A stretch of DNA of 64,000 nucleotides from assembly GCA_027574665.1 (NCBI GenBank), contig CM050668.1, forward strand, positions 7,402,001-7,466,000. Reading direction: 5' to 3'. Made by a program: the position numbers and the translations under genes. The stretch's first letter is position 1; the number at the start of each line of letters is the position of its first letter. Positions 1 through 64,000 of the stretch are shown here, one piece after another. Source of the DNA: Rhynochetos jubatus (taxonomy: Eukaryota > Chordata > Aves > Eurypygiformes > Rhynochetidae). Below the pieces are notes generated by a model. That model had not been told where the DNA came from, did no database searches, and saw only the letters and a list, made by a program, of their open reading frames with translations.

Positions 1-620
1 CCACCAGGGCTGGCCGGGCCTCAGCGGCAGCGCGGAGCGGGGACTCCTTTGGGATGACTCCCCGCGTACCGAGGAAGGGAGGGCGGGAGGAGGCGGCCGC
101 GGGTGAGGCGCAGCAGGGCGCAGGGTGTCTGTGGGGGTGCGCGGCGGCGGGGGGGCGGGGAAGACGGGCGGCGGGGGGGACCGGGACGCGCTCCCGCTCC
201 GGGCACCGGCGGTGGCGGACCGGACCGTCCGTAAGTAAGTACTGCCGCGTGCTATCGGCCCACCCTGTCGGGTCTCGCACTGCCCGGGCGTGCCGCTGCG
301 CCCAAGGTCAGCGCCACCGCGCCCGGCCCCCGGCCCGGCTGTCAGGCCCGGCCCGCGCTGCCGGTGGGGAGCACGGTGGAGGGAGCGGGGCTGCCCGCGG
401 GCACGGCGGTGGCTCCGCCGACGTCGCCGCTGGGGCTCGATTGCAGCAGGCCGGGCTGTGCCGGTGCCCGCCGGGGAGCGGAGCTGCAGCGCCCGTGTGG
501 CCCCGGGGCTGGGGAGGCCCTACAGCGGGTACCGGGCGGGGTGTCTTAGGGGAGGCTGCAGGTAAAGGCTGCACGGGTCCCTCAGCCTGGCTGAGGGCTC
601 TGAAGGCTCTCTGAGGCCTC
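1..620 (+). promoter_or_regulatory. AKAP1: CpG-island promoter and non-coding exon 1, copy 1 (truncated)
   Basis: Very GC- and CpG-rich, TATA-less, with an Sp1-type GC box (GGGCGGGG near 153-160). Exon 1 is inferred to end at 230, before GTAAGTAAGTAC. That sequence holds two overlapping donors 4 nt apart (231 and 235). The transcription start cannot be placed. This is the short 5'-UTR form, without the 82-bp segment of copies 3 and 5. Confidence 0.8.
54..230 (+). other. Possible upstream ORF in exon 1, copy 1 (short 5'-UTR form)
   Basis: ATG at 54 opens an Arg/Gly-rich frame through exon 1. If exon 1 splices at 230 to exon 2 at 3520, it continues ATA ATA ACT TAG and stops at 3531, 15 nt before the AKAP1 ATG (62 codons). 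Copies 2 and 4 share this layout (ATG at 16079 and 47179). In copies 3 and 5 the 82-bp segment shifts the frame and the ORF stops inside exon 1 (31070-31204 in copy 3). Whether the ATG is transcribed depends on the unknown start site. Confidence 0.4.
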
Positions 621-3519
621 AGCTAAAGATGGGGCTTTTGTGTGTCCATGTGCACGTTACTGCTTGTTTCCCAGCCAGGCGGGGGCAAAGTCAATTAGCA
701 CAGTCAGGAGAGAAGCAGCTGTGCTGACCAGAGGAATGCTGGGAGCTGGAATCAAACGTGATTCATTCCCGCTGCCAACCGTGCTGCAGCTACTTAGCAA
801 TGAAAGCGAGAGGTGACCCAGGTGTTGCAGGCTGGGCAGTAACGAGGAAGGTGCCTGGTGTTGTCCCTTGTGCTCTGGTATGGCAAGGCTTGCTGTGTTA
901 CGGAAACAGCCGCTCAAAACTGTGCTTAGCAAACTCTGTACGTCGCGGTGACTGCTGTTTGCTTGTAAGCCAGCAGGGAATATCGTCAGGAGCCAGGGAA
1001 TTGAATTCTCTTGCTACTGAGGAAGTAATGCAGCCTTGCTTTCCTGGAAGAACCCGTGTTGTTTGACTTTCTTAGTTTTGTTTCTTTCTTTGCCCCTTCC
1101 TCCCCCTCCTTGAAGCAAGGCAGACCCAAGGTCCTCGCGCTGCAGGACTGGGCAACTTGATCTGTGTCTGGCCACGTTCTTTGTCACAGTCCAGGAAGTT
1201 ACAGCGTGAAGCAAGGAGACAGGACGGACAGGCCTCTGGGTAGGGGCATCTTTGTCCCGAGTTAACTGCAGTAGTAGGAAACGACAAGAGCAGCTGCCCT
1301 TGAGCACAGTCCATCTGCTGTGGCTGGGTAAGGGGCTGCAGCATGGCAGTAGTTCTGGCTGTCTGTGTTTCCAGGCTGAGGTGGTGCCTTGGTCAGGCTG
1401 GCAGTTGTGCTGGTCCCTGCTGAGTGTTACCAGGGCCTCTGTGGACTTTGTGTCAGGTGAAAGGAAAGGGCTCGTTGCTGGGGAAAGTAGTAGCAGGAGA
1501 CAGTAACTGTACTTTTCTGCTGTTTGCTGGAGACGGTAACTGTACGTTTCTGCTGTTTGCTTTGTGCCTGCGAATGATCTACTGAGTTCCAGCCCCGCAC
1601 ATGTGTGCAGAATAGCCGAGGAAGAGCACGGGGCGTGCTGGAGTGCCGCACAACTGCTCGTGAGGGAAGCATGGCCTTTTCTTGGTAGCATGGACCAGGG
1701 CTGTTGAGCCTGAGCTGAGCTTTCTCCTCTTATGGGGAGGGTCACACTGCCACGCAACCTCCTCGGTCCTTAACGAGCTTCTTGTGCAAAAGGCGAACAC
1801 TCTGCAGGCAGCCACTGAGCTACTGCACCCGTCACCTGGTAATGTGAATGTACCTGTGGTTCTGGGAAAGGGTGGTACAGCTTTACTACATGTATTGTGA
1901 TGTCACAGTTTAGTTCGTGATGAGGTCGTTCCCTTGCATGTACTACCCAGTGCACTGGAGGAAACATCCCATTTGAGGTACTAGTACTGAACATCATCAG
2001 CTGCCTAGAAAGCCTTGGCTTTAACATAGGCATTCCACAAGGGCTGAAATGGGACAACAGGAATTCCCCTTGCCATGCAGGGTGTGAGATGCAGGTACTC
2101 ACAGTTCAGATCCACCCCGGTAAGTTCCTGCAGATTCTCTTGGGAGTTAACTGTGACAGGAGTTGGGGGGCTGCAGCCAAGGCTGTTCAGAGCCAGCAGC
2201 AGTTGGTTGCTGCACTGAGACTCTTGTGTTCATTTTGAAAACATTGCAGCTGGACTGCAGGGGTATTTGAGAGCAAGTACGCTTTTGCAGTAGTAGAGTT
2301 ATCTGAAGAGCACAGTGCTTTAAAAGCAACACACCCCACTTATGTACGGCTCTCACCTTCCGTGTGCACTTAACCAATGTGGAAAAGTTATTTAAGGCGT
2401 TTTGCTTTAATTTCTGCTCAGTGAAAATGTAAACAGTAAGAGCTTTGCAGGAAGGCTGTTTTGGGGATATGGGTAACTGTTTAGCTTTGTGTCCCGGCTG
2501 TAGGCTTTTCGTAAGGAGGGGGAAAAGCACGTCAGCCCTGCCTCGTACAACTCAGGGGAAGCTTGTAAATGGGATGAGTCTTGGTGTCCAGTCAGGGAAG
2601 GGTTCGCACACTTCCCAGAGCAAAAAAAGACAGCTTTCAACTCCTGAAAGTCAGAGGAGTAGTAGCCATCAACATTGTAAATCCAGATGTAGAACAAACT
2701 TTGGAGTCTAAGTTCCTAAGTAGCAGTGTCTCTCTCCAGGCTGCTTTTGTTAGATACTGCTATTCTAAGGGTGTTACAGCATATTTGCTCCCTTCACTAC
2801 TGTGAAATCTTGGAGAGGATCTTCTGGTTACTGGGGGACACTTGCTTCATCCATCAGGCTATAGGTACTCTTTGTTTAGGAGTTCCTAGGCTGTGGGTGT
2901 GAAAGTAAATGGAGAAGCTGCGTGTTGCTGGGTATCTCCTACCTCACCGCAGACCTCAGTCGTGTGCCTGCACGCCAGCCTCTTGCAGTGCTGTGAGGAC
3001 TTTGCAAAGCACTTTTACCTTCAGCGGGCTGTTTGTGGTTTAGGGGAGTGTGTGTTGTCAACCTGTGAAACGCTGGGGGCTGTGATGCTGTGTTTCACGC
3101 AGAGAGCTGGGGAGACCTGCAGCGTATCAAGCCCCTGTCTCCACACGCTTGTGGTAGAGGTGTGTTGTGAACCCAGCCTGGTGCTGGAGAACCACGCGGT
3201 GCTGGATGCCGTCCTTGTGGGTAGTACTGAGCTGCAAAGGCGAGACAGGAGGGAGAAGGTGAAACTGTTTTAAGTGTGAAAGTGAGGTGAAGTTGAGGAG
3301 TAGCATGGTGGGAAATGTCCAGATATCCCTAGTCAGAGGTCAGGCTAAGTCACAGGTAAGGTTCTGTGCTCTGCTGGTAGAGCAGACACGTGAATTTAGA
3401 GAGTCTGGAAAACAAGCCTGTTCATGCTAATAGAAATAACTTGAGGCATTTATGAAACTTTAGCCTTCCTGTTACCTTCCCTGTGACTATTTTAATGTTG
3501 TTTCTGTTTCTCCTTCTAG
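231..3519 (+). other. AKAP1: Intron 1, copy 1
   Basis: Runs from GTAAGT to CTTCTAG. Apart from the island tail and a 33-bp tandem duplication at 1496-1561, I see no gene, tRNA or recognisable transposon. The open frames on both strands lack recognisable features, and copy-to-copy changes in them are not constrained. The same holds in copies 2-4. Confidence 0.8.
1496..1561 (+). repeat. 33-bp tandem duplication in intron 1, copy 1
   Basis: Two 33-bp units beginning GGAGACAGTAACTGTAC and GGAGACGGTAACTGTAC, each ending CTGCTGTTTGCT. Counterparts lie at 17534-17599, 32594-32659, 48634-48699 and 63694-63759, so the duplication predates the amplification. In the B copies both units read GACAGTAAC. 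Confidence 0.85.
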
Positions 3520-5179
3520 ATAATAACTTAGCTGAGGCTCTGTAAAATGGCGTTACACTTGCCCAGAGTCATCCGTTATGCCATACCTGGAGTGCTGGCA
3601 TTACTTGGCTGGTGGGTCTATTGCCATAGAAAAAAGCGTGCAAGCTGTCACGACGAACAAGAAACAGCCATTGAAGAAGTGCCAGAGGATGGTGCATCAC
3701 CCGAACCGGAAGCATGCGTTTCTCGAAGACAGCTTTTCTCATCGGGAGAGGAATGCTCAGAGAACGAAACCTCGACCCCCCTGCTGTCAGCAGGGTTGCT
3801 GCCGCCCCATCTTTGTCAAGCTCAGGAGAGGCTAGATCTCTCGGAGGACCTTGCAGACCTATCAGTGATGACAGTTCCATACAGCGCCCTTGAGGACGAC
3901 AGTGGAAAACTAGACTCAATAGGATCTGCAGAGGAAAGCAGTGTCCCTGCTAGTGTCTCTCTCCCTCTGATCTCAAAGACCGCAGAGTGTCACAGCAGCA
4001 CTGCCGTGAGCCTTAGGCAGGGTTCAAGCTGTGCTGCAAAGCAAGAGCAGTGGCCGTCAGCGACACTGCCGCACGAGTCTTTGGGAATCACGGAGATCAG
4101 CAGTGCAGAGCAGTCAGACGGTTCTTCATTTAAGCTCCCCAAAGAAAGCCAGATGGCAGAAGTTGTGCTGCCGAATACCGGCTCTGTGACAGCTCTTTGC
4201 TTGGGATTGGAGAAGGAAGCCGATGCCCCACAAGCCTTTCTCAGTAATGAAGCAGAAGTTGTATCAAGTCACAAGGATTCTGCAGTGAACGCGCTACCGG
4301 ATAGTTTGGAGCCTGGCTGCTTGGAGCAGTCCAGGGAAGAAGTGACGTTTGACTCAACTGCCAGTACTGTACCTGTGTGTCAGGAGGACTCACAGCCAAA
4401 AGGAGATGAATCGGAAGGAGAGCAGATTGCAGGAGTGAGTTTGGACAAGGAAGAAATTGAGAAAATCGAGCAGGTGGCAAAGCAGGCAGTTTCCGAGGTC
4501 ATTTTGGCAGCAACTGAGGAAGTGCTGTCTGGTCCTGCGAGTGATGTTTCCACTCAGAGCTGCCAGGCCGCTGCCAGCCGAGCTGAGAGACCTCGGGAGG
4601 TGGCAGGTGTTGTTTCCTCTGGTCAGATGCTTGCGGAGAAAGCTACGGCAGCCGATGAGAACACTTCTGTGAGGAGTGGGGCTGTGGTACTGGCATCCCC
4701 ACGGACAGAGGAACGGGATCAGAGTGTGACAGATCCCAGCCGTTTAATACATGACCGTTTATCCAGCCCTGTTCAGGGAAATCCGAAAGACTGTCAGAAA
4801 AGGAAGAGTGTGTGCAGCAAGTCCCAAGGAGTTGATCGTACCCCCGTGGAAAACCATGGAGGGTCACTGGAAAAGTTGCCTTGGGTTATGGAGGACTCTG
4901 GGTGCAGCACATCCGCATCGGAAGGTGGAGCGAGTGTGGAGGACCCATTGCAGAACACGATGCTGTCTGACGCATCGGGCCAGCATTCGGACTCACTGAG
5001 CCTGTCTACAAGCCGAGACACGTCTGCTGAAGATTGCTCAGTACCAAGTGGAAAACCTACCCTAAAGCTGCCGGACAACAGCCAAGAGCCGTACAGTAAT
5101 GGGATACTGAGAGAGGATGGTCCGCACTTGCCTCATGAGTGTAGCAGGGCAGAAGGGGTGGATGGAGATAACTTAAAAG
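3520..5179 (+). CDS. AKAP1: AKAP1 copy 1, exon 2 (coding from 3547, residues 1-545)
   Basis: Large first coding exon, as in vertebrate AKAP1. The acceptor is a pyrimidine-rich tract ending in CTTCTAG at 3519. The first 27 bases are 5' UTR and contain the in-frame stop TAG (3529-3531) of an upstream ORF. The donor after AAAAG is GTAAGG at 5180. It encodes the anchor (residues 1-31), about 270 Ser/Glu-rich and probably disordered residues, the PKA-binding helix (304-327) and further disordered sequence. It ends in phase 1. Equivalent exons lie at 19560-21219, 34620-36279 and 50660-52319. Confidence 0.95.
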
Positions 5180-8100
5180 GTAAGGGATTTGAAAATCTTC
5201 CTGTAAAAATGTGGGGAACAAGCTTTTTATGTGCTGTAACCCTCCTGCTTCAGAACATGTTCAGATGAATCCTCTTTGTGTTTCACTTCCCCAGCGGGTG
5301 AGTATTTAGCCTGCATGCGCAGGTGGGCATGGATTTTCTCTTAGAATTCCCATCCCTGTAGGGTCCAGGGTTAGCCGGGTGATCTTCAGAGTATACTGCA
5401 AAGGCGTGAGCAGGCTGGTCCCCTTTCAACACAAAGCTTGTTGTCCAAAGCCAAGCATCTGCTTGAGTAGCCCAGTGAAACGGATGTAGGCCAGACCTTG
5501 CTGGTTTGAGACCTGCTAATACGAAGGGCTGCTGCTTTGGCCCAGGCAGCCTCTGGGAAGCACTGGGTTCTTACCTGTGTTTATGGGCCGCTGCTGAACG
5601 GAAGCGGTAAGGCAGGTTTCTGAGGTGCTGCTGGATGAAGCAGGGAAGTGCTCTGATGAATTGTGATAAAATCAGTTGGTTGCAGACAAATTACCCTGAA
5701 GCCTTTTTGCTTGGATGGGTAGGTGCGTGCCGAGAAATCCCAGCAGGGAGCAATATTCGTGGAGCTCCCGCATCTGCCTGTGTTGCTTTTGCATTCTGGC
5801 TGCTGTGTGCCTGGTAGAATGCAAAGCTGTCTGAGCAATGTTAACCTGTGTGACCTTGGGGATGGATGTTAAAATCCCTTTCTAGGACCCCACGGTGTCA
5901 ACAGCCCTTAATGACAAAATGTCTTTTGTAATTGCTGCGGGGTAGTTGGAACGCTGCTTGTTGCAAGACCTGGGGATTGAGTTTGCCACAGAACGTTTTT
6001 CACTAGTGAGAGTAACCATAGGAAGAAAGTGATTTTGCCTTGTGAGTGCTGGTGTGACGAGGAGGTACAGGAGTGTTGTGGAGCCTGGTGATGGCAAGGG
6101 CTGAAAGCTCTGCACTGAGGAGAGGGGATGCTATAGCAGGTAAAGGTGAGAATCTCGGATAAGAGGTCCTACAGCTGACCTTCACACCCAGGCTGTGAGA
6201 CTGAAATCCTTCTTGCCCAGGAAGTCCCTGGCAAATGCCTGCACCATTTGCCTTTGAGTGTGTGAGCATCTGTGCTGTGTCACAAGTTAAGATGTGGCAA
6301 GTGTGAAGCTGTTGGGTTCGTTTTTCTCTTTGTTTCGGCACTGGGGGGTCTGAATAGTTGCAAGCAAGGATCTTCATAATCTGCTTGTTAATCTGGAGGA
6401 AGGATCAACCTTGTGTTACACCGACTGTACCTGGGATGTGACCAGGAGGTAGCCGTTTGAGTTTGTCTCCTTCCCAGCCAGAAATGTTCCTGGTATCCCC
6501 TGATGGTTTGGGAACAAAACATAGCTGAGCTCTGGCACCTTGTTTCTTCAAGCGTATGACAAATTTGGGCAAGAGGCAATCCCCCAGGACAGCTAGTAGT
6601 GCCCTTGGGTCAGTGTGCAAGACGTGTTGGGGCAGGAATGTGCAAAGAGCGGATGAATAGGTGGCATGTCCCTCCACGCTGAACTCCCCCTGAAGAGCGC
6701 TGTGTGAGCCATGAGGAAAACACAAAATACCTTGCTGCAGCAGAGGCTCGGTGTTGGTGTTAGCACAGTTCTCATGCAGCTGGTAGCTGTGACTTGGTGT
6801 CTTGTCTCTGCTGCTGTGTAAGGTGTCACCGTGTGTGAAGGACTCCTGCTGGACTCAGGCCTCCTTCTGTTGCATGCCCAGCGGTGGGCAGGTTTTTCTG
6901 CAGGAATAAAAGGAGCCTTTCAGTAGGCTGTGTGTGATGGGACTCTACCCTTTCTGAAATACTGGAGAAACTGATACAGGGACATCCCAACTGAATGCGT
7001 AGGAAGAGCTGCATGTTTCTCTAGGAAGCGATGTATTTTCGTGGTCTTGTGACTGGCAGCTGGCCTGGGTGAGTTGTGAGTTGTCTGAATGCTGACACAT
7101 GGACATGTCTTGTAGGTTTGGATGTAACTCGCATGGATTTCACGGACAGTGGCTGTGCCATGAGGAAGACAGTGGCTCGCCGGAGCTCTAAGCTAGAAGA
7201 CAAATCCGGCAAGTTCGACCTCGTTATCTGGGAAATAGAGGTCCCAAAGGTAAGCTGTCTCTGTCTTTATAGCGAGCTTTCTTTTGAGCTGAGAGGTTGT
7301 GTTTTTTAGGACTGCGCTCATACCTTCTTCCCCCCTTTGAAGATGCAAAATCACCTGTGGCTGTCCTGCACGACTTTGCTCTTGCAGTTCTGCTTCTGAG
7401 CAGACCCGAATACTGACGGCCAGAAACGTGAGACAGCAGCTCCCAGCAGGATGAGCGTGCTGCCTTGAGTGCTTGGGGGCTGTGATCCCAGTGAAGAAAT
7501 GTAACGTGTGTTTTCATGGATCAGTAAAACACAGGCTAAGAGAAGTTCTACAGCAAAAAAAAACCCCTTTCAGTGGTTAGCGAAGACAGGCTGTCAGTTC
7601 TCTTAAAGTAGCTAACTTGGCATTGTCTAGGATTATCCGTACTGACTTGGGCCCAACACTTCTGCTCCGGTCTCTGGTCTCTGACAGCAAGTGGTGGCAG
7701 GTGCCTATGGAAGAGTGGAAGCGAGAGGGCTTGCACAGACATCGCAGCTTCATCGCCCTGCGCAGGACATCCCAGCTGTCCAGGGACTCTAGTCGAATGG
7801 GCATGATAGCCTGGCTTACTCTCCAATGAATTTGTCTACTCCCTTTCTAATTAGCTTATTTTAAAATTGCTGGGACTTAGTATTTCAAATCGGAATGAAA
7901 ATTGCATGTAGCCTGCTGGGGAAAACAAAACAGGTGGAAGACTGGGAGAGGACTCGACCCGACTGTAGGAAGACAGCAGCGTTTATCAGGCCTGTTTTTG
8001 TCCCATCGTGCCTTTGTGTCATTTGACAAGGGATGAAGATGGATCTGTCAAAATGAGCTCTACTTTCTGATCTGTATCTCCCGTGACTTAGCGCAGACCA

Positions 8101-11100
8101 GCTGAACGCTGCACTAGTTCATCATTGCCTTGTATTTATCCTGCCTGGCCCTACGCTACAGGAAATGGGAACGTAGGTGAAATAAGCCACAGAGAACACG
8201 TTTGATCTACATTTCTCTTCCTGACTGTTGCTTTCTTATCCCTTTCCTAAAGGACTTAGTTGGCCAATTGATTGGCAAACAAGGAAGATTCATGAACTTC
8301 TTGAGGCAATCCTCTGGTGCCAAGATTTATGTCTCGACACTACCTTATTTCCATGACTCCCAAGTCTGTCACATCGAAGGTAAGTGACAATGTCTCTTTA
8401 TTCGTGGTCTAATATGTAGCCTGGGGACCTCAGTTAGGTAGGCAAGGAATTCTGACAGATTTAGTGGCGTCATGAGTCCAGTGCTTTACAAAACGTTTCC
8501 ACTCAGTGCTGTTACAGTAGAGGTATATGCCAAGTTGCCTGTGCCTTGGCATGTGCGCCTTCTATTCTAGAGGTAGGGATGCATTTTAACGTCTTCAAGC
8601 TGCTGTAGTTTAACAAGCACCTCTTGCAGGATCGCTGCAGGCTTGAAGGAGGAGCTATGGGATGTGTATTAGCAAATATGGTTTTGAGTGTGAAGAATAC
8701 GAGATTAATTGTGGCTGGAAAATACCTGCCAGTGACTTGGGTTCATACTGGAGGCTGAAGCTGTTGAAACTGGGGCCTGGCGGTCAGAGTTGCTCACGTT
8801 GGCCTGATATGGCCAATCTATTAATACTTCAGTTATTGGCGTAGCACAGAAGGCTTCTGGTAGCTATGTTGCTTCACATGGTGGGGCTGTCCTCAGCATA
8901 CCTATGCTACAGACTTTCTGTGGGATTTTTGTCTTCCAGGCTCTGCGCATCAAGTAGAAACAGTACTGAGCCTGATTGGGAAGAAATTTAAGGAGCTGTG
9001 TCTCACCAACATCTACGGCCTACCTCCACCAACACTACTGACGCTCCATTCCATCCTTATGACCGCCTGGGTAAGTCCCAGCTTGCCGGCTGTGCTGATG
9101 TCAGGGCGGAAGGCCACGGTTGGTCACTGCCATCGTAGTATGCTGTGTCCACGTGGCTGGTTCACCGATGCCCTCAGAAAGAGTTTGGTTTTGTGTGGCT
9201 ATCTGTTGTCCAGCTTGTGTAATTCTTACAGATGAGATTTATCTGGTGGTTTCTGACACCTCGATAACCCTTGTCCCTTTGCTGCCACATGGGTGTCTAT
9301 CCCCTACCTCCACTGAGACGGTAGACCGACGGACCTTGCCAGCACGCTGACCCTCAAACATTGAGGTGCTGCCCCCAGGCTTCTCTCTAGCAAGCCTGGT
9401 TTTACCCCTTTCTCCCTTCAAATCTAGTTTAAAACCATTTCAGTGAGCCCTGCTCACTCCTGCACAAAGATCCTTTTCTCCCTTTGAGACAGGGGACACC
9501 AGGCTTGGAGGCAGGTGTTGATCCGCTGTCTGCTCTTGTTCCTTTCCTCGTCCTTCCCTGCCAGTGGAAGGATAGAGGAGAACACTGCCCGTGCTCCTGA
9601 TCCTTTAGCAGTCATCCCAAAGCCCTGAAGTCTCTCGATTGCCCTTGGACTGTGGCAGAATGTTGCACCAAACTGGGCACGCATCTGGCCCGGTAGGCTT
9701 TAACCTACAGGCTCAATGTTTGCCTAAGGAAGTAACACTTCAGTCTCCAGCCGAGTTGGTTGTCTGCTCCCTCCGCTTAAAGGCGTGTTGTGGTTTAATC
9801 TCGGCTAGCAACAGGCCGTGAAGCCACCCTCACCCCCCTCTCCACTCCAACGGAGGGACAGAATTGGAGGAAAAAGGCAAAGAGGCTCATAAAATTGAGA
9901 TAAGAACGATTTGCTAATTGAATATAAGTGAATTACATATATATGAGAATATATAAAAATACTACTACTAATAAGTAATTAAAATAATAGAAAATAAACG
10001 TGTGATGCAATTGCTCACCACCCGCCGGGTAGTGACATAGCTCACACACAGCCAGGTCCTGGTAAGTGAAGAGTCAGAGCCAGCGAGCCCGAGAGCCAGA
10101 GCCTGAGAGCAATCACAGCAGAGTCCAAGCGAGCCCCACGAGCGACAGCAGGATGAGAAAGAGCTGGCTGACCCACCAGCTCATGAACATGCAAGCAAAG
10201 GAATTAGCAAAGCAGCTAACGAAGGAGTTCAGGAGCTGACAGAAGAGTTGGCAAAGGAGCAAAAAGAGTTCCCGAATGAGTTGCGGCCCCTGAGCCCACT
10301 CCCCGCTTCTGTACCGAGCCTGATGTGCTATGGAATGAAATCCTCCTCTGGTCAGTGTGGGTCAGCTGTCTGAACTGTGTGTGTCCCCACACTGCCTCTA
10401 GTGAGAAAGTTGGAAATGCAGCTGGGAAAGGCCTTGAATTTGGTGCAAGCACTCCCCAGCACCAGCTGAAAAGACACCTTATCAGTAGTTTTCTCAGGGT
10501 AAATCCAGAAACCCAGCTTCATAGCAGCCACTGTGAAGAGTTAACTCTTTGCTGACTAAAACCAGCACAGGGCTCTTTGCTGTGAGGTGGAAATGCCACT
10601 GATCCGTTGCCATTACTGGCATTGTCCCTAAATCCTGAAGCTGGTCTTCTCAAAATGTTTCAATTCCTTATGGTATTTAATTGCACTAAAAGGAGGTTTT
10701 CATGTCAGCGTTTCCCAGAAGAGTTTTCATGCTGCTTTTGCTATATGACACCTAGAAACACTGGACCTTTAGAATCTATAAAGTAACACTGCATGGAACT
10801 GTCTCCTTGGATGTGAAGACAGGCTTTGTTCTGGAGAACTGAATTTATGCTGGGAAATCCAAACCATGTTGGTTGTATTCCAAGCACAGTAGTGCTCGGA
10901 AGCTGCCCAACCCAATGGCTCCAGCAGCCAGGGTGCAAATGACTTGGAAAATGAGGCCTCTGTGACAAATCTTGGCCAATCCCTGCAAAGATTACCTTGA
11001 TGTTTAAAAACCCGTGGGCAGGGAATCCTTGCGAGGTGCGCTGTGTGGAGAGCGCAGCATGACTTGAGCTGCATCGTTTCTGACTCTGCTCGCTGATCTC

Positions 11101-14100
11101 TTGGGTAAATAAGGAGTTGCTGGTGGAACACGGGGTTGCTGGGAACGAAGCTTGTGTTGCGATGAACTCCGAGAGTTTCCTTTCTCCATGTGGCAGCTGT
11201 TGCTCCCGGATGGAGTCACCGTAGAGGTGGTTGTGGCGCACCAAGTCGACGCGGGACACATGTTTCTGCATCAGCACACCCACCCCACTTTCCATGTCCT
11301 GCGTAGCCTGGACCAGCAGATGTATGCCTGCTATTCTCATCCCGCGGTTCCGACCCTGCCGACTCCAGTAGAAGGCAAGTAACCTGGTTGCTCACAAATT
11401 GTTCCGCTGAGGAACTTCTAGGGTCACGCGAAAGCACGATGCCCCTGAGTTAGGCTTGGGAAGTTTCCCCGTAGATGGGAATGTGATAGTTCGCTTGTCA
11501 TTTCATCTCTCTTTAAGCTGACGCCAGAGTACAGACGTTGCTCTCCTCTTCCTTACCTCACACGTCCCTGGAGTACCTCCCCAGCCACCTAGTTCCATGT
11601 TGAAGTTCAGGATAAAATAGTCTGTCTCAGGTTATTTCTCATCAACTTGGCATCTGGTGTGCTTTTGCTGACAGTGTGGAGCTACTCCCAAATCTTCATA
11701 GTGTCACTCTCAGCACACGGTGTAAAGCGGCGGGTACACCCCGTGGAAAGGGGTTATTAGTGCTGAGCTTCCTTTTTGGAAGCAGATACCTCGCTGTTAA
11801 TGACCCGAGGCTGGAAGGGAGCTGGATACTTGGGTAGAGCAGGACGGTAGTGACTGACAGACTGGAGAGTAAACTCCCCTCTCTGTGTCCCAGCTGCAGG
11901 CTTGGTGTGGTGGGGGTGTGGGTGGTGTTGAAAGGAGATGGGAGCAGCATAGGAAATGCTGTTGATTCTCCGCAGATGGCTGGGCAGCGGTAGTGATGTC
12001 TGAAGTTCTGATTCCTGGAAACCCACTCACGCCGAGCCTTTCTTCTCTGCACTCCTGTGTTTTGCAGTCGGTATTATCTGCGCAGCTCCAGGCCTGGATG
12101 GGGCATGGTTACGGGCTCAAGTCATTAGCTACTTTGAAGAGACGGATGAAGTGGAGCTCAGATACGTGGACTACGGAGGATACGACAAAGTGAAGATTGA
12201 CACGCTCAGACAAATCAGGTCTTTAGCTGCTCTTCCGTGGCCTGAGGCCGTGTCTGGTTTGAACCTTCATCGGAGGCATCCGTATCGTTTGAATTGCTCA
12301 TAGGTTTTTCCACAGCTGAAGCGGGAAGTGGCAGAAAGGTTTGTCTGGGCAGCGGGCGTGGGTTCCTTGGGAGCGGAGCACAGTAAGCTCTTGCGAGGCT
12401 TTTTGAAGGGGAGTGGAGAGGAAATTGCAGCTTCTGCCACTTCAGCGTGGAAGCTGAGCAAAAGGATGCCGACAGGAGGCCCCGAAGTGTAGTTCATTGA
12501 TGAGCTAGGAATAAGATTCGCATTCCCTACGCCCCAGCCCCGTTGGCTGGGAGAGCTGTATTGGATGAGGGGTTTCTTCCACGAGCCCATTAAATAGGCG
12601 ATTGTGCCCCAGAGGTGGGGGGAAAAAAGCAGTACAGCCACCCTTATGGGGGTGGGTTTTACGGGGAGCCCGGTCCAACCTGACACGCGAATCAGACAAT
12701 TCACTGCTGTTGCTTACACTGTCATCAGTTTTAAACTGAATTCCTGCTAGAGCAACTGATGAATCAACGTCATCTTCAAGAATACAGGAGTAACTGAAAG
12801 CCAGGTTCTTAATCTGATTGATTCTCTTTTCTTTAAGGTCTGATTTTTTATCACTACCTTTCCAAGGAGCGGAAGTTTTACTAGACAACGTGGTGCCACT
12901 TCCAGGTAATGGGGCTTTCGAGGTGTGCTGTTGGCACTCCTCTGGCAGGTTGCAGAGCATGCCAGCTGTGTATAAGCAATGATTCTGTCTAAACCTTCCC
13001 CCTCCTTTTGCAAGTGCAGCCTCTGGTGGGACTAGAGCAAGAATTAGAAAGAACTGTATGTGATTCTTTAACATGTGCTGGCGTGGCATAACCGCTCAGA
13101 CTGCAGGGGAAAGAGCGGAAATGTCTAGATTTTCTCGCACGGAGGAGAGAATGAATTATTCTCCTAGGCACAAGTTGGCAGGACTGGCAGGTTATAGATG
13201 AAGTAGCTGTCCCTACTCTGCCACCTTCCGTGCTCTTTCTGCCACCCAGAGTAAATGCAAACCTAGTTTTTGGTCTCCTACACAATTACCTGGCGCTTTC
13301 CAAGTGATGTGTGTAGTGCTGTGTTCAAAACGCTGCCCTCCAAGCACTGGAAGAATGTCGGTCACTGCCTAGAAGTGCTTTCTGGTTTGCTTTTTTCTTT
13401 CTAGTGGCGCTGGAGATGTGTGCTGTACTGGTGTCAAAAGCTGCCCTTCTGGGGGCGGCAGGGAGGGGTGGCTGTAGGAGCCAGGGGTCAGGCCAGGTTT
13501 CCCCACAGGGCTTTGGGGCTGGCAGGACTCGGGGCACAGGCCCTGCCAAGGCTGTAGATGTAGGGCGAGGTTTAAGCTGCTTCTAAGCAGAAGTTGGTGT
13601 TTTGCACGTTCCCCGAGATGATCGACCTCCTTCGGTATTTCTGGGGTTGTAAGGAGTCCCCTTGCTGCTGCAGGTGGCCCTCGGGGTGGGGAGCACAAAG
13701 GAGAAACTTTATTTTGCAGCAATTTGGTAGGAAATAAGCAACTGTCCTCCAAAATGAAGACACTTCTGTCCGGTCTAGGGGGCAGGTTGTACCCGTACTG
13801 CCTGGGACGCAGGGGGTTCCGGCTGCGTCGCAGGCGTGGAGTTAGCAGCAGGACCCGTGTAAGCTGTGCAGGCTGAGACATGAGCTGCCAGTGCTGGCAG
13901 AGGGCATGTGCCACCGCTCAGGTGCCAGCCAGCCTGCGGTACAAATGCTTTTGAGTCCCTGTTTACGCTATTGCACTCCGCGCGGGGTCGGTAAAGTCCT
14001 GAGGTCCCCGAGCTTAGTTTATTAAGGATCAAAATACTAATGGCGGCTCAACGGAGCTGCACAAGTACACTTTTCTGTCTTTCAAGCCTCCTAATTCATC

Positions 14101-15517
14101 AGCCACGTATGTTCACGGTAACTTAGCTAGTGGCTTTGGAAAGCACTTCCCCCTTTCCCTTCAGCAGCCCAGTGGGCACAATACCTGTGTGACCTCCAGC
14201 TTAACAGACGGGTTTCGGCAGCTGCCTACAGCAACAGTAGGTGAGGATTCTCTGGCCTAAGTTCCGTAGGAGGTCAGACAAGATGAGCTTGGTAGTCCCT
14301 GCTGGCTTTTAGAGCCTGAGCATCTCTCATTTGGTTTCTCCTGCTCTTTCCTTTCCACAGGCGAGGATCACTTTTCCTCTGAAGCCGACGCCGCTGTTGC
14401 CGAGATGAGCAGAGGCGCAGTCCTAGCGGCACAGGTACGTGAGGGCTGTCTGGAACAGCCGATTCGACTGCTGCTGTTATCCTCTCTGCCCCTAGCACGC
14501 TCTGTATGTTGCAGTCAGAACCAAAGCCGGAGCCTGTAGGCCTGGCTGCCGGGCAGGGTTCTTGCGGAGAAATGTTGGTGCTGAGACCTTCCTTGTGCAG
14601 CGTCAGCACCGCTCGGGGCTGTGTGGCTGGGAAGGGCCGAGCAGTCCCTCTTGTTGCTGATGCGGGCAGGGAGGAAGGGCACCGGAACGGCTTTGCAGAG
14701 CACAAAGTGGCCTCTTGTCCAGTGGACCACGTATTCACCTGGGTGTGCGCTGCTTTGCCAGTCTCAGCTGTCTTTGCAACACCGGTGCCAGGGGTCTGGC
14801 CTCTGGCTGGCCAGAGGGAGAAGCGAGGCTTCTGGCAGTGTCCCAGAGGCTTCTGCGTGCAGTGCCTGACCTCGGGGAAGAGGCGCTGACCTCTCGTGCC
14901 GTGCTTCTAATGCTGGCTGTAGCTCTCCATGTCAGTCAGCTGGGACAAGCGGGAAACTGATGGTGGTTGAGCCGCTCAATCTCAGTTTGCTTTGGTTTCC
15001 TGCAGCGCTCAAACGCATCACGAATCTTGCAAGGGTATGGATTTGAGTGGCTAGAGCAAACCTGCCAGCAGGGTGTCCCGCTGCCTGGTGGCAGGAGCCA
15101 CGTTTCCTCTTGCCTACACCGAAGTATTGACTCCGATAGGCAGTGCGTGATGCTCGCCTTGCATCCTCCGTGGCTCAGACCCGAATGGCTGCATGTTGAT
15201 GTTTTTCTGTGTTTGCAGGTCACAAATTACGACGGTGCGACAGGTCTGCCGCTGATACAGCTGTGGAACTTGATGGGAGACGAGGTGCGCATGTTGCCAT
15301 GTGTATTTTTTCAACACTTCACAAAGTGAACTGTTCGTGCTAATCACTGTTAGCGTTCGTGGTTACGCAGACTTTCTGTTGTTGGTCAGGAACTTGCTGA
15401 TGTTACTTGCCGGAGGTTTGTTCACCTTTCTACTGTTTTCTTTCCACCTCTCTTTAGGTGGTGTCTATAAACCGAACTCTGGTGGAACGAGGATTTGCTC
15501 AGTGGCTCGACTACTAG
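3547..15517 (+). CDS. AKAP1: AKAP1, A-kinase anchoring protein 1, copy 1 (873 aa, 10 coding exons)
   Basis: Scaffold that tethers protein kinase A to the mitochondrial outer membrane and, in known orthologues, also binds RNA. The join is 3547-5179, 7116-7249, 8253-8379, 8940-9070, 11197-11374, 12068-12218, 12838-12905, 14361-14434, 15219-15284, 15458-15517; all phases agree and give 2,622 nt. Residues 1-31 are a hydrophobic segment followed by RKKR (outer-membrane anchor). Residues 304-327 form an amphipathic helix that fits the PKA regulatory-subunit site. Residues 579-650 are the KH domain with GKQG at 597-600. Residues 676-800 hold the Tudor region with VDYGGY at 768-773. Human AKAP1 is about 903 aa, so the length is near complete. 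The start has A at -3 and G at +4. Residues unique to this copy are C26, M361 and T554. Identity is firm; whether this copy is expressed is unknown. Confidence 0.95.
5673..6708 (+). other. Type-A-specific intron 2 segment, copy 1 (1,036 bp)
   Basis: Present in copies 1 and 3, absent from copies 2 and 4. It has no flanking direct repeats, terminal repeats or poly-A tail to suggest a transposon, and no recognisable gene. It is best read as ancestral intron sequence deleted in the B lineage. Confidence 0.85.
7116..7249 (+). CDS. AKAP1: AKAP1 copy 1, exon 3 (residues 545-589)
   Basis: Flanked by TTGTAG and GTAAGC; 134 bp, phase 1 to 0. It ends with the motif [11 protein letters not shown], the conserved first strand of the AKAP1 KH domain. 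Residue 554 is T here and M in the other three copies; residue 568 is S in type A and N in type B. Confidence 0.93.
8253..8379 (+). CDS. AKAP1: AKAP1 copy 1, exon 4 (KH core, residues 590-632)
   Basis: Flanked by CTAAAG and GTAAGT; 127 bp. It encodes the KH core with the nucleic-acid-binding loop GKQG (597-600), followed by [12 protein letters not shown] and ending CHIEG. In the B copies (23266-23392 and 54366-54492) the loop reads GKRG. Confidence 0.95.
8940..9070 (+). CDS. AKAP1: AKAP1 copy 1, exon 5 (end of KH domain, residues 632-675)
   Basis: Flanked by CTTCCAG and GTAAGT; 131 bp, phase 1 to 0. It encodes the C-terminal KH helix ([14 protein letters not shown]) and the start of a Pro/Leu-rich linker ending MTAW. 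I see no difference between the four copies. Confidence 0.93.
9786..10569 (-). mobile_element. Solo LTR of an avian endogenous retrovirus, intron 5, copy 1
   Basis: On the minus strand it begins TGTGCTGGTTTTAG and ends TTAAACCACAACA, giving TG...CA ends over 784 bp. Internal landmarks match an LTR type I know from neoavian genomes: GAGTTAACTCTTC, GGTCAGCTGTCTGAACTGTG (plus-strand reading), GCAATTGCTCACCACCCGCC (plus) and an AT-rich triplet run. No internal retroviral genes are adjacent, so it is a solo LTR, well diverged. I see no clear target-site duplication. Family name not assigned. Confidence 0.7.
11197..11374 (+). CDS. AKAP1: AKAP1 copy 1, exon 6 (residues 676-735)
   Basis: The acceptor is GTGGCAG; 178 bp. 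It encodes [11 protein letters not shown] and the extended-Tudor segment [19 protein letters not shown]. The frame fixes the splice after GAAG, so the donor is GCAAGT, a GC-AG intron. The same donor is present in all four copies. Confidence 0.93.
12068..12218 (+). CDS. AKAP1: AKAP1 copy 1, exon 7 (Tudor core, residues 735-785)
   Basis: The acceptor is TTTTGCAG; 151 bp. It encodes the Tudor core: [16 protein letters not shown], then [10 protein letters not shown] with aromatic-cage type residues (W748, Y767, Y770), ending LRQIR. The donor inferred from frame is GTCTTT after ATCAG, a poor match to consensus at +3 to +6. Failure to splice would add about 28 residues and then a stop near 12301. 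Confidence 0.9.
12838..12905 (+). CDS. AKAP1: AKAP1 copy 1, exon 8 (residues 785-808)
   Basis: Short 68-bp exon between CTTTAAG and GTAATG, read in phase 2 from exon 7. It encodes [20 protein letters not shown], which matches the conserved AKAP1 segment after the Tudor core and confirms the unusual exon 7 donor by phase. Confidence 0.93.
14265..14310 (+). repeat. Possible CR1 LINE 3'-end fragment, intron 8, copy 1
   Basis: AGGAGGTCAGACAAGATGAG, a short gap, then GTCCCTGCTGGCTTTT resembles the conserved 3' end of CR1 elements, the main sauropsid LINE. Only about 45 bp are recognisable. Counterparts lie at 29256-29301, 45365-45410 and 60356-60401. Confidence 0.4.
14361..14434 (+). CDS. AKAP1: AKAP1 copy 1, exon 9 (residues 808-832)
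   Basis: A 74-bp exon between CTTTCCACAG and GTACGT. It encodes [20 protein letters not shown], matching the conserved AKAP1 block FSxEADAAxxEM. Identical in the four copies as read. Confidence 0.93.
15219..15284 (+). CDS. AKAP1: AKAP1 copy 1, exon 10 (residues 833-854)
   Basis: A 66-bp phase-0 exon between GTTTGCAG and GTGCGC. It encodes [20 protein letters not shown] plus DE, a conserved AKAP1 C-terminal block. Confidence 0.93.
15458..15517 (+). CDS. AKAP1: AKAP1 copy 1, exon 11 (last coding exon, residues 855-873)
   Basis: The acceptor is CTCTTTAG. It encodes [19 protein letters not shown] followed by TAG at 15515-15517. From memory of human AKAP1, which runs a few residues further after the AQW motif, the extreme C-terminus is slightly shorter here. 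Confidence 0.92.
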   Translation: MVSINRTLVERGFAQWLDY

Positions 15518-15631
15518 CAGTGTGCCAGATGCCTCGACAGCTCTCTCAGCGGAGAAAAACAAAATCTTATTTTGCGCTATTACAATTTGGTTTGGCAACC
15601 TGTTTACACCTGAATGTAAGTTTTGTGGTCC

Positions 15632-15637
15632 ATTAAA
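15632..15637 (+). terminator. Poly(A) signal ATTAAA, AKAP1 copy 1
   Basis: ATTAAA 115 bp after the stop codon, followed by a GT-rich stretch (TGTGTTGCTG). It implies a short 3' UTR ending near 15655. The remaining stretch to the next CpG island (about 15660-15868) holds no feature I recognise. Confidence 0.6.
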
Positions 15638-15867
15638 ATCTGTGTTGCTGAACTGTTACCATTTCACTAGAAACACATAGCTCGTCTCAGTGAAAGGCAG
15701 GGTGTTAAAAGCCATAATGACAGATACCGTAGCTTTAAAGCAAAAAAACCTCCTCCCTGGCCTCTACTCAAATGGAATGCAAAAACCCTTAAACCCTGGG
15801 GCTTGCTGGAAGGTAGCAAGTGTCCCTGAAAGGGGAACTGTGGTTGCGTTTTGGTTCAAGATGTAGA

Positions 15868-16650
15868 ATGCCCCATGACCACCGCCGGAGCGGGAAAGCC
15901 CCTACGACAGCAGCTCCCGGGCTGGCTGAGGCCCGGCCAGGCTGAGGCCCGGCCTGACGCCGCCGAGGCGCTGGGCCGCTCCCTGCCGAGGACGAGGGGC
16001 CGCGCAGCGGCCCGCCCCGCCGCCGCCACCAGGGCTGGCCGGGCCTCAGCGGCAGCGCGGAGCGGGGACTCCTTTGGGATGACTCCCCGCGTACCGAGGA
16101 AGGGAGGGCGGGAGGAGGCGGCCGCGGGTGAGGCGCAGCAGTGTGCAGGGTGTCTGTGGGGGTGCGCGGCGGCGGGGGGGCGGGGAAGACGGGCGGCGGG
16201 GGGGACCGGGACGCGCTCCCGCTCCGGGCACCGGCGGTGGCGGACCGGACCGTCCGTAAGTAAGTACTGCCGCGTGCTATCGGCCCACCCTGTCGGGTCT
16301 CGCACTGCCCGGGCGTGCCGCTGCGCCCAAGGTCAGCGCCACCGTGCCCGGCCCCCGTGCCCGGCCCCCGGCCCGGCTGTCAGGCCCGGCCCGCGCTGCC
16401 GGTGGGGAGCACGGTGGAGGGAGCGGGGCTGCCCGCGGGCACGGCGGTGGCTCCGCCGACGTCGCCGCTGGGGCTCGATTGCAGCAGGCCGGGCTGTGCC
16501 GGTGCCCGCCGGGGAGCGGAGCTGCAGCGCCCGTGTGGCCCCGGGGCTGGGGAGGCCCTACAGCGGGTACCGGGCGGGGTGTCTTAGGGGAGGCTGCAGG
16601 TAAAGGCTGCACGGGTCCCTCAGCCTGGCTGAGGGCTCTGAAGGCTCTCT
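15868..16650 (+). promoter_or_regulatory. AKAP1: CpG-island promoter and exon 1, copy 2
   Basis: GC-rich, TATA-less promoter starting about 230 bp after the poly(A) signal of copy 1. It contains GCGGGAAA (15890-15897), which fits an E2F site, and GGGGCGGGG (16177-16185), which fits Sp1. Exon 1 ends at 16255. This is the short 5'-UTR form, with the B-type duplication of GTGCCCGGCCCCC near 16345-16370 in early intron 1. Confidence 0.8.
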
Positions 16651-19586
16651 GAGGCCTCAGCTAAAGATGGGGCTTTTGTGTGTCCATGTGCACGTTACTG
16701 CTTGTTTCCCAGCCAGGCGGGGGCAAAGTCAATTAGCACAGTCAGGAGAGAAGCAGCTGTGCTGGCCAGAGGAATGCTGGGAGCTGGAATCAAACGTGAT
16801 TCATTCCCGCTGCCAACTGTGCTGCAGCTACTTAGCAATGAAAGCGAGAGGTGACCCAGGTGTTGCAGGCTGGGCAGTAACGAGGAAGGTGCCTGGTGTT
16901 GTCCCTTGTGCTCTGGTATGGCAAGGCTTGCTGTGTTACGGAAACAGCCGCTCAAAACTGTGCTTAGCAAACTCTGTACGTCGCGGTGACTGCTGTTTGC
17001 TTGTAAGCCAGCAGGGAATATCGTCAGGAGCCAGGGAATTGAATTCTCTTGCTACTGAGGAAGTAATGCAGCCTTGCTTTCCTGGAAGAACCCGTGTTGT
17101 TTGACTTTCTTAGTTTTGTTTCTTTCTTTGCCCCTTCCTCCCCCTCCTTGAAGCAAGGCAGACCCAAGGTCCTCGCGCTGCAGGACTGGGCAACTTGATC
17201 TGTGTCTGGCCACGTTCTTTGTCACAGTCCAGGAAGTTACAGCGTGAAGCAAGGAGACAGGACGGACAGGCCTCTGGGTAGGGGCATCTTTGTCCCGAGT
17301 TACCTGCAGTAGTAGGAAACGACAAGAGCAGCTGCCCTTGAGCACAGTCCATCTGCTGTGGCTGGGTAAGGGGCTGCAGCATGGCAGTAGTTCTGGCTGT
17401 CTGTGTTTCCAGGGTGAGGTGGTGCCTTGGTCAGGCTGGCAGTTGTGCTGGTCCCTGCTGAGTGTTATCAGGGCCTCTGTGGACTTTGTCTCAGGTGAAA
17501 GGAAAGGGCTCGTTGCTGGGGAAAGTAGTAGCAGGAGACAGTAACTGTACTTTTCTGCTGTTTGCTGGAGACAGTAACTGTACGTTTCTGCTGTTTGCTT
17601 TGTGCCTGCGAATGATCTACTGAGCTCCAGCCCCGCACATGTGTGCAGAATAGCCGAGGAAGAGCACGGGGCGTGCTGGAGTGCCGCACAACTGCTCGTG
17701 AGGGAAGCATGGCCTTTTCTTGGTAGCATGGACCAGGGCTGTTGAGCCTGAGCTGAGCTTTCTCCTCTTATGGGGAGGGTCACACTGCCACGCAACCTCC
17801 TCGGTCCTTAACGAGCTTCTTGTGCAAAAGGCGAACACTCTGCAGGCAGCCACTGAGCTACTGCACCCGTCACCTGGTAATGTGAATGTACCTGTGGTTC
17901 TGGGAAAGGGTGGTACAGCTTTACTACATGTATTGTGATGTCACAGTTTAGTTCGTGATGAGGTCGTTCCCTTGCATGTACTACCCAGTGCACTGGAGGA
18001 AACATCCCATTTGAGGTACTAGTACTGAACATCATCAGCTGCCTAGAAAGCCTTGGCTTTAACATAGGCATTCCACAAGGGCTGAAATGGGACAACAGGA
18101 ATTCCCCTTGCCATGCAGGGTGTGAGATGCAGGTACTCACAGTTCAGATCCACCCCGGTAAGTTCCTGCAGATTCTCTTGGGAGTTAACTGTGACAGGAG
18201 TTGGGGGGCTGCAGCCAAGGCTGTTCAGAGCCAGCAGCAGTTGCTTGCTGCACTGAGACTCTTGTGTTCATTTTGAAAACATTGCAGCTGGACTGCAGGG
18301 GTATTTGAGAGCAAGTACGCTTTTGCAGTAGTAGAGTTATCTGAAGAGCACAGTGCTTTAAAAGCAACACACCCCACTTATGTACGGCTCTCACCTTCCG
18401 TGTGCACTTAACCAATGTGGAAAAGTTATTTAAGGCATTTTGCTTTAATTTCTGCTCAGTGAAAATGTAAACAGTAAGAGCTTTGCAGGAAGGCTGTTTT
18501 GGGGATATGGGTAACTGTTTAGCTTTGTGTCCCGGCTGTAGGCTTTTCGTAAGGAGGGGGAAAAGCACGTCAGCCCTGCCTCGTACAACTCAGGGGAAGC
18601 TTGTAAATGGGATGTGAGTCTTGGTGTCCAGTCAGGGAAGGGTTCGCACACTTCCCAGAGCAAAAAAAGACAGCTTTCAACTCTTGAAAGTCAGAGGAGT
18701 AGTAGCCATCAACATTGTAAATCCAGATGTAGAACAAACTTTGGAGTCTAAGTTCCTAAGTAGCAGTGTCTCTCTCCAGGCTGCTTTTGTTAGATACTGC
18801 TATTCTAAGGGTGTTACAGCATATTTGCTCCCTTCACTACTGTGAAATCTTGGAGAGGATCTTCTGGTTACTGGGGGACACTTGCTTCATCCATCAGGCT
18901 ATAGGTACTCTTTGTTTAGGAGTTCCTAGGCTGTGGGTGTGAAAGTAAATGGAGAAGCTGCGTGTTGCTGGGTATCTCCTACCTCACCGCAGACCTCAGT
19001 CGTGTGCCTGCACGCCAGCCTCTTGCAGTGCTGTGAGGACTTTGCAAAGCACTTTTACCTTCAGCGGGCTGTTTGTGGTTTAGGGGAGTGTGTGTTGTCA
19101 ACCTGTGAAACGCTGGGGGCTGTGATGCTGTGTTTCACGCAGAGAGCTGGGGAGACCTGCAGCGTATCAAGCCCCTGTCTCCACACGCTTGTGGTAGAGG
19201 TGTGTTGTGAACCCAGCCTGGTGCTGGAGAACCACGCGGTGCTGGATGCCGTCCTTGTGGGTAGTACTGAGCTGCAAAGGCGAGACAGGAGGGAGAAGGT
19301 GAAACTGTTTTAAGTGTGAAAGTGAGGTGAAGTTGAGGAGTAGCATGGTGGGAAATGTCCAGATATCCCTAGTCAGAGGTCAGGCTAAGTCACAGGTAAG
19401 GTTCTGTGCTCTGCTGGTAGAGCAGACACGTGAATTTAGAGAGTCTGGAAAACAAGCCTGTTCATGCTAATAGAAATAACTTGAGGCATTTATGAAACTT
19501 TAGCCTTCCTGTTACCTTCCCTGTGACTATTTTAATGTTGTTTCTGTTTCTCCTTCTAGATAATAACTTAGCTGAGGCTCTGTAAA

Positions 19587-22500
19587 ATGGCGTTACACTT
19601 GCCCAGAGTCATCCGTTATGCCATACCTGGAGTGCTGGCATTACTTGGCTGGTGGGTCTATTCCCATAGAAAAAAGCGTGCAAGCTGTCACGACGAACAA
19701 GAAACAGCCATTGAAGAAGTGCCAGAGGATGGTGCATCACCCGAACCGGAAGCATGCGTTTCTCGAAGACAGCTTTTCTCATCGGGAGAGGAATGCTCAG
19801 AGAACGAAACCTCGACCCCCCTGCTGTCAGCAGGGTTGCTGCCGCCCCATCTTTGTCAAGCTCAGGAGAGGCTAGATCTCTCGGAGGACCTTGCAGACCT
19901 ATCAGTGATGACAGTTCCATACAGCGCCCTTGAGGACGACAGTGGAAAACTAGACTCAATAGGATCTGCAGAGGAAAGCAGTGTCCCTGCTAGTGTCTCT
20001 CTCCCTCTGATCTCAAAGACCGCAGAGTGTCACAGCAGCACTGCCGTGAGCCTTAGGCAGGGTTCAAGCTGTGCTGCAAAGCAAGAGCAGTGGCCGTCAG
20101 CGACACTGCCGCACGAGTCTTTGGGAATCACGGAGATCAGCAGTGCAGAGCAGTCAGACGGTTCTTCATTTAAGCTCCCCAAAGAAAGCCAGATGGCAGA
20201 AGTTGTGCTGCCGAATACCGGCTCTGTGACAGCTCTTTGCTTGGGATTGGAGAAGGAAGCCGATGCCCCACAAGCCTTTCTCAGTAATGAAGCAGAAGTT
20301 GTATCAAGTCACAAGGATTCTGCAGTGAACGCGCTACCGGATAGTTTGGAGCCTGGCTGCTTGGAGCAGTCCAGGGAAGAAGTGACGTTTGACTCAACTG
20401 CCAGTACTGTACCTGTGTGTCAGGAGGACTCACAGCCAAAAGGAGATGAATCGGAAGGAGAGCAGATTGCAGGAGTGAGTTTGGACAAGGAAGAAATTGA
20501 GAAAATCGAGCAGGTGGCAAAGCAGGCAGTTTCCGAGGTCATTTTGGCAGCAACTGAGGAAGTGCTGTCTGGTCCTGCGAGTGATGTTTCCACTCAGAGC
20601 TGCCAGGCCGCTGCCAGCCGAGCTGAGAGACCTCGGGAGGTGGCAGGTGTTGTTTCCTCTGGTCAGGTGCTTGCGGAGAAAGCTACGGCAGCCGATGAGA
20701 ACACTTCTGTGAGGAGTGGGGCTGTGGTACTGGCATCCCCACGGACAGAGGAACGGGATCAGAGTGTGACAGATCCCAGCCGTTTAATACATGACCGTTT
20801 ATCCAGCCCTGTTCAGGGAAATCCGAAAGACTGTCAGAAAAGGAAGAGTGTGTGCAGCAAGTCCCAAGGAGTTGATCGTACCCCCGTGGAAAACCATGGA
20901 GGGTCACTGGAAAAGTTGCCTTGGGTTATGGAGGACTCTGGGTGCAGCACATCCGCATCGGAAGGTGGAGCAAGTGTGGAGGACCCATTGCAGAACACGA
21001 TGCTGTCTGACGCATCGGGCCAGCATTCGGACTCACTGAGCCTGTCTACAAGCCGAGACACGTCTGCTGAAGATTGCTCAGTACCAAGTGGAAAACCTAC
21101 CCTAAAGCTGCCGGACAACAGCCAAGTGCCGTACAGTAATGGGATACTGAGAGAGGATGGTCCGCACTTGCCTCATGAGTGTAGCAGGGCAGAAGGGGTG
21201 GATGGAGGTAACTTAAAAGGTAAGGGATTTGAAAATCTTCCTGTAAAAATGTGGGGAACAAGCTTTTTATGTGCTGTAACCCTCCTGCTTCAGAACATGT
21301 TCAGATGAATCCTCTTTGTGTTTCACTTCCCCAGCGGGTGAATATTTAGCCCGCATGCGCAGGTGGGCATGGATTTTCTCTTAGCATTCCCATCCCTGTA
21401 GGGTCCAGGGTTAGCCGGGTGATCTTCAGAGTATACTGCAAAGGCGTGAGCAGGCTGGTCCCCTTTCAACACAAAGCTTGTTGTCCAAAGCCAAGCATCT
21501 GCTTGAGTAGCCCAGTGAAACGGATGTAGGCCAGACCTTGCTGGTTTGAGACCTGCTAATACGAAGGGCTGCTGCTTTGGCCCAGGCAGCCTCTGGGAAG
21601 CACTGGGTTCTTACCTGTGTTTATGGGCCGCTGCTGAACGGAAGCGGTAAGGCAGGTTTCTGAGGTGCTGCTGGATGAAGCAGGGAAGTGCTCTGATGAA
21701 TTGTGATAAAATTGTGTTTTCCATGAGGAAAACACAAAATACCTTGCTGCAGCAGAGGCTCGGTGTTGGTGTTAGCACAGTTCTCATGCAGCTGGTAGCT
21801 GTGACTTGGTGTCTTGTCTCTGCTGCTGTGTAAGGTGTCACCGTGTGTGAAGGACTCCTGCTGGACTCAGGCCTCCTTCTGTTGCATGCCCAGCGGTGGG
21901 CAGGTTTTTCTGCAGGAATAAAAGGAGCCTTTCAGTAGGCTGTGTGTGATGGGACTCTACCCTTTCTGAAATACTGGAGAAACTGATACAGGGACATCCC
22001 AACTGAATGCGTAGGAAGAGCTGCATGTTTCTCTAGGAAGCGATGTATTTTCGTGGTCTTGTGACTGGCAGCTGGCCTGGGTGAGTTGTGAGTGGTCTGA
22101 ATGCTGACACATGGACATGTCTTGTAGGTTTGGATGTAACTCGCATGGATTTCATGGACAGTGGCTGTGCCATGAGGAAGACAGTGGCTCGCCGGAACTC
22201 TAAGCTAGAAGACAAATCCGGCAAGTTCGACCTCGTTATCTGGGAAATAGAGGTCCCAAAGGTAAGCTGTCTCTGTCTTCATAGCGAGCTTTCTCTTGAG
22301 CTGAGAGATTGTGTTTTTTAGGACTGCGCTCATACCTCCTTCCCCCCTTTGAAGATGCAAAATCACCTGTGGCTGTCCTGCACGACATTGCTCTTGCAGT
22401 TCTGCTTCTGAGCAGACCCGAATACTGACGGCCAGAAACGTGAGACAGCAGCTCCCAGCAGGATGAGCGTGCTGCCTTGAGTGCTTGGGGGCTGTGATCC

Positions 22501-25500
22501 CAGTGAAGAAATGTAACGTGTGTTTTCATGGATCAGTAAAACACAGGCTAAGAGAAGTTCTACAGCAAAAAAAAAACCCCTTTCAGTGGTTAGCGAAGAC
22601 AGGCTGTCAGTTCTCTTAAAGTAGCTAACTTGGCATTGTCTAGGATTATCCGTACTGACTTGGGCCCAACACTTCTGCTCCGGTCTCTGGTCTCTGACAG
22701 CAAGTGGTGGCAGGTGCCTACGGAAGAGTGGAAGCGAGAGGGCTTGCACAGACATCGCAGCTTCATCGCCCTGCGCAGGACATCCCAGCTGTCCAGGGAC
22801 TCTAGTCGAATGGGCATGATAGCCTGGCTTACTCTCCAATGAATTTGTCTACTCCCTTTCTAATTAGCTTATTTTAAAATTGCTGGGACTTAGTATTTCA
22901 AATCGGAATGAAAATTGCATGTAGCCTGCTGGGGAAAACAAAACAGGTGGAAGACTGGGAGAGGACTCGACCCGACTGTAGGAAGACAGCAGCGTTTATC
23001 AGGCCTGTTTTTGTCCCATCGTGCCTTTGTGTCATTTGACAAGGGATGAAGATGGATCTGTCAAAATGAGCTCTACTTTCTGATCTGTATCTCCCGTGAC
23101 TTAGCGCAGACCAGCTGAACGCTGCACTAGTTCATCATTGCCTTGTATTTATCCTGCCTGGCCCTACGCTACAGGAAATGGGAACGTAGGTGAAATAAGC
23201 CACAGAGAACACGTTTGATCTACATTTCTCTTCCTGACTGTTGCTTTCTTATCCCTTTCCTAAAGGACTTAGTTGGCCAATTGATTGGCAAACGAGGAAG
23301 ATTCATGAACTTCTTGAGGCAATCCTCTGGTGCCAAGATTTATGTCTCGACACTACCTTATTTCCATGACTCCCAAGTCTGTCACATCGAAGGTAAGTGC
23401 AATGTCTCTTTATTCGTGGTCTAATATGTAGCCTGGGGACCTCAGTTAGGTAGGCAAGGAATTCTGACAGATTTAGTGGCGTCATGAGTCCAGTGCTTTA
23501 CAAAACATTTCCACTCAGTGCTGTTACAGTAGAGGTATATGCCAAGTCGCCTGTGCCTTGGCATGTGCGCCTTCTGTTCTAGAGGTAGGGATGCATTTTA
23601 ACGTCTTCAAGCTGCTGTAGTTTAACAAGCACCTCTTGCAGGATCGCTGCAGGCTTGAAGGAGGAGCTATGGGATGTGTATTAGCAAATATGGTTTTGAG
23701 TGTGAAGAATACGAGATTAATTGTGGCTGGAAAATACCTGCCAGTGACTTGGGTTCATACTGGAGGCTGAAGCTGTTGAAACTGGGGCCTGGCGGTCAGA
23801 GTTGCTCACGTTGGCCTGATATGGCCAATCTATTAATACTTCAGTTATTGGCGTAGCACAGAAGGCTTCTGGTAGCTATATTGCTTCACATGGTGGGGCT
23901 GTCCTCAGCATACCTATGCTACAGACTTTCTGTGGGATTTTTGTCTTCCAGGCTCTGCGCATCAAGTAGAAACAGTACTGAGCCTGATTGGGAAGAAATT
24001 TAAGGAGCTGTGTCTCACCAACATCTACGGCCTACCTCCACCAACACTACTGACGCTCCATTCCATCCTTATGACCGCCTGGGTAAGTCCCAGCTTGCCG
24101 GCTGTGCTGATGTCAGGGCGGAAGGCCACGGTTGGTCACTGCCATCATAGTATGCTGTGTCCATGTGGCTGGTTCACCGATGCCCTCAGAAAGAGTTTGG
24201 CTTTGTGTGGCTATCTGTTGTCCAGCTTGTGTAATTCTTACAGATGAGATTTATCTGGTGGTTTCTGACACCTCGATAACCCTTGTCCCTTTGCTGCCAC
24301 ATGGGTGTCTATCCCCTACCTCCACTGAGACGGTAGACCGACGGACCTTGCCAGCACGCTGACCCTCAAACATTGAGGTGCTGCCCCCAGGCTTCTCTCT
24401 AGCAAGCCTGGTTTTACCCCTTTCTCCCTTCAAATCTAGTTTAAAACCATTTCAGTGAGCCCTGCTCACTCCTGCACAAAGATCCTTTTCTCCCTTTGAG
24501 ACAGGGGACACCAGGCTTGGAGGCAGGTGTTGATCCGCTGTCTGCTCTTGTTCCTTTCCTCGTCCTTCCCTGCCAGTGGAAGGATAGAGGAGAACACTGC
24601 CCGTGCTCCTGATCCTTTAGCAGTCATCCCAAAGCCCTGAAGTCTCTCGATTGCCCTTGGACTGTGGCAGAATGTTGCACCAAACTGGGCACGCATCTGG
24701 CCCGGTAGGCTTTAACCTACAGGCTCAATGTTTGCCTAAGGAAGTAACACTTCAGTCTCCAGCCGAGTTGGTTGTCTGCTCCCTCCGCTTAAAGGCGTGT
24801 TGTGGTTTAATCTCGGCTAGCAACAGGCCTCTCCACTCCAATGGAGGGACAGAATTGGAGGAAAAAGGCAAAGAGGCTCATAAAATTGAGATAAGAGCGA
24901 TTTGCTAATTGAATATAAGTGAATTACATATATATGAGAATATATAAAAATACTACTACTAATAAGTAATTAAAATAATAGAAAATAAACATGTGATACA
25001 ATTGCTCACCACCCGCCGGGTAGTGACATAGCTCACACACAGCCAGGTCCTGGTAAGTGAAGAGTCAGAGCCAGCGAGCCCGAGAGCCAGAGCCTGAGAG
25101 CAATCACAGCAGAGTCCAAGCGAGCCCCACGAGCGACAGCAGGATGAGAAAGGGCTGGCTGACCCACCAGCTCATGAACATGCAAGCAAAGGAATTAGCA
25201 AAGCAGCTAACGAAGGAGTTCAGGAGCTGACAGAAGAGTTGGCAAAGGAGCAAAAAGAGTTCCCGAATGAGTTGCGGCCCCTGAGCCCACTCCCCGCTTC
25301 TGTACCGAGCCTGATGTGCTATGGAATGAAATCCTCCTCTGGTCAGTGTGGGTCAGCTGTCTGAACTGTGTGTGTCCCCACACTGCCTCTAGTGAGAAAG
25401 TTGGAAATGCAGCTGGGAAAGGCCTTGAATTTGGTGCAAGCACTCCCCAGCACCAGCTGAAAAGACACCTTATCAGTAGTTTTCTCAGGGTAAATCCAGA

Positions 25501-28500
25501 AACCCAGCTTCATAGCAGCCACTGTGAAGAGTTAACTCTTTGCTGACTAAAACCAGCACAGGGCTCTTTGCTGTGAGGCGGAAATGCCACTGATCCGTTG
25601 CCATTACTGGCATTGTCCCTAAATCCTGAAGCTGGTCTTCTCAAAATGTTTCAATTCCTTATGGTATTTAATTGCACTAAAAGGAGGTTTTCATGTCAGC
25701 GTTTCCCAGAAGAGTTTTCATGCTGCTTTTGCTATATGACACCTAGAAACACTGGACCTTTAGAATCTATAAAGTAACACTGCATGGAACTGTCTCCTTG
25801 GATGTGAAGACAGGCTTTGTTCTGGAGAACTGAATTTATGCTGGGAAATCCAAACCATGTTGGTTGTATTCCAAGCACAGTAGTGCTCGGAAGCTGCCCA
25901 ACCCAATGGCTCCAGCAGCCAGGGTGCAAATGACTTGGAAAATGAGGCCTCTGTGACAAATCTTGGCCAATCCCTGCAAAGATTACCTTGATGTTTAAAA
26001 ACCCGTGGGCAGGGAATCCTTGCGAGGTGCGCTGTGTGGAGAGCGCAGCATGACTTGAGCTGCATCGTTTCTGACTCTGCTCGCTGATCTCTTGGGTAAA
26101 TAAGGAGTTGCTGGTGGAACACGGGGTTGCTGGGAACGAAGCTTGTGTTGCGATGAACTCCGAGAGTTTCCTTTCTCCATGTGGCAGCTGTTGCTCCCGG
26201 ATGGAGTCACCGTAGAGGTGGTTGTGGCGCACCAAGTCGACGCGGGACACATGTTTCTGCATCAGCACACCCACCCCACTTTCCATGTCCTGCGTAGCCT
26301 GGACCAGCAGATGTATGCCTGCTATTCTCATCCCGCGGTTCCGACCCTGCCGACTCCAGTAGAAGGCAAGTAACCTGGTTGCTCACAAATTGTTCCGCTG
26401 AGGAACTTCTAGGGTCACGCGAAAGCACGATGCCCCTGAGTTAGGCTTGGGAAGTTTCCCCGTAGATGGGAATGTGATAGTTCGCTTGTCATTTCATCTC
26501 TCTTTAAGCTGACGCCAGAGTACAGACGTTGCTCTCCTCTTCCTTACCTCACACGTCCCTGGAGTACCTCCCCAGCCACCTAGTTCCATGTTGAAGTTCA
26601 GGATAAAATAGTCTGTCTCAGGTTATTTCTCATCAACTTGGCATCTGGTGTGCTTTTGCTGACAGTGTGGAGCTACTCCCAAATCTTCATAGTGTCACTC
26701 TCAGCACACGGTGTAAAGCGGCGGGTACACCCCGTGGAAAGGGGTTATTAGTGCTGAGCTTCCTTTTTGGAAGCAGATACCTCGCTGTTAATGACCCGAG
26801 GCTGGAAGGGAGCTGGATACTTGGGTAGAGCAGGACGGTAGTGACTGACAGACTGGAGAGTAAACTCCCCTCTCTGTGTCCCAGCTGCAGGCTTGGTGTG
26901 GTGGGGGTGTGGGTGGTGTTGAAAGGAGATGGGAGCAGCATAGGAAATGCTGTTGATTCTCCGTAGATGGCTGGGCAGCGGTAGTGATGTCTGAAGTTCT
27001 GATTCCTGGAAACCCACTCACGCCGAGCCTTTCTTCTCTGCACTCCTGTGTTTTGCAGTCGGTATTATCTGCGCAGCTCCAGGCCTGGATGGGGCATGGT
27101 TACGGGCTCAAGTCATTAGCTACTTTGAAGAGACGGATGAAGTGGAGCTCAGATACGTGGACTACGGAGGATACGACAAAGTGAAGATTGACACGCTCAG
27201 ACAAATCAGGTCTTTAGCTGCTCTTCCGTGGCCTGAGGCCGTGTCTGGGTTGAACCTTCATCGGAGGCATCCGTATCGTTTGAATTGCTCATAGGTTTTT
27301 CCACAGCTGAAGCGGGAAGTGGCAGAAAGGTTTGTCTGGGCAGCGGGCGTGGGTTCCTTGGGAGCGGAGCACAGTAAGCTCTTGCGAGGCTTTTTGAAGG
27401 GGAGTGGAGAGGAAATTGCAGCTTCTGCCACTTCAGCGTGGAAGCTGAGCAAAAGGATGCCGACAGGAGGCCCCGAAGTGTAGTTCATTGATGAGCTAGG
27501 AATAAGATTCGCATTCCCTACGCCCCAGCCCCGTTGGCTGGGAGAGCTGTATTGGATGAGGGGTTTCTTCCACGAGCCCATTAAATACGCGATTGTGCCC
27601 CAGAGGTGGGGGGAAAAAAGCAGTACAGCCACCCTTATGGGGGTGGGTTTTACGGGGAGCCCGGTCCAACCTGACACGCGAATCAGACAATTCACTGCTG
27701 TTGCTTACACTGTCATCAGTTTTAAACTGAATTCCTGCTAGAGCAACTGATGAATCAACGTCACCTTCAAGAATACAGGAGTAACTGAAAGCCAGGTTCT
27801 TAATCTGATTGATTCTCTTTTCTTTAAGGTCTGATTTTTTATCACTACCTTTCCAAGGAGCGGAAGTTTTACTAGACAACGTGGTGCCACTTCCAGGTAA
27901 TGGGGCTTTCGAGGTGTGCTGTTGGCACTCCTCTGGCAGGTTGCAGAGCATGCCAGCTGTGTATAAGCAATGATTCTGTCTAAACCTTCCCCCTCCTTTT
28001 GCAAGTGCAGCCTCTGGGGTGACTAGAGCAAGAATTAGAAAGAACTGTATGTGATTCTTTGACATGTGCTGGCGTGGCATAACCGCTCAGACTGCAGGGG
28101 AAAGAGCGGAAATGTCTAGACTTTCTCGCACGGAGGAGAGAATGAATTATTCTCCTAGGCACAAGTTGGCAGGACTGGCAGGTTATAGATGAAGTAGCTG
28201 TCCCTACTCTGCCACCTTCCGTGCTCTTTCTGCCACCCAGAGTAAATGCAAACCTAGTTTTTGGTCTCCTACACAATTACCTGGCGCTTTCCAAGTGATG
28301 TGTGTAGTGCTGTGTTCAAAACGCTGCCCTCCAAGCACTGGAAGAATGTCGGTCACTGCCTAGAAGTGCTTTCTGGTTTGCTTTTTTCTTTCTAGTGGCG
28401 CTGGAGATGTGTGCTGTACTGGTGTCAAAAGCTGCCCTTCTGGGGGCGGCAGGGAGGGGTGGCTGTAGGAGCCAGGGGTCAGGCCAGGTTTCCCCACAGG

Positions 28501-30508
28501 GCTTTGGGGCTGGCAGGACTCGGGGCACAGGCCCTGCCAAGGCTGTAGATGTAGGGCGAGGTTTAAGCTGCTTCTAAGCAGAAGTTGGTGTTTTGCACGT
28601 TCCCCGAGATGATCGACCTCCTTCGGTATTTCTGGGGTTGTAAGGAGTCCCCTTGCTGCTGCAGGTGGCCCTCGGGGTGGGGAGCACAAAGGAGAAACTT
28701 TATTTTGCAGCAATTTGGTAGGAAATAAGCAACTGTCCTCCAAAATGAAGACACTTCTGTCCGGTCTAGGGGGCAGGTTGTACCCGTACTGCCTGGGACG
28801 CAGGGGGTTCCGGCTGCCTCGCAGGCGTGGAGTTAGCAGCAGGACCCGTGTAAGCTGTGCAGGCTGAGACATGAGCTGCCAGTGCTGGCAGAGGGCATGT
28901 GCCACCGCTCAGGTGCCAGCCAGCCTGCGGTACAAATGCTTTTGAGTCCCTGTTTACGCTATTGCACTCCGCGCGGGGTCGGTAAAGTCCTGAGGTCCCC
29001 GAGCTTAGTTTATTAAGGATCAAAATACTAATGGCGGCTCAACGGAGCTGCACAAGTACACTTTTCTGTCTTTCAAGCCTCCTAATTCATCAGCCACGTA
29101 TGTTCACGGTAACTCAGCTAGTGGCTTTGGAAAGCACTTCCCCCTTTCCCTTCAGCAGCCCAGTGGGCACAATACCTGTGTGACCTCCAGCTTAACAGAC
29201 GGGTTTCAGCAGCTGCCTACAGCAACAGTAGGTGAGGATTCTCTGGCCTAAGTTCCGTAGGAGGTCAGACAAGATGAGCTTGGTAGTCCCTGCTGGCTTT
29301 TAGAGCCTGAGCATCTCTCATTTGGTTTCTCCTGCTCTTTCCTTTCCACAGGCGAGGATCACTTTTCCTCTGAAGCCGACGCCGCTGTTGCCGAGATGAG
29401 CAGAGGCGCAGTCCTAGCGGCACAGGTACGTGAGGGCTGTCTGGAACAGCCGATTCGACTGCTGCTGTTATCCTCTCTGCCCCTAGCACGCTCTGTATGT
29501 TGCAGTCAGAACCAAAGCCGGAGCCTGTAGGCCTGGCTGCCGGGCAGGGTTCTTGCGGAGAAATGTTGGTGCTGAGACCTCCCTTGTGCAGCGTCAGCAC
29601 CGCTCGGGGCTGTGTGGCTGGGAAGGGCCGAGCAGTCCCTCTTGTTGCTGATGCGGGCAGGGAGGAAGGGCACCGGAACGGCTTTACAGAGCACAAAGTG
29701 GCCTCTTGTCCAGTGGACCACGTATTCACCTGGGTGTGCGCTGCTTTGCCAGTCTCAGCTGTCTTTGCAACACCGGTGCCAGGGGTCTGGCCTCTGGCTG
29801 GCCAGAGGGAGAAGCGAGGCTTCTGGCAGTGTCCCAGAGGCTTCTGTGTGCAGTGCCTGACCTCGGGGAAGAGGCGCTGACCTCTCGTGCCGTGCTTCTA
29901 ATGCTGGCTGTAGCTCTCCATGTCAGTCAGCTGGGACAAGCGGGAAACTGATGGTGGTTGAGCCGCTCAATCTCAGTTTGCTTTGGTTTCCTGCAGCGCT
30001 CAAACGCATCACGAATCTTGCAAGGGTATGGATTTGAGTGGCTAGAGCAAACCTGCCAGCAGGGTGTCCCGCTGCCTGGTGGCAGGAGCCACGTTTCCTC
30101 TTGCCTACACCGAAGTATTGACTCCGATAGGCAGTGCGTGATGCTCGCCTTGCATCCTCCGTGGCTCAGACCCGAATGGCTGCATGTTGATGTTTTTCTG
30201 TGTTTGCAGGTCACAAATTACGACGGTGCGACAGGTCTGCCGCTGATACAGCTGTGGAACTTGATGGGAGACGAGGTGCGCATGTTGCCATGTGTATTTT
30301 TTCAACACTTCACAAAGTGAACTGTTCGTGCTAATCACTGTTAGCGTTCGTGGTTACGCAGACTTTCTGTTGTTGGTCAGGAACTTGCTGATGTTACTTG
30401 CCGGAGGTTTGTTCACCTTTCTACTGTTTTCTTTCCACCTCTCTTTAGGTGGTGTCTATAAACCGAACTCTGGTGGAACGAGGATTTGCTCAGTGGCTCG
30501 ACTACTAG
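19587..30508 (+). CDS. AKAP1: AKAP1 copy 2 (type B, 873 aa)
   Basis: Same exon structure as copy 1. The join is 19587-21219, 22128-22261, 23266-23392, 23952-24082, 26188-26365, 27059-27209, 27829-27896, 29352-29425, 30210-30275, 30449-30508. The frame is open throughout and all splice dinucleotides match copy 1. Type B residues are V514, G541, N568 and R599; R599 changes the KH loop from GKQG to GKRG. S26 and V361 match copies 3 and 4, so C26 and M361 look derived in copy 1. Exons 5-11 appear identical to copy 1. Intron 2 is about 1 kb shorter. Confidence 0.95.
21712..21737. repeat. Palindromic deletion scar, copy 2 intron 2
   Basis: At the point where B copies lose 1,036 bp, an 8-bp filler TGTGTTTT (21713-21720) sits between retained flanks. 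With its neighbours it forms TTGTGTTTTCC-ATGA-GGAAAACACAA, an 11-bp perfect inverted repeat with a 4-base loop. The filler is the reverse complement of the sequence just downstream of the junction. Confidence 0.9.
24798..25560 (-). mobile_element. Solo LTR, copy 2 (21 bp shorter)
   Basis: Orthologous to the copy 1 element, lacking the 21 bp after ACAGGCC (about 9818-9838 in copy 1). It was inserted before the gene was amplified. Confidence 0.7.
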
Positions 30509-30622
30509 CAGTGTGCCAGATGCCTCGACAGCTCTCTCAGCGGAGAAAAACAAAATCTTATTTTGCGCTATTACAATTTGGTTTGGCAACCTGTTTACAC
30601 CTGAATGTAAGTTTTGTGGTCC

Positions 30623-30628
30623 ATTAAA
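30623..30628 (+). terminator. Poly(A) signal ATTAAA, AKAP1 copy 2
   Basis: Same position relative to the stop codon as in copy 1. The next CpG island begins near 30859. Confidence 0.6.
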
Positions 30629-30858
30629 ATCTGTGTTGCTGAACTGTTACCATTTCACTAGAAACACATAGCTCGTCTCAGTGAAAGGCAGGGTGTTAAA
30701 AGCCATAATGACAGATACCGTAGCTTTAAAGCAAAAAAACCTCCTCCCTGGCCTCTACTCAAATGGAATGCAAAAACCCTTAAACCCTGGGGCTTGCTGG
30801 AAGGTAGCAAGTGTCCCTGAAAGGGGAACTGTGGTTGCGTTTTGGTTCAAGATGTAGA

Positions 30859-31710
30859 ATGCCCCATGACCACCGCCGGAGCGGGAAAGCCCCTACGACA
30901 GCAGCTCCCGGGCTGGCTGAGGCCCGGCCAGGCTGAGGCCCGGCCTGACGCCGCCGAGGCGCTGGGCCGCTCCCTGCCGAGGATGAGGGGCCGCGCAGCG
31001 GCCCGCCCCGCCGCCGCCACCAGGGCTGGCCGGGCCTCAGCGGCAGCGCGGAGCGGGGACTCCTTTGGGATGACTCCCCGCGTACCGAGGAAGGGAGGGC
31101 GGGAGGAGGCGGCTCGGCGGCGGCCCACGCGCCCTTCCCGGGCCATGAGAACAGGGAGGGCCCGGCCCCCGAAGCCGGTGCCCTCCGCCGGCGGCCGCGG
31201 GTGAGGCGCAGCAGTGCGCAGGGTGTCTGGGGGGGTGCGCGGCGGCGGGGGGGCGGGGAAGACGGGCGGCGGGGGGGACCGGGACGCGCTCCCGCTCCGG
31301 GCACCGGCGGTGGCGGACCGGACCGTCCGTAAGTAAGTACTGCCGCGGGCTATCGGCCCACCCTGTCGGGTCTCGCACTGCCCGGGCGTGCCGCTGCGCA
31401 CAAGGTCAGCGCCACCGCGCCCGGCCCCCGGCCCGGCTGTCAGGCCCGGCCCGCGCTGCCGGTGGGGAGCACGGTGGAGGGAGCGGGGCTGCCCGCGGGC
31501 ACGGCGGTGGCTCCGCCGACGTCGCCGCTGGGGCTCGATTGCAGCAGGCCGGGCTGGGCCGGTGCCCGCCGGGGAGCGGAGCTGCAGCGCCCGTGTGGCC
31601 CCGGGGCTGGGGAGGCCCTACAGCGGGTACCGGGCGGGGTGTCTTAGGGGAGGCTGCAGGTAAAGGCTGCACGGGTCCCTCAGCCTGGCTGAGGGCTCTG
31701 AAGGCTCTCT
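30859..31710 (+). promoter_or_regulatory. AKAP1: CpG-island promoter and exon 1, copy 3 (long form)
   Basis: Same architecture as copy 2, with the E2F-like GCGGGAAA at 30881-30888, but with the extra 82 bp at 31114-31195 inside exon 1. Exon 1 ends at 31328. Confidence 0.8.
31114..31195 (+). other. 82-bp 5'-UTR segment present only in copies 3 and 5
   Basis: Unique GC-rich sequence including CCATGAGAACAGG. It is bounded by GGCGGC on the left and ends in the same GGCGGC, so the short form is explained by a deletion between microhomologies, or the long form by an insertion. It changes the upstream ORF: 82 is not a multiple of 3. Confidence 0.85.
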
Positions 31711-34646
31711 GAGGCCTCAGCTAAAGATGGGGCTTTTGTGTGTCCATGTGCACATTACTGCTTGTTTCCCAGCCAGGCGGGGGCAAAGTCAATTAGCACA
31801 GTCAGGAGAGAAGCAGCTGTGCCGGCCAGAGGAATGCTGGGAGCTGGAATCAAACGTGATTCATTCCCGCTGCCAACCGTGCTGCAGCTACTTAGCAATG
31901 AAAGCGAGAGGTGACCCAGGTGTTGCAGGCTGGGCAGTAACGAGGAAGGTGCCTGGTGTTGTCCCTTGTGCTCTGGTATGGCAAGGCTTGCTGTGTTACG
32001 GAAACAGCCGCTCAAAACTGTGCTTAGCAAACTCTGTACGTCGCGGTGACTGCTGTTTGCTTGTAAGCCAGCAGGGAATATCGTCAGGAGCCAGGGAATT
32101 GAATTCTCTTGCTACTGAGGAAGTAATGCAGCCTTGCTTTCCTGGAAGAACCCGTGTTGTTTGACTTTCTTAGTTTTGTTTCTTTCTTTGCCCCTTCCTC
32201 CCCCTCCTTGAAGCAAGGCAGACCCAAGGTCCTCGCGCTGCAGGACTGGGCAACTTGATCTGGGTCTGGCCACGTTCTTTGTCACAGTCCAGGAAGTTAC
32301 AGCGTGAAGCAGGGAGACAGGACGGACAGGCCTCTGGGTAGGGGCATCTTTGTCACGAGTTACCTGCAGTAGTAGGAAACGACAAGAGCAGCTGCCCTTG
32401 AGCACAGTCCATCTGCTGTGGCCGGGTAAGGGGCTGCAGCATGGCAGTAGTTCTGGCTGTCTGTGTTTCCAGGGTGAGGTGGTGCCTTGGTCAGGCTGGC
32501 AGTTGTGCTGGTCCCTGCTGAGTGTTACCAGGGCCTCTGTGGACTTTGTGTCAGGTGAAAGGAAAGGGCTCGTTGCTGGGGAAAGTAGTAGCAGGAGACA
32601 GTAACTGTACTTTTCTGCTGTTTGCTGGAGACGGTAACTGTACGTTTCTGCTGTTTGCTTTGTGCCTGCGAATGATCTACTGAGTTCCAGCCCCGCACAT
32701 GTGTGCAGAATAGCCGAGGAAGAGCACGGGGCGTGTTGGAGTGCCGCACAACTGCTCGTGAGGGAAGCATGGCCTTTTCTTGGTAGCATGGACCAGGGCT
32801 GTTGAACCTGAGCTGAGCTTTCTCCTCTTATGGGGAGGGTCACACTGCCACGCAACCTCCTCGGTCCTTAACGAGCTTCTTGTGCAAAAGGCGAACACTC
32901 TGCAGGCAGCCACTGAGCTACTGCACCCGTCACCTGGTAATGTGAATGTACCTGTGGTTCTGGGAAAGGGTGGTACAGCTTTACTACATGTATTGTGATG
33001 TCACAGTTTAGTTCGTGATGAGGTCGTTCCCTTGCATGTACTACCCAGTGCACTGGAGGAAACATCCCATTTGAGGTACTAGTACTGAACATCATCAGCT
33101 GCCTAGAAAGCCTTGGCTTTAACATAGGCATTCCACAAGGGCTGAAATGGGACAACAGGAATTCCCCTTGCCATGCAGGGTGTGAGATGCAGGTACTCAC
33201 AGTTCAGATCCACCCCGGTAAGTTCCTGCAGATTCTCTTGGGAGTTAACTGTGACAGGAGTTGGGGGGCTGCAGCCAAGGCTGTTCAGAGCCAGCAGCAG
33301 TTGCTTGCTGCACTGAGACTCTTGTGTTCATTTTGAAAACATTGCAGCTGGACTGCAGGGGTATTTGAGAGCAAGTACGCTTTTGCAGTAGTAGAGTTAT
33401 CTGAAGAGCACAGTGCTTTAAAAGCAACACACCCCACTTATGTACGGCTCTCACCTTCCGTGTGCACTTAACCAATGTGGAAAAGTTATTTAAGGCGTTT
33501 TGCTTTAATTTCTGCTCAGTGAAAATGTAAACAGTAAGAGCTTTGCAGGAAGGCTGTTTTGGGGATATGGGTAACTGTTTAGCTTTGTGTCCCAGCTGTA
33601 GGCTTTTCGTAAGGAGGGGGAAAAGCACGTCAGCCCTGCCTCGTACAACTCGGGGGAAGCTTGTAAATGGGATGTGAGTCTTGGTGTCCAGTCAGGGAAG
33701 GGTTCGCACACTTCCCAGAGCAAAAAAAGACAGCTTTCAACTCTTGAAAGTCAGAGGAGTAGTAGCCATCAACATTGTAAATCCAGATGTAGAACAAACT
33801 TTGGAGTCTAAGTTCCTAAGTAGCAGTGTCTCTCTCCAGGCTGCTTTTGTTAGATACTGCTATTCTAAGGGTGTTACAGCATATTTGCTCCCTTCACTAC
33901 TGTGAAATCTTGGAGAGGATCTTCTGGTTACTGGGGGACACTTGCTTCATCCATCAGGCTATAGGTACTCTTTGTTTAGGAGTTCCTAGGCTGTGGGTGT
34001 GAAAGTAAATGGAGAAGCTGCGTGTTGCTGGGTATCTCCTACCTCACCGCAGACCTCAGTCGTGTGCCTGCACGCCAGCCTCTTGCAGTGCTGTGAGGAC
34101 TTTGCAAAGCACTTTTACCTTCAGCGGGCTGTTTGTGGTTTAGGGGAGTGTGTGTTGTCAACCTGTGAAACGCTGGGGGCTGTGATGCTGTGTTTCACGC
34201 AGAGAGCTGGGGAGACCTGCAGCGTATCAAGCCCCTGTCTCCACACGCTTGTGGTACAGGTGTGTTGTGAACCCAGCCTGGTGCTGGAGAACCACGCGGT
34301 GCTGGATGCCGTCCTTGTGGGTAGTACTGAGCTGCAAAGGCGAGACAGGAGGGAGAAGGTGAAACTGTTTTAAGTGTGAAAGTGAGGTGAAGTTGAGGAG
34401 TAGCATGGTGGGAAATGTCCAGATATCCCTAGTCAGAGGTCAGGCTAAGTCACAGGTAAGGTTCTGTGCTCTGCTGGTAGAGCAGACACGTGAATTTAGA
34501 GAGTCTGGAAAACAAGCCTGTTCATGCTAATAGAAATAACTTGAGGCCTTTATGAAACTTTAGCCTTCCTGTTACCTTCCCTGTGACTATTTTAATGTTG
34601 TTTCTGTTTCTCCTTCTAGATAATAACTTAGCTGAGGCTCTGTAAA

Positions 34647-37600
34647 ATGGCGTTACACTTGCCCAGAGTCATCCGTTATGCCATACCTGGAGTGCTGGCA
34701 TTACTTGGCTGGTGGGTCTATTCCCATAGAAAAAAGCGTGCAAGCTGTCACGACGAACAAGAAACAGCCATTGAAGAAGTGCCAGAGGATGGTGCATCAC
34801 CCGAACCGGAAGCATGCGTTTCTCGAAGACAGCTTTTCTCATCGGGAGAGGAATGCTCAGAGGACGAAACCTCGACCCCCCTGCTGTCAGCAGGGTTGCT
34901 GCCGCCCCATCTTTGTCAAGCTCAGGAGAGGCTAGATCTCTCGGAGGACCTTGCAGACCTATCAGTGATGACAGTTCCATACAGCGCCCTTGAGGACGAC
35001 AGTGGAAAACTAGACTCAATAGGATCTGCAGAGGAAAGCAGTGTCCCTGCTAGTGTCTCTCTCCCTCTGATCTCAAAGACCGCAGAGTGTCACAGCAGCA
35101 CTGCCGTGAGCCTTAGGCAGGGTTCAAGCTGTGCTGCAAAGCAAGAGCAGTGGCCGTCAGCGACACTGCCGCACGAGTCTTTGGGAATCACGGAGATCAG
35201 CCGTGCAGAGCAGTCAGACGGTTCTTCATTTAAGCTCCCCAAAGAAAGCCAGATGGCAGAAGTTGTGCTGCCGAATACCGGCTCTGTGACAGCTCTTTGC
35301 TTGGGATTGGAGAAGGAAGCCGATGCCCCACAAGCCTTTCTCAGTAATGAAGCAGAAGTTGTATCAAGTCACAAGGATTCTGCAGTGAACGCGCTACCGG
35401 ATAGTTTGGAGCCTGGCTGCTTGGAGCAGTCCAGGGAAGAAGTGACGTTTGACTCAACTGCCAGTACTGTACCTGTGTGTCAGGAGGACTCACAGCCAAA
35501 AGGAGATGAATCGGAAGGAGAGCAGATTGCAGGAGTGAGTTTGGACAAGGAAGAAATTGAGAAAATCGAGCAGGTGGCAAAGCAGGCAGTTTCCGAGGTC
35601 ATTTTGGCAGCAACTGAGGAAGTGCTGTCTGGTCCTGCGAGTGATGTTTCCACTCAGAGCTGCCAGGCCGCTGCCAGCCGAGCTGAGAGACCTCGGGAGG
35701 TGGCAGGTGTTGTTTCCTCTGGTCAGGTGCTTGCGGAGAAAGCTACGGCAGCCGATGAGAACACTTCTGTGAGGAGTGGGGCTGTGGTACTGGCATCCCC
35801 ACGGACAGAGGAACGGGATCAGAGTGTGACAGATCCCAGCCGTTTAATACATGACCGTTTATCCAGCCCTGTTCAGGGAAATCCGAAAGACTGTCAGAAA
35901 AGGAAGAGTGTGTGCAGCAAGTCCCAAGGAGTTGATCGTACCCCCGTGGAAAACCATGGAGGGTCACTGGAAAAGTTGCCTTGGGTTATGGAGGACTCTG
36001 GGTGCAGCACATCCGCATCGGAAGGTGGAGCAAGTGTGGAGGACCCATTGCAGAACACGATGCTGTCTGACGCATCGGGCCAGCATTCGGACTCACTGAG
36101 CCTGTCTACAAGCCGAGACACGTCTGCTGAAGATTGCTCAGTACCAAGTGGAAAACCTACCCTAAAGCTGCCGGACAACAGCCAAGAGCCGTACAGTAAT
36201 GGGATACTGAGAGAGGATGGTCCGCACTTGCCTCATGAGTGTAGCAGGGCAGAAGGGGTGGATGGAGATAACTTAAAAGGTAAGGGATTTGAAAATCTTC
36301 CTGTAAAAATGTGGGGAACAAGCTTTTTATGTGCTGTAACCCTCCTGCTTCAGAACATGTTCAGATGAATCCTCTTTGTGTTTCACTTCCCCAGCGGGTG
36401 AGTATTTAGCCTGCATGCGCAGGTGGGCATGGATTTTCTCTTAGAATTCCCATCCCTGTAGGGTCCAGGGTTAGCCGGGTGATCTTCAGAGTATACTGCA
36501 AAGGCGTGAGCAGGCTGGTCCCCTTTCAACACAAAGCTTGTTGTCCAAAGCCAAGCATCTGCTTGAGTAGCCCAGTGAAACGGATGTAGGCCAGACCTTG
36601 CTGGTTTGAGACCTGCTAATACGAAGGGCTGCTGCTTTGGCCCAGGCAGCCTCTGGGAAGCACTGGGTTCTTACCTGTGTTTATGGGCCGCTGCTGAACG
36701 GAAGCGGTAAGGCAGGTTTCTGAGGTGCTGCTGGATGAAGCAGGGAAGTGCTCTGATGAATTGTGATAAAATCAGTTGGTTGCAGACAAATTACCCTGAA
36801 GCCTTTTTGCTTGGATGGGTAGGTGCGTGCCGAGAAATCCCAGCAGGGAGCAATATTCGTGGAGCTCCCGCATCTGCCTGTGTTGCTTTTGCATTCTGGC
36901 TGCTGTGTGCCTGGTAGAATGCAAAGCTGTCTGAGCAATGTTAACCTGTGTGACCTTGGGGATGGATGTTAAAATCCCTTTCTAGGACCCCACGGTGTCA
37001 ACAGCCCTTAATGACAAAATGTCTTTTGTAATTGCTGCGGGGTAGTTGGAACGCTGCTTGTTGCAAGACCTGGGGATTGAGTTTGCCACAGAACGTTTTT
37101 CACTAGTGAGAGTAACCATAGGAAGAAAGTGATTTTGCCTTGTGAGTGCTGGTGTGACGAGGAGGTACAGGAGTGTTGTGGAGCCTGGTGATGGCAAGGG
37201 CTGAAAGCTCTGCACTGAGGAGAGGGGATGCTATAGCAGGTAAAGGTGAGAATCTCGGATAAGAGGTCCTACAGCTGACCTTCACACCCAGGCTGTGAGA
37301 CTGAAATCCTTCTTGCCCAGGAAGTCCCTGGCAAATGCCTGCACCATTTGCCTTTGAGTGTGTGAGCATCTGTGCTGTGTCACAAGTTAAGATGTGGCAA
37401 GTGTGAAGCTGTTGGGTTTATTTTTCTCTTTGTTTCGGCACTGGGGGGTCTGAATAGTTGCAAGCAAGGATCTTCATAATCTGCTTGTTAATCTGGAGGA
37501 AGGATCAACCTTGTGTTACACCGACTGTACCTGGGATGTGACCAGGAGGTAGCCGTTTGAGTTTGTCTCCTTCCCAGCCAGAAATGTTCCTGGTATCCCC

Positions 37601-40600
37601 TGATGGTTTGGGAACAAAACATAGCTGAGCTCTGGCACCTTGTTTCTTCAAGCGTATGACAAATTTGGGCAAGAGGCAATCCCCCAGGACAGCTAGTAGT
37701 GCCCTTGGGTCAGTGTGCAAGACGTGTTGGGGCAGGAATGTGCAAAGAGCGGATGAATAGGTGGCATGTCCCTCCACGCTGAACTCCCCCTGAAGAGCGC
37801 TGTGTGAGCCATGAGGAAAACACAAAATACCTTGCTGCAGCAGAGGCTCGGTGTTGGTGTTAGCACAGTTCTCATGCAGCTGGTAGCTGTGACTTGGTGT
37901 CTTGTCTCTGCTGCTGTGTAAGGTGTCACCGTGTGTGAAGGACTCCTGCTGGACTCAGGCCTCCTTCTGTTGCATGCCCAGCGGTGGGCAGGTTTTTCTG
38001 CAGGAATAAAAGGAGCCTTTCAGTAGGCTGTGTGTGATGGGACTCTACCCTTTCTGAAATACTGGAGAAACTGATACAGGGACATCCCAACTGAATGCGT
38101 AGGAAGAGCTGCATGTTTCTCTAGGAAGCGATGTATTTTCGTGGTCTTGTGACTGGCAGCTGGCCTGGGTGAGTTGTGAGTGGTCTGAATGCTGACACAT
38201 GGACATGTCTTGTAGGTTTGGATGTAACTCGCATGGATTTCATGGACAGTGGCTGTGCCATGAGGAAGACAGTGGCTCGCCGGAGCTCTAAGCTAGAAGA
38301 CAAATCCGGCAAGTTCGACCTCGTTATCTGGGAAATAGAGGTCCCAAAGGTAAGCTGTCTCTGTCTTTATAGCGAGCTTTCTTTTGAGCTGAGAGGTTGT
38401 GTTTTTTAGGACTGCGCTCATACCTTCTTCCCCCCTTTGAAGATGCAAAATCACCTGTGGCTGTCCTGCACGACTTTGCTCTTGCAGTTCTGCTTCTGAG
38501 CAGACCCGAATACTGACGGCCAGAAACGTGAGACAGCAGCTCCCAGCAGGATGAGCGTGCTGCCTTGAGTGCTTGGGGGCTGTGATCCCAGTGAAGAAAT
38601 GTAACGTGTGTTTTCATGGATCAGTAAAACACAGGCTAAGAGAAGTTCTACAGCAAAAAAAAACCCCTTTCAGTGGTTAGCGAAGACAGGCTGTCAGTTC
38701 TCTTAAAGTAGCTAACTTGGCATTGTCTAGGATTATCCGTACTGACTTGGGCCCAACACTTCTGCTCCGGTCTCTGGTCTCTGACAGCAAGTGGTGGCAG
38801 GTGCCTATGGAAGAGTGGAAGCGAGAGGGCTTGCACAGACATCGCAGCTTCATCGCCCTGCGCAGGACATCCCAGCTGTCCAGGGACTCTAGTCGAATGG
38901 GCATGATAGCCTGGCTTACTCTCCAATGAATTTGTCTACTCCCTTTCTAATTAGCTTATTTTAAAATTGCTGGGACTTAGTATTTCAAATCGGAATGAAA
39001 ATTGCATGTAGCCTGCTGGGGAAAACAAAACAGGTGGAAGACTGGGAGAGGACTCGACCCGACTGTAGGAAGACAGCAGCGTTTATCAGGCCTGTTTTTG
39101 TCCCATCGTGCCTTTGTGTCATTTGACAAGGGATGAAGATGGATCTGTCAAAATGAGCTCTACTTTCTGATCTGTATCTCCCGTGACTTAGCGCAGACCA
39201 GCTGAACGCTGCACTAGTTCATCATTGCCTTGTATTTATCCTGCCTGGCCCTACGCTACAGGAAATGGGAACGTAGGTGAAATAAGCCACAGAGAACACG
39301 TTTGATCTACATTTCTCTTCCTGACTGTTGCTTTCTTATCCCTTTCCTAAAGGACTTAGTTGGCCAATTGATTGGCAAACAAGGAAGATTCATGAACTTC
39401 TTGAGGCAATCCTCTGGTGCCAAGATTTATGTCTCGACACTACCTTATTTCCATGACTCCCAAGTCTGTCACATCGAAGGTAAGTGACAATGTCTCTTTA
39501 TTCGTGGTCTAATATGTAGCCTGGGGACCTCAGTTAGGTAGGCAAGGAATTCTGACAGATTTAGTGGCGTCATGAGTCCAGTGCTTTACAAAACGTTTCC
39601 ACTCAGTGCTGTTACAGTAGAGGTATATGCCAAGTTGCCTGTGCCTTGGCATGTGCGCCTTCTATTCTAGAGGTAGGGATGCATTTTAACGTCTTCAAGC
39701 TGCTGTAGTTTAACAAGCACCTCTTGCAGGATCGCTGCAGGCTTGAAGGAGGAGCTATGGGATGTGTATTAGCAAATATGGTTTTGAGTGTGAAGAATAC
39801 GAGATTAATTGTGGCTGGAAAATACCTGCCAGTGACTTGGGTTCATACTGGAGGCTGAAGCTGTTGAAACTGGGGCCTGGCGGTCAGAGTTGCTCACGTT
39901 GGCCTGATATGGCCAATCTATTAATACTTCAGTTATTGGCGTAGCACAGAAGGCTTCTGGTAGCTATGTTGCTTCACATGGTGGGGCTGTCCTCAGCATA
40001 CCTATGCTACAGACTTTCTGTGGGATTTTTGTCTTCCAGGCTCTGCGCATCAAGTAGAAACAGTACTGAGCCTGATTGGGAAGAAATTTAAGGAGCTGTG
40101 TCTCACCAACATCTACGGCCTACCTCCACCAACACTACTGACGCTCCATTCCATCCTTATGACCGCCTGGGTAAGTCCCAGCTTGCCGGCTGTGCTGATG
40201 TCAGGGCGGAAGGCCACGGTTGGTCACTGCCATCGTAGTATGCTGTGTCCACGTGGCTGGTTCACCGATGCCCTCAGAAAGAGTTTGGTTTTGTGTGGCT
40301 ATCTGTTGTCCAGCTTGTGTAATTCTTACAGATGAGATTTATCTGGTGGTTTCTGACACCTCGATAACCCTTGTCCCTTTGCTGCCACATGGGTGTCTAT
40401 CCCCTACCTCCACTGAGACGGTAGACCGACGGACCTTGCCAGCACGCTGACCCTCAAACATTGAGGTGCTGCCCCCAGGCTTCTCTCTAGCAAGCCTGGT
40501 TTTACCCCTTTCTCCCTTCAAATCTAGTTTAAAACCATTTCAGTGAGCCCTGCTCACTCCTGCACAAAGATCCTTTTCTCCCTTTGAGACAGGGGACACC

Positions 40601-43600
40601 AGGCTTGGAGGCAGGTGTTGATCCGCTGTCTGCTCTTGTTCCTTTCCTCGTCCTTCCCTGCCAGTGGAAGGATAGAGGAGAACACTGCCCGTGCTCCTGA
40701 TCCTTTAGCAGTCATCCCAAAGCCCTGAAGTCTCTCGATTGCCCTTGGACTGTGGCAGAATGTTGCACCAAACTGGGCACGCATCTGGCCCGGTAGGCTT
40801 TAACCTACAGGCTCAATGTTTGCCTAAGGAAGTAACACTTCAGTCTCCAGCCGAGTTGGTTGTCTGCTCCCTCCGCTTAAAGGCGTGTTGTGGTTTAATC
40901 TCGGCTAGCAACAGGCCGTGAAGCCACCCTCACCCCCCTCTCCACTCCAACGGAGGGACAGAATTGGAGGAAAAAGGCAAAGAGGCTCATAAAATTGAGA
41001 TAAGAACGATTTGCTAATTGAATATAAGTGAATTACATATATATGAGAATATATAAAAATACTACTACTAATAAGTAATTAAAATAATAGAAAATAAACG
41101 TGTGATGCAATTGCTCACCACCCGCCGGGTAGTGACATAGCTCACACACAGCCAGGTCCTGGTAAGTGAAGAGTCAGAGCCAGCGAGCCCGAGAGCCAGA
41201 GCCTGAGAGCAATCACAGCAGAGTCCAAGCGAGCCCCACGAGCGACAGCAGGATGAGAAAGAGCTGGCTGACCCACCAGCTCATGAACATGCAAGCAAAG
41301 GAATTAGCAAAGCAGCTAACGAAGGAGTTCAGGAGCTGACAGAAGAGTTGGCAAAGGAGCAAAAAGAGTTCCCGAATGAGTTGCGGCCCCTGAGCCCACT
41401 CCCCGCTTCTGTACCGAGCCTGATGTGCTATGGAATGAAATCCTCCTCTGGTCAGTGTGGGTCAGCTGTCTGAACTGTGTGTGTCCCCACACTGCCTCTA
41501 GTGAGAAAGTTGGAAATGCAGCTGGGAAAGGCCTTGAATTTGGTGCAAGCACTCCCCAGCACCAGCTGAAAAGACACCTTATCAGTAGTTTTCTCAGGGT
41601 AAATCCAGAAACCCAGCTTCATAGCAGCCACTGTGAAGAGTTAACTCTTTGCTGACTAAAACCAGCACAGGGCTCTTTGCTGTGAGGTGGAAATGCCACT
41701 GATCCGTTGCCATTACTGGCATTGTCCCTAAATCCTGAAGCTGGTCTTCTCAAAATGTTTCAATTCCTTATGGTATTTAATTGCACTAAAAGGAGGTTTT
41801 CATGTCAGCGTTTCCCAGAAGAGTTTTCATGCTGCTTTTGCTATATGACACCTAGAAACACTGGACCTTTAGAATCTATAAAGTAACACTGCATGGAACT
41901 GTCTCCTTGGATGTGAAGACAGGCTTTGTTCTGGAGAACTGAATTTATGCTGGGAAATCCAAACCATGTTGGTTGTATTCCAAGCACAGTAGTGCTCGGA
42001 AGCTGCCCAACCCAATGGCTCCAGCAGCCAGGGTGCAAATGACTTGGAAAATGAGGCCTCTGTGACAAATCTTGGCCAATCCCTGCAAAGATTACCTTGA
42101 TGTTTAAAAACCCGTGGGCAGGGAATCCTTGCGAGGTGCGCTGTGTGGAGAGCGCAGCATGACTTGAGCTGCATCGTTTCTGACTCTGCTCGCTGATCTC
42201 TTGGGTAAATAAGGAGTTGCTGGTGGAACACGGGGTTGCTGGGAACGAAGCTTGTGTTGCGATGAACTCCGAGAGTTTCCTTTCTCCATGTGGCAGCTGT
42301 TGCTCCCGGATGGAGTCACCGTAGAGGTGGTTGTGGCGCACCAAGTCGACGCGGGACACATGTTTCTGCATCAGCACACCCACCCCACTTTCCATGTCCT
42401 GCGTAGCCTGGACCAGCAGATGTATGCCTGCTATTCTCATCCCGCGGTTCCGACCCTGCCGACTCCAGTAGAAGGCAAGTAACCTGGTTGCTCACAAATT
42501 GTTCCGCTGAGGAACTTCTAGGGTCACGCGAAAGCACGATGCCCCTGAGTTAGGCTTGGGAAGTTTCCCCGTAGATGGGAATGTGATAGTTCGCTTGTCA
42601 TTTCATCTCTCTTTAAGCTGACGCCAGAGTACAGACGTTGCTCTCCTCTTCCTTACCTCACACGTCCCTGGAGTACCTCCCCAGCCACCTAGTTCCATGT
42701 TGAAGTTCAGGATAAAATAGTCTGTCTCAGGTTATTTCTCATCAACTTGGCATCTGGTGTGCTTTTGCTGACAGTGTGGAGCTACTCCCAAATCTTCATA
42801 GTGTCACTCTCAGCACACGGTGTAAAGCGGCGGGTACACCCCGTGGAAAGGGGTTATTAGTGCTGAGCTTCCTTTTTGGAAGCAGATACCTCGCTGTTAA
42901 TGACCCGAGGCTGGAAGGGAGCTGGATACTTGGGTAGAGCAGGACGGTAGTGACTGACAGACTGGAGAGTAAACTCCCCTCTCTGTGTCCCAGCTGCAGG
43001 CTTGGTGTGGTGGGGGTGTGGGTGGTGTTGAAAGGAGATGGGAGCAGCATAGGAAATGCTGTTGATTCTCCGCAGATGGCTGGGCAGCGGTAGTGATGTC
43101 TGAAGTTCTGATTCCTGGAAACCCACTCACGCCGAGCCTTTCTTCTCTGCACTCCTGTGTTTTGCAGTCGGTATTATCTGCGCAGCTCCAGGCCTGGATG
43201 GGGCATGGTTACGGGCTCAAGTCATTAGCTACTTTGAAGAGACGGATGAAGTGGAGCTCAGATACGTGGACTACGGAGGATACGACAAAGTGAAGATTGA
43301 CACGCTCAGACAAATCAGGTCTTTAGCTGCTCTTCCGTGGCCTGAGGCCGTGTCTGGTTTGAACCTTCATCGGAGGCATCCGTATCGTTTGAATTGCTCA
43401 TAGGTTTTTCCACAGCTGAAGCGGGAAGTGGCAGAAAGGTTTGTCTGGGCAGCGGGCGTGGGTTCCTTGGGAGCGGAGCACAGTAAGCTCTTGCGAGGCT
43501 TTTTGAAGGGGAGTGGAGAGGAAATTGCAGCTTCTGCCACTTCAGCGTGGAAGCTGAGCAAAAGGATGCCGACAGGAGGCCCCGAAGTGTAGTTCATTGA

Positions 43601-46600
43601 TGAGCTAGGAATAAGATTCGCATTCCCTACGCCCCAGCCCCGTTGGCTGGGAGAGCTGTATTGGATGAGGGGTTTCTTCCACGAGCCCATTAAATAGGCG
43701 ATTGTGCCCCAGAGGTGGGGGGAAAAAAGCAGTACAGCCACCCTTATGGGGGTGGGTTTTACGGGGAGCCCGGTCCAACCTGACACGCGAATCAGACAAT
43801 TCACTGCTGTTGCTTACACTGTCATCAGTTTTAAACTGAATTCCTGCTAGAGCAACTGATGAATCAACGTCATCTTCAAGAATACAGGAGTAACTGAAAG
43901 CCAGGTTCTTAATCTGATTGATTCTCTTTTCTTTAAGGTCTGATTTTTTATCACTACCTTTCCAAGGAGCGGAAGTTTTACTAGACAACGTGGTGCCACT
44001 TCCAGGTAATGGGGCTTTCGAGGTGTGCTGTTGGCACTCCTCTGGCAGGTTGCAGAGCATGCCAGCTGTGTATAAGCAATGATTCTGTCTAAACCTTCCC
44101 CCTCCTTTTGCAAGTGCAGCCTCTGGTGGGACTAGAGCAAGAATTAGAAAGAACTGTATGTGATTCTTTAACATGTGCTGGCGTGGCATAACCGCTCAGA
44201 CTGCAGGGGAAAGAGCGGAAATGTCTAGATTTTCTCGCACGGAGGAGAGAATGAATTATTCTCCTAGGCACAAGTTGGCAGGACTGGCAGGTTATAGATG
44301 AAGTAGCTGTCCCTACTCTGCCACCTTCCGTGCTCTTTCTGCCACCCAGCGTAAATGCAAACCTAGTTTTTGGTCTCCTACACAATTACCTGGCGCTTTC
44401 CAAGTGATGTGTGTAGTGCTGTGTTCAAAACGCTGCCCTCCAAGCACTGGAAGAATGTCGGTCACTGCCTAGAAGTGCTTTCTGGTTTGCTTTTTTCTTT
44501 CTAGTGGCGCTGGAGATGTGTGCTGTACTGGTGTCAAAAGCTGCCCTTCTGGGGGCGGCAGGGAGGGGTGGCTGTAGGAGCCAGGGGTCAGGCCAGGTTT
44601 CCCCACAGGGCTTTGGGGCTGGCAGGACTCGGGGCACAGGCCCTGCCAAGGCTGTAGATGTAGGGCGAGGTTTAAGCTGCTTCTAAGCAGAAGTTGGTGT
44701 TTTGCACGTTCCCCGAGATGATCGACCTCCTTCGGTATTTCTGGGGTTGTAAGGAGTCCCCTTGCTGCTGCAGGTGGCCCTCGGGGTGGGGAGCACAAAG
44801 GAGAAACTTTATTTTGCAGCAATTTGGTAGGAAATAAGCAACTGTCCTCCAAAATGAAGACACTTCTGTCCGGTCTAGGGGGCAGGTTGTACCCGTACTG
44901 CCTGGGACGCAGGGGGTTCCGGCTGCGTCGCAGGCGTGGAGTTAGCAGCAGGACCCGTGTAAGCTGTGCAGGCTGAGACATGAGCTGCCAGTGCTGGCAG
45001 AGGGCATGTGCCACCGCTCAGGTGCCAGCCAGCCTGCGGTACAAATGCTTTTGAGTCCCTGTTTACGCTATTGCACTCCGCGCGGGGTCGGTAAAGTCCT
45101 GAGGTCCCCGAGCTTAGTTTATTAAGGATCAAAATACTAATGGCGGCTCAACGGAGCTGCACAAGTACACTTTTCTGTCTTTCAAGCCTCCTAATTCATC
45201 AGCCACGTATGTTCACGGTAACTTAGCTAGTGGCTTTGGAAAGCACTTCCCCCTTTCCCTTCAGCAGCCCAGTGGGCACAATACCTGTGTGACCTCCAGC
45301 TTAACAGACGGGTTTCGGCAGCTGCCTACAGCAACAGTAGGTGAGGATTCTCTGGCCTAAGTTCCGTAGGAGGTCAGACAAGATGAGCTTGGTAGTCCCT
45401 GCTGGCTTTTAGAGCCTGAGCATCTCTCATTTGGTTTCTCCTGCTCTTTCCTTTCCACAGGCGAGGATCACTTTTCCTCTGAAGCCGACGCCGCTGTTGC
45501 CGAGATGAGCAGAGGCGCAGTCCTAGCGGCACAGGTACGTGAGGGCTGTCTGGAACAGCCGATTCGACTGCTGCTGTTATCCTCTCTGCCCCTAGCACGC
45601 TCTGTATGTTGCAGTCAGAACCAAAGCCGGAGCCTGTAGGCCTGGCTGCCGGGCAGGGTTCTTGCGGAGAAATGTTGGTGCTGAGACCTTCCTTGTGCAG
45701 CGTCAGCACCGCTCGGGGCTGTGTGGCTGGGAAGGGCCGAGCAGTCCCTCTTGTTGCTGATGCGGGCAGGGAGGAAGGGCACCGGAACGGCTTTGCAGAG
45801 CACAAAGTGGCCTCTTGTCCAGTGGACCACGTATTCACCTGGGTGTGCGCTGCTTTGCCAGTCTCAGCTGTCTTTGCAACACCGGTGCCAGGGGTCTGGC
45901 CTCTGGCTGGCCAGAGGGAGAAGCGAGGCTTCTGGCAGTGTCCCAGAGGCTTCTGCGTGCAGTGCCTGACCTCGGGGAAGAGGCGCTGACCTCTCGTGCC
46001 GTGCTTCTAATGCTGGCTGTAGCTCTCCATGTCAGTCAGCTGGGACAAGCGGGAAACTGATGGTGGTTGAGCCGCTCAATCTCAGTTTGCTTTGGTTTCC
46101 TGCAGCGCTCAAACGCATCACGAATCTTGCAAGGGTATGGATTTGAGTGGCTAGAGCAAACCTGCCAGCAGGGTGTCCCGCTGCCTGGTGGCAGGAGCCA
46201 CGTTTCCTCTTGCCTACACCGAAGTATTGACTCCGATAGGCAGTGCGTGATGCTCGCCTTGCATCCTCCGTGGCTCAGACCCGAATGGCTGCATGTTGAT
46301 GTTTTTCTGTGTTTGCAGGTCACAAATTACGACGGTGCGACAGGTCTGCCGCTGATACAGCTGTGGAACTTGATGGGAGACGAGGTGCGCATGTTGCCAT
46401 GTGTATTTTTTCAACACTTCACAAAGTGAACTGTTCGTGCTAATCACTGTTAGCGTTCGTGGTTACGCAGACTTTCTGTTGTTGGTCAGGAACTTGCTGA
46501 TGTTACTTGCCGGAGGTTTGTTCACCTTTCTACTGTTTTCTTTCCACCTCTCTTTAGGTGGTGTCTATAAACCGAACTCTGGTGGAACGAGGATTTGCTC

Positions 46601-46617
46601 AGTGGCTCGACTACTAG
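34647..46617 (+). CDS. AKAP1: AKAP1 copy 3 (type A, 873 aa)
   Basis: The join is 34647-36279, 38216-38349, 39353-39479, 40040-40170, 42297-42474, 43168-43318, 43938-44005, 45461-45534, 46319-46384, 46558-46617, exactly 31,100 bp after copy 1. The frame is intact. Type A residues E514, D541, S568 and Q599 are present. Residues unique to this copy are D73 (N elsewhere) and R186 (S elsewhere), both in the disordered region between the membrane anchor and the PKA-binding helix. Its promoter carries the 82-bp 5'-UTR segment. Confidence 0.95.
36773..37808 (+). other. Type-A-specific intron 2 segment, copy 3
   Basis: Counterpart of 5673-6708 at offset 31,100. One visible difference is TTTATTTTTC near 37418 against TTCGTTTTTC near 6318, consistent with CpG decay in copy 3 or a change in copy 1. 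Confidence 0.85.
40886..41669 (-). mobile_element. Solo LTR, copy 3
   Basis: Full-length A form, at offset 31,100 from copy 1. Confidence 0.7.
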
Positions 46618-46731
46618 CAGTGTGCCAGATGCCTCGACAGCTCTCTCAGCGGAGAAAAACAAAATCTTATTTTGCGCTATTACAATTTGGTTTGGCAACC
46701 TGTTTACACCTGAATGTAAGTTTTGTGGTCC

Positions 46732-46737
46732 ATTAAA
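46732..46737 (+). terminator. Poly(A) signal ATTAAA, AKAP1 copy 3
   Basis: Same context as copy 1. The next CpG island begins near 46968. Confidence 0.6.
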
Positions 46738-46967
46738 ATCTGTGTTGCTGAACTGTTACCATTTCACTAGAAACACATAGCTCGTCTCAGTGAAAGGCAG
46801 GGTGTTAAAAGCCATAATGACAGATACCGTAGCTTTAAAGCAAAAAAACCTCCTCCCTGGCCTCTACTCAAATGGAATGCAAAAACCCTTAAACCCTGGG
46901 GCTTGCTGGAAGGTAGCAAGTGTCCCTGAAAGGGGAACTGTGGTTGCGTTTTGGTTCAAGATGTAGA

Positions 46968-47750
46968 ATGCCCCATGACCACCGCCGGAGCGGGAAAGCC
47001 CCTACGACAGCAGCTCCCGGGCTGGCTGAGGCCCGGCCAGGCTGAGGCCCGGCCTGACGCCGCCGAGGCGCTGGGCCGCTCCCTGCCGAGGACGAGGGGC
47101 CGCGCAGCGGCCCGCCCCGCCGCCGCCACCAGGGCTGGCCGGGCCTCAGCGGCAGCGCGGAGCGGGGACTCCTTTGGGATGACTCCCCGCGTACCGAGGA
47201 AGGGAGGGCGGGAGGAGGCGGCCGCGGGTGAGGCGCAGCAGTGTGCAGGGTGTCTGTGGGGGTGCGCGGCGGCGGGGGGGCGGGGAAGACGGGCGGCGGG
47301 GGGGACCGGGACGCGCTCCCGCTCCGGGCACCGGCGGTGGCGGACCGGACCGTCCGTAAGTAAGTACTGCCGCGGGCTATCGGCCCACCCTGTCGGGTCT
47401 CGCACTGCCCGGGCGTGCCGCTGCGCCCAAGGTCAGCGCCACCGTGCCCGGCCCCCGTGCCCGGCCCCCGGCCCGGCTGTCAGGCCCGGCCCGCGCTGCC
47501 GGTGGGGAGCACGGTGGAGGGAGCGGGGCTGCCCGCGGGCACGGCGGTGGCTCCGCCGACGTCGCCGCTGGGGCTCGATTGCAGCAGGCCGGGCTGGGCC
47601 GGTGCCCGCCGGGGAGCGGAGCTGCAGCGCCCGTGTGGCCCCGGGGCTGGGGAGGCCCTACAGCGGGTACCGGGCGGGGTGTCTTAGGGGAGGCTGCAGG
47701 TAAAGGCTGCACGGGTCCCTCAGCCTGGCTGAGGGCTCTGAAGGCTCTCT
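46968..47750 (+). promoter_or_regulatory. AKAP1: CpG-island promoter and exon 1, copy 4
   Basis: Short 5'-UTR form with the 13-bp B duplication. E2F-like GCGGGAAA lies at 46990-46997. Exon 1 ends at 47355. Two bases differ from copy 2 and agree with copy 3: G in CGCGGGCTAT near 47374 and G in GGGCTGGGCC near 47597. Confidence 0.8.
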
Positions 47751-50686
47751 GAGGCCTCAGCTAAAGATGGGGCTTTTGTGTGTCCATGTGCACGTTACTG
47801 CTTGTTTCCCAGCCAGGCGGGGGCAAAGTCAATTAGCACAGTCAGGAGAGAAGCAGCTGTGCTGGCCAGAGGAATGCTGGGAGCTGGAATCAAACGTGAT
47901 TCATTCCCGCTGCCAACCGTGCTGCAGCTACTTAGCAATGAAAGCGAGAGGTGACCCAGGTGTTGCAGGCTGGGCAGTAACGAGGAAGGTGCCTGGTGTT
48001 GTCCCTTGTGCTCTGGTATGGCAAGGCTTGCTGTGTTACGGAAACAGCCGCTCAAAACTGTGCTTAGCAAACTCTGTACGTCGCGGTGACTGCTGTTTGC
48101 TTGTAAGCCAGCAGGGAATATCGTCAGGAGCCAGGGAATTGAATTCTCTTGCTACTGAGGAAGTAATGCAGCCTTGCTTTCCTGGAAGAACCCGTGTTGT
48201 TTGACTTTCTTAGTTTTGTTTCTTTCTTTGCCCCTTCCTCCCCCTCCTTGAAGCAAGGCAGACCCAAGGTCCTCGCGCTGCAGGACTGGGCAACTTGATC
48301 TGTGTCTGGCCACGTTCTTTGTCACAGTCCAGGAAGTTACAGCGTGAAGCAAGGAGACAGGACGGACAGGCCTCTGGGTAGGGGCATCTTTGTCCCGAGT
48401 TACCTGCAGTAGTAGGAAACGACAAGAGCAGCTGCCCTTGAGCACAGTCCATCTGCTGTGGCTGGGTAAGGGGCTGCAGCATGGCAGTAGTTCTGGCTGT
48501 CTGTGTTTCCAGGGTGAGGTGGTGCCTTGGTCAGGCTGGCAGTTGTGCTGGTCCCTGCTGAGTGTTATCAGGGCCTCTGTGGACTTTGTCTCAGGTGAAA
48601 GGAAAGGGCTCGTTGCTGGGGAAAGTAGTAGCAGGAGACAGTAACTGTACTTTTCTGCTGTTTGCTGGAGACAGTAACTGTACGTTTCTGCTGTTTGCTT
48701 TGTGCCTGCGAATGATCTACTGAGCTCCAGCCCCGCACATGTGTGCAGAATAGCCGAGGAAGAGCACGGGGCGTGCTGGAGTGCCGCACAACTGCTCGTG
48801 AGGGAAGCATGGCCTTTTCTTGGTAGCATGGACCAGGGCTGTTGAGCCTGAGCTGAGCTTTCTCCTCTTATGGGGAGGGTCACACTGCCACGCAACCTCC
48901 TCGGTCCTTAACGAGCTTCTTGTGTAAAAGGCGAACACTCTGCAGGCAGCCACTGAGCTACTGCACCCGTCACCTGGTAATGTGAATGTACCTGTGGTTC
49001 TGGGAAAGGGTGGTACAGCTTTACTACATGTATTGTGATGTCACAGTTTAGTTCGTGATGAGGTCGTTCCCTTGCATGTACTACCCAGTGCACTGGAGGA
49101 AACATCCCATTTGAGGTACTAGTACTGAACATCATCAGCTGCCTAGAAAGCCTTGGCTTTAACATAGGCATTCCACAAGGGCTGAAATGGGACAACAGGA
49201 ATTCCCCTTGCCATGCAGGGTGTGAGATGCAGGTACTCAGAGTTCAGATCCACCCCGGTAAGTTCCTGCAGATTCTCTTGGGAGTTAACTGTGACAGGAG
49301 TTGGGGGGCTGCAGCCAAGGCTGTTCAGAGCCAGCAGCAGTTGCTTGCTGCACTGAGACTCTTGTGTTCATTTTGAAAACATTGCAGCTGGACTGCAGGG
49401 GTATTTGAGAGCAAGTACGCTTTTGCAGTAGTAGAGTTATCTGAAGAGCACAGTGCTTTAAAAGCAACACACCCCACTTATGTACGGCTCTCACCTTCCG
49501 TGTGCACTTAACCAATGTGGAAAAGTTATTTAAGGCATTTTGCTTTAATTTCTGCTCAGTGAAAATGTAAACAGTAAGAGCTTTGCAGGAAGGCTGTTTT
49601 GGGGATATGGGTAACTGTTTAGCTTTGTGTCCCGGCTGTAGGCTTTTCGTAAGGAGGGGGAAAAGCACGTCAGCCCTGCCTCGTACAACTCAGGGGAAGC
49701 TTGTAAATGGGATGTGAGTCTTGGTGTCCAGTCAGGGAAGGGTTCGCACACTTCCCAGAGCAAAAAAAGACAGCTTTCAACTCTTGAAAGTCAGAGGAGT
49801 AGTAGCCATCAACATTGTAAATCCAGATGTAGAACAAACTTTGGAGTCTAAGTTCCTAAGTAGCAGTGTCTCTCTCCAGGCTGCTTTTGTTAGATACTGC
49901 TATTCTAAGGGTGTTACAGCATATTTGCTCCCTTCACTACTGTGAAATCTTGGAGAGGATCTTCTGGTTACTGGGGGACACTTGCTTCATCCATCAGGCT
50001 ATAGGTACTCTTTGTTTAGGAGTTCCTAGGCTGTGGGTGTGAAAGTAAATGGAGAAGCTGCGTGTTGCTGGGTATCTCCTACCTCACCGCAGACCTCAGT
50101 CGTGTGCCTGCACGCCAGCCTCTTGCAGTGCTGTGAGGACTTTGCAAAGCACTTTTACCTTCAGCGGGCTGTTTGTGGTTTAGGGGAGTGTGTGTTGTCA
50201 ACCTGTGAAACGCTGGGGGCTGTGATGCTGTGTTTCACGCAGAGAGCTGGGGAGACCTGCAGCGTATCAAGCCCCTGTCTCCACACGCTTGTGGTAGAGG
50301 TGTGTTGTGAACCCAGCCTGGTGCTGGAGAACCACGCGGTGCTGGATGCCGTCCTTGTGGGTAGTACTGAGCTGCAAAGGCGAGACAGGAGGGAGAAGGT
50401 GAAACTGTTTTAAGTGTGAAAGTGAGGTGAAGTTGAGGAGTAGCATGGTGGGAAATGTCCAGATATCCCTAGTCAGAGGTCAGGCTAAGTCACAGGTAAG
50501 GTTCTGTGCTCTGCTGGTAGAGCAGACACGTGAATTTAGAGAGTCTGGAAAACAAGCCTGTTCATGCTAATAGAAATAACTTGAGGCATTTATGAAACTT
50601 TAGCCTTCCTGTTACCTTCCCTGTGACTATTTTAATGTTGTTTCTGTTTCTCCTTCTAGATAATAACTTAGCTGAGGCTCTGTAAA

Positions 50687-53600
50687 ATGGCGTTACACTT
50701 GCCCAGAGTCATCCGTTATGCCATACCTGGAGTGCTGGCATTACTTGGCTGGTGGGTCTATTCCCATAGAAAAAAGCGTGCAAGCTGTCACGACGAACAA
50801 GAAACAGCCATTGAAGAAGTGCCAGAGGATGGTGCATCACCCGAACCGGAAGCATGCGTTTCTCGAAGACAGCTTTTCTCATCGGGAGAGGAATGCTCAG
50901 AGAACGAAACCTCGACCCCCCTGCTGTCAGCAGGGTTGCTGCCGCCCCATCTTTGTCAAGCTCAGGAGAGGCTAGATCTCTCGGAGGACCTTGCAGACCT
51001 ATCAGTGATGACAGTTCCATACAGCGCCCTTGAGGACGACAGTGGAAAACTAGACTCAATAGGATCTGCAGAGGAAAGCAGTGTCCCTGCTAGTGTCTCT
51101 CTCCCTCTGATCTCAAAGACCGCAGAGTGTCACAGCAGCACTGCCGTGAGCCTTGGGCAGGGTTCAAGCTGTGCTGCAAAGCAAGAGCAGTGGCCGTCAG
51201 CGACACTGCCGCACGAGTCTTTGGGAATCACGGAGATCAGCAGTGCAGAGCAGTCAGACGGTTCTTCATTTAAGCTCCCCAAAGAAAGCCAGATGGCAGA
51301 AGTTGTGCTGCCGAATACCGGCTCTGTGACAGCTCTTTGCTTGGGATTGGAGAAGGAAGCCGATGCCCCACAAGCCTTTCTCAGTAATGAAGCAGAAGTT
51401 GTATCAAGTCACAAGGATTCTGCAGTGAACGCGCTACCGGATAGTTTGGAGCCTGGCTGCTTGGAGCAGTCCAGGGAAGAAGTGACGTTTGACTCAACTG
51501 CCAGTACTGTACCTGTGTGTCAGGAGGACTCACAGCCAAAAGGAGATGAATCGGAAGGAGAGCAGATTGCAGGAGTGAGTTTGGACAAGGAAGAAATTGA
51601 GAAAATCGAGCAGGTGGCAAAGCAGGCAGTTTCCGAGGTCATTTTGGCAGCAACTGAGGAAGTGCTGTCTGGTCCTGCGAGTGATGTTTCCACTCAGAGC
51701 TGCCAGGCCGCTGCCAGCCGAGCTGAGAGACCTCGGGAGGTGGCAGGTGTTGTTTCCTCTGGTCAGGTGCTTGCGGAGAAAGCTACGGCAGCCGATGAGA
51801 ACACTTCTGTGAGGAGTGGGGCTGTGGTACTGGCATCCCCACGGACAGAGGAACGGGATCAGAGTGTGACAGATCCCAGCCGTTTAATACATGACCGTTT
51901 ATCCAGCCCTGTTCAGGGAAATCCGAAAGACTGTCAGAAAAGGAAGAGTGTGTGCAGCAAGTCCCAAGGAGTTGATCGTACCCCCGTGGAAAACCATGGA
52001 GGGTCACTGGAAAAGTTGCCTTGGGTTATGGAGGACTCTGGGTGCAGCACATCCGCATCGGAAGGTGGAGCAAGTGTGGAGGACCCATTGCAGAACACGA
52101 TGCTGTCTGACGCATCGGGCCAGCATTCGGACTCACTGAGCCTGTCTACAAGCCGAGACACGTCTGCTGAAGATTGCTCAGTACCAAGTGGAAAACCTAC
52201 CCTAAAGCTGCCGGACAACAGCCAAGTGCCGTACAGTAATGGGATACTGAGAGAGGATGGTCCGCACTTGCCTCATGAGTGTAGCAGGGCAGAAGGGGTG
52301 GATGGAGGTAACTTAAAAGGTAAGGGATTTGAAAATCTTCCTGTAAAAATGTGGGGAACAAGCTTTTTATGTGCTGTAACCCTCCTGCTTCAGAACATGT
52401 TCAGATGAATCCTCTTTGTGTTTCACTTCCCCAGCGGGTGAATATTTAGCCCGCATGCGCAGGTGGGCATGGATTTTCTCTTAGCATTCCCATCCCTGTA
52501 GGGTCCAGGGTTAGCCGGGTGATCTTCAGAGTATACTGCAAAGGCGTGAGCAGGCTGGTCCCCTTTCAACACAAAGCTTGTTGTCCAAAGCCAAGCATCT
52601 GCTTGAGTAGCCCAGTGAAACGGATGTAGGCCAGACCTTGCTGGTTTGAGACCTGCTAATACGAAGGGCTGCTGCTTTGGCCCAGGCAGCCTCTGGGAAG
52701 CACTGGGTTCTTACCTGTGTTTATGGGCCGCTGCTGAACGGAAGCGGTAAGGCAGGTTTCTGAGGTGCTGCTGGATGAAGCAGGGAAGTGCTCTGATGAA
52801 TTGTGATAAAATTGTGTTTTCCATGAGGAAAACACAAAATACCTTGCTGCAGCAGAGGCTCGGTGTTGGTGTTAGCACAGTTCTCATGCAGCTGGTAGCT
52901 GTGACTTGGTGTCTTGTCTCTGCTGCTGTGTAAGGTGTCACCGTGTGTGAAGGACTCCTGCTGGACTCAGGCCTCCTTCTGTTGCATGCCCAGCGGTGGG
53001 CAGGTTTTTCTGCAGGAATAAAAGGAGCCTTTCAGTAGGCTGTGTGTGATGGGACTCTACCCTTTCTGAAATACTGGAGAAACTGATACAGGGACATCCC
53101 AACTGAATGCGTAGGAAGAGCTGCATGTTTCTCTAGGAAGCGATGTATTTTCGTGGTCTTGTGACTGGCAGCTGGCCTGGGTGAGTTGTGAGTGGTCTGA
53201 ATGCTGACACATGGACATGTCTTGTAGGTTTGGATGTAACTCGCATGGATTTCATGGACAGTGGCTGTGCCATGAGGAAGACAGTGGCTCGCCGGAACTC
53301 TAAGCTAGAAGACAAATCCGGCAAGTTCGACCTCGTTATCTGGGAAATAGAGGTCCCAAAGGTAAGCTGTCTCTGTCTTCATAGCGAGCTTTCTCTTGAG
53401 CTGAGAGATTGTGTTTTTTAGGACTGCGCTCATACCTCCTTCCCCCCTTTGAAGATGCAAAATCACCTGTGGCTGTCCTGCACGACATTGCTCTTGCAGT
53501 TCTGCTTCTGAGCAGACGCGAATACTGACGGCCAGAAACGTGAGACAGCAGCTCCCAGCAGGATGAGCGTGCTGCCTTGAGTGCTTGGGGGCTGTGATCC

Positions 53601-56600
53601 CAGTGAAGAAATGTAACGTGTGTTTTCATGGATCAGTAAAACACAGGCTAAGAGAAGTTCTACAGCAAAAAAAAAACCCCTTTCAGTGGTTAGCGAAGTC
53701 AGGCTGTCAGTTCTCTTAAAGTAGCTAACTTGGCATTGTCTAGGATTATCCGTACTGACTTGGGCCCAACACTTCTGCTCCGGTCTCTGGTCTCTGACAG
53801 CAAGTGGTGGCAGGTGCCTACGGAAGAGTGGAAGCGAGAGGGCTTGCACAGACATCGCAGCTTCATCGCCCTGCGCAGGACATCCCAGCTGTCCAGGGAC
53901 TCTAGTCGAATGGGCATGATAGCCTGGCTTACTCTCCAATGAATTTGTCTACTCCCTTTCTAATTAGCTTATTTTAAAATTGCTGGGACTTAGTATTTCA
54001 AATCGGAATGAAAATTGCATGTAGCCTGCTGGGGAAAACAAAACAGGTGGAAGACTGGGAGAGGACTCGACCCGACTGTAGGAAGACAGCAGCGTTTATC
54101 AGGCCTGTTTTTGTCCCATCGTGCCTTTGTGTCATTTGACAAGGGATGAAGATGGATCTGTCAAAATGAGCTCTACTTTCTGATCTGTATCTCCCGTGAC
54201 TTAGCGCAGACCAGCTGAACGCTGCACTAGTTCATCATTGCCTTGTATTTATCCTGCCTGGCCCTACGCTACAGGAAATGGGAACGTAGGTGAAATAAGC
54301 CACAGAGAACACGTTTGATCTACATTTCTCTTCCTGACTGTTGCTTTCTTATCCCTTTCCTAAAGGACTTAGTTGGCCAATTGATTGGCAAACGAGGAAG
54401 ATTCATGAACTTCTTGAGGCAATCCTCTGGTGCCAAGATTTATGTCTCGACACTACCTTATTTCCATGACTCCCAAGTCTGTCACATCGAAGGTAAGTGC
54501 AATGTCTCTTTATTCGTGGTCTAATATGTAGCCTGGGGACCTCAGTTAGGTAGGCAAGGAATTCTGACAGATTTAGTGGCGTCATGAGTCCAGTGCTTTA
54601 CAAAACATTTCCACTCAGTGCTGTTACAGTAGAGGTATATGCCAAGTCGCCTGTGCCTTGGCATGTGCGCCTTCTGTTCTAGAGGTAGGGATGCATTTTA
54701 ACGTCTTCAAGCTGCTGTAGTTTAACAAGCACCTCTTGCAGGATCGCTGCAGGCTTGAAGGAGGAGCTATGGGATGTGTATTAGCAAATATGGTTTTGAG
54801 TGTGAAGAATACGAGATTAATTGTGGCTGGAAAATACCTGCCAGTGACTTGGGTTCATACTGGAGGCTGAAGCTGTTGAAACTGGGGCCTGGCGGTCAGA
54901 GTTGCTCACGTTGGCCTGATATGGCCAATCTATTAATACTTCAGTTATTGGCGTAGCACAGAAGGCTTCTGGTAGCTATATTGCTTCACATGGTGGGGCT
55001 GTCCTCAGCATACCTATGCTACAGACTTTCTGTGGGATTTTTGTCTTCCAGGCTCTGCGCATCAAGTAGAAACAGTACTGAGCCTGATTGGGAAGAAATT
55101 TAAGGAGCTGTGTCTCACCAACATCTACGGCCTACCTCCACCAACACTACTGACGCTCCATTCCATCCTTATGACCGCCTGGGTAAGTCCCAGCTTGCCG
55201 GCTGTGCTGATGTCAGGGCGGAAGGCCACGGTTGGTCACTGCCATCATAGTATGCTGTGTCCATGTGGCTGGTTCACCGATGCCCTCAGAAAGAGTTTGG
55301 CTTTGTGTGGCTATCTGTTGTCCAGCTTGTGTAATTCTTACAGATGAGATTTATCTGGTGGTTTCTGACACCTCGATAACCCTTGTCCCTTTGCTGCCAC
55401 ATGGGTGTCTATCCCCTACCTCCACTGAGACGGTAGACCGACGGACCTTGCCAGCACGCTGACCCTCAAACATTGAGGTGCTGCCCCCAGGCTTCTCTCT
55501 AGCAAGCCTGGTTTTACCCCTTTCTCCCTTCAAATCTAGTTTAAAACCATTTCAGTGAGCCCTGCTCACTCCTGCACAAAGATCCTTTTCTCCCTTTGAG
55601 ACAGGGGACACCAGGCTTGGAGGCAGGTGTTGATCCGCTGTCTGCTCTTGTTCCTTTCCTCGTCCTTCCCTGCCAGTGGAAGGATAGAGGAGAACACTGC
55701 CCGTGCTCCTGATCCTTTAGCAGTCATCCCAAAGCCCTGAAGTCTCTCGATTGCCCTTGGACTGTGGCAGAATGTTGCACCAAACTGGGCACGCATCTGG
55801 CCCGGTAGGCTTTAACCTACAGGCTCAATGTTTGCCTAAGGAAGTAACACTTCAGTCTCCAGCCGAGTTGGTTGTCTGCTCCCTCCGCTTAAAGGCGTGT
55901 TGTGGTTTAATCTCGGCTAGCAACAGGCCTCTCCACTCCAATGGAGGGACAGAATTGGAGGAAAAAGGCAAAGAGGCTCATAAAATTGAGATAAGAGCGA
56001 TTTGCTAATTGAATATAAGTGAATTACATATATATGAGAATATATAAAAATACTACTACTAATAAGTAATTAAAATAATAGAAAATAAACATGTGATACA
56101 ATTGCTCACCACCCGCCGGGTAGTGACATAGCTCACACACAGCCAGGTCCTGGTAAGTGAAGAGTCAGAGCCAGCGAGCCCGAGAGCCAGAGCCTGAGAG
56201 CAATCACAGCAGAGTCCAAGCGAGCCCCACGAGCGACAGCAGGATGAGAAAGGGCTGGCTGACCCACCAGCTCATGAACATGCAAGCAAAGGAATTAGCA
56301 AAGCAGCTAACGAAGGAGTTCAGGAGCTGACAGAAGAGTTGGCAAAGGAGCAAAAAGAGTTCCCGAATGAGTTGCGGCCCCTGAGCCCACTCCCCGCTTC
56401 TGTACCGAGCCTGATGTGCTATGGAATGAAATCCTCCTCTGGTCAGTGTGGGTCAGCTGTCTGAACTGTGTGTGTCCCCACACTGCCTCTAGTGAGAAAG
56501 TTGGAAATGCAGCTGGGAAAGGCCTTGAATTTGGTGCAAGCACTCCCCAGCACCAGCTGAAAAGACACCTTATCAGTAGTTTTCTCAGGGTAAATCCAGA

Positions 56601-59600
56601 AACCCAGCTTCATAGCAGCCACTGTGAAGAGTTAACTCTTTGCTGACTAAAACCAGCACAGGGCTCTTTGCTGTGAGGTGGAAATGCCACTGATCCGTTG
56701 CCATTACTGGCATTGTCCCTAAATCCTGAAGCTGGTCTTCTCAAAATGTTTCAATTCCTTATGGTATTTAATTGCACTAAAAGGAGGTTTTCATGTCAGC
56801 GTTTCCCAGAAGAGTTTTCATGCTGCTTTTGCTATATGACACCTAGAAACACTGGACCTTTAGAATCTATAAAGTAACACTGCATGGAACTGTCTCCTTG
56901 GATGTGAAGACAGGCTTTGTTCTGGAGAACTGAATTTATGCTGGGAAATCCAAACCATGTTGGTTGTATTCCAAGCACAGTAGTGCTCGGAAGCTGCCCA
57001 ACCCAATGGCTCCAGCGGCCAGGGTGCAGATGACTTGGAAAATGAGGCCTCTGTGACAAATCTTGGCCAATCCCTGCAAAGATTACCTTGATGTTTAAAA
57101 ACCCGTGGGCAGGGAATCCTTGCGAGGTGCGCTGTGTGGAGAGCGCAGCATGACTTGAGCTGCATCGTTTCTGACTCTGCTCGCTGATCTCTTGGGTAAA
57201 TAAGGAGTTGCTGGTGGAACACGGGGTTGCTGGGAACGAAGCTTGTGTTGCGATGAACTCCGAGAGTTTCCTTTCTCCATGTGGCAGCTGTTGCTCCCGG
57301 ATGGAGTCACCGTAGAGGTGGTTGTGGCGCACCAAGTCGACGCGGGACACATGTTTCTGCATCAGCACACCCACCCCACTTTCCATGTCCTGCGTAGCCT
57401 GGACCAGCAGATGTATGCCTGCTATTCTCATCCCGCGGTTCCGACCCTGCCGACTCCAGTAGAAGGCAAGTAACCTGGTTGCTCACAAATTGTTCCGCTG
57501 AGGAACTTCTAGGGTCACGCGAAAGCACGATGCCCCTGAGTTAGGCTTGGGAAGTTTCCCCGTAGATGGGAATGTGATAGTTCGCTTGTCATTTCATCTC
57601 TCTTTAAGCTGACGCCAGAGTACAGACGTTGCTCTCCTCTTCCTTACCTCACACGTCCCTGGAGTACCTCCCCAGCCACCTAGTTCCATGTTGAAGTTCA
57701 GGATAAAATAGTCTGTCTCAGGTTATTTCTCATCAACTTGGCATCTGGTGTGCTTTTGCTGACAGTGTGGAGCTACTCCCAAATCTTCATAGTGTCACTC
57801 TCAGCACACGGTGTAAAGCGGCGGGTACACCCCGTGGAAAGGGGTTATTAGTGCTGAGCTTCCTTTTTGGAAGCAGATACCTCGCTGTTAATGACCCGAG
57901 GCTGGAAGGGAGCTGGATACTTGGGTAGAGCAGGACGGTAGTGACTGACAGACTGGAGAGTAAACTCCCCTCTCTGTGTCCCAGCTGCAGGCTTGGTGTG
58001 GTGGGGGTGTGGGTGGTGTTGAAAGGAGATGGGAGCAGCATAGGAAATGCTGTTGATTCTCCGTAGATGGCTGGGCAGCGGTAGTGATGTCTGAAGTTCT
58101 GATTCCTGGAAACCCACTCACGCCGAGCCTTTCTTCTCTGCACTCCTGTGTTTTGCAGTCGGTATTATCTGCGCAGCTCCAGGCCTGGATGGGGCATGGT
58201 TACGGGCTCAAGTCATTAGCTACTTTGAAGAGACGGATGAAGTGGAGCTCAGATACGTGGACTACGGAGGATACGACAAAGTGAAGATTGACACGCTCAG
58301 ACAAATCAGGTCTTTAGCTGCTCTTCCGTGGCCTGAGGCCGTGTCTGGGTTGAACCTTCATCGGAGGCATCCGTATCGTTTGAATTGCTCATAGGTTTTT
58401 CCACAGCTGAAGCGGGAAGTGGCAGAAAGGTTTGTCTGGGCAGCGGGCGTGGGTTCCTTGGGAGCGGAGCACAGTAAGCTCTTGCGAGGCTTTTTGAAGG
58501 GGAGTGGAGAGGAAATTGCAGCTTCTGCCACTTCAGCGTGGAAGCTGAGCAAAAGGATGCCGACAGGAGGCCCCGAAGTGTAGTTCATTGATGAGCTAGG
58601 AATAAGATTCGCATTCCCTACGCCCCAGCCCCGTTGGCTGGGAGAGCTGTATTGGATGAGGGGTTTCTTCCACGAGCCCATTAAATACGCGATTGTGCCC
58701 CAGAGGTGGGGGGAAAAAAGCAGTACAGCCACCCTTATGGGGGTGGGTTTTACGGGGAGCCCGGTCCAACCTGACACGCGAATCAGACAATTCACTGCTG
58801 TTGCTTACACTGTCATCAGTTTTAAACTGAATTCCTGCTAGAGCAACTGATGAATCAACGTCACCTTCAAGAATACAGGAGTAACTGAAAGCCAGGTTCT
58901 TAATCTGATTGATTCTCTTTTCTTTAAGGTCTGATTTTTTATCACTACCTTTCCAAGGAGCGGAAGTTTTACTAGACAACGTGGTGCCACTTCCAGGTAA
59001 TGGGGCTTTCGAGGTGTGCTGTTGGCACTCCTCTGGCAGGTTGCAGAGCATGCCAGCTGTGTATAAGCAATGATTCTGTCTAAACCTTCCCCCTCCTTTT
59101 GCAAGTGCAGCCTCTGGGGTGACTAGAGCAAGAATTAGAAAGAACTGTATGTGATTCTTTGACATGTGCTGGCGTGGCATAACCGCTCAGACTGCAGGGG
59201 AAAGAGCGGAAATGTCTAGACTTTCTCGCACGGAGGAGAGAATGAATTATTCTCCTAGGCACAAGTTGGCAGGACTGGCAGGTTATAGATGAAGTAGCTG
59301 TCCCTACTCTGCCACCTTCCGTGCTCTTTCTGCCACCCAGAGTAAATGCAAACCTAGTTTTTGGTCTCCTACACAATTACCTGGCGCTTTCCAAGTGATG
59401 TGTGTAGTGCTGTGTTCAAAACGCTGCCCTCCAAGCACTGGAAGAATGTCGGTCACTGCCTAGAAGTGCTTTCTGGTTTGCTTTTTTCTTTCTAGTGGCG
59501 CTGGAGATGTGTGCTGTACTGGTGTCAAAAGCTGCCCTTCTGGGTGCGGCAGGGAGGGGTGGCTGTAGGAGCCAGGGGTCAGGCCAGGTTTCCCCACAGG

Positions 59601-61608
59601 GCTTTGGGGCTGGCAGGACTCGGGGCACAGGCCCTGCCAAGGCTGTAGATGTAGGGCGAGGTTTAAGCTGCTTCTAAGCAGAAGTTGGTGTTTTGCACGT
59701 TCCCCGAGATGATCGACCTCCTTCGGTATTTCTGGGGTTGTAAGGAGTCCCCTTGCTGCTGCAGGTGGCCCTCGGGGTGGGGAGCACAAAGGAGAAACTT
59801 TATTTTGCAGCAATTTGGTAGGAAATAAGCAACTGTCCTCCAAAATGAAGACACTTCTGTCCGGTCTAGGGGGCAGGTTGTACCCGTACTGCCTGGGACG
59901 CAGGGGGTTCCGGCTGCCTCGCAGGCGTGGAGTTAGCAGCAGGACCCGTGTAAGCTGTGCAGGCTGAGACATGAGCTGCCAGTGCTGGCAAAGGGCATGT
60001 GCCACCGCTCAGGTGCCAGCCAGCCTGCGGTACAAATGCTTTTGAGTCCCTGTTTACGCTATTGCACTCCGCGCGGGGTCGGTAAAGTCCTGAGGTCCCC
60101 GAGCTTAGTTTATTAAGGATCAAAATACTAATGGCGGCTCAACGGAGCTGCACAAGTACACTTTTCTGTCTTTCAAGCCTCCTAATTCATCAGCCACGTA
60201 TGTTCACGGTAACTCAGCTAGTGGCTTTGGAAAGCACTTCCCCCTTTCCCTTCAGCAGCCCAGTGGGCACAATACCTGTGTGACCTCCAGCTTAACAGAC
60301 GGGTTTCAGCAGCTGCCTACAGCAACAGTAGGTGAGGATTCTCTGGCCTAAGTTCCGTAGGAGGTCAGACAAGATGAGCTTGGTAGTCCCTGCTGGCTTT
60401 TAGAGCCTGAGCATCTCTCATTTGGTTTCTCCTGCTCTTTCCTTTCCACAGGCGAGGATCACTTTTCCTCTGAAGCCGACGCCGCTGTTGCCGAGATGAG
60501 CAGAGGCGCAGTCCTAGCGGCACAGGTACGTGAGGGCTGTCTGGAACAGCCGATTCGACTGCTGCTGTTATCCTCTCTGCCCCTAGCACGCTCTGTATGT
60601 TGCAGTCAGAACCAAAGCCGGAGCCTGTAGGCCTGGCTGCCGGGCAGGGTTCTTGCGGAGAAATGTTGGTGCTGAGACCTCCCTTGTGCAGCGTCAGCAC
60701 CGCTCGGGGCTGTGTGGCTGGGAAGGGCCGAGCAGTCCCTCTTGTTGCTGATGCGGGCAGGGAGGAAGGGCACCGGAACGGCTTTACAGAGCACAAAGTG
60801 GCCTCTTGTCCAGTGGACCACGTATTCACCTGGGTGTGCGCTGCTTTGCCAGTCTCAGCTGTCTTTGCAACACCGGTGCCAGGGGTCTGGCCTCTGGCTG
60901 GCCAGAGGGAGAAGCGAGGCTTCTGGCAGTGTCCCAGAGGCTTCTGTGTGCAGTGCCTGACCTCGGGGAAGAGGCGCTGACCTCTCGTGCCGTGCTTCTA
61001 ATGCTGGCTGTAGCTCTCCATGTCAGTCAGCTGGGACAAGCGGGAAACTGATGGTGGTTGAGCCGCTCAATCTCAGTTTGCTTTGGTTTCCTGCAGCGCT
61101 CAAACGCATCACGAATCTTGCAAGGGTATGGATTTGAGTGGCTAGAGCAAACCTGCCAGCAGGGTGTCCCGCTGCCTGGTGGCAGGAGCCACGTTTCCTC
61201 TTGCCTACACCGAAGTATTGACTCCGATAGGCAGTGCGTGATGCTCGCCTTGCATCCTCCGTGGCTCAGACCCGAATGGCTGCATGTTGATGTTTTTCTG
61301 TGTTTGCAGGTCACAAATTACGACGGTGCGACAGGTCTGCCGCTGATACAGCTGTGGAACTTGATGGGAGACGAGGTGCGCATGTTGCCATGTGTATTTT
61401 TTCAACACTTCACAAAGTGAACTGTTCGTGCTAATCACTGTTAGCGTTCGTGGTTACGCAGACTTTCTGTTGTTGGTCAGGAACTTGCTGATGTTACTTG
61501 CCGGAGGTTTGTTCACCTTTCTACTGTTTTCTTTCCACCTCTCTTTAGGTGGTGTCTATAAACCGAACTCTGGTGGAACGAGGATTTGCTCAGTGGCTCG
61601 ACTACTAG
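50687..61608 (+). CDS. AKAP1: AKAP1 copy 4 (type B, 873 aa)
   Basis: The join is 50687-52319, 53228-53361, 54366-54492, 55052-55182, 57288-57465, 58159-58309, 58929-58996, 60452-60525, 61310-61375, 61549-61608, exactly 31,100 bp after copy 2. The frame is intact. It has the type B residues V514, G541, N568 and R599, and one private change, G157 (R elsewhere). I see no other coding difference from copy 2. Confidence 0.95.
52812..52837. repeat. Palindromic deletion scar, copy 4 intron 2
   Basis: Identical to the copy 2 junction, so the event predates the duplication of the A-B dimer. Confidence 0.9.
55898..56660 (-). mobile_element. Solo LTR, copy 4 (21 bp shorter)
   Basis: B form, as in copy 2. 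Confidence 0.7.
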
Positions 61609-61722
61609 CAGTGTGCCAGATGCCTCGACAGCTCTCTCAGCGGAGAAAAACAAAATCTTATTTTGCGCTATTACAATTTGGTTTGGCAACCTGTTTACAC
61701 CTGAATGTAAGTTTTGTGGTCC

Positions 61723-61728
61723 ATTAAA
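61723..61728 (+). terminator. Poly(A) signal ATTAAA, AKAP1 copy 4
   Basis: Same context as copy 1. The next CpG island begins near 61959. Confidence 0.6.
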
Positions 61729-61958
61729 ATCTGTGTTGCTGAACTGTTACCATTTCACTAGAAACACATAGCTCGTCTCAGTGAAAGGCAGGGTGTTAAA
61801 AGCCATAATGACAGATACCGTAGCTTTAAAGCAAAAAAACCTCCTCCCTGGCCTCTACTCAAATGGAATGCAAAAACCCTTAAACCCTGGGGCTTGCTGG
61901 AAGGTAGCAAGTGTCCCTGAAAGGGGAACTGTGGTTGCGTTTTGGTTCAAGATGTAGA

Positions 61959-62810
61959 ATGCCCCATGACCACCGCCGGAGCGGGAAAGCCCCTACGACA
62001 GCAGCTCCCGGGCTGGCTGAGGCCCGGCCAGGCTGAGGCCCGGCCTGACGCCGCCGAGGCGCTGGGCCGCTCCCTGCCGAGGATGAGGGGCCGCGCAGCG
62101 GCCCGCCCCGCCGCCGCCACCAGGGCTGGCCGGGCCTCAGCGGCAGCGCGGAGCGGGGACTCCTTTGGGATGACTCCCCGCGTACCGAGGAAGGGAGGGC
62201 GGGAGGAGGCGGCTCGGCGGCGGCCCACGCGCCCTTCCCGGGCCATGAGAACAGGGAGGGCCCGGCCCCCGAAGCCGGTGCCCTCCGCCGGCGGCCGCGG
62301 GTGAGGCGCAGCAGTGCGCAGGGTGTCTGGGGGGGTGCGCAGCGGCGGGGGGGCGGGGAAGACGGGCGGCGGGGGGGACCGGGACGCGCTCCCGCTCCGG
62401 GCACCGGCGGTGGCGGACCGGACCGTCCGTAAGTAAGTACTGCCGCGGGCTATCGGCCCACCCTGTCGGGTCTCGCACTGCCCGGGCGTGCCGCTGCGCA
62501 CAAGGTCAGCGCCACCGCGCCCGGCCCCCGGCCCGGCTGTCAGGCCCGGCCCGCGCTGCCGGTGGGGAGCACGGTGGAGGGAGCGGGGCTGCCCGCGGGC
62601 ACGGCGGTGGCTCCGCCGACGTCGCCGCTGGGGCTCGATTGCAGCAGGCCGGGCTGTGCCGGTGCCCGCCGGGGAGCGGAGCTGCAGCGCCCGTGTGGCC
62701 CCGGGGCTGGGGAGGCCCTACAGCGGGTACCGGGCGGGGTGTCTTAGGGGAGGCTGCAGGTAAAGGCTGCACGGGTCCCTCAGCCTGGCTGAGGGCTCTG
62801 AAGGCTCTCT
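61959..62810 (+). promoter_or_regulatory. AKAP1: CpG-island promoter and exon 1, copy 5 (long form)
   Basis: Long form with the 82-bp segment (62214-62295). E2F-like GCGGGAAA lies at 61981-61988. Exon 1 ends at 62428. Private change near 62341 (A for G in the GC-rich tract). It drives a fifth gene whose coding part lies beyond the window. Confidence 0.8.
62214..62295 (+). other. 82-bp 5'-UTR segment, copy 5
   Basis: Same segment as in copy 3, exactly 31,100 bp downstream. Confidence 0.85.
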
Positions 62811-64000
62811 GAGGCCTCAGCTAAAGATGGGGCTTTTGTGTGTCCATGTGCACATTACTGCTTGTTTCCCAGCCAGGCGGGGGCAAAGTCAATTAGCACA
62901 GTCAGGAGAGAAGCAGCTGTGCCGGCCAGAGGAATGCTGGGAGCTGGAATCAAACGTGATTCATTCCCGCTGCCAACCGTGCTGCAGCTACTTAGCAATG
63001 AAAGCGAGAGGTGACCCAGGTGTTGCAGGCTGGGCAGTAACGAGGAAGGTGCCTGGTGTTGTCCCTTGTGCTCTGGTATGGCAAGGCTTGCTGTGTTACG
63101 GAAACAGCCGCTCAAAACTGTGCTTAGCAAACTCTGTATGTCGCGGTGACTGCTGTTTGCTTGTAAGCCAGCAGGGAATATCGTCAGGAGCCAGGGAATT
63201 GAATTCTCTTGCTACTGAGGAAGTAATGCAGCCTTGCTTTCCTGGAAGAACCCGTGTTGTTTGACTTTCTTAGTTTTGTTTCTTTCTTTGCCCCTTCCTC
63301 CCCCTCCTTGAAGCAAGGCAGACCCAAGGTCCTCGCGCTGCAGGACTGGGCAACTTGATCTGGGTCTGGCCACGTTCTTTGTCACAGTCCAGGAAGTTAC
63401 AGCGTGAAGCAGGGAGACAGGACGGACAGGCCTCTGGGTAGGGGCATCTTTGTCACGAGTTACCTGCAGTAGTAGGAAACGACAAGAGCAGCTGCCCTTG
63501 AGCACAGTCCATCTGCTGTGGCCGGGTAAGGGGCTGCAGCATGGCAGTAGTTCTGGCTGTCTGTGTTTCCAGGGTGAGGTGGTGCCTTGGTCAGGCTGGC
63601 AGTTGTGCTGGTCCCTGCTGAGTGTTACCAGGGCCTCTGTGGACTTTGTGTCAGGTGAAAGGAAAGGGCTCGTTGCTGGGGAAAGTAGTAGCAGGAGACA
63701 GTAACTGTACTTTTCTGCTGTTTGCTGGAGACGGTAACTGTACGTTTCTGCTGTTTGCTTTGTGCCTGCGAATGATCTACTGAGTTCCAGCCCCGCACAT
63801 GTGTGCAGAATAGCCGAGGAAGAGCACGGGGCGTGTTGGAGTGCCGCACAACTGCTCGTGAGGGAAGCATGGCCTTTTCTTGGTAGCATGGACCAGGGCT
63901 GTTGAACCTGAGCTGAGCTTTCTCCTCTTATGGGGAGGGTCACACTGCCACGCAACCTCCTCGGTCCTTAACGAGCTTCTTGTGCAAAAGGCGAACACTC

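Follow-up and report, generated by a model that had tools for sequence, protein, structure and literature searches.

AKAP1 tethers signalling proteins and RNA to mitochondria, and birds usually carry the gene once. Coding sequence can also form the unit of a macrosatellite, of which DUX4/D4Z4 is an example. The AKAP1 array of the kagu (Rhynochetos jubatus) resembles coding macrosatellites of this kind in having a unit of several kb, present in tens of copies, head to tail and with an open reading frame in each, but the kagu unit is a complete gene of ten coding exons from a conserved family. Ampliconic multicopy gene families occur on mammalian sex chromosomes (PMC6772104). The kagu array is like them in having copies more than 99% identical, in a unit that takes in the gene together with its 5' region, in showing signs that the copies exchange sequence, and in its adjoining amplified sequence of the HSF family. 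It is unlike them in being apparently autosomal, because its contig also carries MRPS23, and in having a mitochondrial scaffold gene as its founder.

In other birds, AKAP1-like proteins are numerous in the gannet Morus bassanus and the buzzard Buteo buteo, and one or two extra are present in cranes, Colius, Porphyrio and Amazona. The gannet and buzzards seem to have multiplied AKAP1 separately, so not every bird carries a single AKAP1, and the supposition of the sequence-only reading of this locus that AKAP1 is normally single copy in other vertebrates is not supported. The many AKAP1-derived proteins of Morus and Buteo share with the kagu copies an AKAP1-like N-terminus, KH and Tudor, but arose within their own lineages. 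Moreover, the two examples read, Buteo P0160 (542 aa) and crane P0171 (505 aa), are without the middle part that contains the PKA-binding helix, whereas the kagu copies, at 873 aa, keep it.

The kagu array comprises 25 copies over approximately 437 kb in the assembly, at 7.266-7.703 Mb of contig C23, and the window, the whole stretch of 64,000 bp analysed here, is its middle. The exon bearing the ATG gives 25 near-identical matches, as do the last exons with the 3' end, and one contig (C23) holds them all; only one further, divergent copy was found in the genome search. Four AKAP1 genes lie complete within the window, arranged head to tail, and are followed by the beginning of a fifth unit. 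The ATG-bearing exons of copies 1 to 4 begin at 3547, 19587, 34647 and 50687, and the units measured from junction to junction are 14,991, 16,109 and 14,991 bp; unit lengths vary among the 25 copies. Each unit carries a complete gene, a CpG-rich 5' region and a poly(A) signal. At the junction, sequence approximately 250 bp beyond the ATTAAA at 15632 is fused to the CpG-rich region. The features, all on the forward strand, are as follows.

1-15882, forward: AKAP1 copy 1, A type; the unit begins left of the window
3547-5179, 7116-7249, 8253-8379, 8940-9070, 11197-11374, forward: copy 1 coding exons 1-5
5673-6700, forward: 1,028-bp intron segment, marker of A copies; in copies 1 and 3, missing from 2 and 4
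7144-38243, forward: recent 31,100-bp duplication, approximate extent (presumed left edge)
12068-12218, 12838-12905, 14361-14434, 15219-15284, 15458-15517, forward: copy 1 coding exons 6-10
15853-15912, forward: tandem junction; identical sequence recurs at 15883, 30874, 46983 and 61974
15883-30873, forward: 14,991-bp unit (B), CpG-rich promoter-like region followed by AKAP1 copy 2
19587-21219 to 30449-30508, forward: copy 2 coding exons, first to last
30874-46982, forward: 16,109-bp unit (A), AKAP1 copy 3 with a promoter-like region
34647-36279 to 46558-46617, forward: copy 3 coding exons, first to last
46983-61973, forward: 14,991-bp unit (B), AKAP1 copy 4 with a promoter-like region
50687-52319 to 61549-61608, forward: copy 4 coding exons, first to last
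61974-64000, forward: beginning of the fifth unit, comprising a promoter-like region and 5' sequence; the ATG exon of this unit is beyond the window, at C23:7467747

The sequence-only reading had proposed coding-competent AKAP1 genes with their own promoters, repeated head to tail in units of roughly 16.1 kb (A) and 14,991 bp (B). The unit sizes agree with the junctions, and the promoter-like region in each unit is consistent with separate promoters. The gene identity and orientation are borne out. Ten exons are collinear with flamingo AKAP1 P0004 from its residue 1, with a predicted hydrophobic N-terminus. Spliced copy 1 matches Pfam KH_1 (5.1e-11) and TUDOR (3.8e-18), both past the cut-off and in the KH-then-Tudor order of the AKAP1 family. 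By alignment, the region of the putative PKA RII-binding helix is present in the kagu copies. Coding competence extends beyond the window: its four copies each have ten coding exons, a CDS of 2,622 bp and no internal stops, and all 12 completely read copies have an open frame through the ten coding exons, normal splice sites and a product of 873 aa. For the other 13 copies, the ATG and last exons were located by search, and in one of these the reading took in coding exons 1-4. Six NCBI cluster representatives from the array were examined and are N- or C-terminal pieces of AKAP1, and no full-length kagu AKAP1 model was among the matches listed (best 120 of 174 and best 120 of 235). Annotation pipelines may split such arrays into gene fragments.

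What kind of array is this? We consider it probable that it is an autosomal ampliconic AKAP1 array whose copies unequal exchange and conversion hold close to one another, and that it is possibly germline-related. Its many tandem copies, more than 99% identical, are what is expected of an ampliconic array with concerted evolution. The sequence-only reading had instead described a higher-order array of A-B dimers of 31,100 bp, and copies 1 to 4, taken by themselves, do run A B A B. In self-comparison 92-32900 aligns with 31190-64000 at 99.85% identity, with 48 mismatches and 1 gap. The offset, claimed to be exactly 31,100, is so beyond approximately 2,575 and is 31,098 before it. A and B copies are 99.2-99.4% identical in long pieces, interrupted by the 1,028-bp segment. 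Because the divergent copy at C23:1119039 has this segment too (86%), B lacks it by deletion, and this deletion is the main difference between A and B. Along the 25 copies, however, the order is ABAABAABABBAAABBAABAAAABB. The 15 A copies and 10 B copies do not alternate regularly, and as many as four of one type stand in succession. A multi-unit block in register is therefore seen over four copies only, the dimer is not the organising unit, and array-wide A-B dimers are ruled out in this assembly; that some true higher-order array underlies the order is very improbable. The low divergence is likewise confined to the window's pairs, with 14 differences between copies 1 and 3 and 8 between copies 2 and 4, against 27-74 in the other pairs among 12 copies. 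Nor does the recent duplication take in everything that had been claimed for it. It stands for one A-B pair, but copy 1 is left out at its 5' end: among the 50 columns that differ between the two window dimers, 33 are in positions 92-7143 and only 17 in the remaining 25.8 kb, and the left edge was placed at 7143/7144 because mismatches drop there. The window dimer is a single local, recent duplication of approximately 31 kb inside a recombining array.

Could the assembler have multiplied one or a few AKAP1 genes, for example by stitching haplotypes or collapsed reads? Near-identical neighbours such as the pairs with 8 and 14 differences are hard to assemble, and among the 12 copies compared the four in the window are without any private site. 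The other eight, however, have 5-13 private sites each, the 25 copies differ in unit length, no N interrupts the 264 kb read, and the edge of the array is structured, with left-flank sequence recurring beyond the HSF5-like blocks. Such an artefact is unlikely, but the exact copy number of 25 may be wrong. The 12 copies are also mosaics of one another's variants and so exchange sequence, although chimeric joins could produce such a mosaic. The four-gamete test gives at least 50 exchange intervals from 103 informative sites, and 2,606 of 5,253 site pairs are incompatible; both counts would be raised by misassembly and by repeated mutation of a site, especially at CpG. A stronger contender, which we nevertheless regard as improbable, is a neutral, selfish expansion: a young macrosatellite-like repeat that contains a gene, with most copies silent and one or few serving the cell. 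CpG transitions account for 58 of the 173 two-state variable sites, about one third, as expected if the copies are methylated, and copies of the nearby HSF5-like sequence occur elsewhere too, at sites in which no AKAP1 was found. Of the coding variable sites, 21 are replacement and 4 silent, where 19.1 replacements are expected without constraint (p=0.48). This fits an absence of constraint on amino-acid changes among the copies, so the open frames may reflect youth. The silent rate is indistinguishable from the noncoding rate (p=0.08). Against neutrality, stops, frameshifts and splice losses are absent from all 12 copies, and there are two modest signals. There are 0 coding indels, where the 13-14 noncoding gap events would predict 3.6-3.9 (p=0.02-0.03). 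Coding variability is approximately 0.6 of noncoding (25/2,622 versus 148/9,461 sites; p=0.02, with nine variable sites in gapped columns excluded). Selection on the array copies is weakly indicated by these comparisons.

The sole other AKAP1 found in the kagu genome, the divergent copy, is a pseudogene approximately 6 Mb from the array, with frame breaks, in-frame stops and coding exons 2-4 of ten missing. It is 339 kb from MRPS23, near which the ancestral site is expected, and probably marks that site; no MSI2 was recognised between it and MRPS23 (150 of 331 RRM candidates scored). A multi-copy, HSF5-like sequence flanks both the array and the dead copy. Its ORFs have no Pfam match at 0.01, and one of them gave HSF at 0.076 in a loose scan and HSF5 at 1.6e-13 in a PDB search. 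With this sequence beside it, the dead copy could itself be a moved copy. The sequence-only reading missed the full set of 25 copies, the HSF5-like sequence on the flanks and the pseudogene at what is probably the ancestral site.

An ampliconic array of the kind we favour could have begun when AKAP1 and the neighbouring HSF5-like sequence were copied between the ancestral site, close to MRPS23, and a location approximately 6 Mb off. The copy near MRPS23 would then have decayed, and intron 1 of the other copy would have lost approximately 4.4 kb. The unit would have expanded by unequal crossing-over, with conversion keeping the copies alike. One block of two units (A+B) was duplicated very recently. 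More tentatively, the copies may be expressed, raising AKAP1 dosage or serving germ cells. A germ-cell role is proposed because HSF5 and S-AKAP84, a short form of AKAP1, act in male germ cells. If AKAP1 survives only as the array, the kagu would be a natural test of extra AKAP1 dosage, and the array would also test how concerted evolution homogenises a gene family on an ordinary chromosome.

Literature searches on AKAP1 duplication, expansion or the germline-restricted or W chromosome in birds gave nothing on point among the matches listed, the one match checked by passage concerning AKAP13, and those on the kagu genome listed nothing relevant. If birds amplified AKAP1 on several separate occasions, once next to sequence of HSF5, a testis gene, this would suggest a common selective cause. 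A broader account, which we offer as a speculation with the balance of probability against it, is that birds multiply AKAP1 repeatedly. In the kagu a moved copy would have replaced the dying ancestral gene and become an autosomal amplicon of approximately 25 genes beside amplified HSF5-like sequence; the separate gannet and buzzard amplifications would have lost the PKA-binding part; and AKAP1 would be targeted repeatedly by germline conflict or by dosage selection over mitochondria-bound RNA, possibly with an unresolved array in the sunbittern too. In the tree, Eurypyga groups with the kagu array with 97% support. This would date the duplication before the kagu-sunbittern split, which conflicts with a noncoding distance of only 0.094 between the array and the dead copy. 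Among the matches listed, the sunbittern has a single AKAP1, and the contig that carries it is 1.6 kb long. In birds, AKAP1 serves poorly as a single-copy marker. In Morus, an AKAP1 (P0040) is also present on a 13.2-Mb contig.

The kagu locus is best read as an ampliconic array on an autosome, built of complete AKAP1 genes, which would have taken the place of the ancestral one. The sequence-only reading had described whole genes repeated head to tail, alternating between A and B units after a recent duplication of the A-B dimer; the observation was confirmed, and its interpretation stood only in part. Self-alignment bears out the tandem repeat and the A-B offset of 31,100 bp, with window 92–32900 matching 31190–64000 at 99.85% identity and A matching B at 99.2–99.4% over long pieces. 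Tandem junctions at window 15883, 30874, 46983 and 61974 give units of 14,991, 16,109 and 14,991 bp, A and B together making 31,100 bp. Each unit contains a CpG-rich region (GC about 0.8 and CpG ratio 0.8–0.97 at window 16001–16600) and ten coding exons whose order matches flamingo AKAP1. At the 3' end the stop codon ends at 15517, ATTAAA lies at 15632, and about 250 bp further the junction leads into the next CpG-rich region. Splicing gives a protein of 873 residues in which both a KH and a Tudor domain are present. In this assembly the 12 fully read copies are open; the copies may be expressed and functional. All introns of the 12 fully read copies are GT-AG except one:

Window 11375, 26366, 42475 and 57466: GC donor after the exon ending at 11374 or its counterpart, in 12 of 12 fully read copies

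NCBI models, compared through six representatives of AKAP1-like protein clusters, divide the gene in two: P0001–P0003 stop in the intron that precedes the KH exon, and P0158, P0166 and P0170 carry the KH and Tudor part. Every unit has, in the intron that follows the exon with its end at 9070, a stretch (window 9786, 24798, 40886, 55898) whose start looks like that of an avian retroviral LTR. A 13-bp G+C-rich tandem repeat was also seen in the B-unit 5' region (window 16338–16377 and 47438–47477) and was not reported in A units. No publication on the kagu AKAP1 array was found among the open-licence PMC papers searched.

How far does the array extend? In the 1.33-Gb assembly of 148 contigs, a DNA search placed 25 ATG-exon matches of 99–100% identity on contig C23 (14,705,844 bases), from 7274778 to 7693700, and a search with the final exons plus 3' end gave 25 matches across the same stretch. 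The array is bounded at C23:7266524 and 7703376, about 437 kb, of which C23:7242001–7506000 (0 N) and the right edge were read directly and the 187 kb between were located by search only. The first copy has an intron 1 longer by 4.4 kb. After it comes a 36.8-kb stretch (C23:7287111–7323883) lacking a complete AKAP1, which is largely a 13.1-kb repeat, also contains AKAP1 pieces (three inverted, one direct), and has at its end a copy of 2.86 kb of the left flank at 99.8% identity. Given this composition, a larger module of left flank, AKAP1 copy and right flank probably underwent duplication at some time. At C23:7681352–7692069, located by search, the spacing before the last copy is about 6 kb above the usual, perhaps through a long intron 1 like that of the first.

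The dimer does not hold as the array-wide unit, since the order of the 25 copies is irregular: A B A A B A A B A B B A A A B B A A B A A A A B B. The 1,028-bp segment marking A is present in 15 of the 25 and also, at 86%, in the divergent copy elsewhere on C23, so the B type arose by deletion. Twelve copies were compared over about 12–13 kb, a span that opens 1 kb ahead of the ATG and closes 200 bp beyond the stop; they gave 43–74 differing sites per pair. The exceptions relate to the window: copies 1 and 3 differ at 14 sites and copies 2 and 4 at 8, and the latter two, the window's B copies, differ from the next B at 31 and 27. The two window dimers differ in 50 columns, 33 of them within the first 7.1 kb. 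The pattern marks a single duplication event of recent date, about 31 kb long, its left edge near window 7144.

The array copies are mosaics of one another, since for 12 copies and 103 informative sites the four-gamete minimum is 50 intervals, a figure that repeated CpG mutation and misassembly can inflate; CpG transitions account for 58 of 173 two-state variable sites. Excluding nine variable sites in gapped columns, coding sequence of the 12 copies is less variable than noncoding (25/2,622 versus 148/9,461; p = 0.02). No coding indel was observed, where the 13 small noncoding gaps, taken alone or together with the 1,028-bp gap, predict 3.6–3.9 (p = 0.03 or 0.02; two alignment-edge gaps excluded). 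The ratio of replacement to silent changes (21:4; 19.1 replacements would be expected if selection were absent, p = 0.48) speaks against protein constraint. Selection on the copies is thus only weakly indicated.

Is an ancestral gene still present? When the ATG exon, the final exons and the 1,028-bp segment served as DNA queries, no intact AKAP1 turned up outside the array, and the only further ATG-exon match, at 87%, is C23:1117509–1119036. This copy (C23:1117394–1127002) has frame breaks and in-frame stops in the first coding exon and a stop in a later exon. The end of the first coding exon and the next three exons, including the KH domain, were not found, nor were exon 1 and the promoter in 4.4 kb read upstream. 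Its product, P0060, is labelled low quality by NCBI. The copy is a pseudogene. At a distance of 339 kb comes MRPS23 (C23:1456154, minus strand), and an RRM match is at C23:1521171 (minus strand). Because these resemble the human order of AKAP1 (+), MSI2, MRPS23 (-), SRSF1 (-), this is probably the ancestral AKAP1 site, which the array would have replaced. MSI2 was not recognised nearby among 150 scored of 331 RRM candidates. COIL is on C22, beside a serine carboxypeptidase match taken as SCPEP1.

Array unit and dead copy are separated by distances of 0.094 in noncoding (6,575 sites) and 0.110 in coding sequence (2,098 sites). In the ATG-exon protein tree the sunbittern Eurypyga groups with the array (97% bootstrap) and the dead copy falls outside, a position to which a decaying copy can be pulled. 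Counts of shared changes are weak evidence: array and Eurypyga 8, array and dead copy 5, dead copy and Eurypyga 1. The sunbittern protein is on a 1,601-base contig, which could be an unresolved repeat or merely poor assembly.

An ORF of the 13.1-kb repeat matches a solved HSF5 chain, 8zys (1.6e-13), and Pfam HSF at only 0.076. HSF5-like DNA lies as follows:

C23 around the array: 13.1-kb-repeat HSF5-like DNA, 4 places
C23 beside the dead AKAP1: 1 place, 80%
C23 10.15–10.17 Mb and 10.58–10.60 Mb: 3 each
C35: 6
C7: at least 10, strands mostly alternating, partial matches of 76–77%
Elsewhere: singly

HSF5-like sequence (C23, C35, C7, C24, C2; L014:493-1266) is a clustered multi-copy family, with mostly alternating strands on C7 as in palindromes. 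HSF5 is reported to be testis-preferential and required for male meiosis (PMC12366260). The HSF5-like sequence is the only hint of a germline link that the analysis itself gave.

AKAP1-like copies are also found in other birds. Among the best 120 of 238 matches, Morus bassanus has 26 AKAP1-like clusters besides P0040, with 58 member sequences (possibly not all Morus) and contigs of 16 different lengths (0.13–2.4 Mb). Among the best 120 of 235, Buteo buteo has five, with longest contigs of 0.41–1.1 Mb, and one more on a 47.8-Mb contig. In a KH-Tudor tree of 36 sequences hand-chosen from the matches, Morus copies group with P0040 (98%) and Buteo copies adjoin the AKAP1 of hawks; those of cranes, Colius and parrots lie near their own groups. 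The deep branches of this tree disagree with accepted bird relations. The placement of the copies suggests separate origins for the Morus, Buteo, crane, Colius and parrot copies; those of cranes could be older than the crane-rail split. Two examples read through, P0160 (Buteo) and P0171 (crane), are without the PKA-binding middle. Gannet (P0117, P0126–P0154) and buzzard (P0160, P0162–P0165) each have a large AKAP1-like family of their own.
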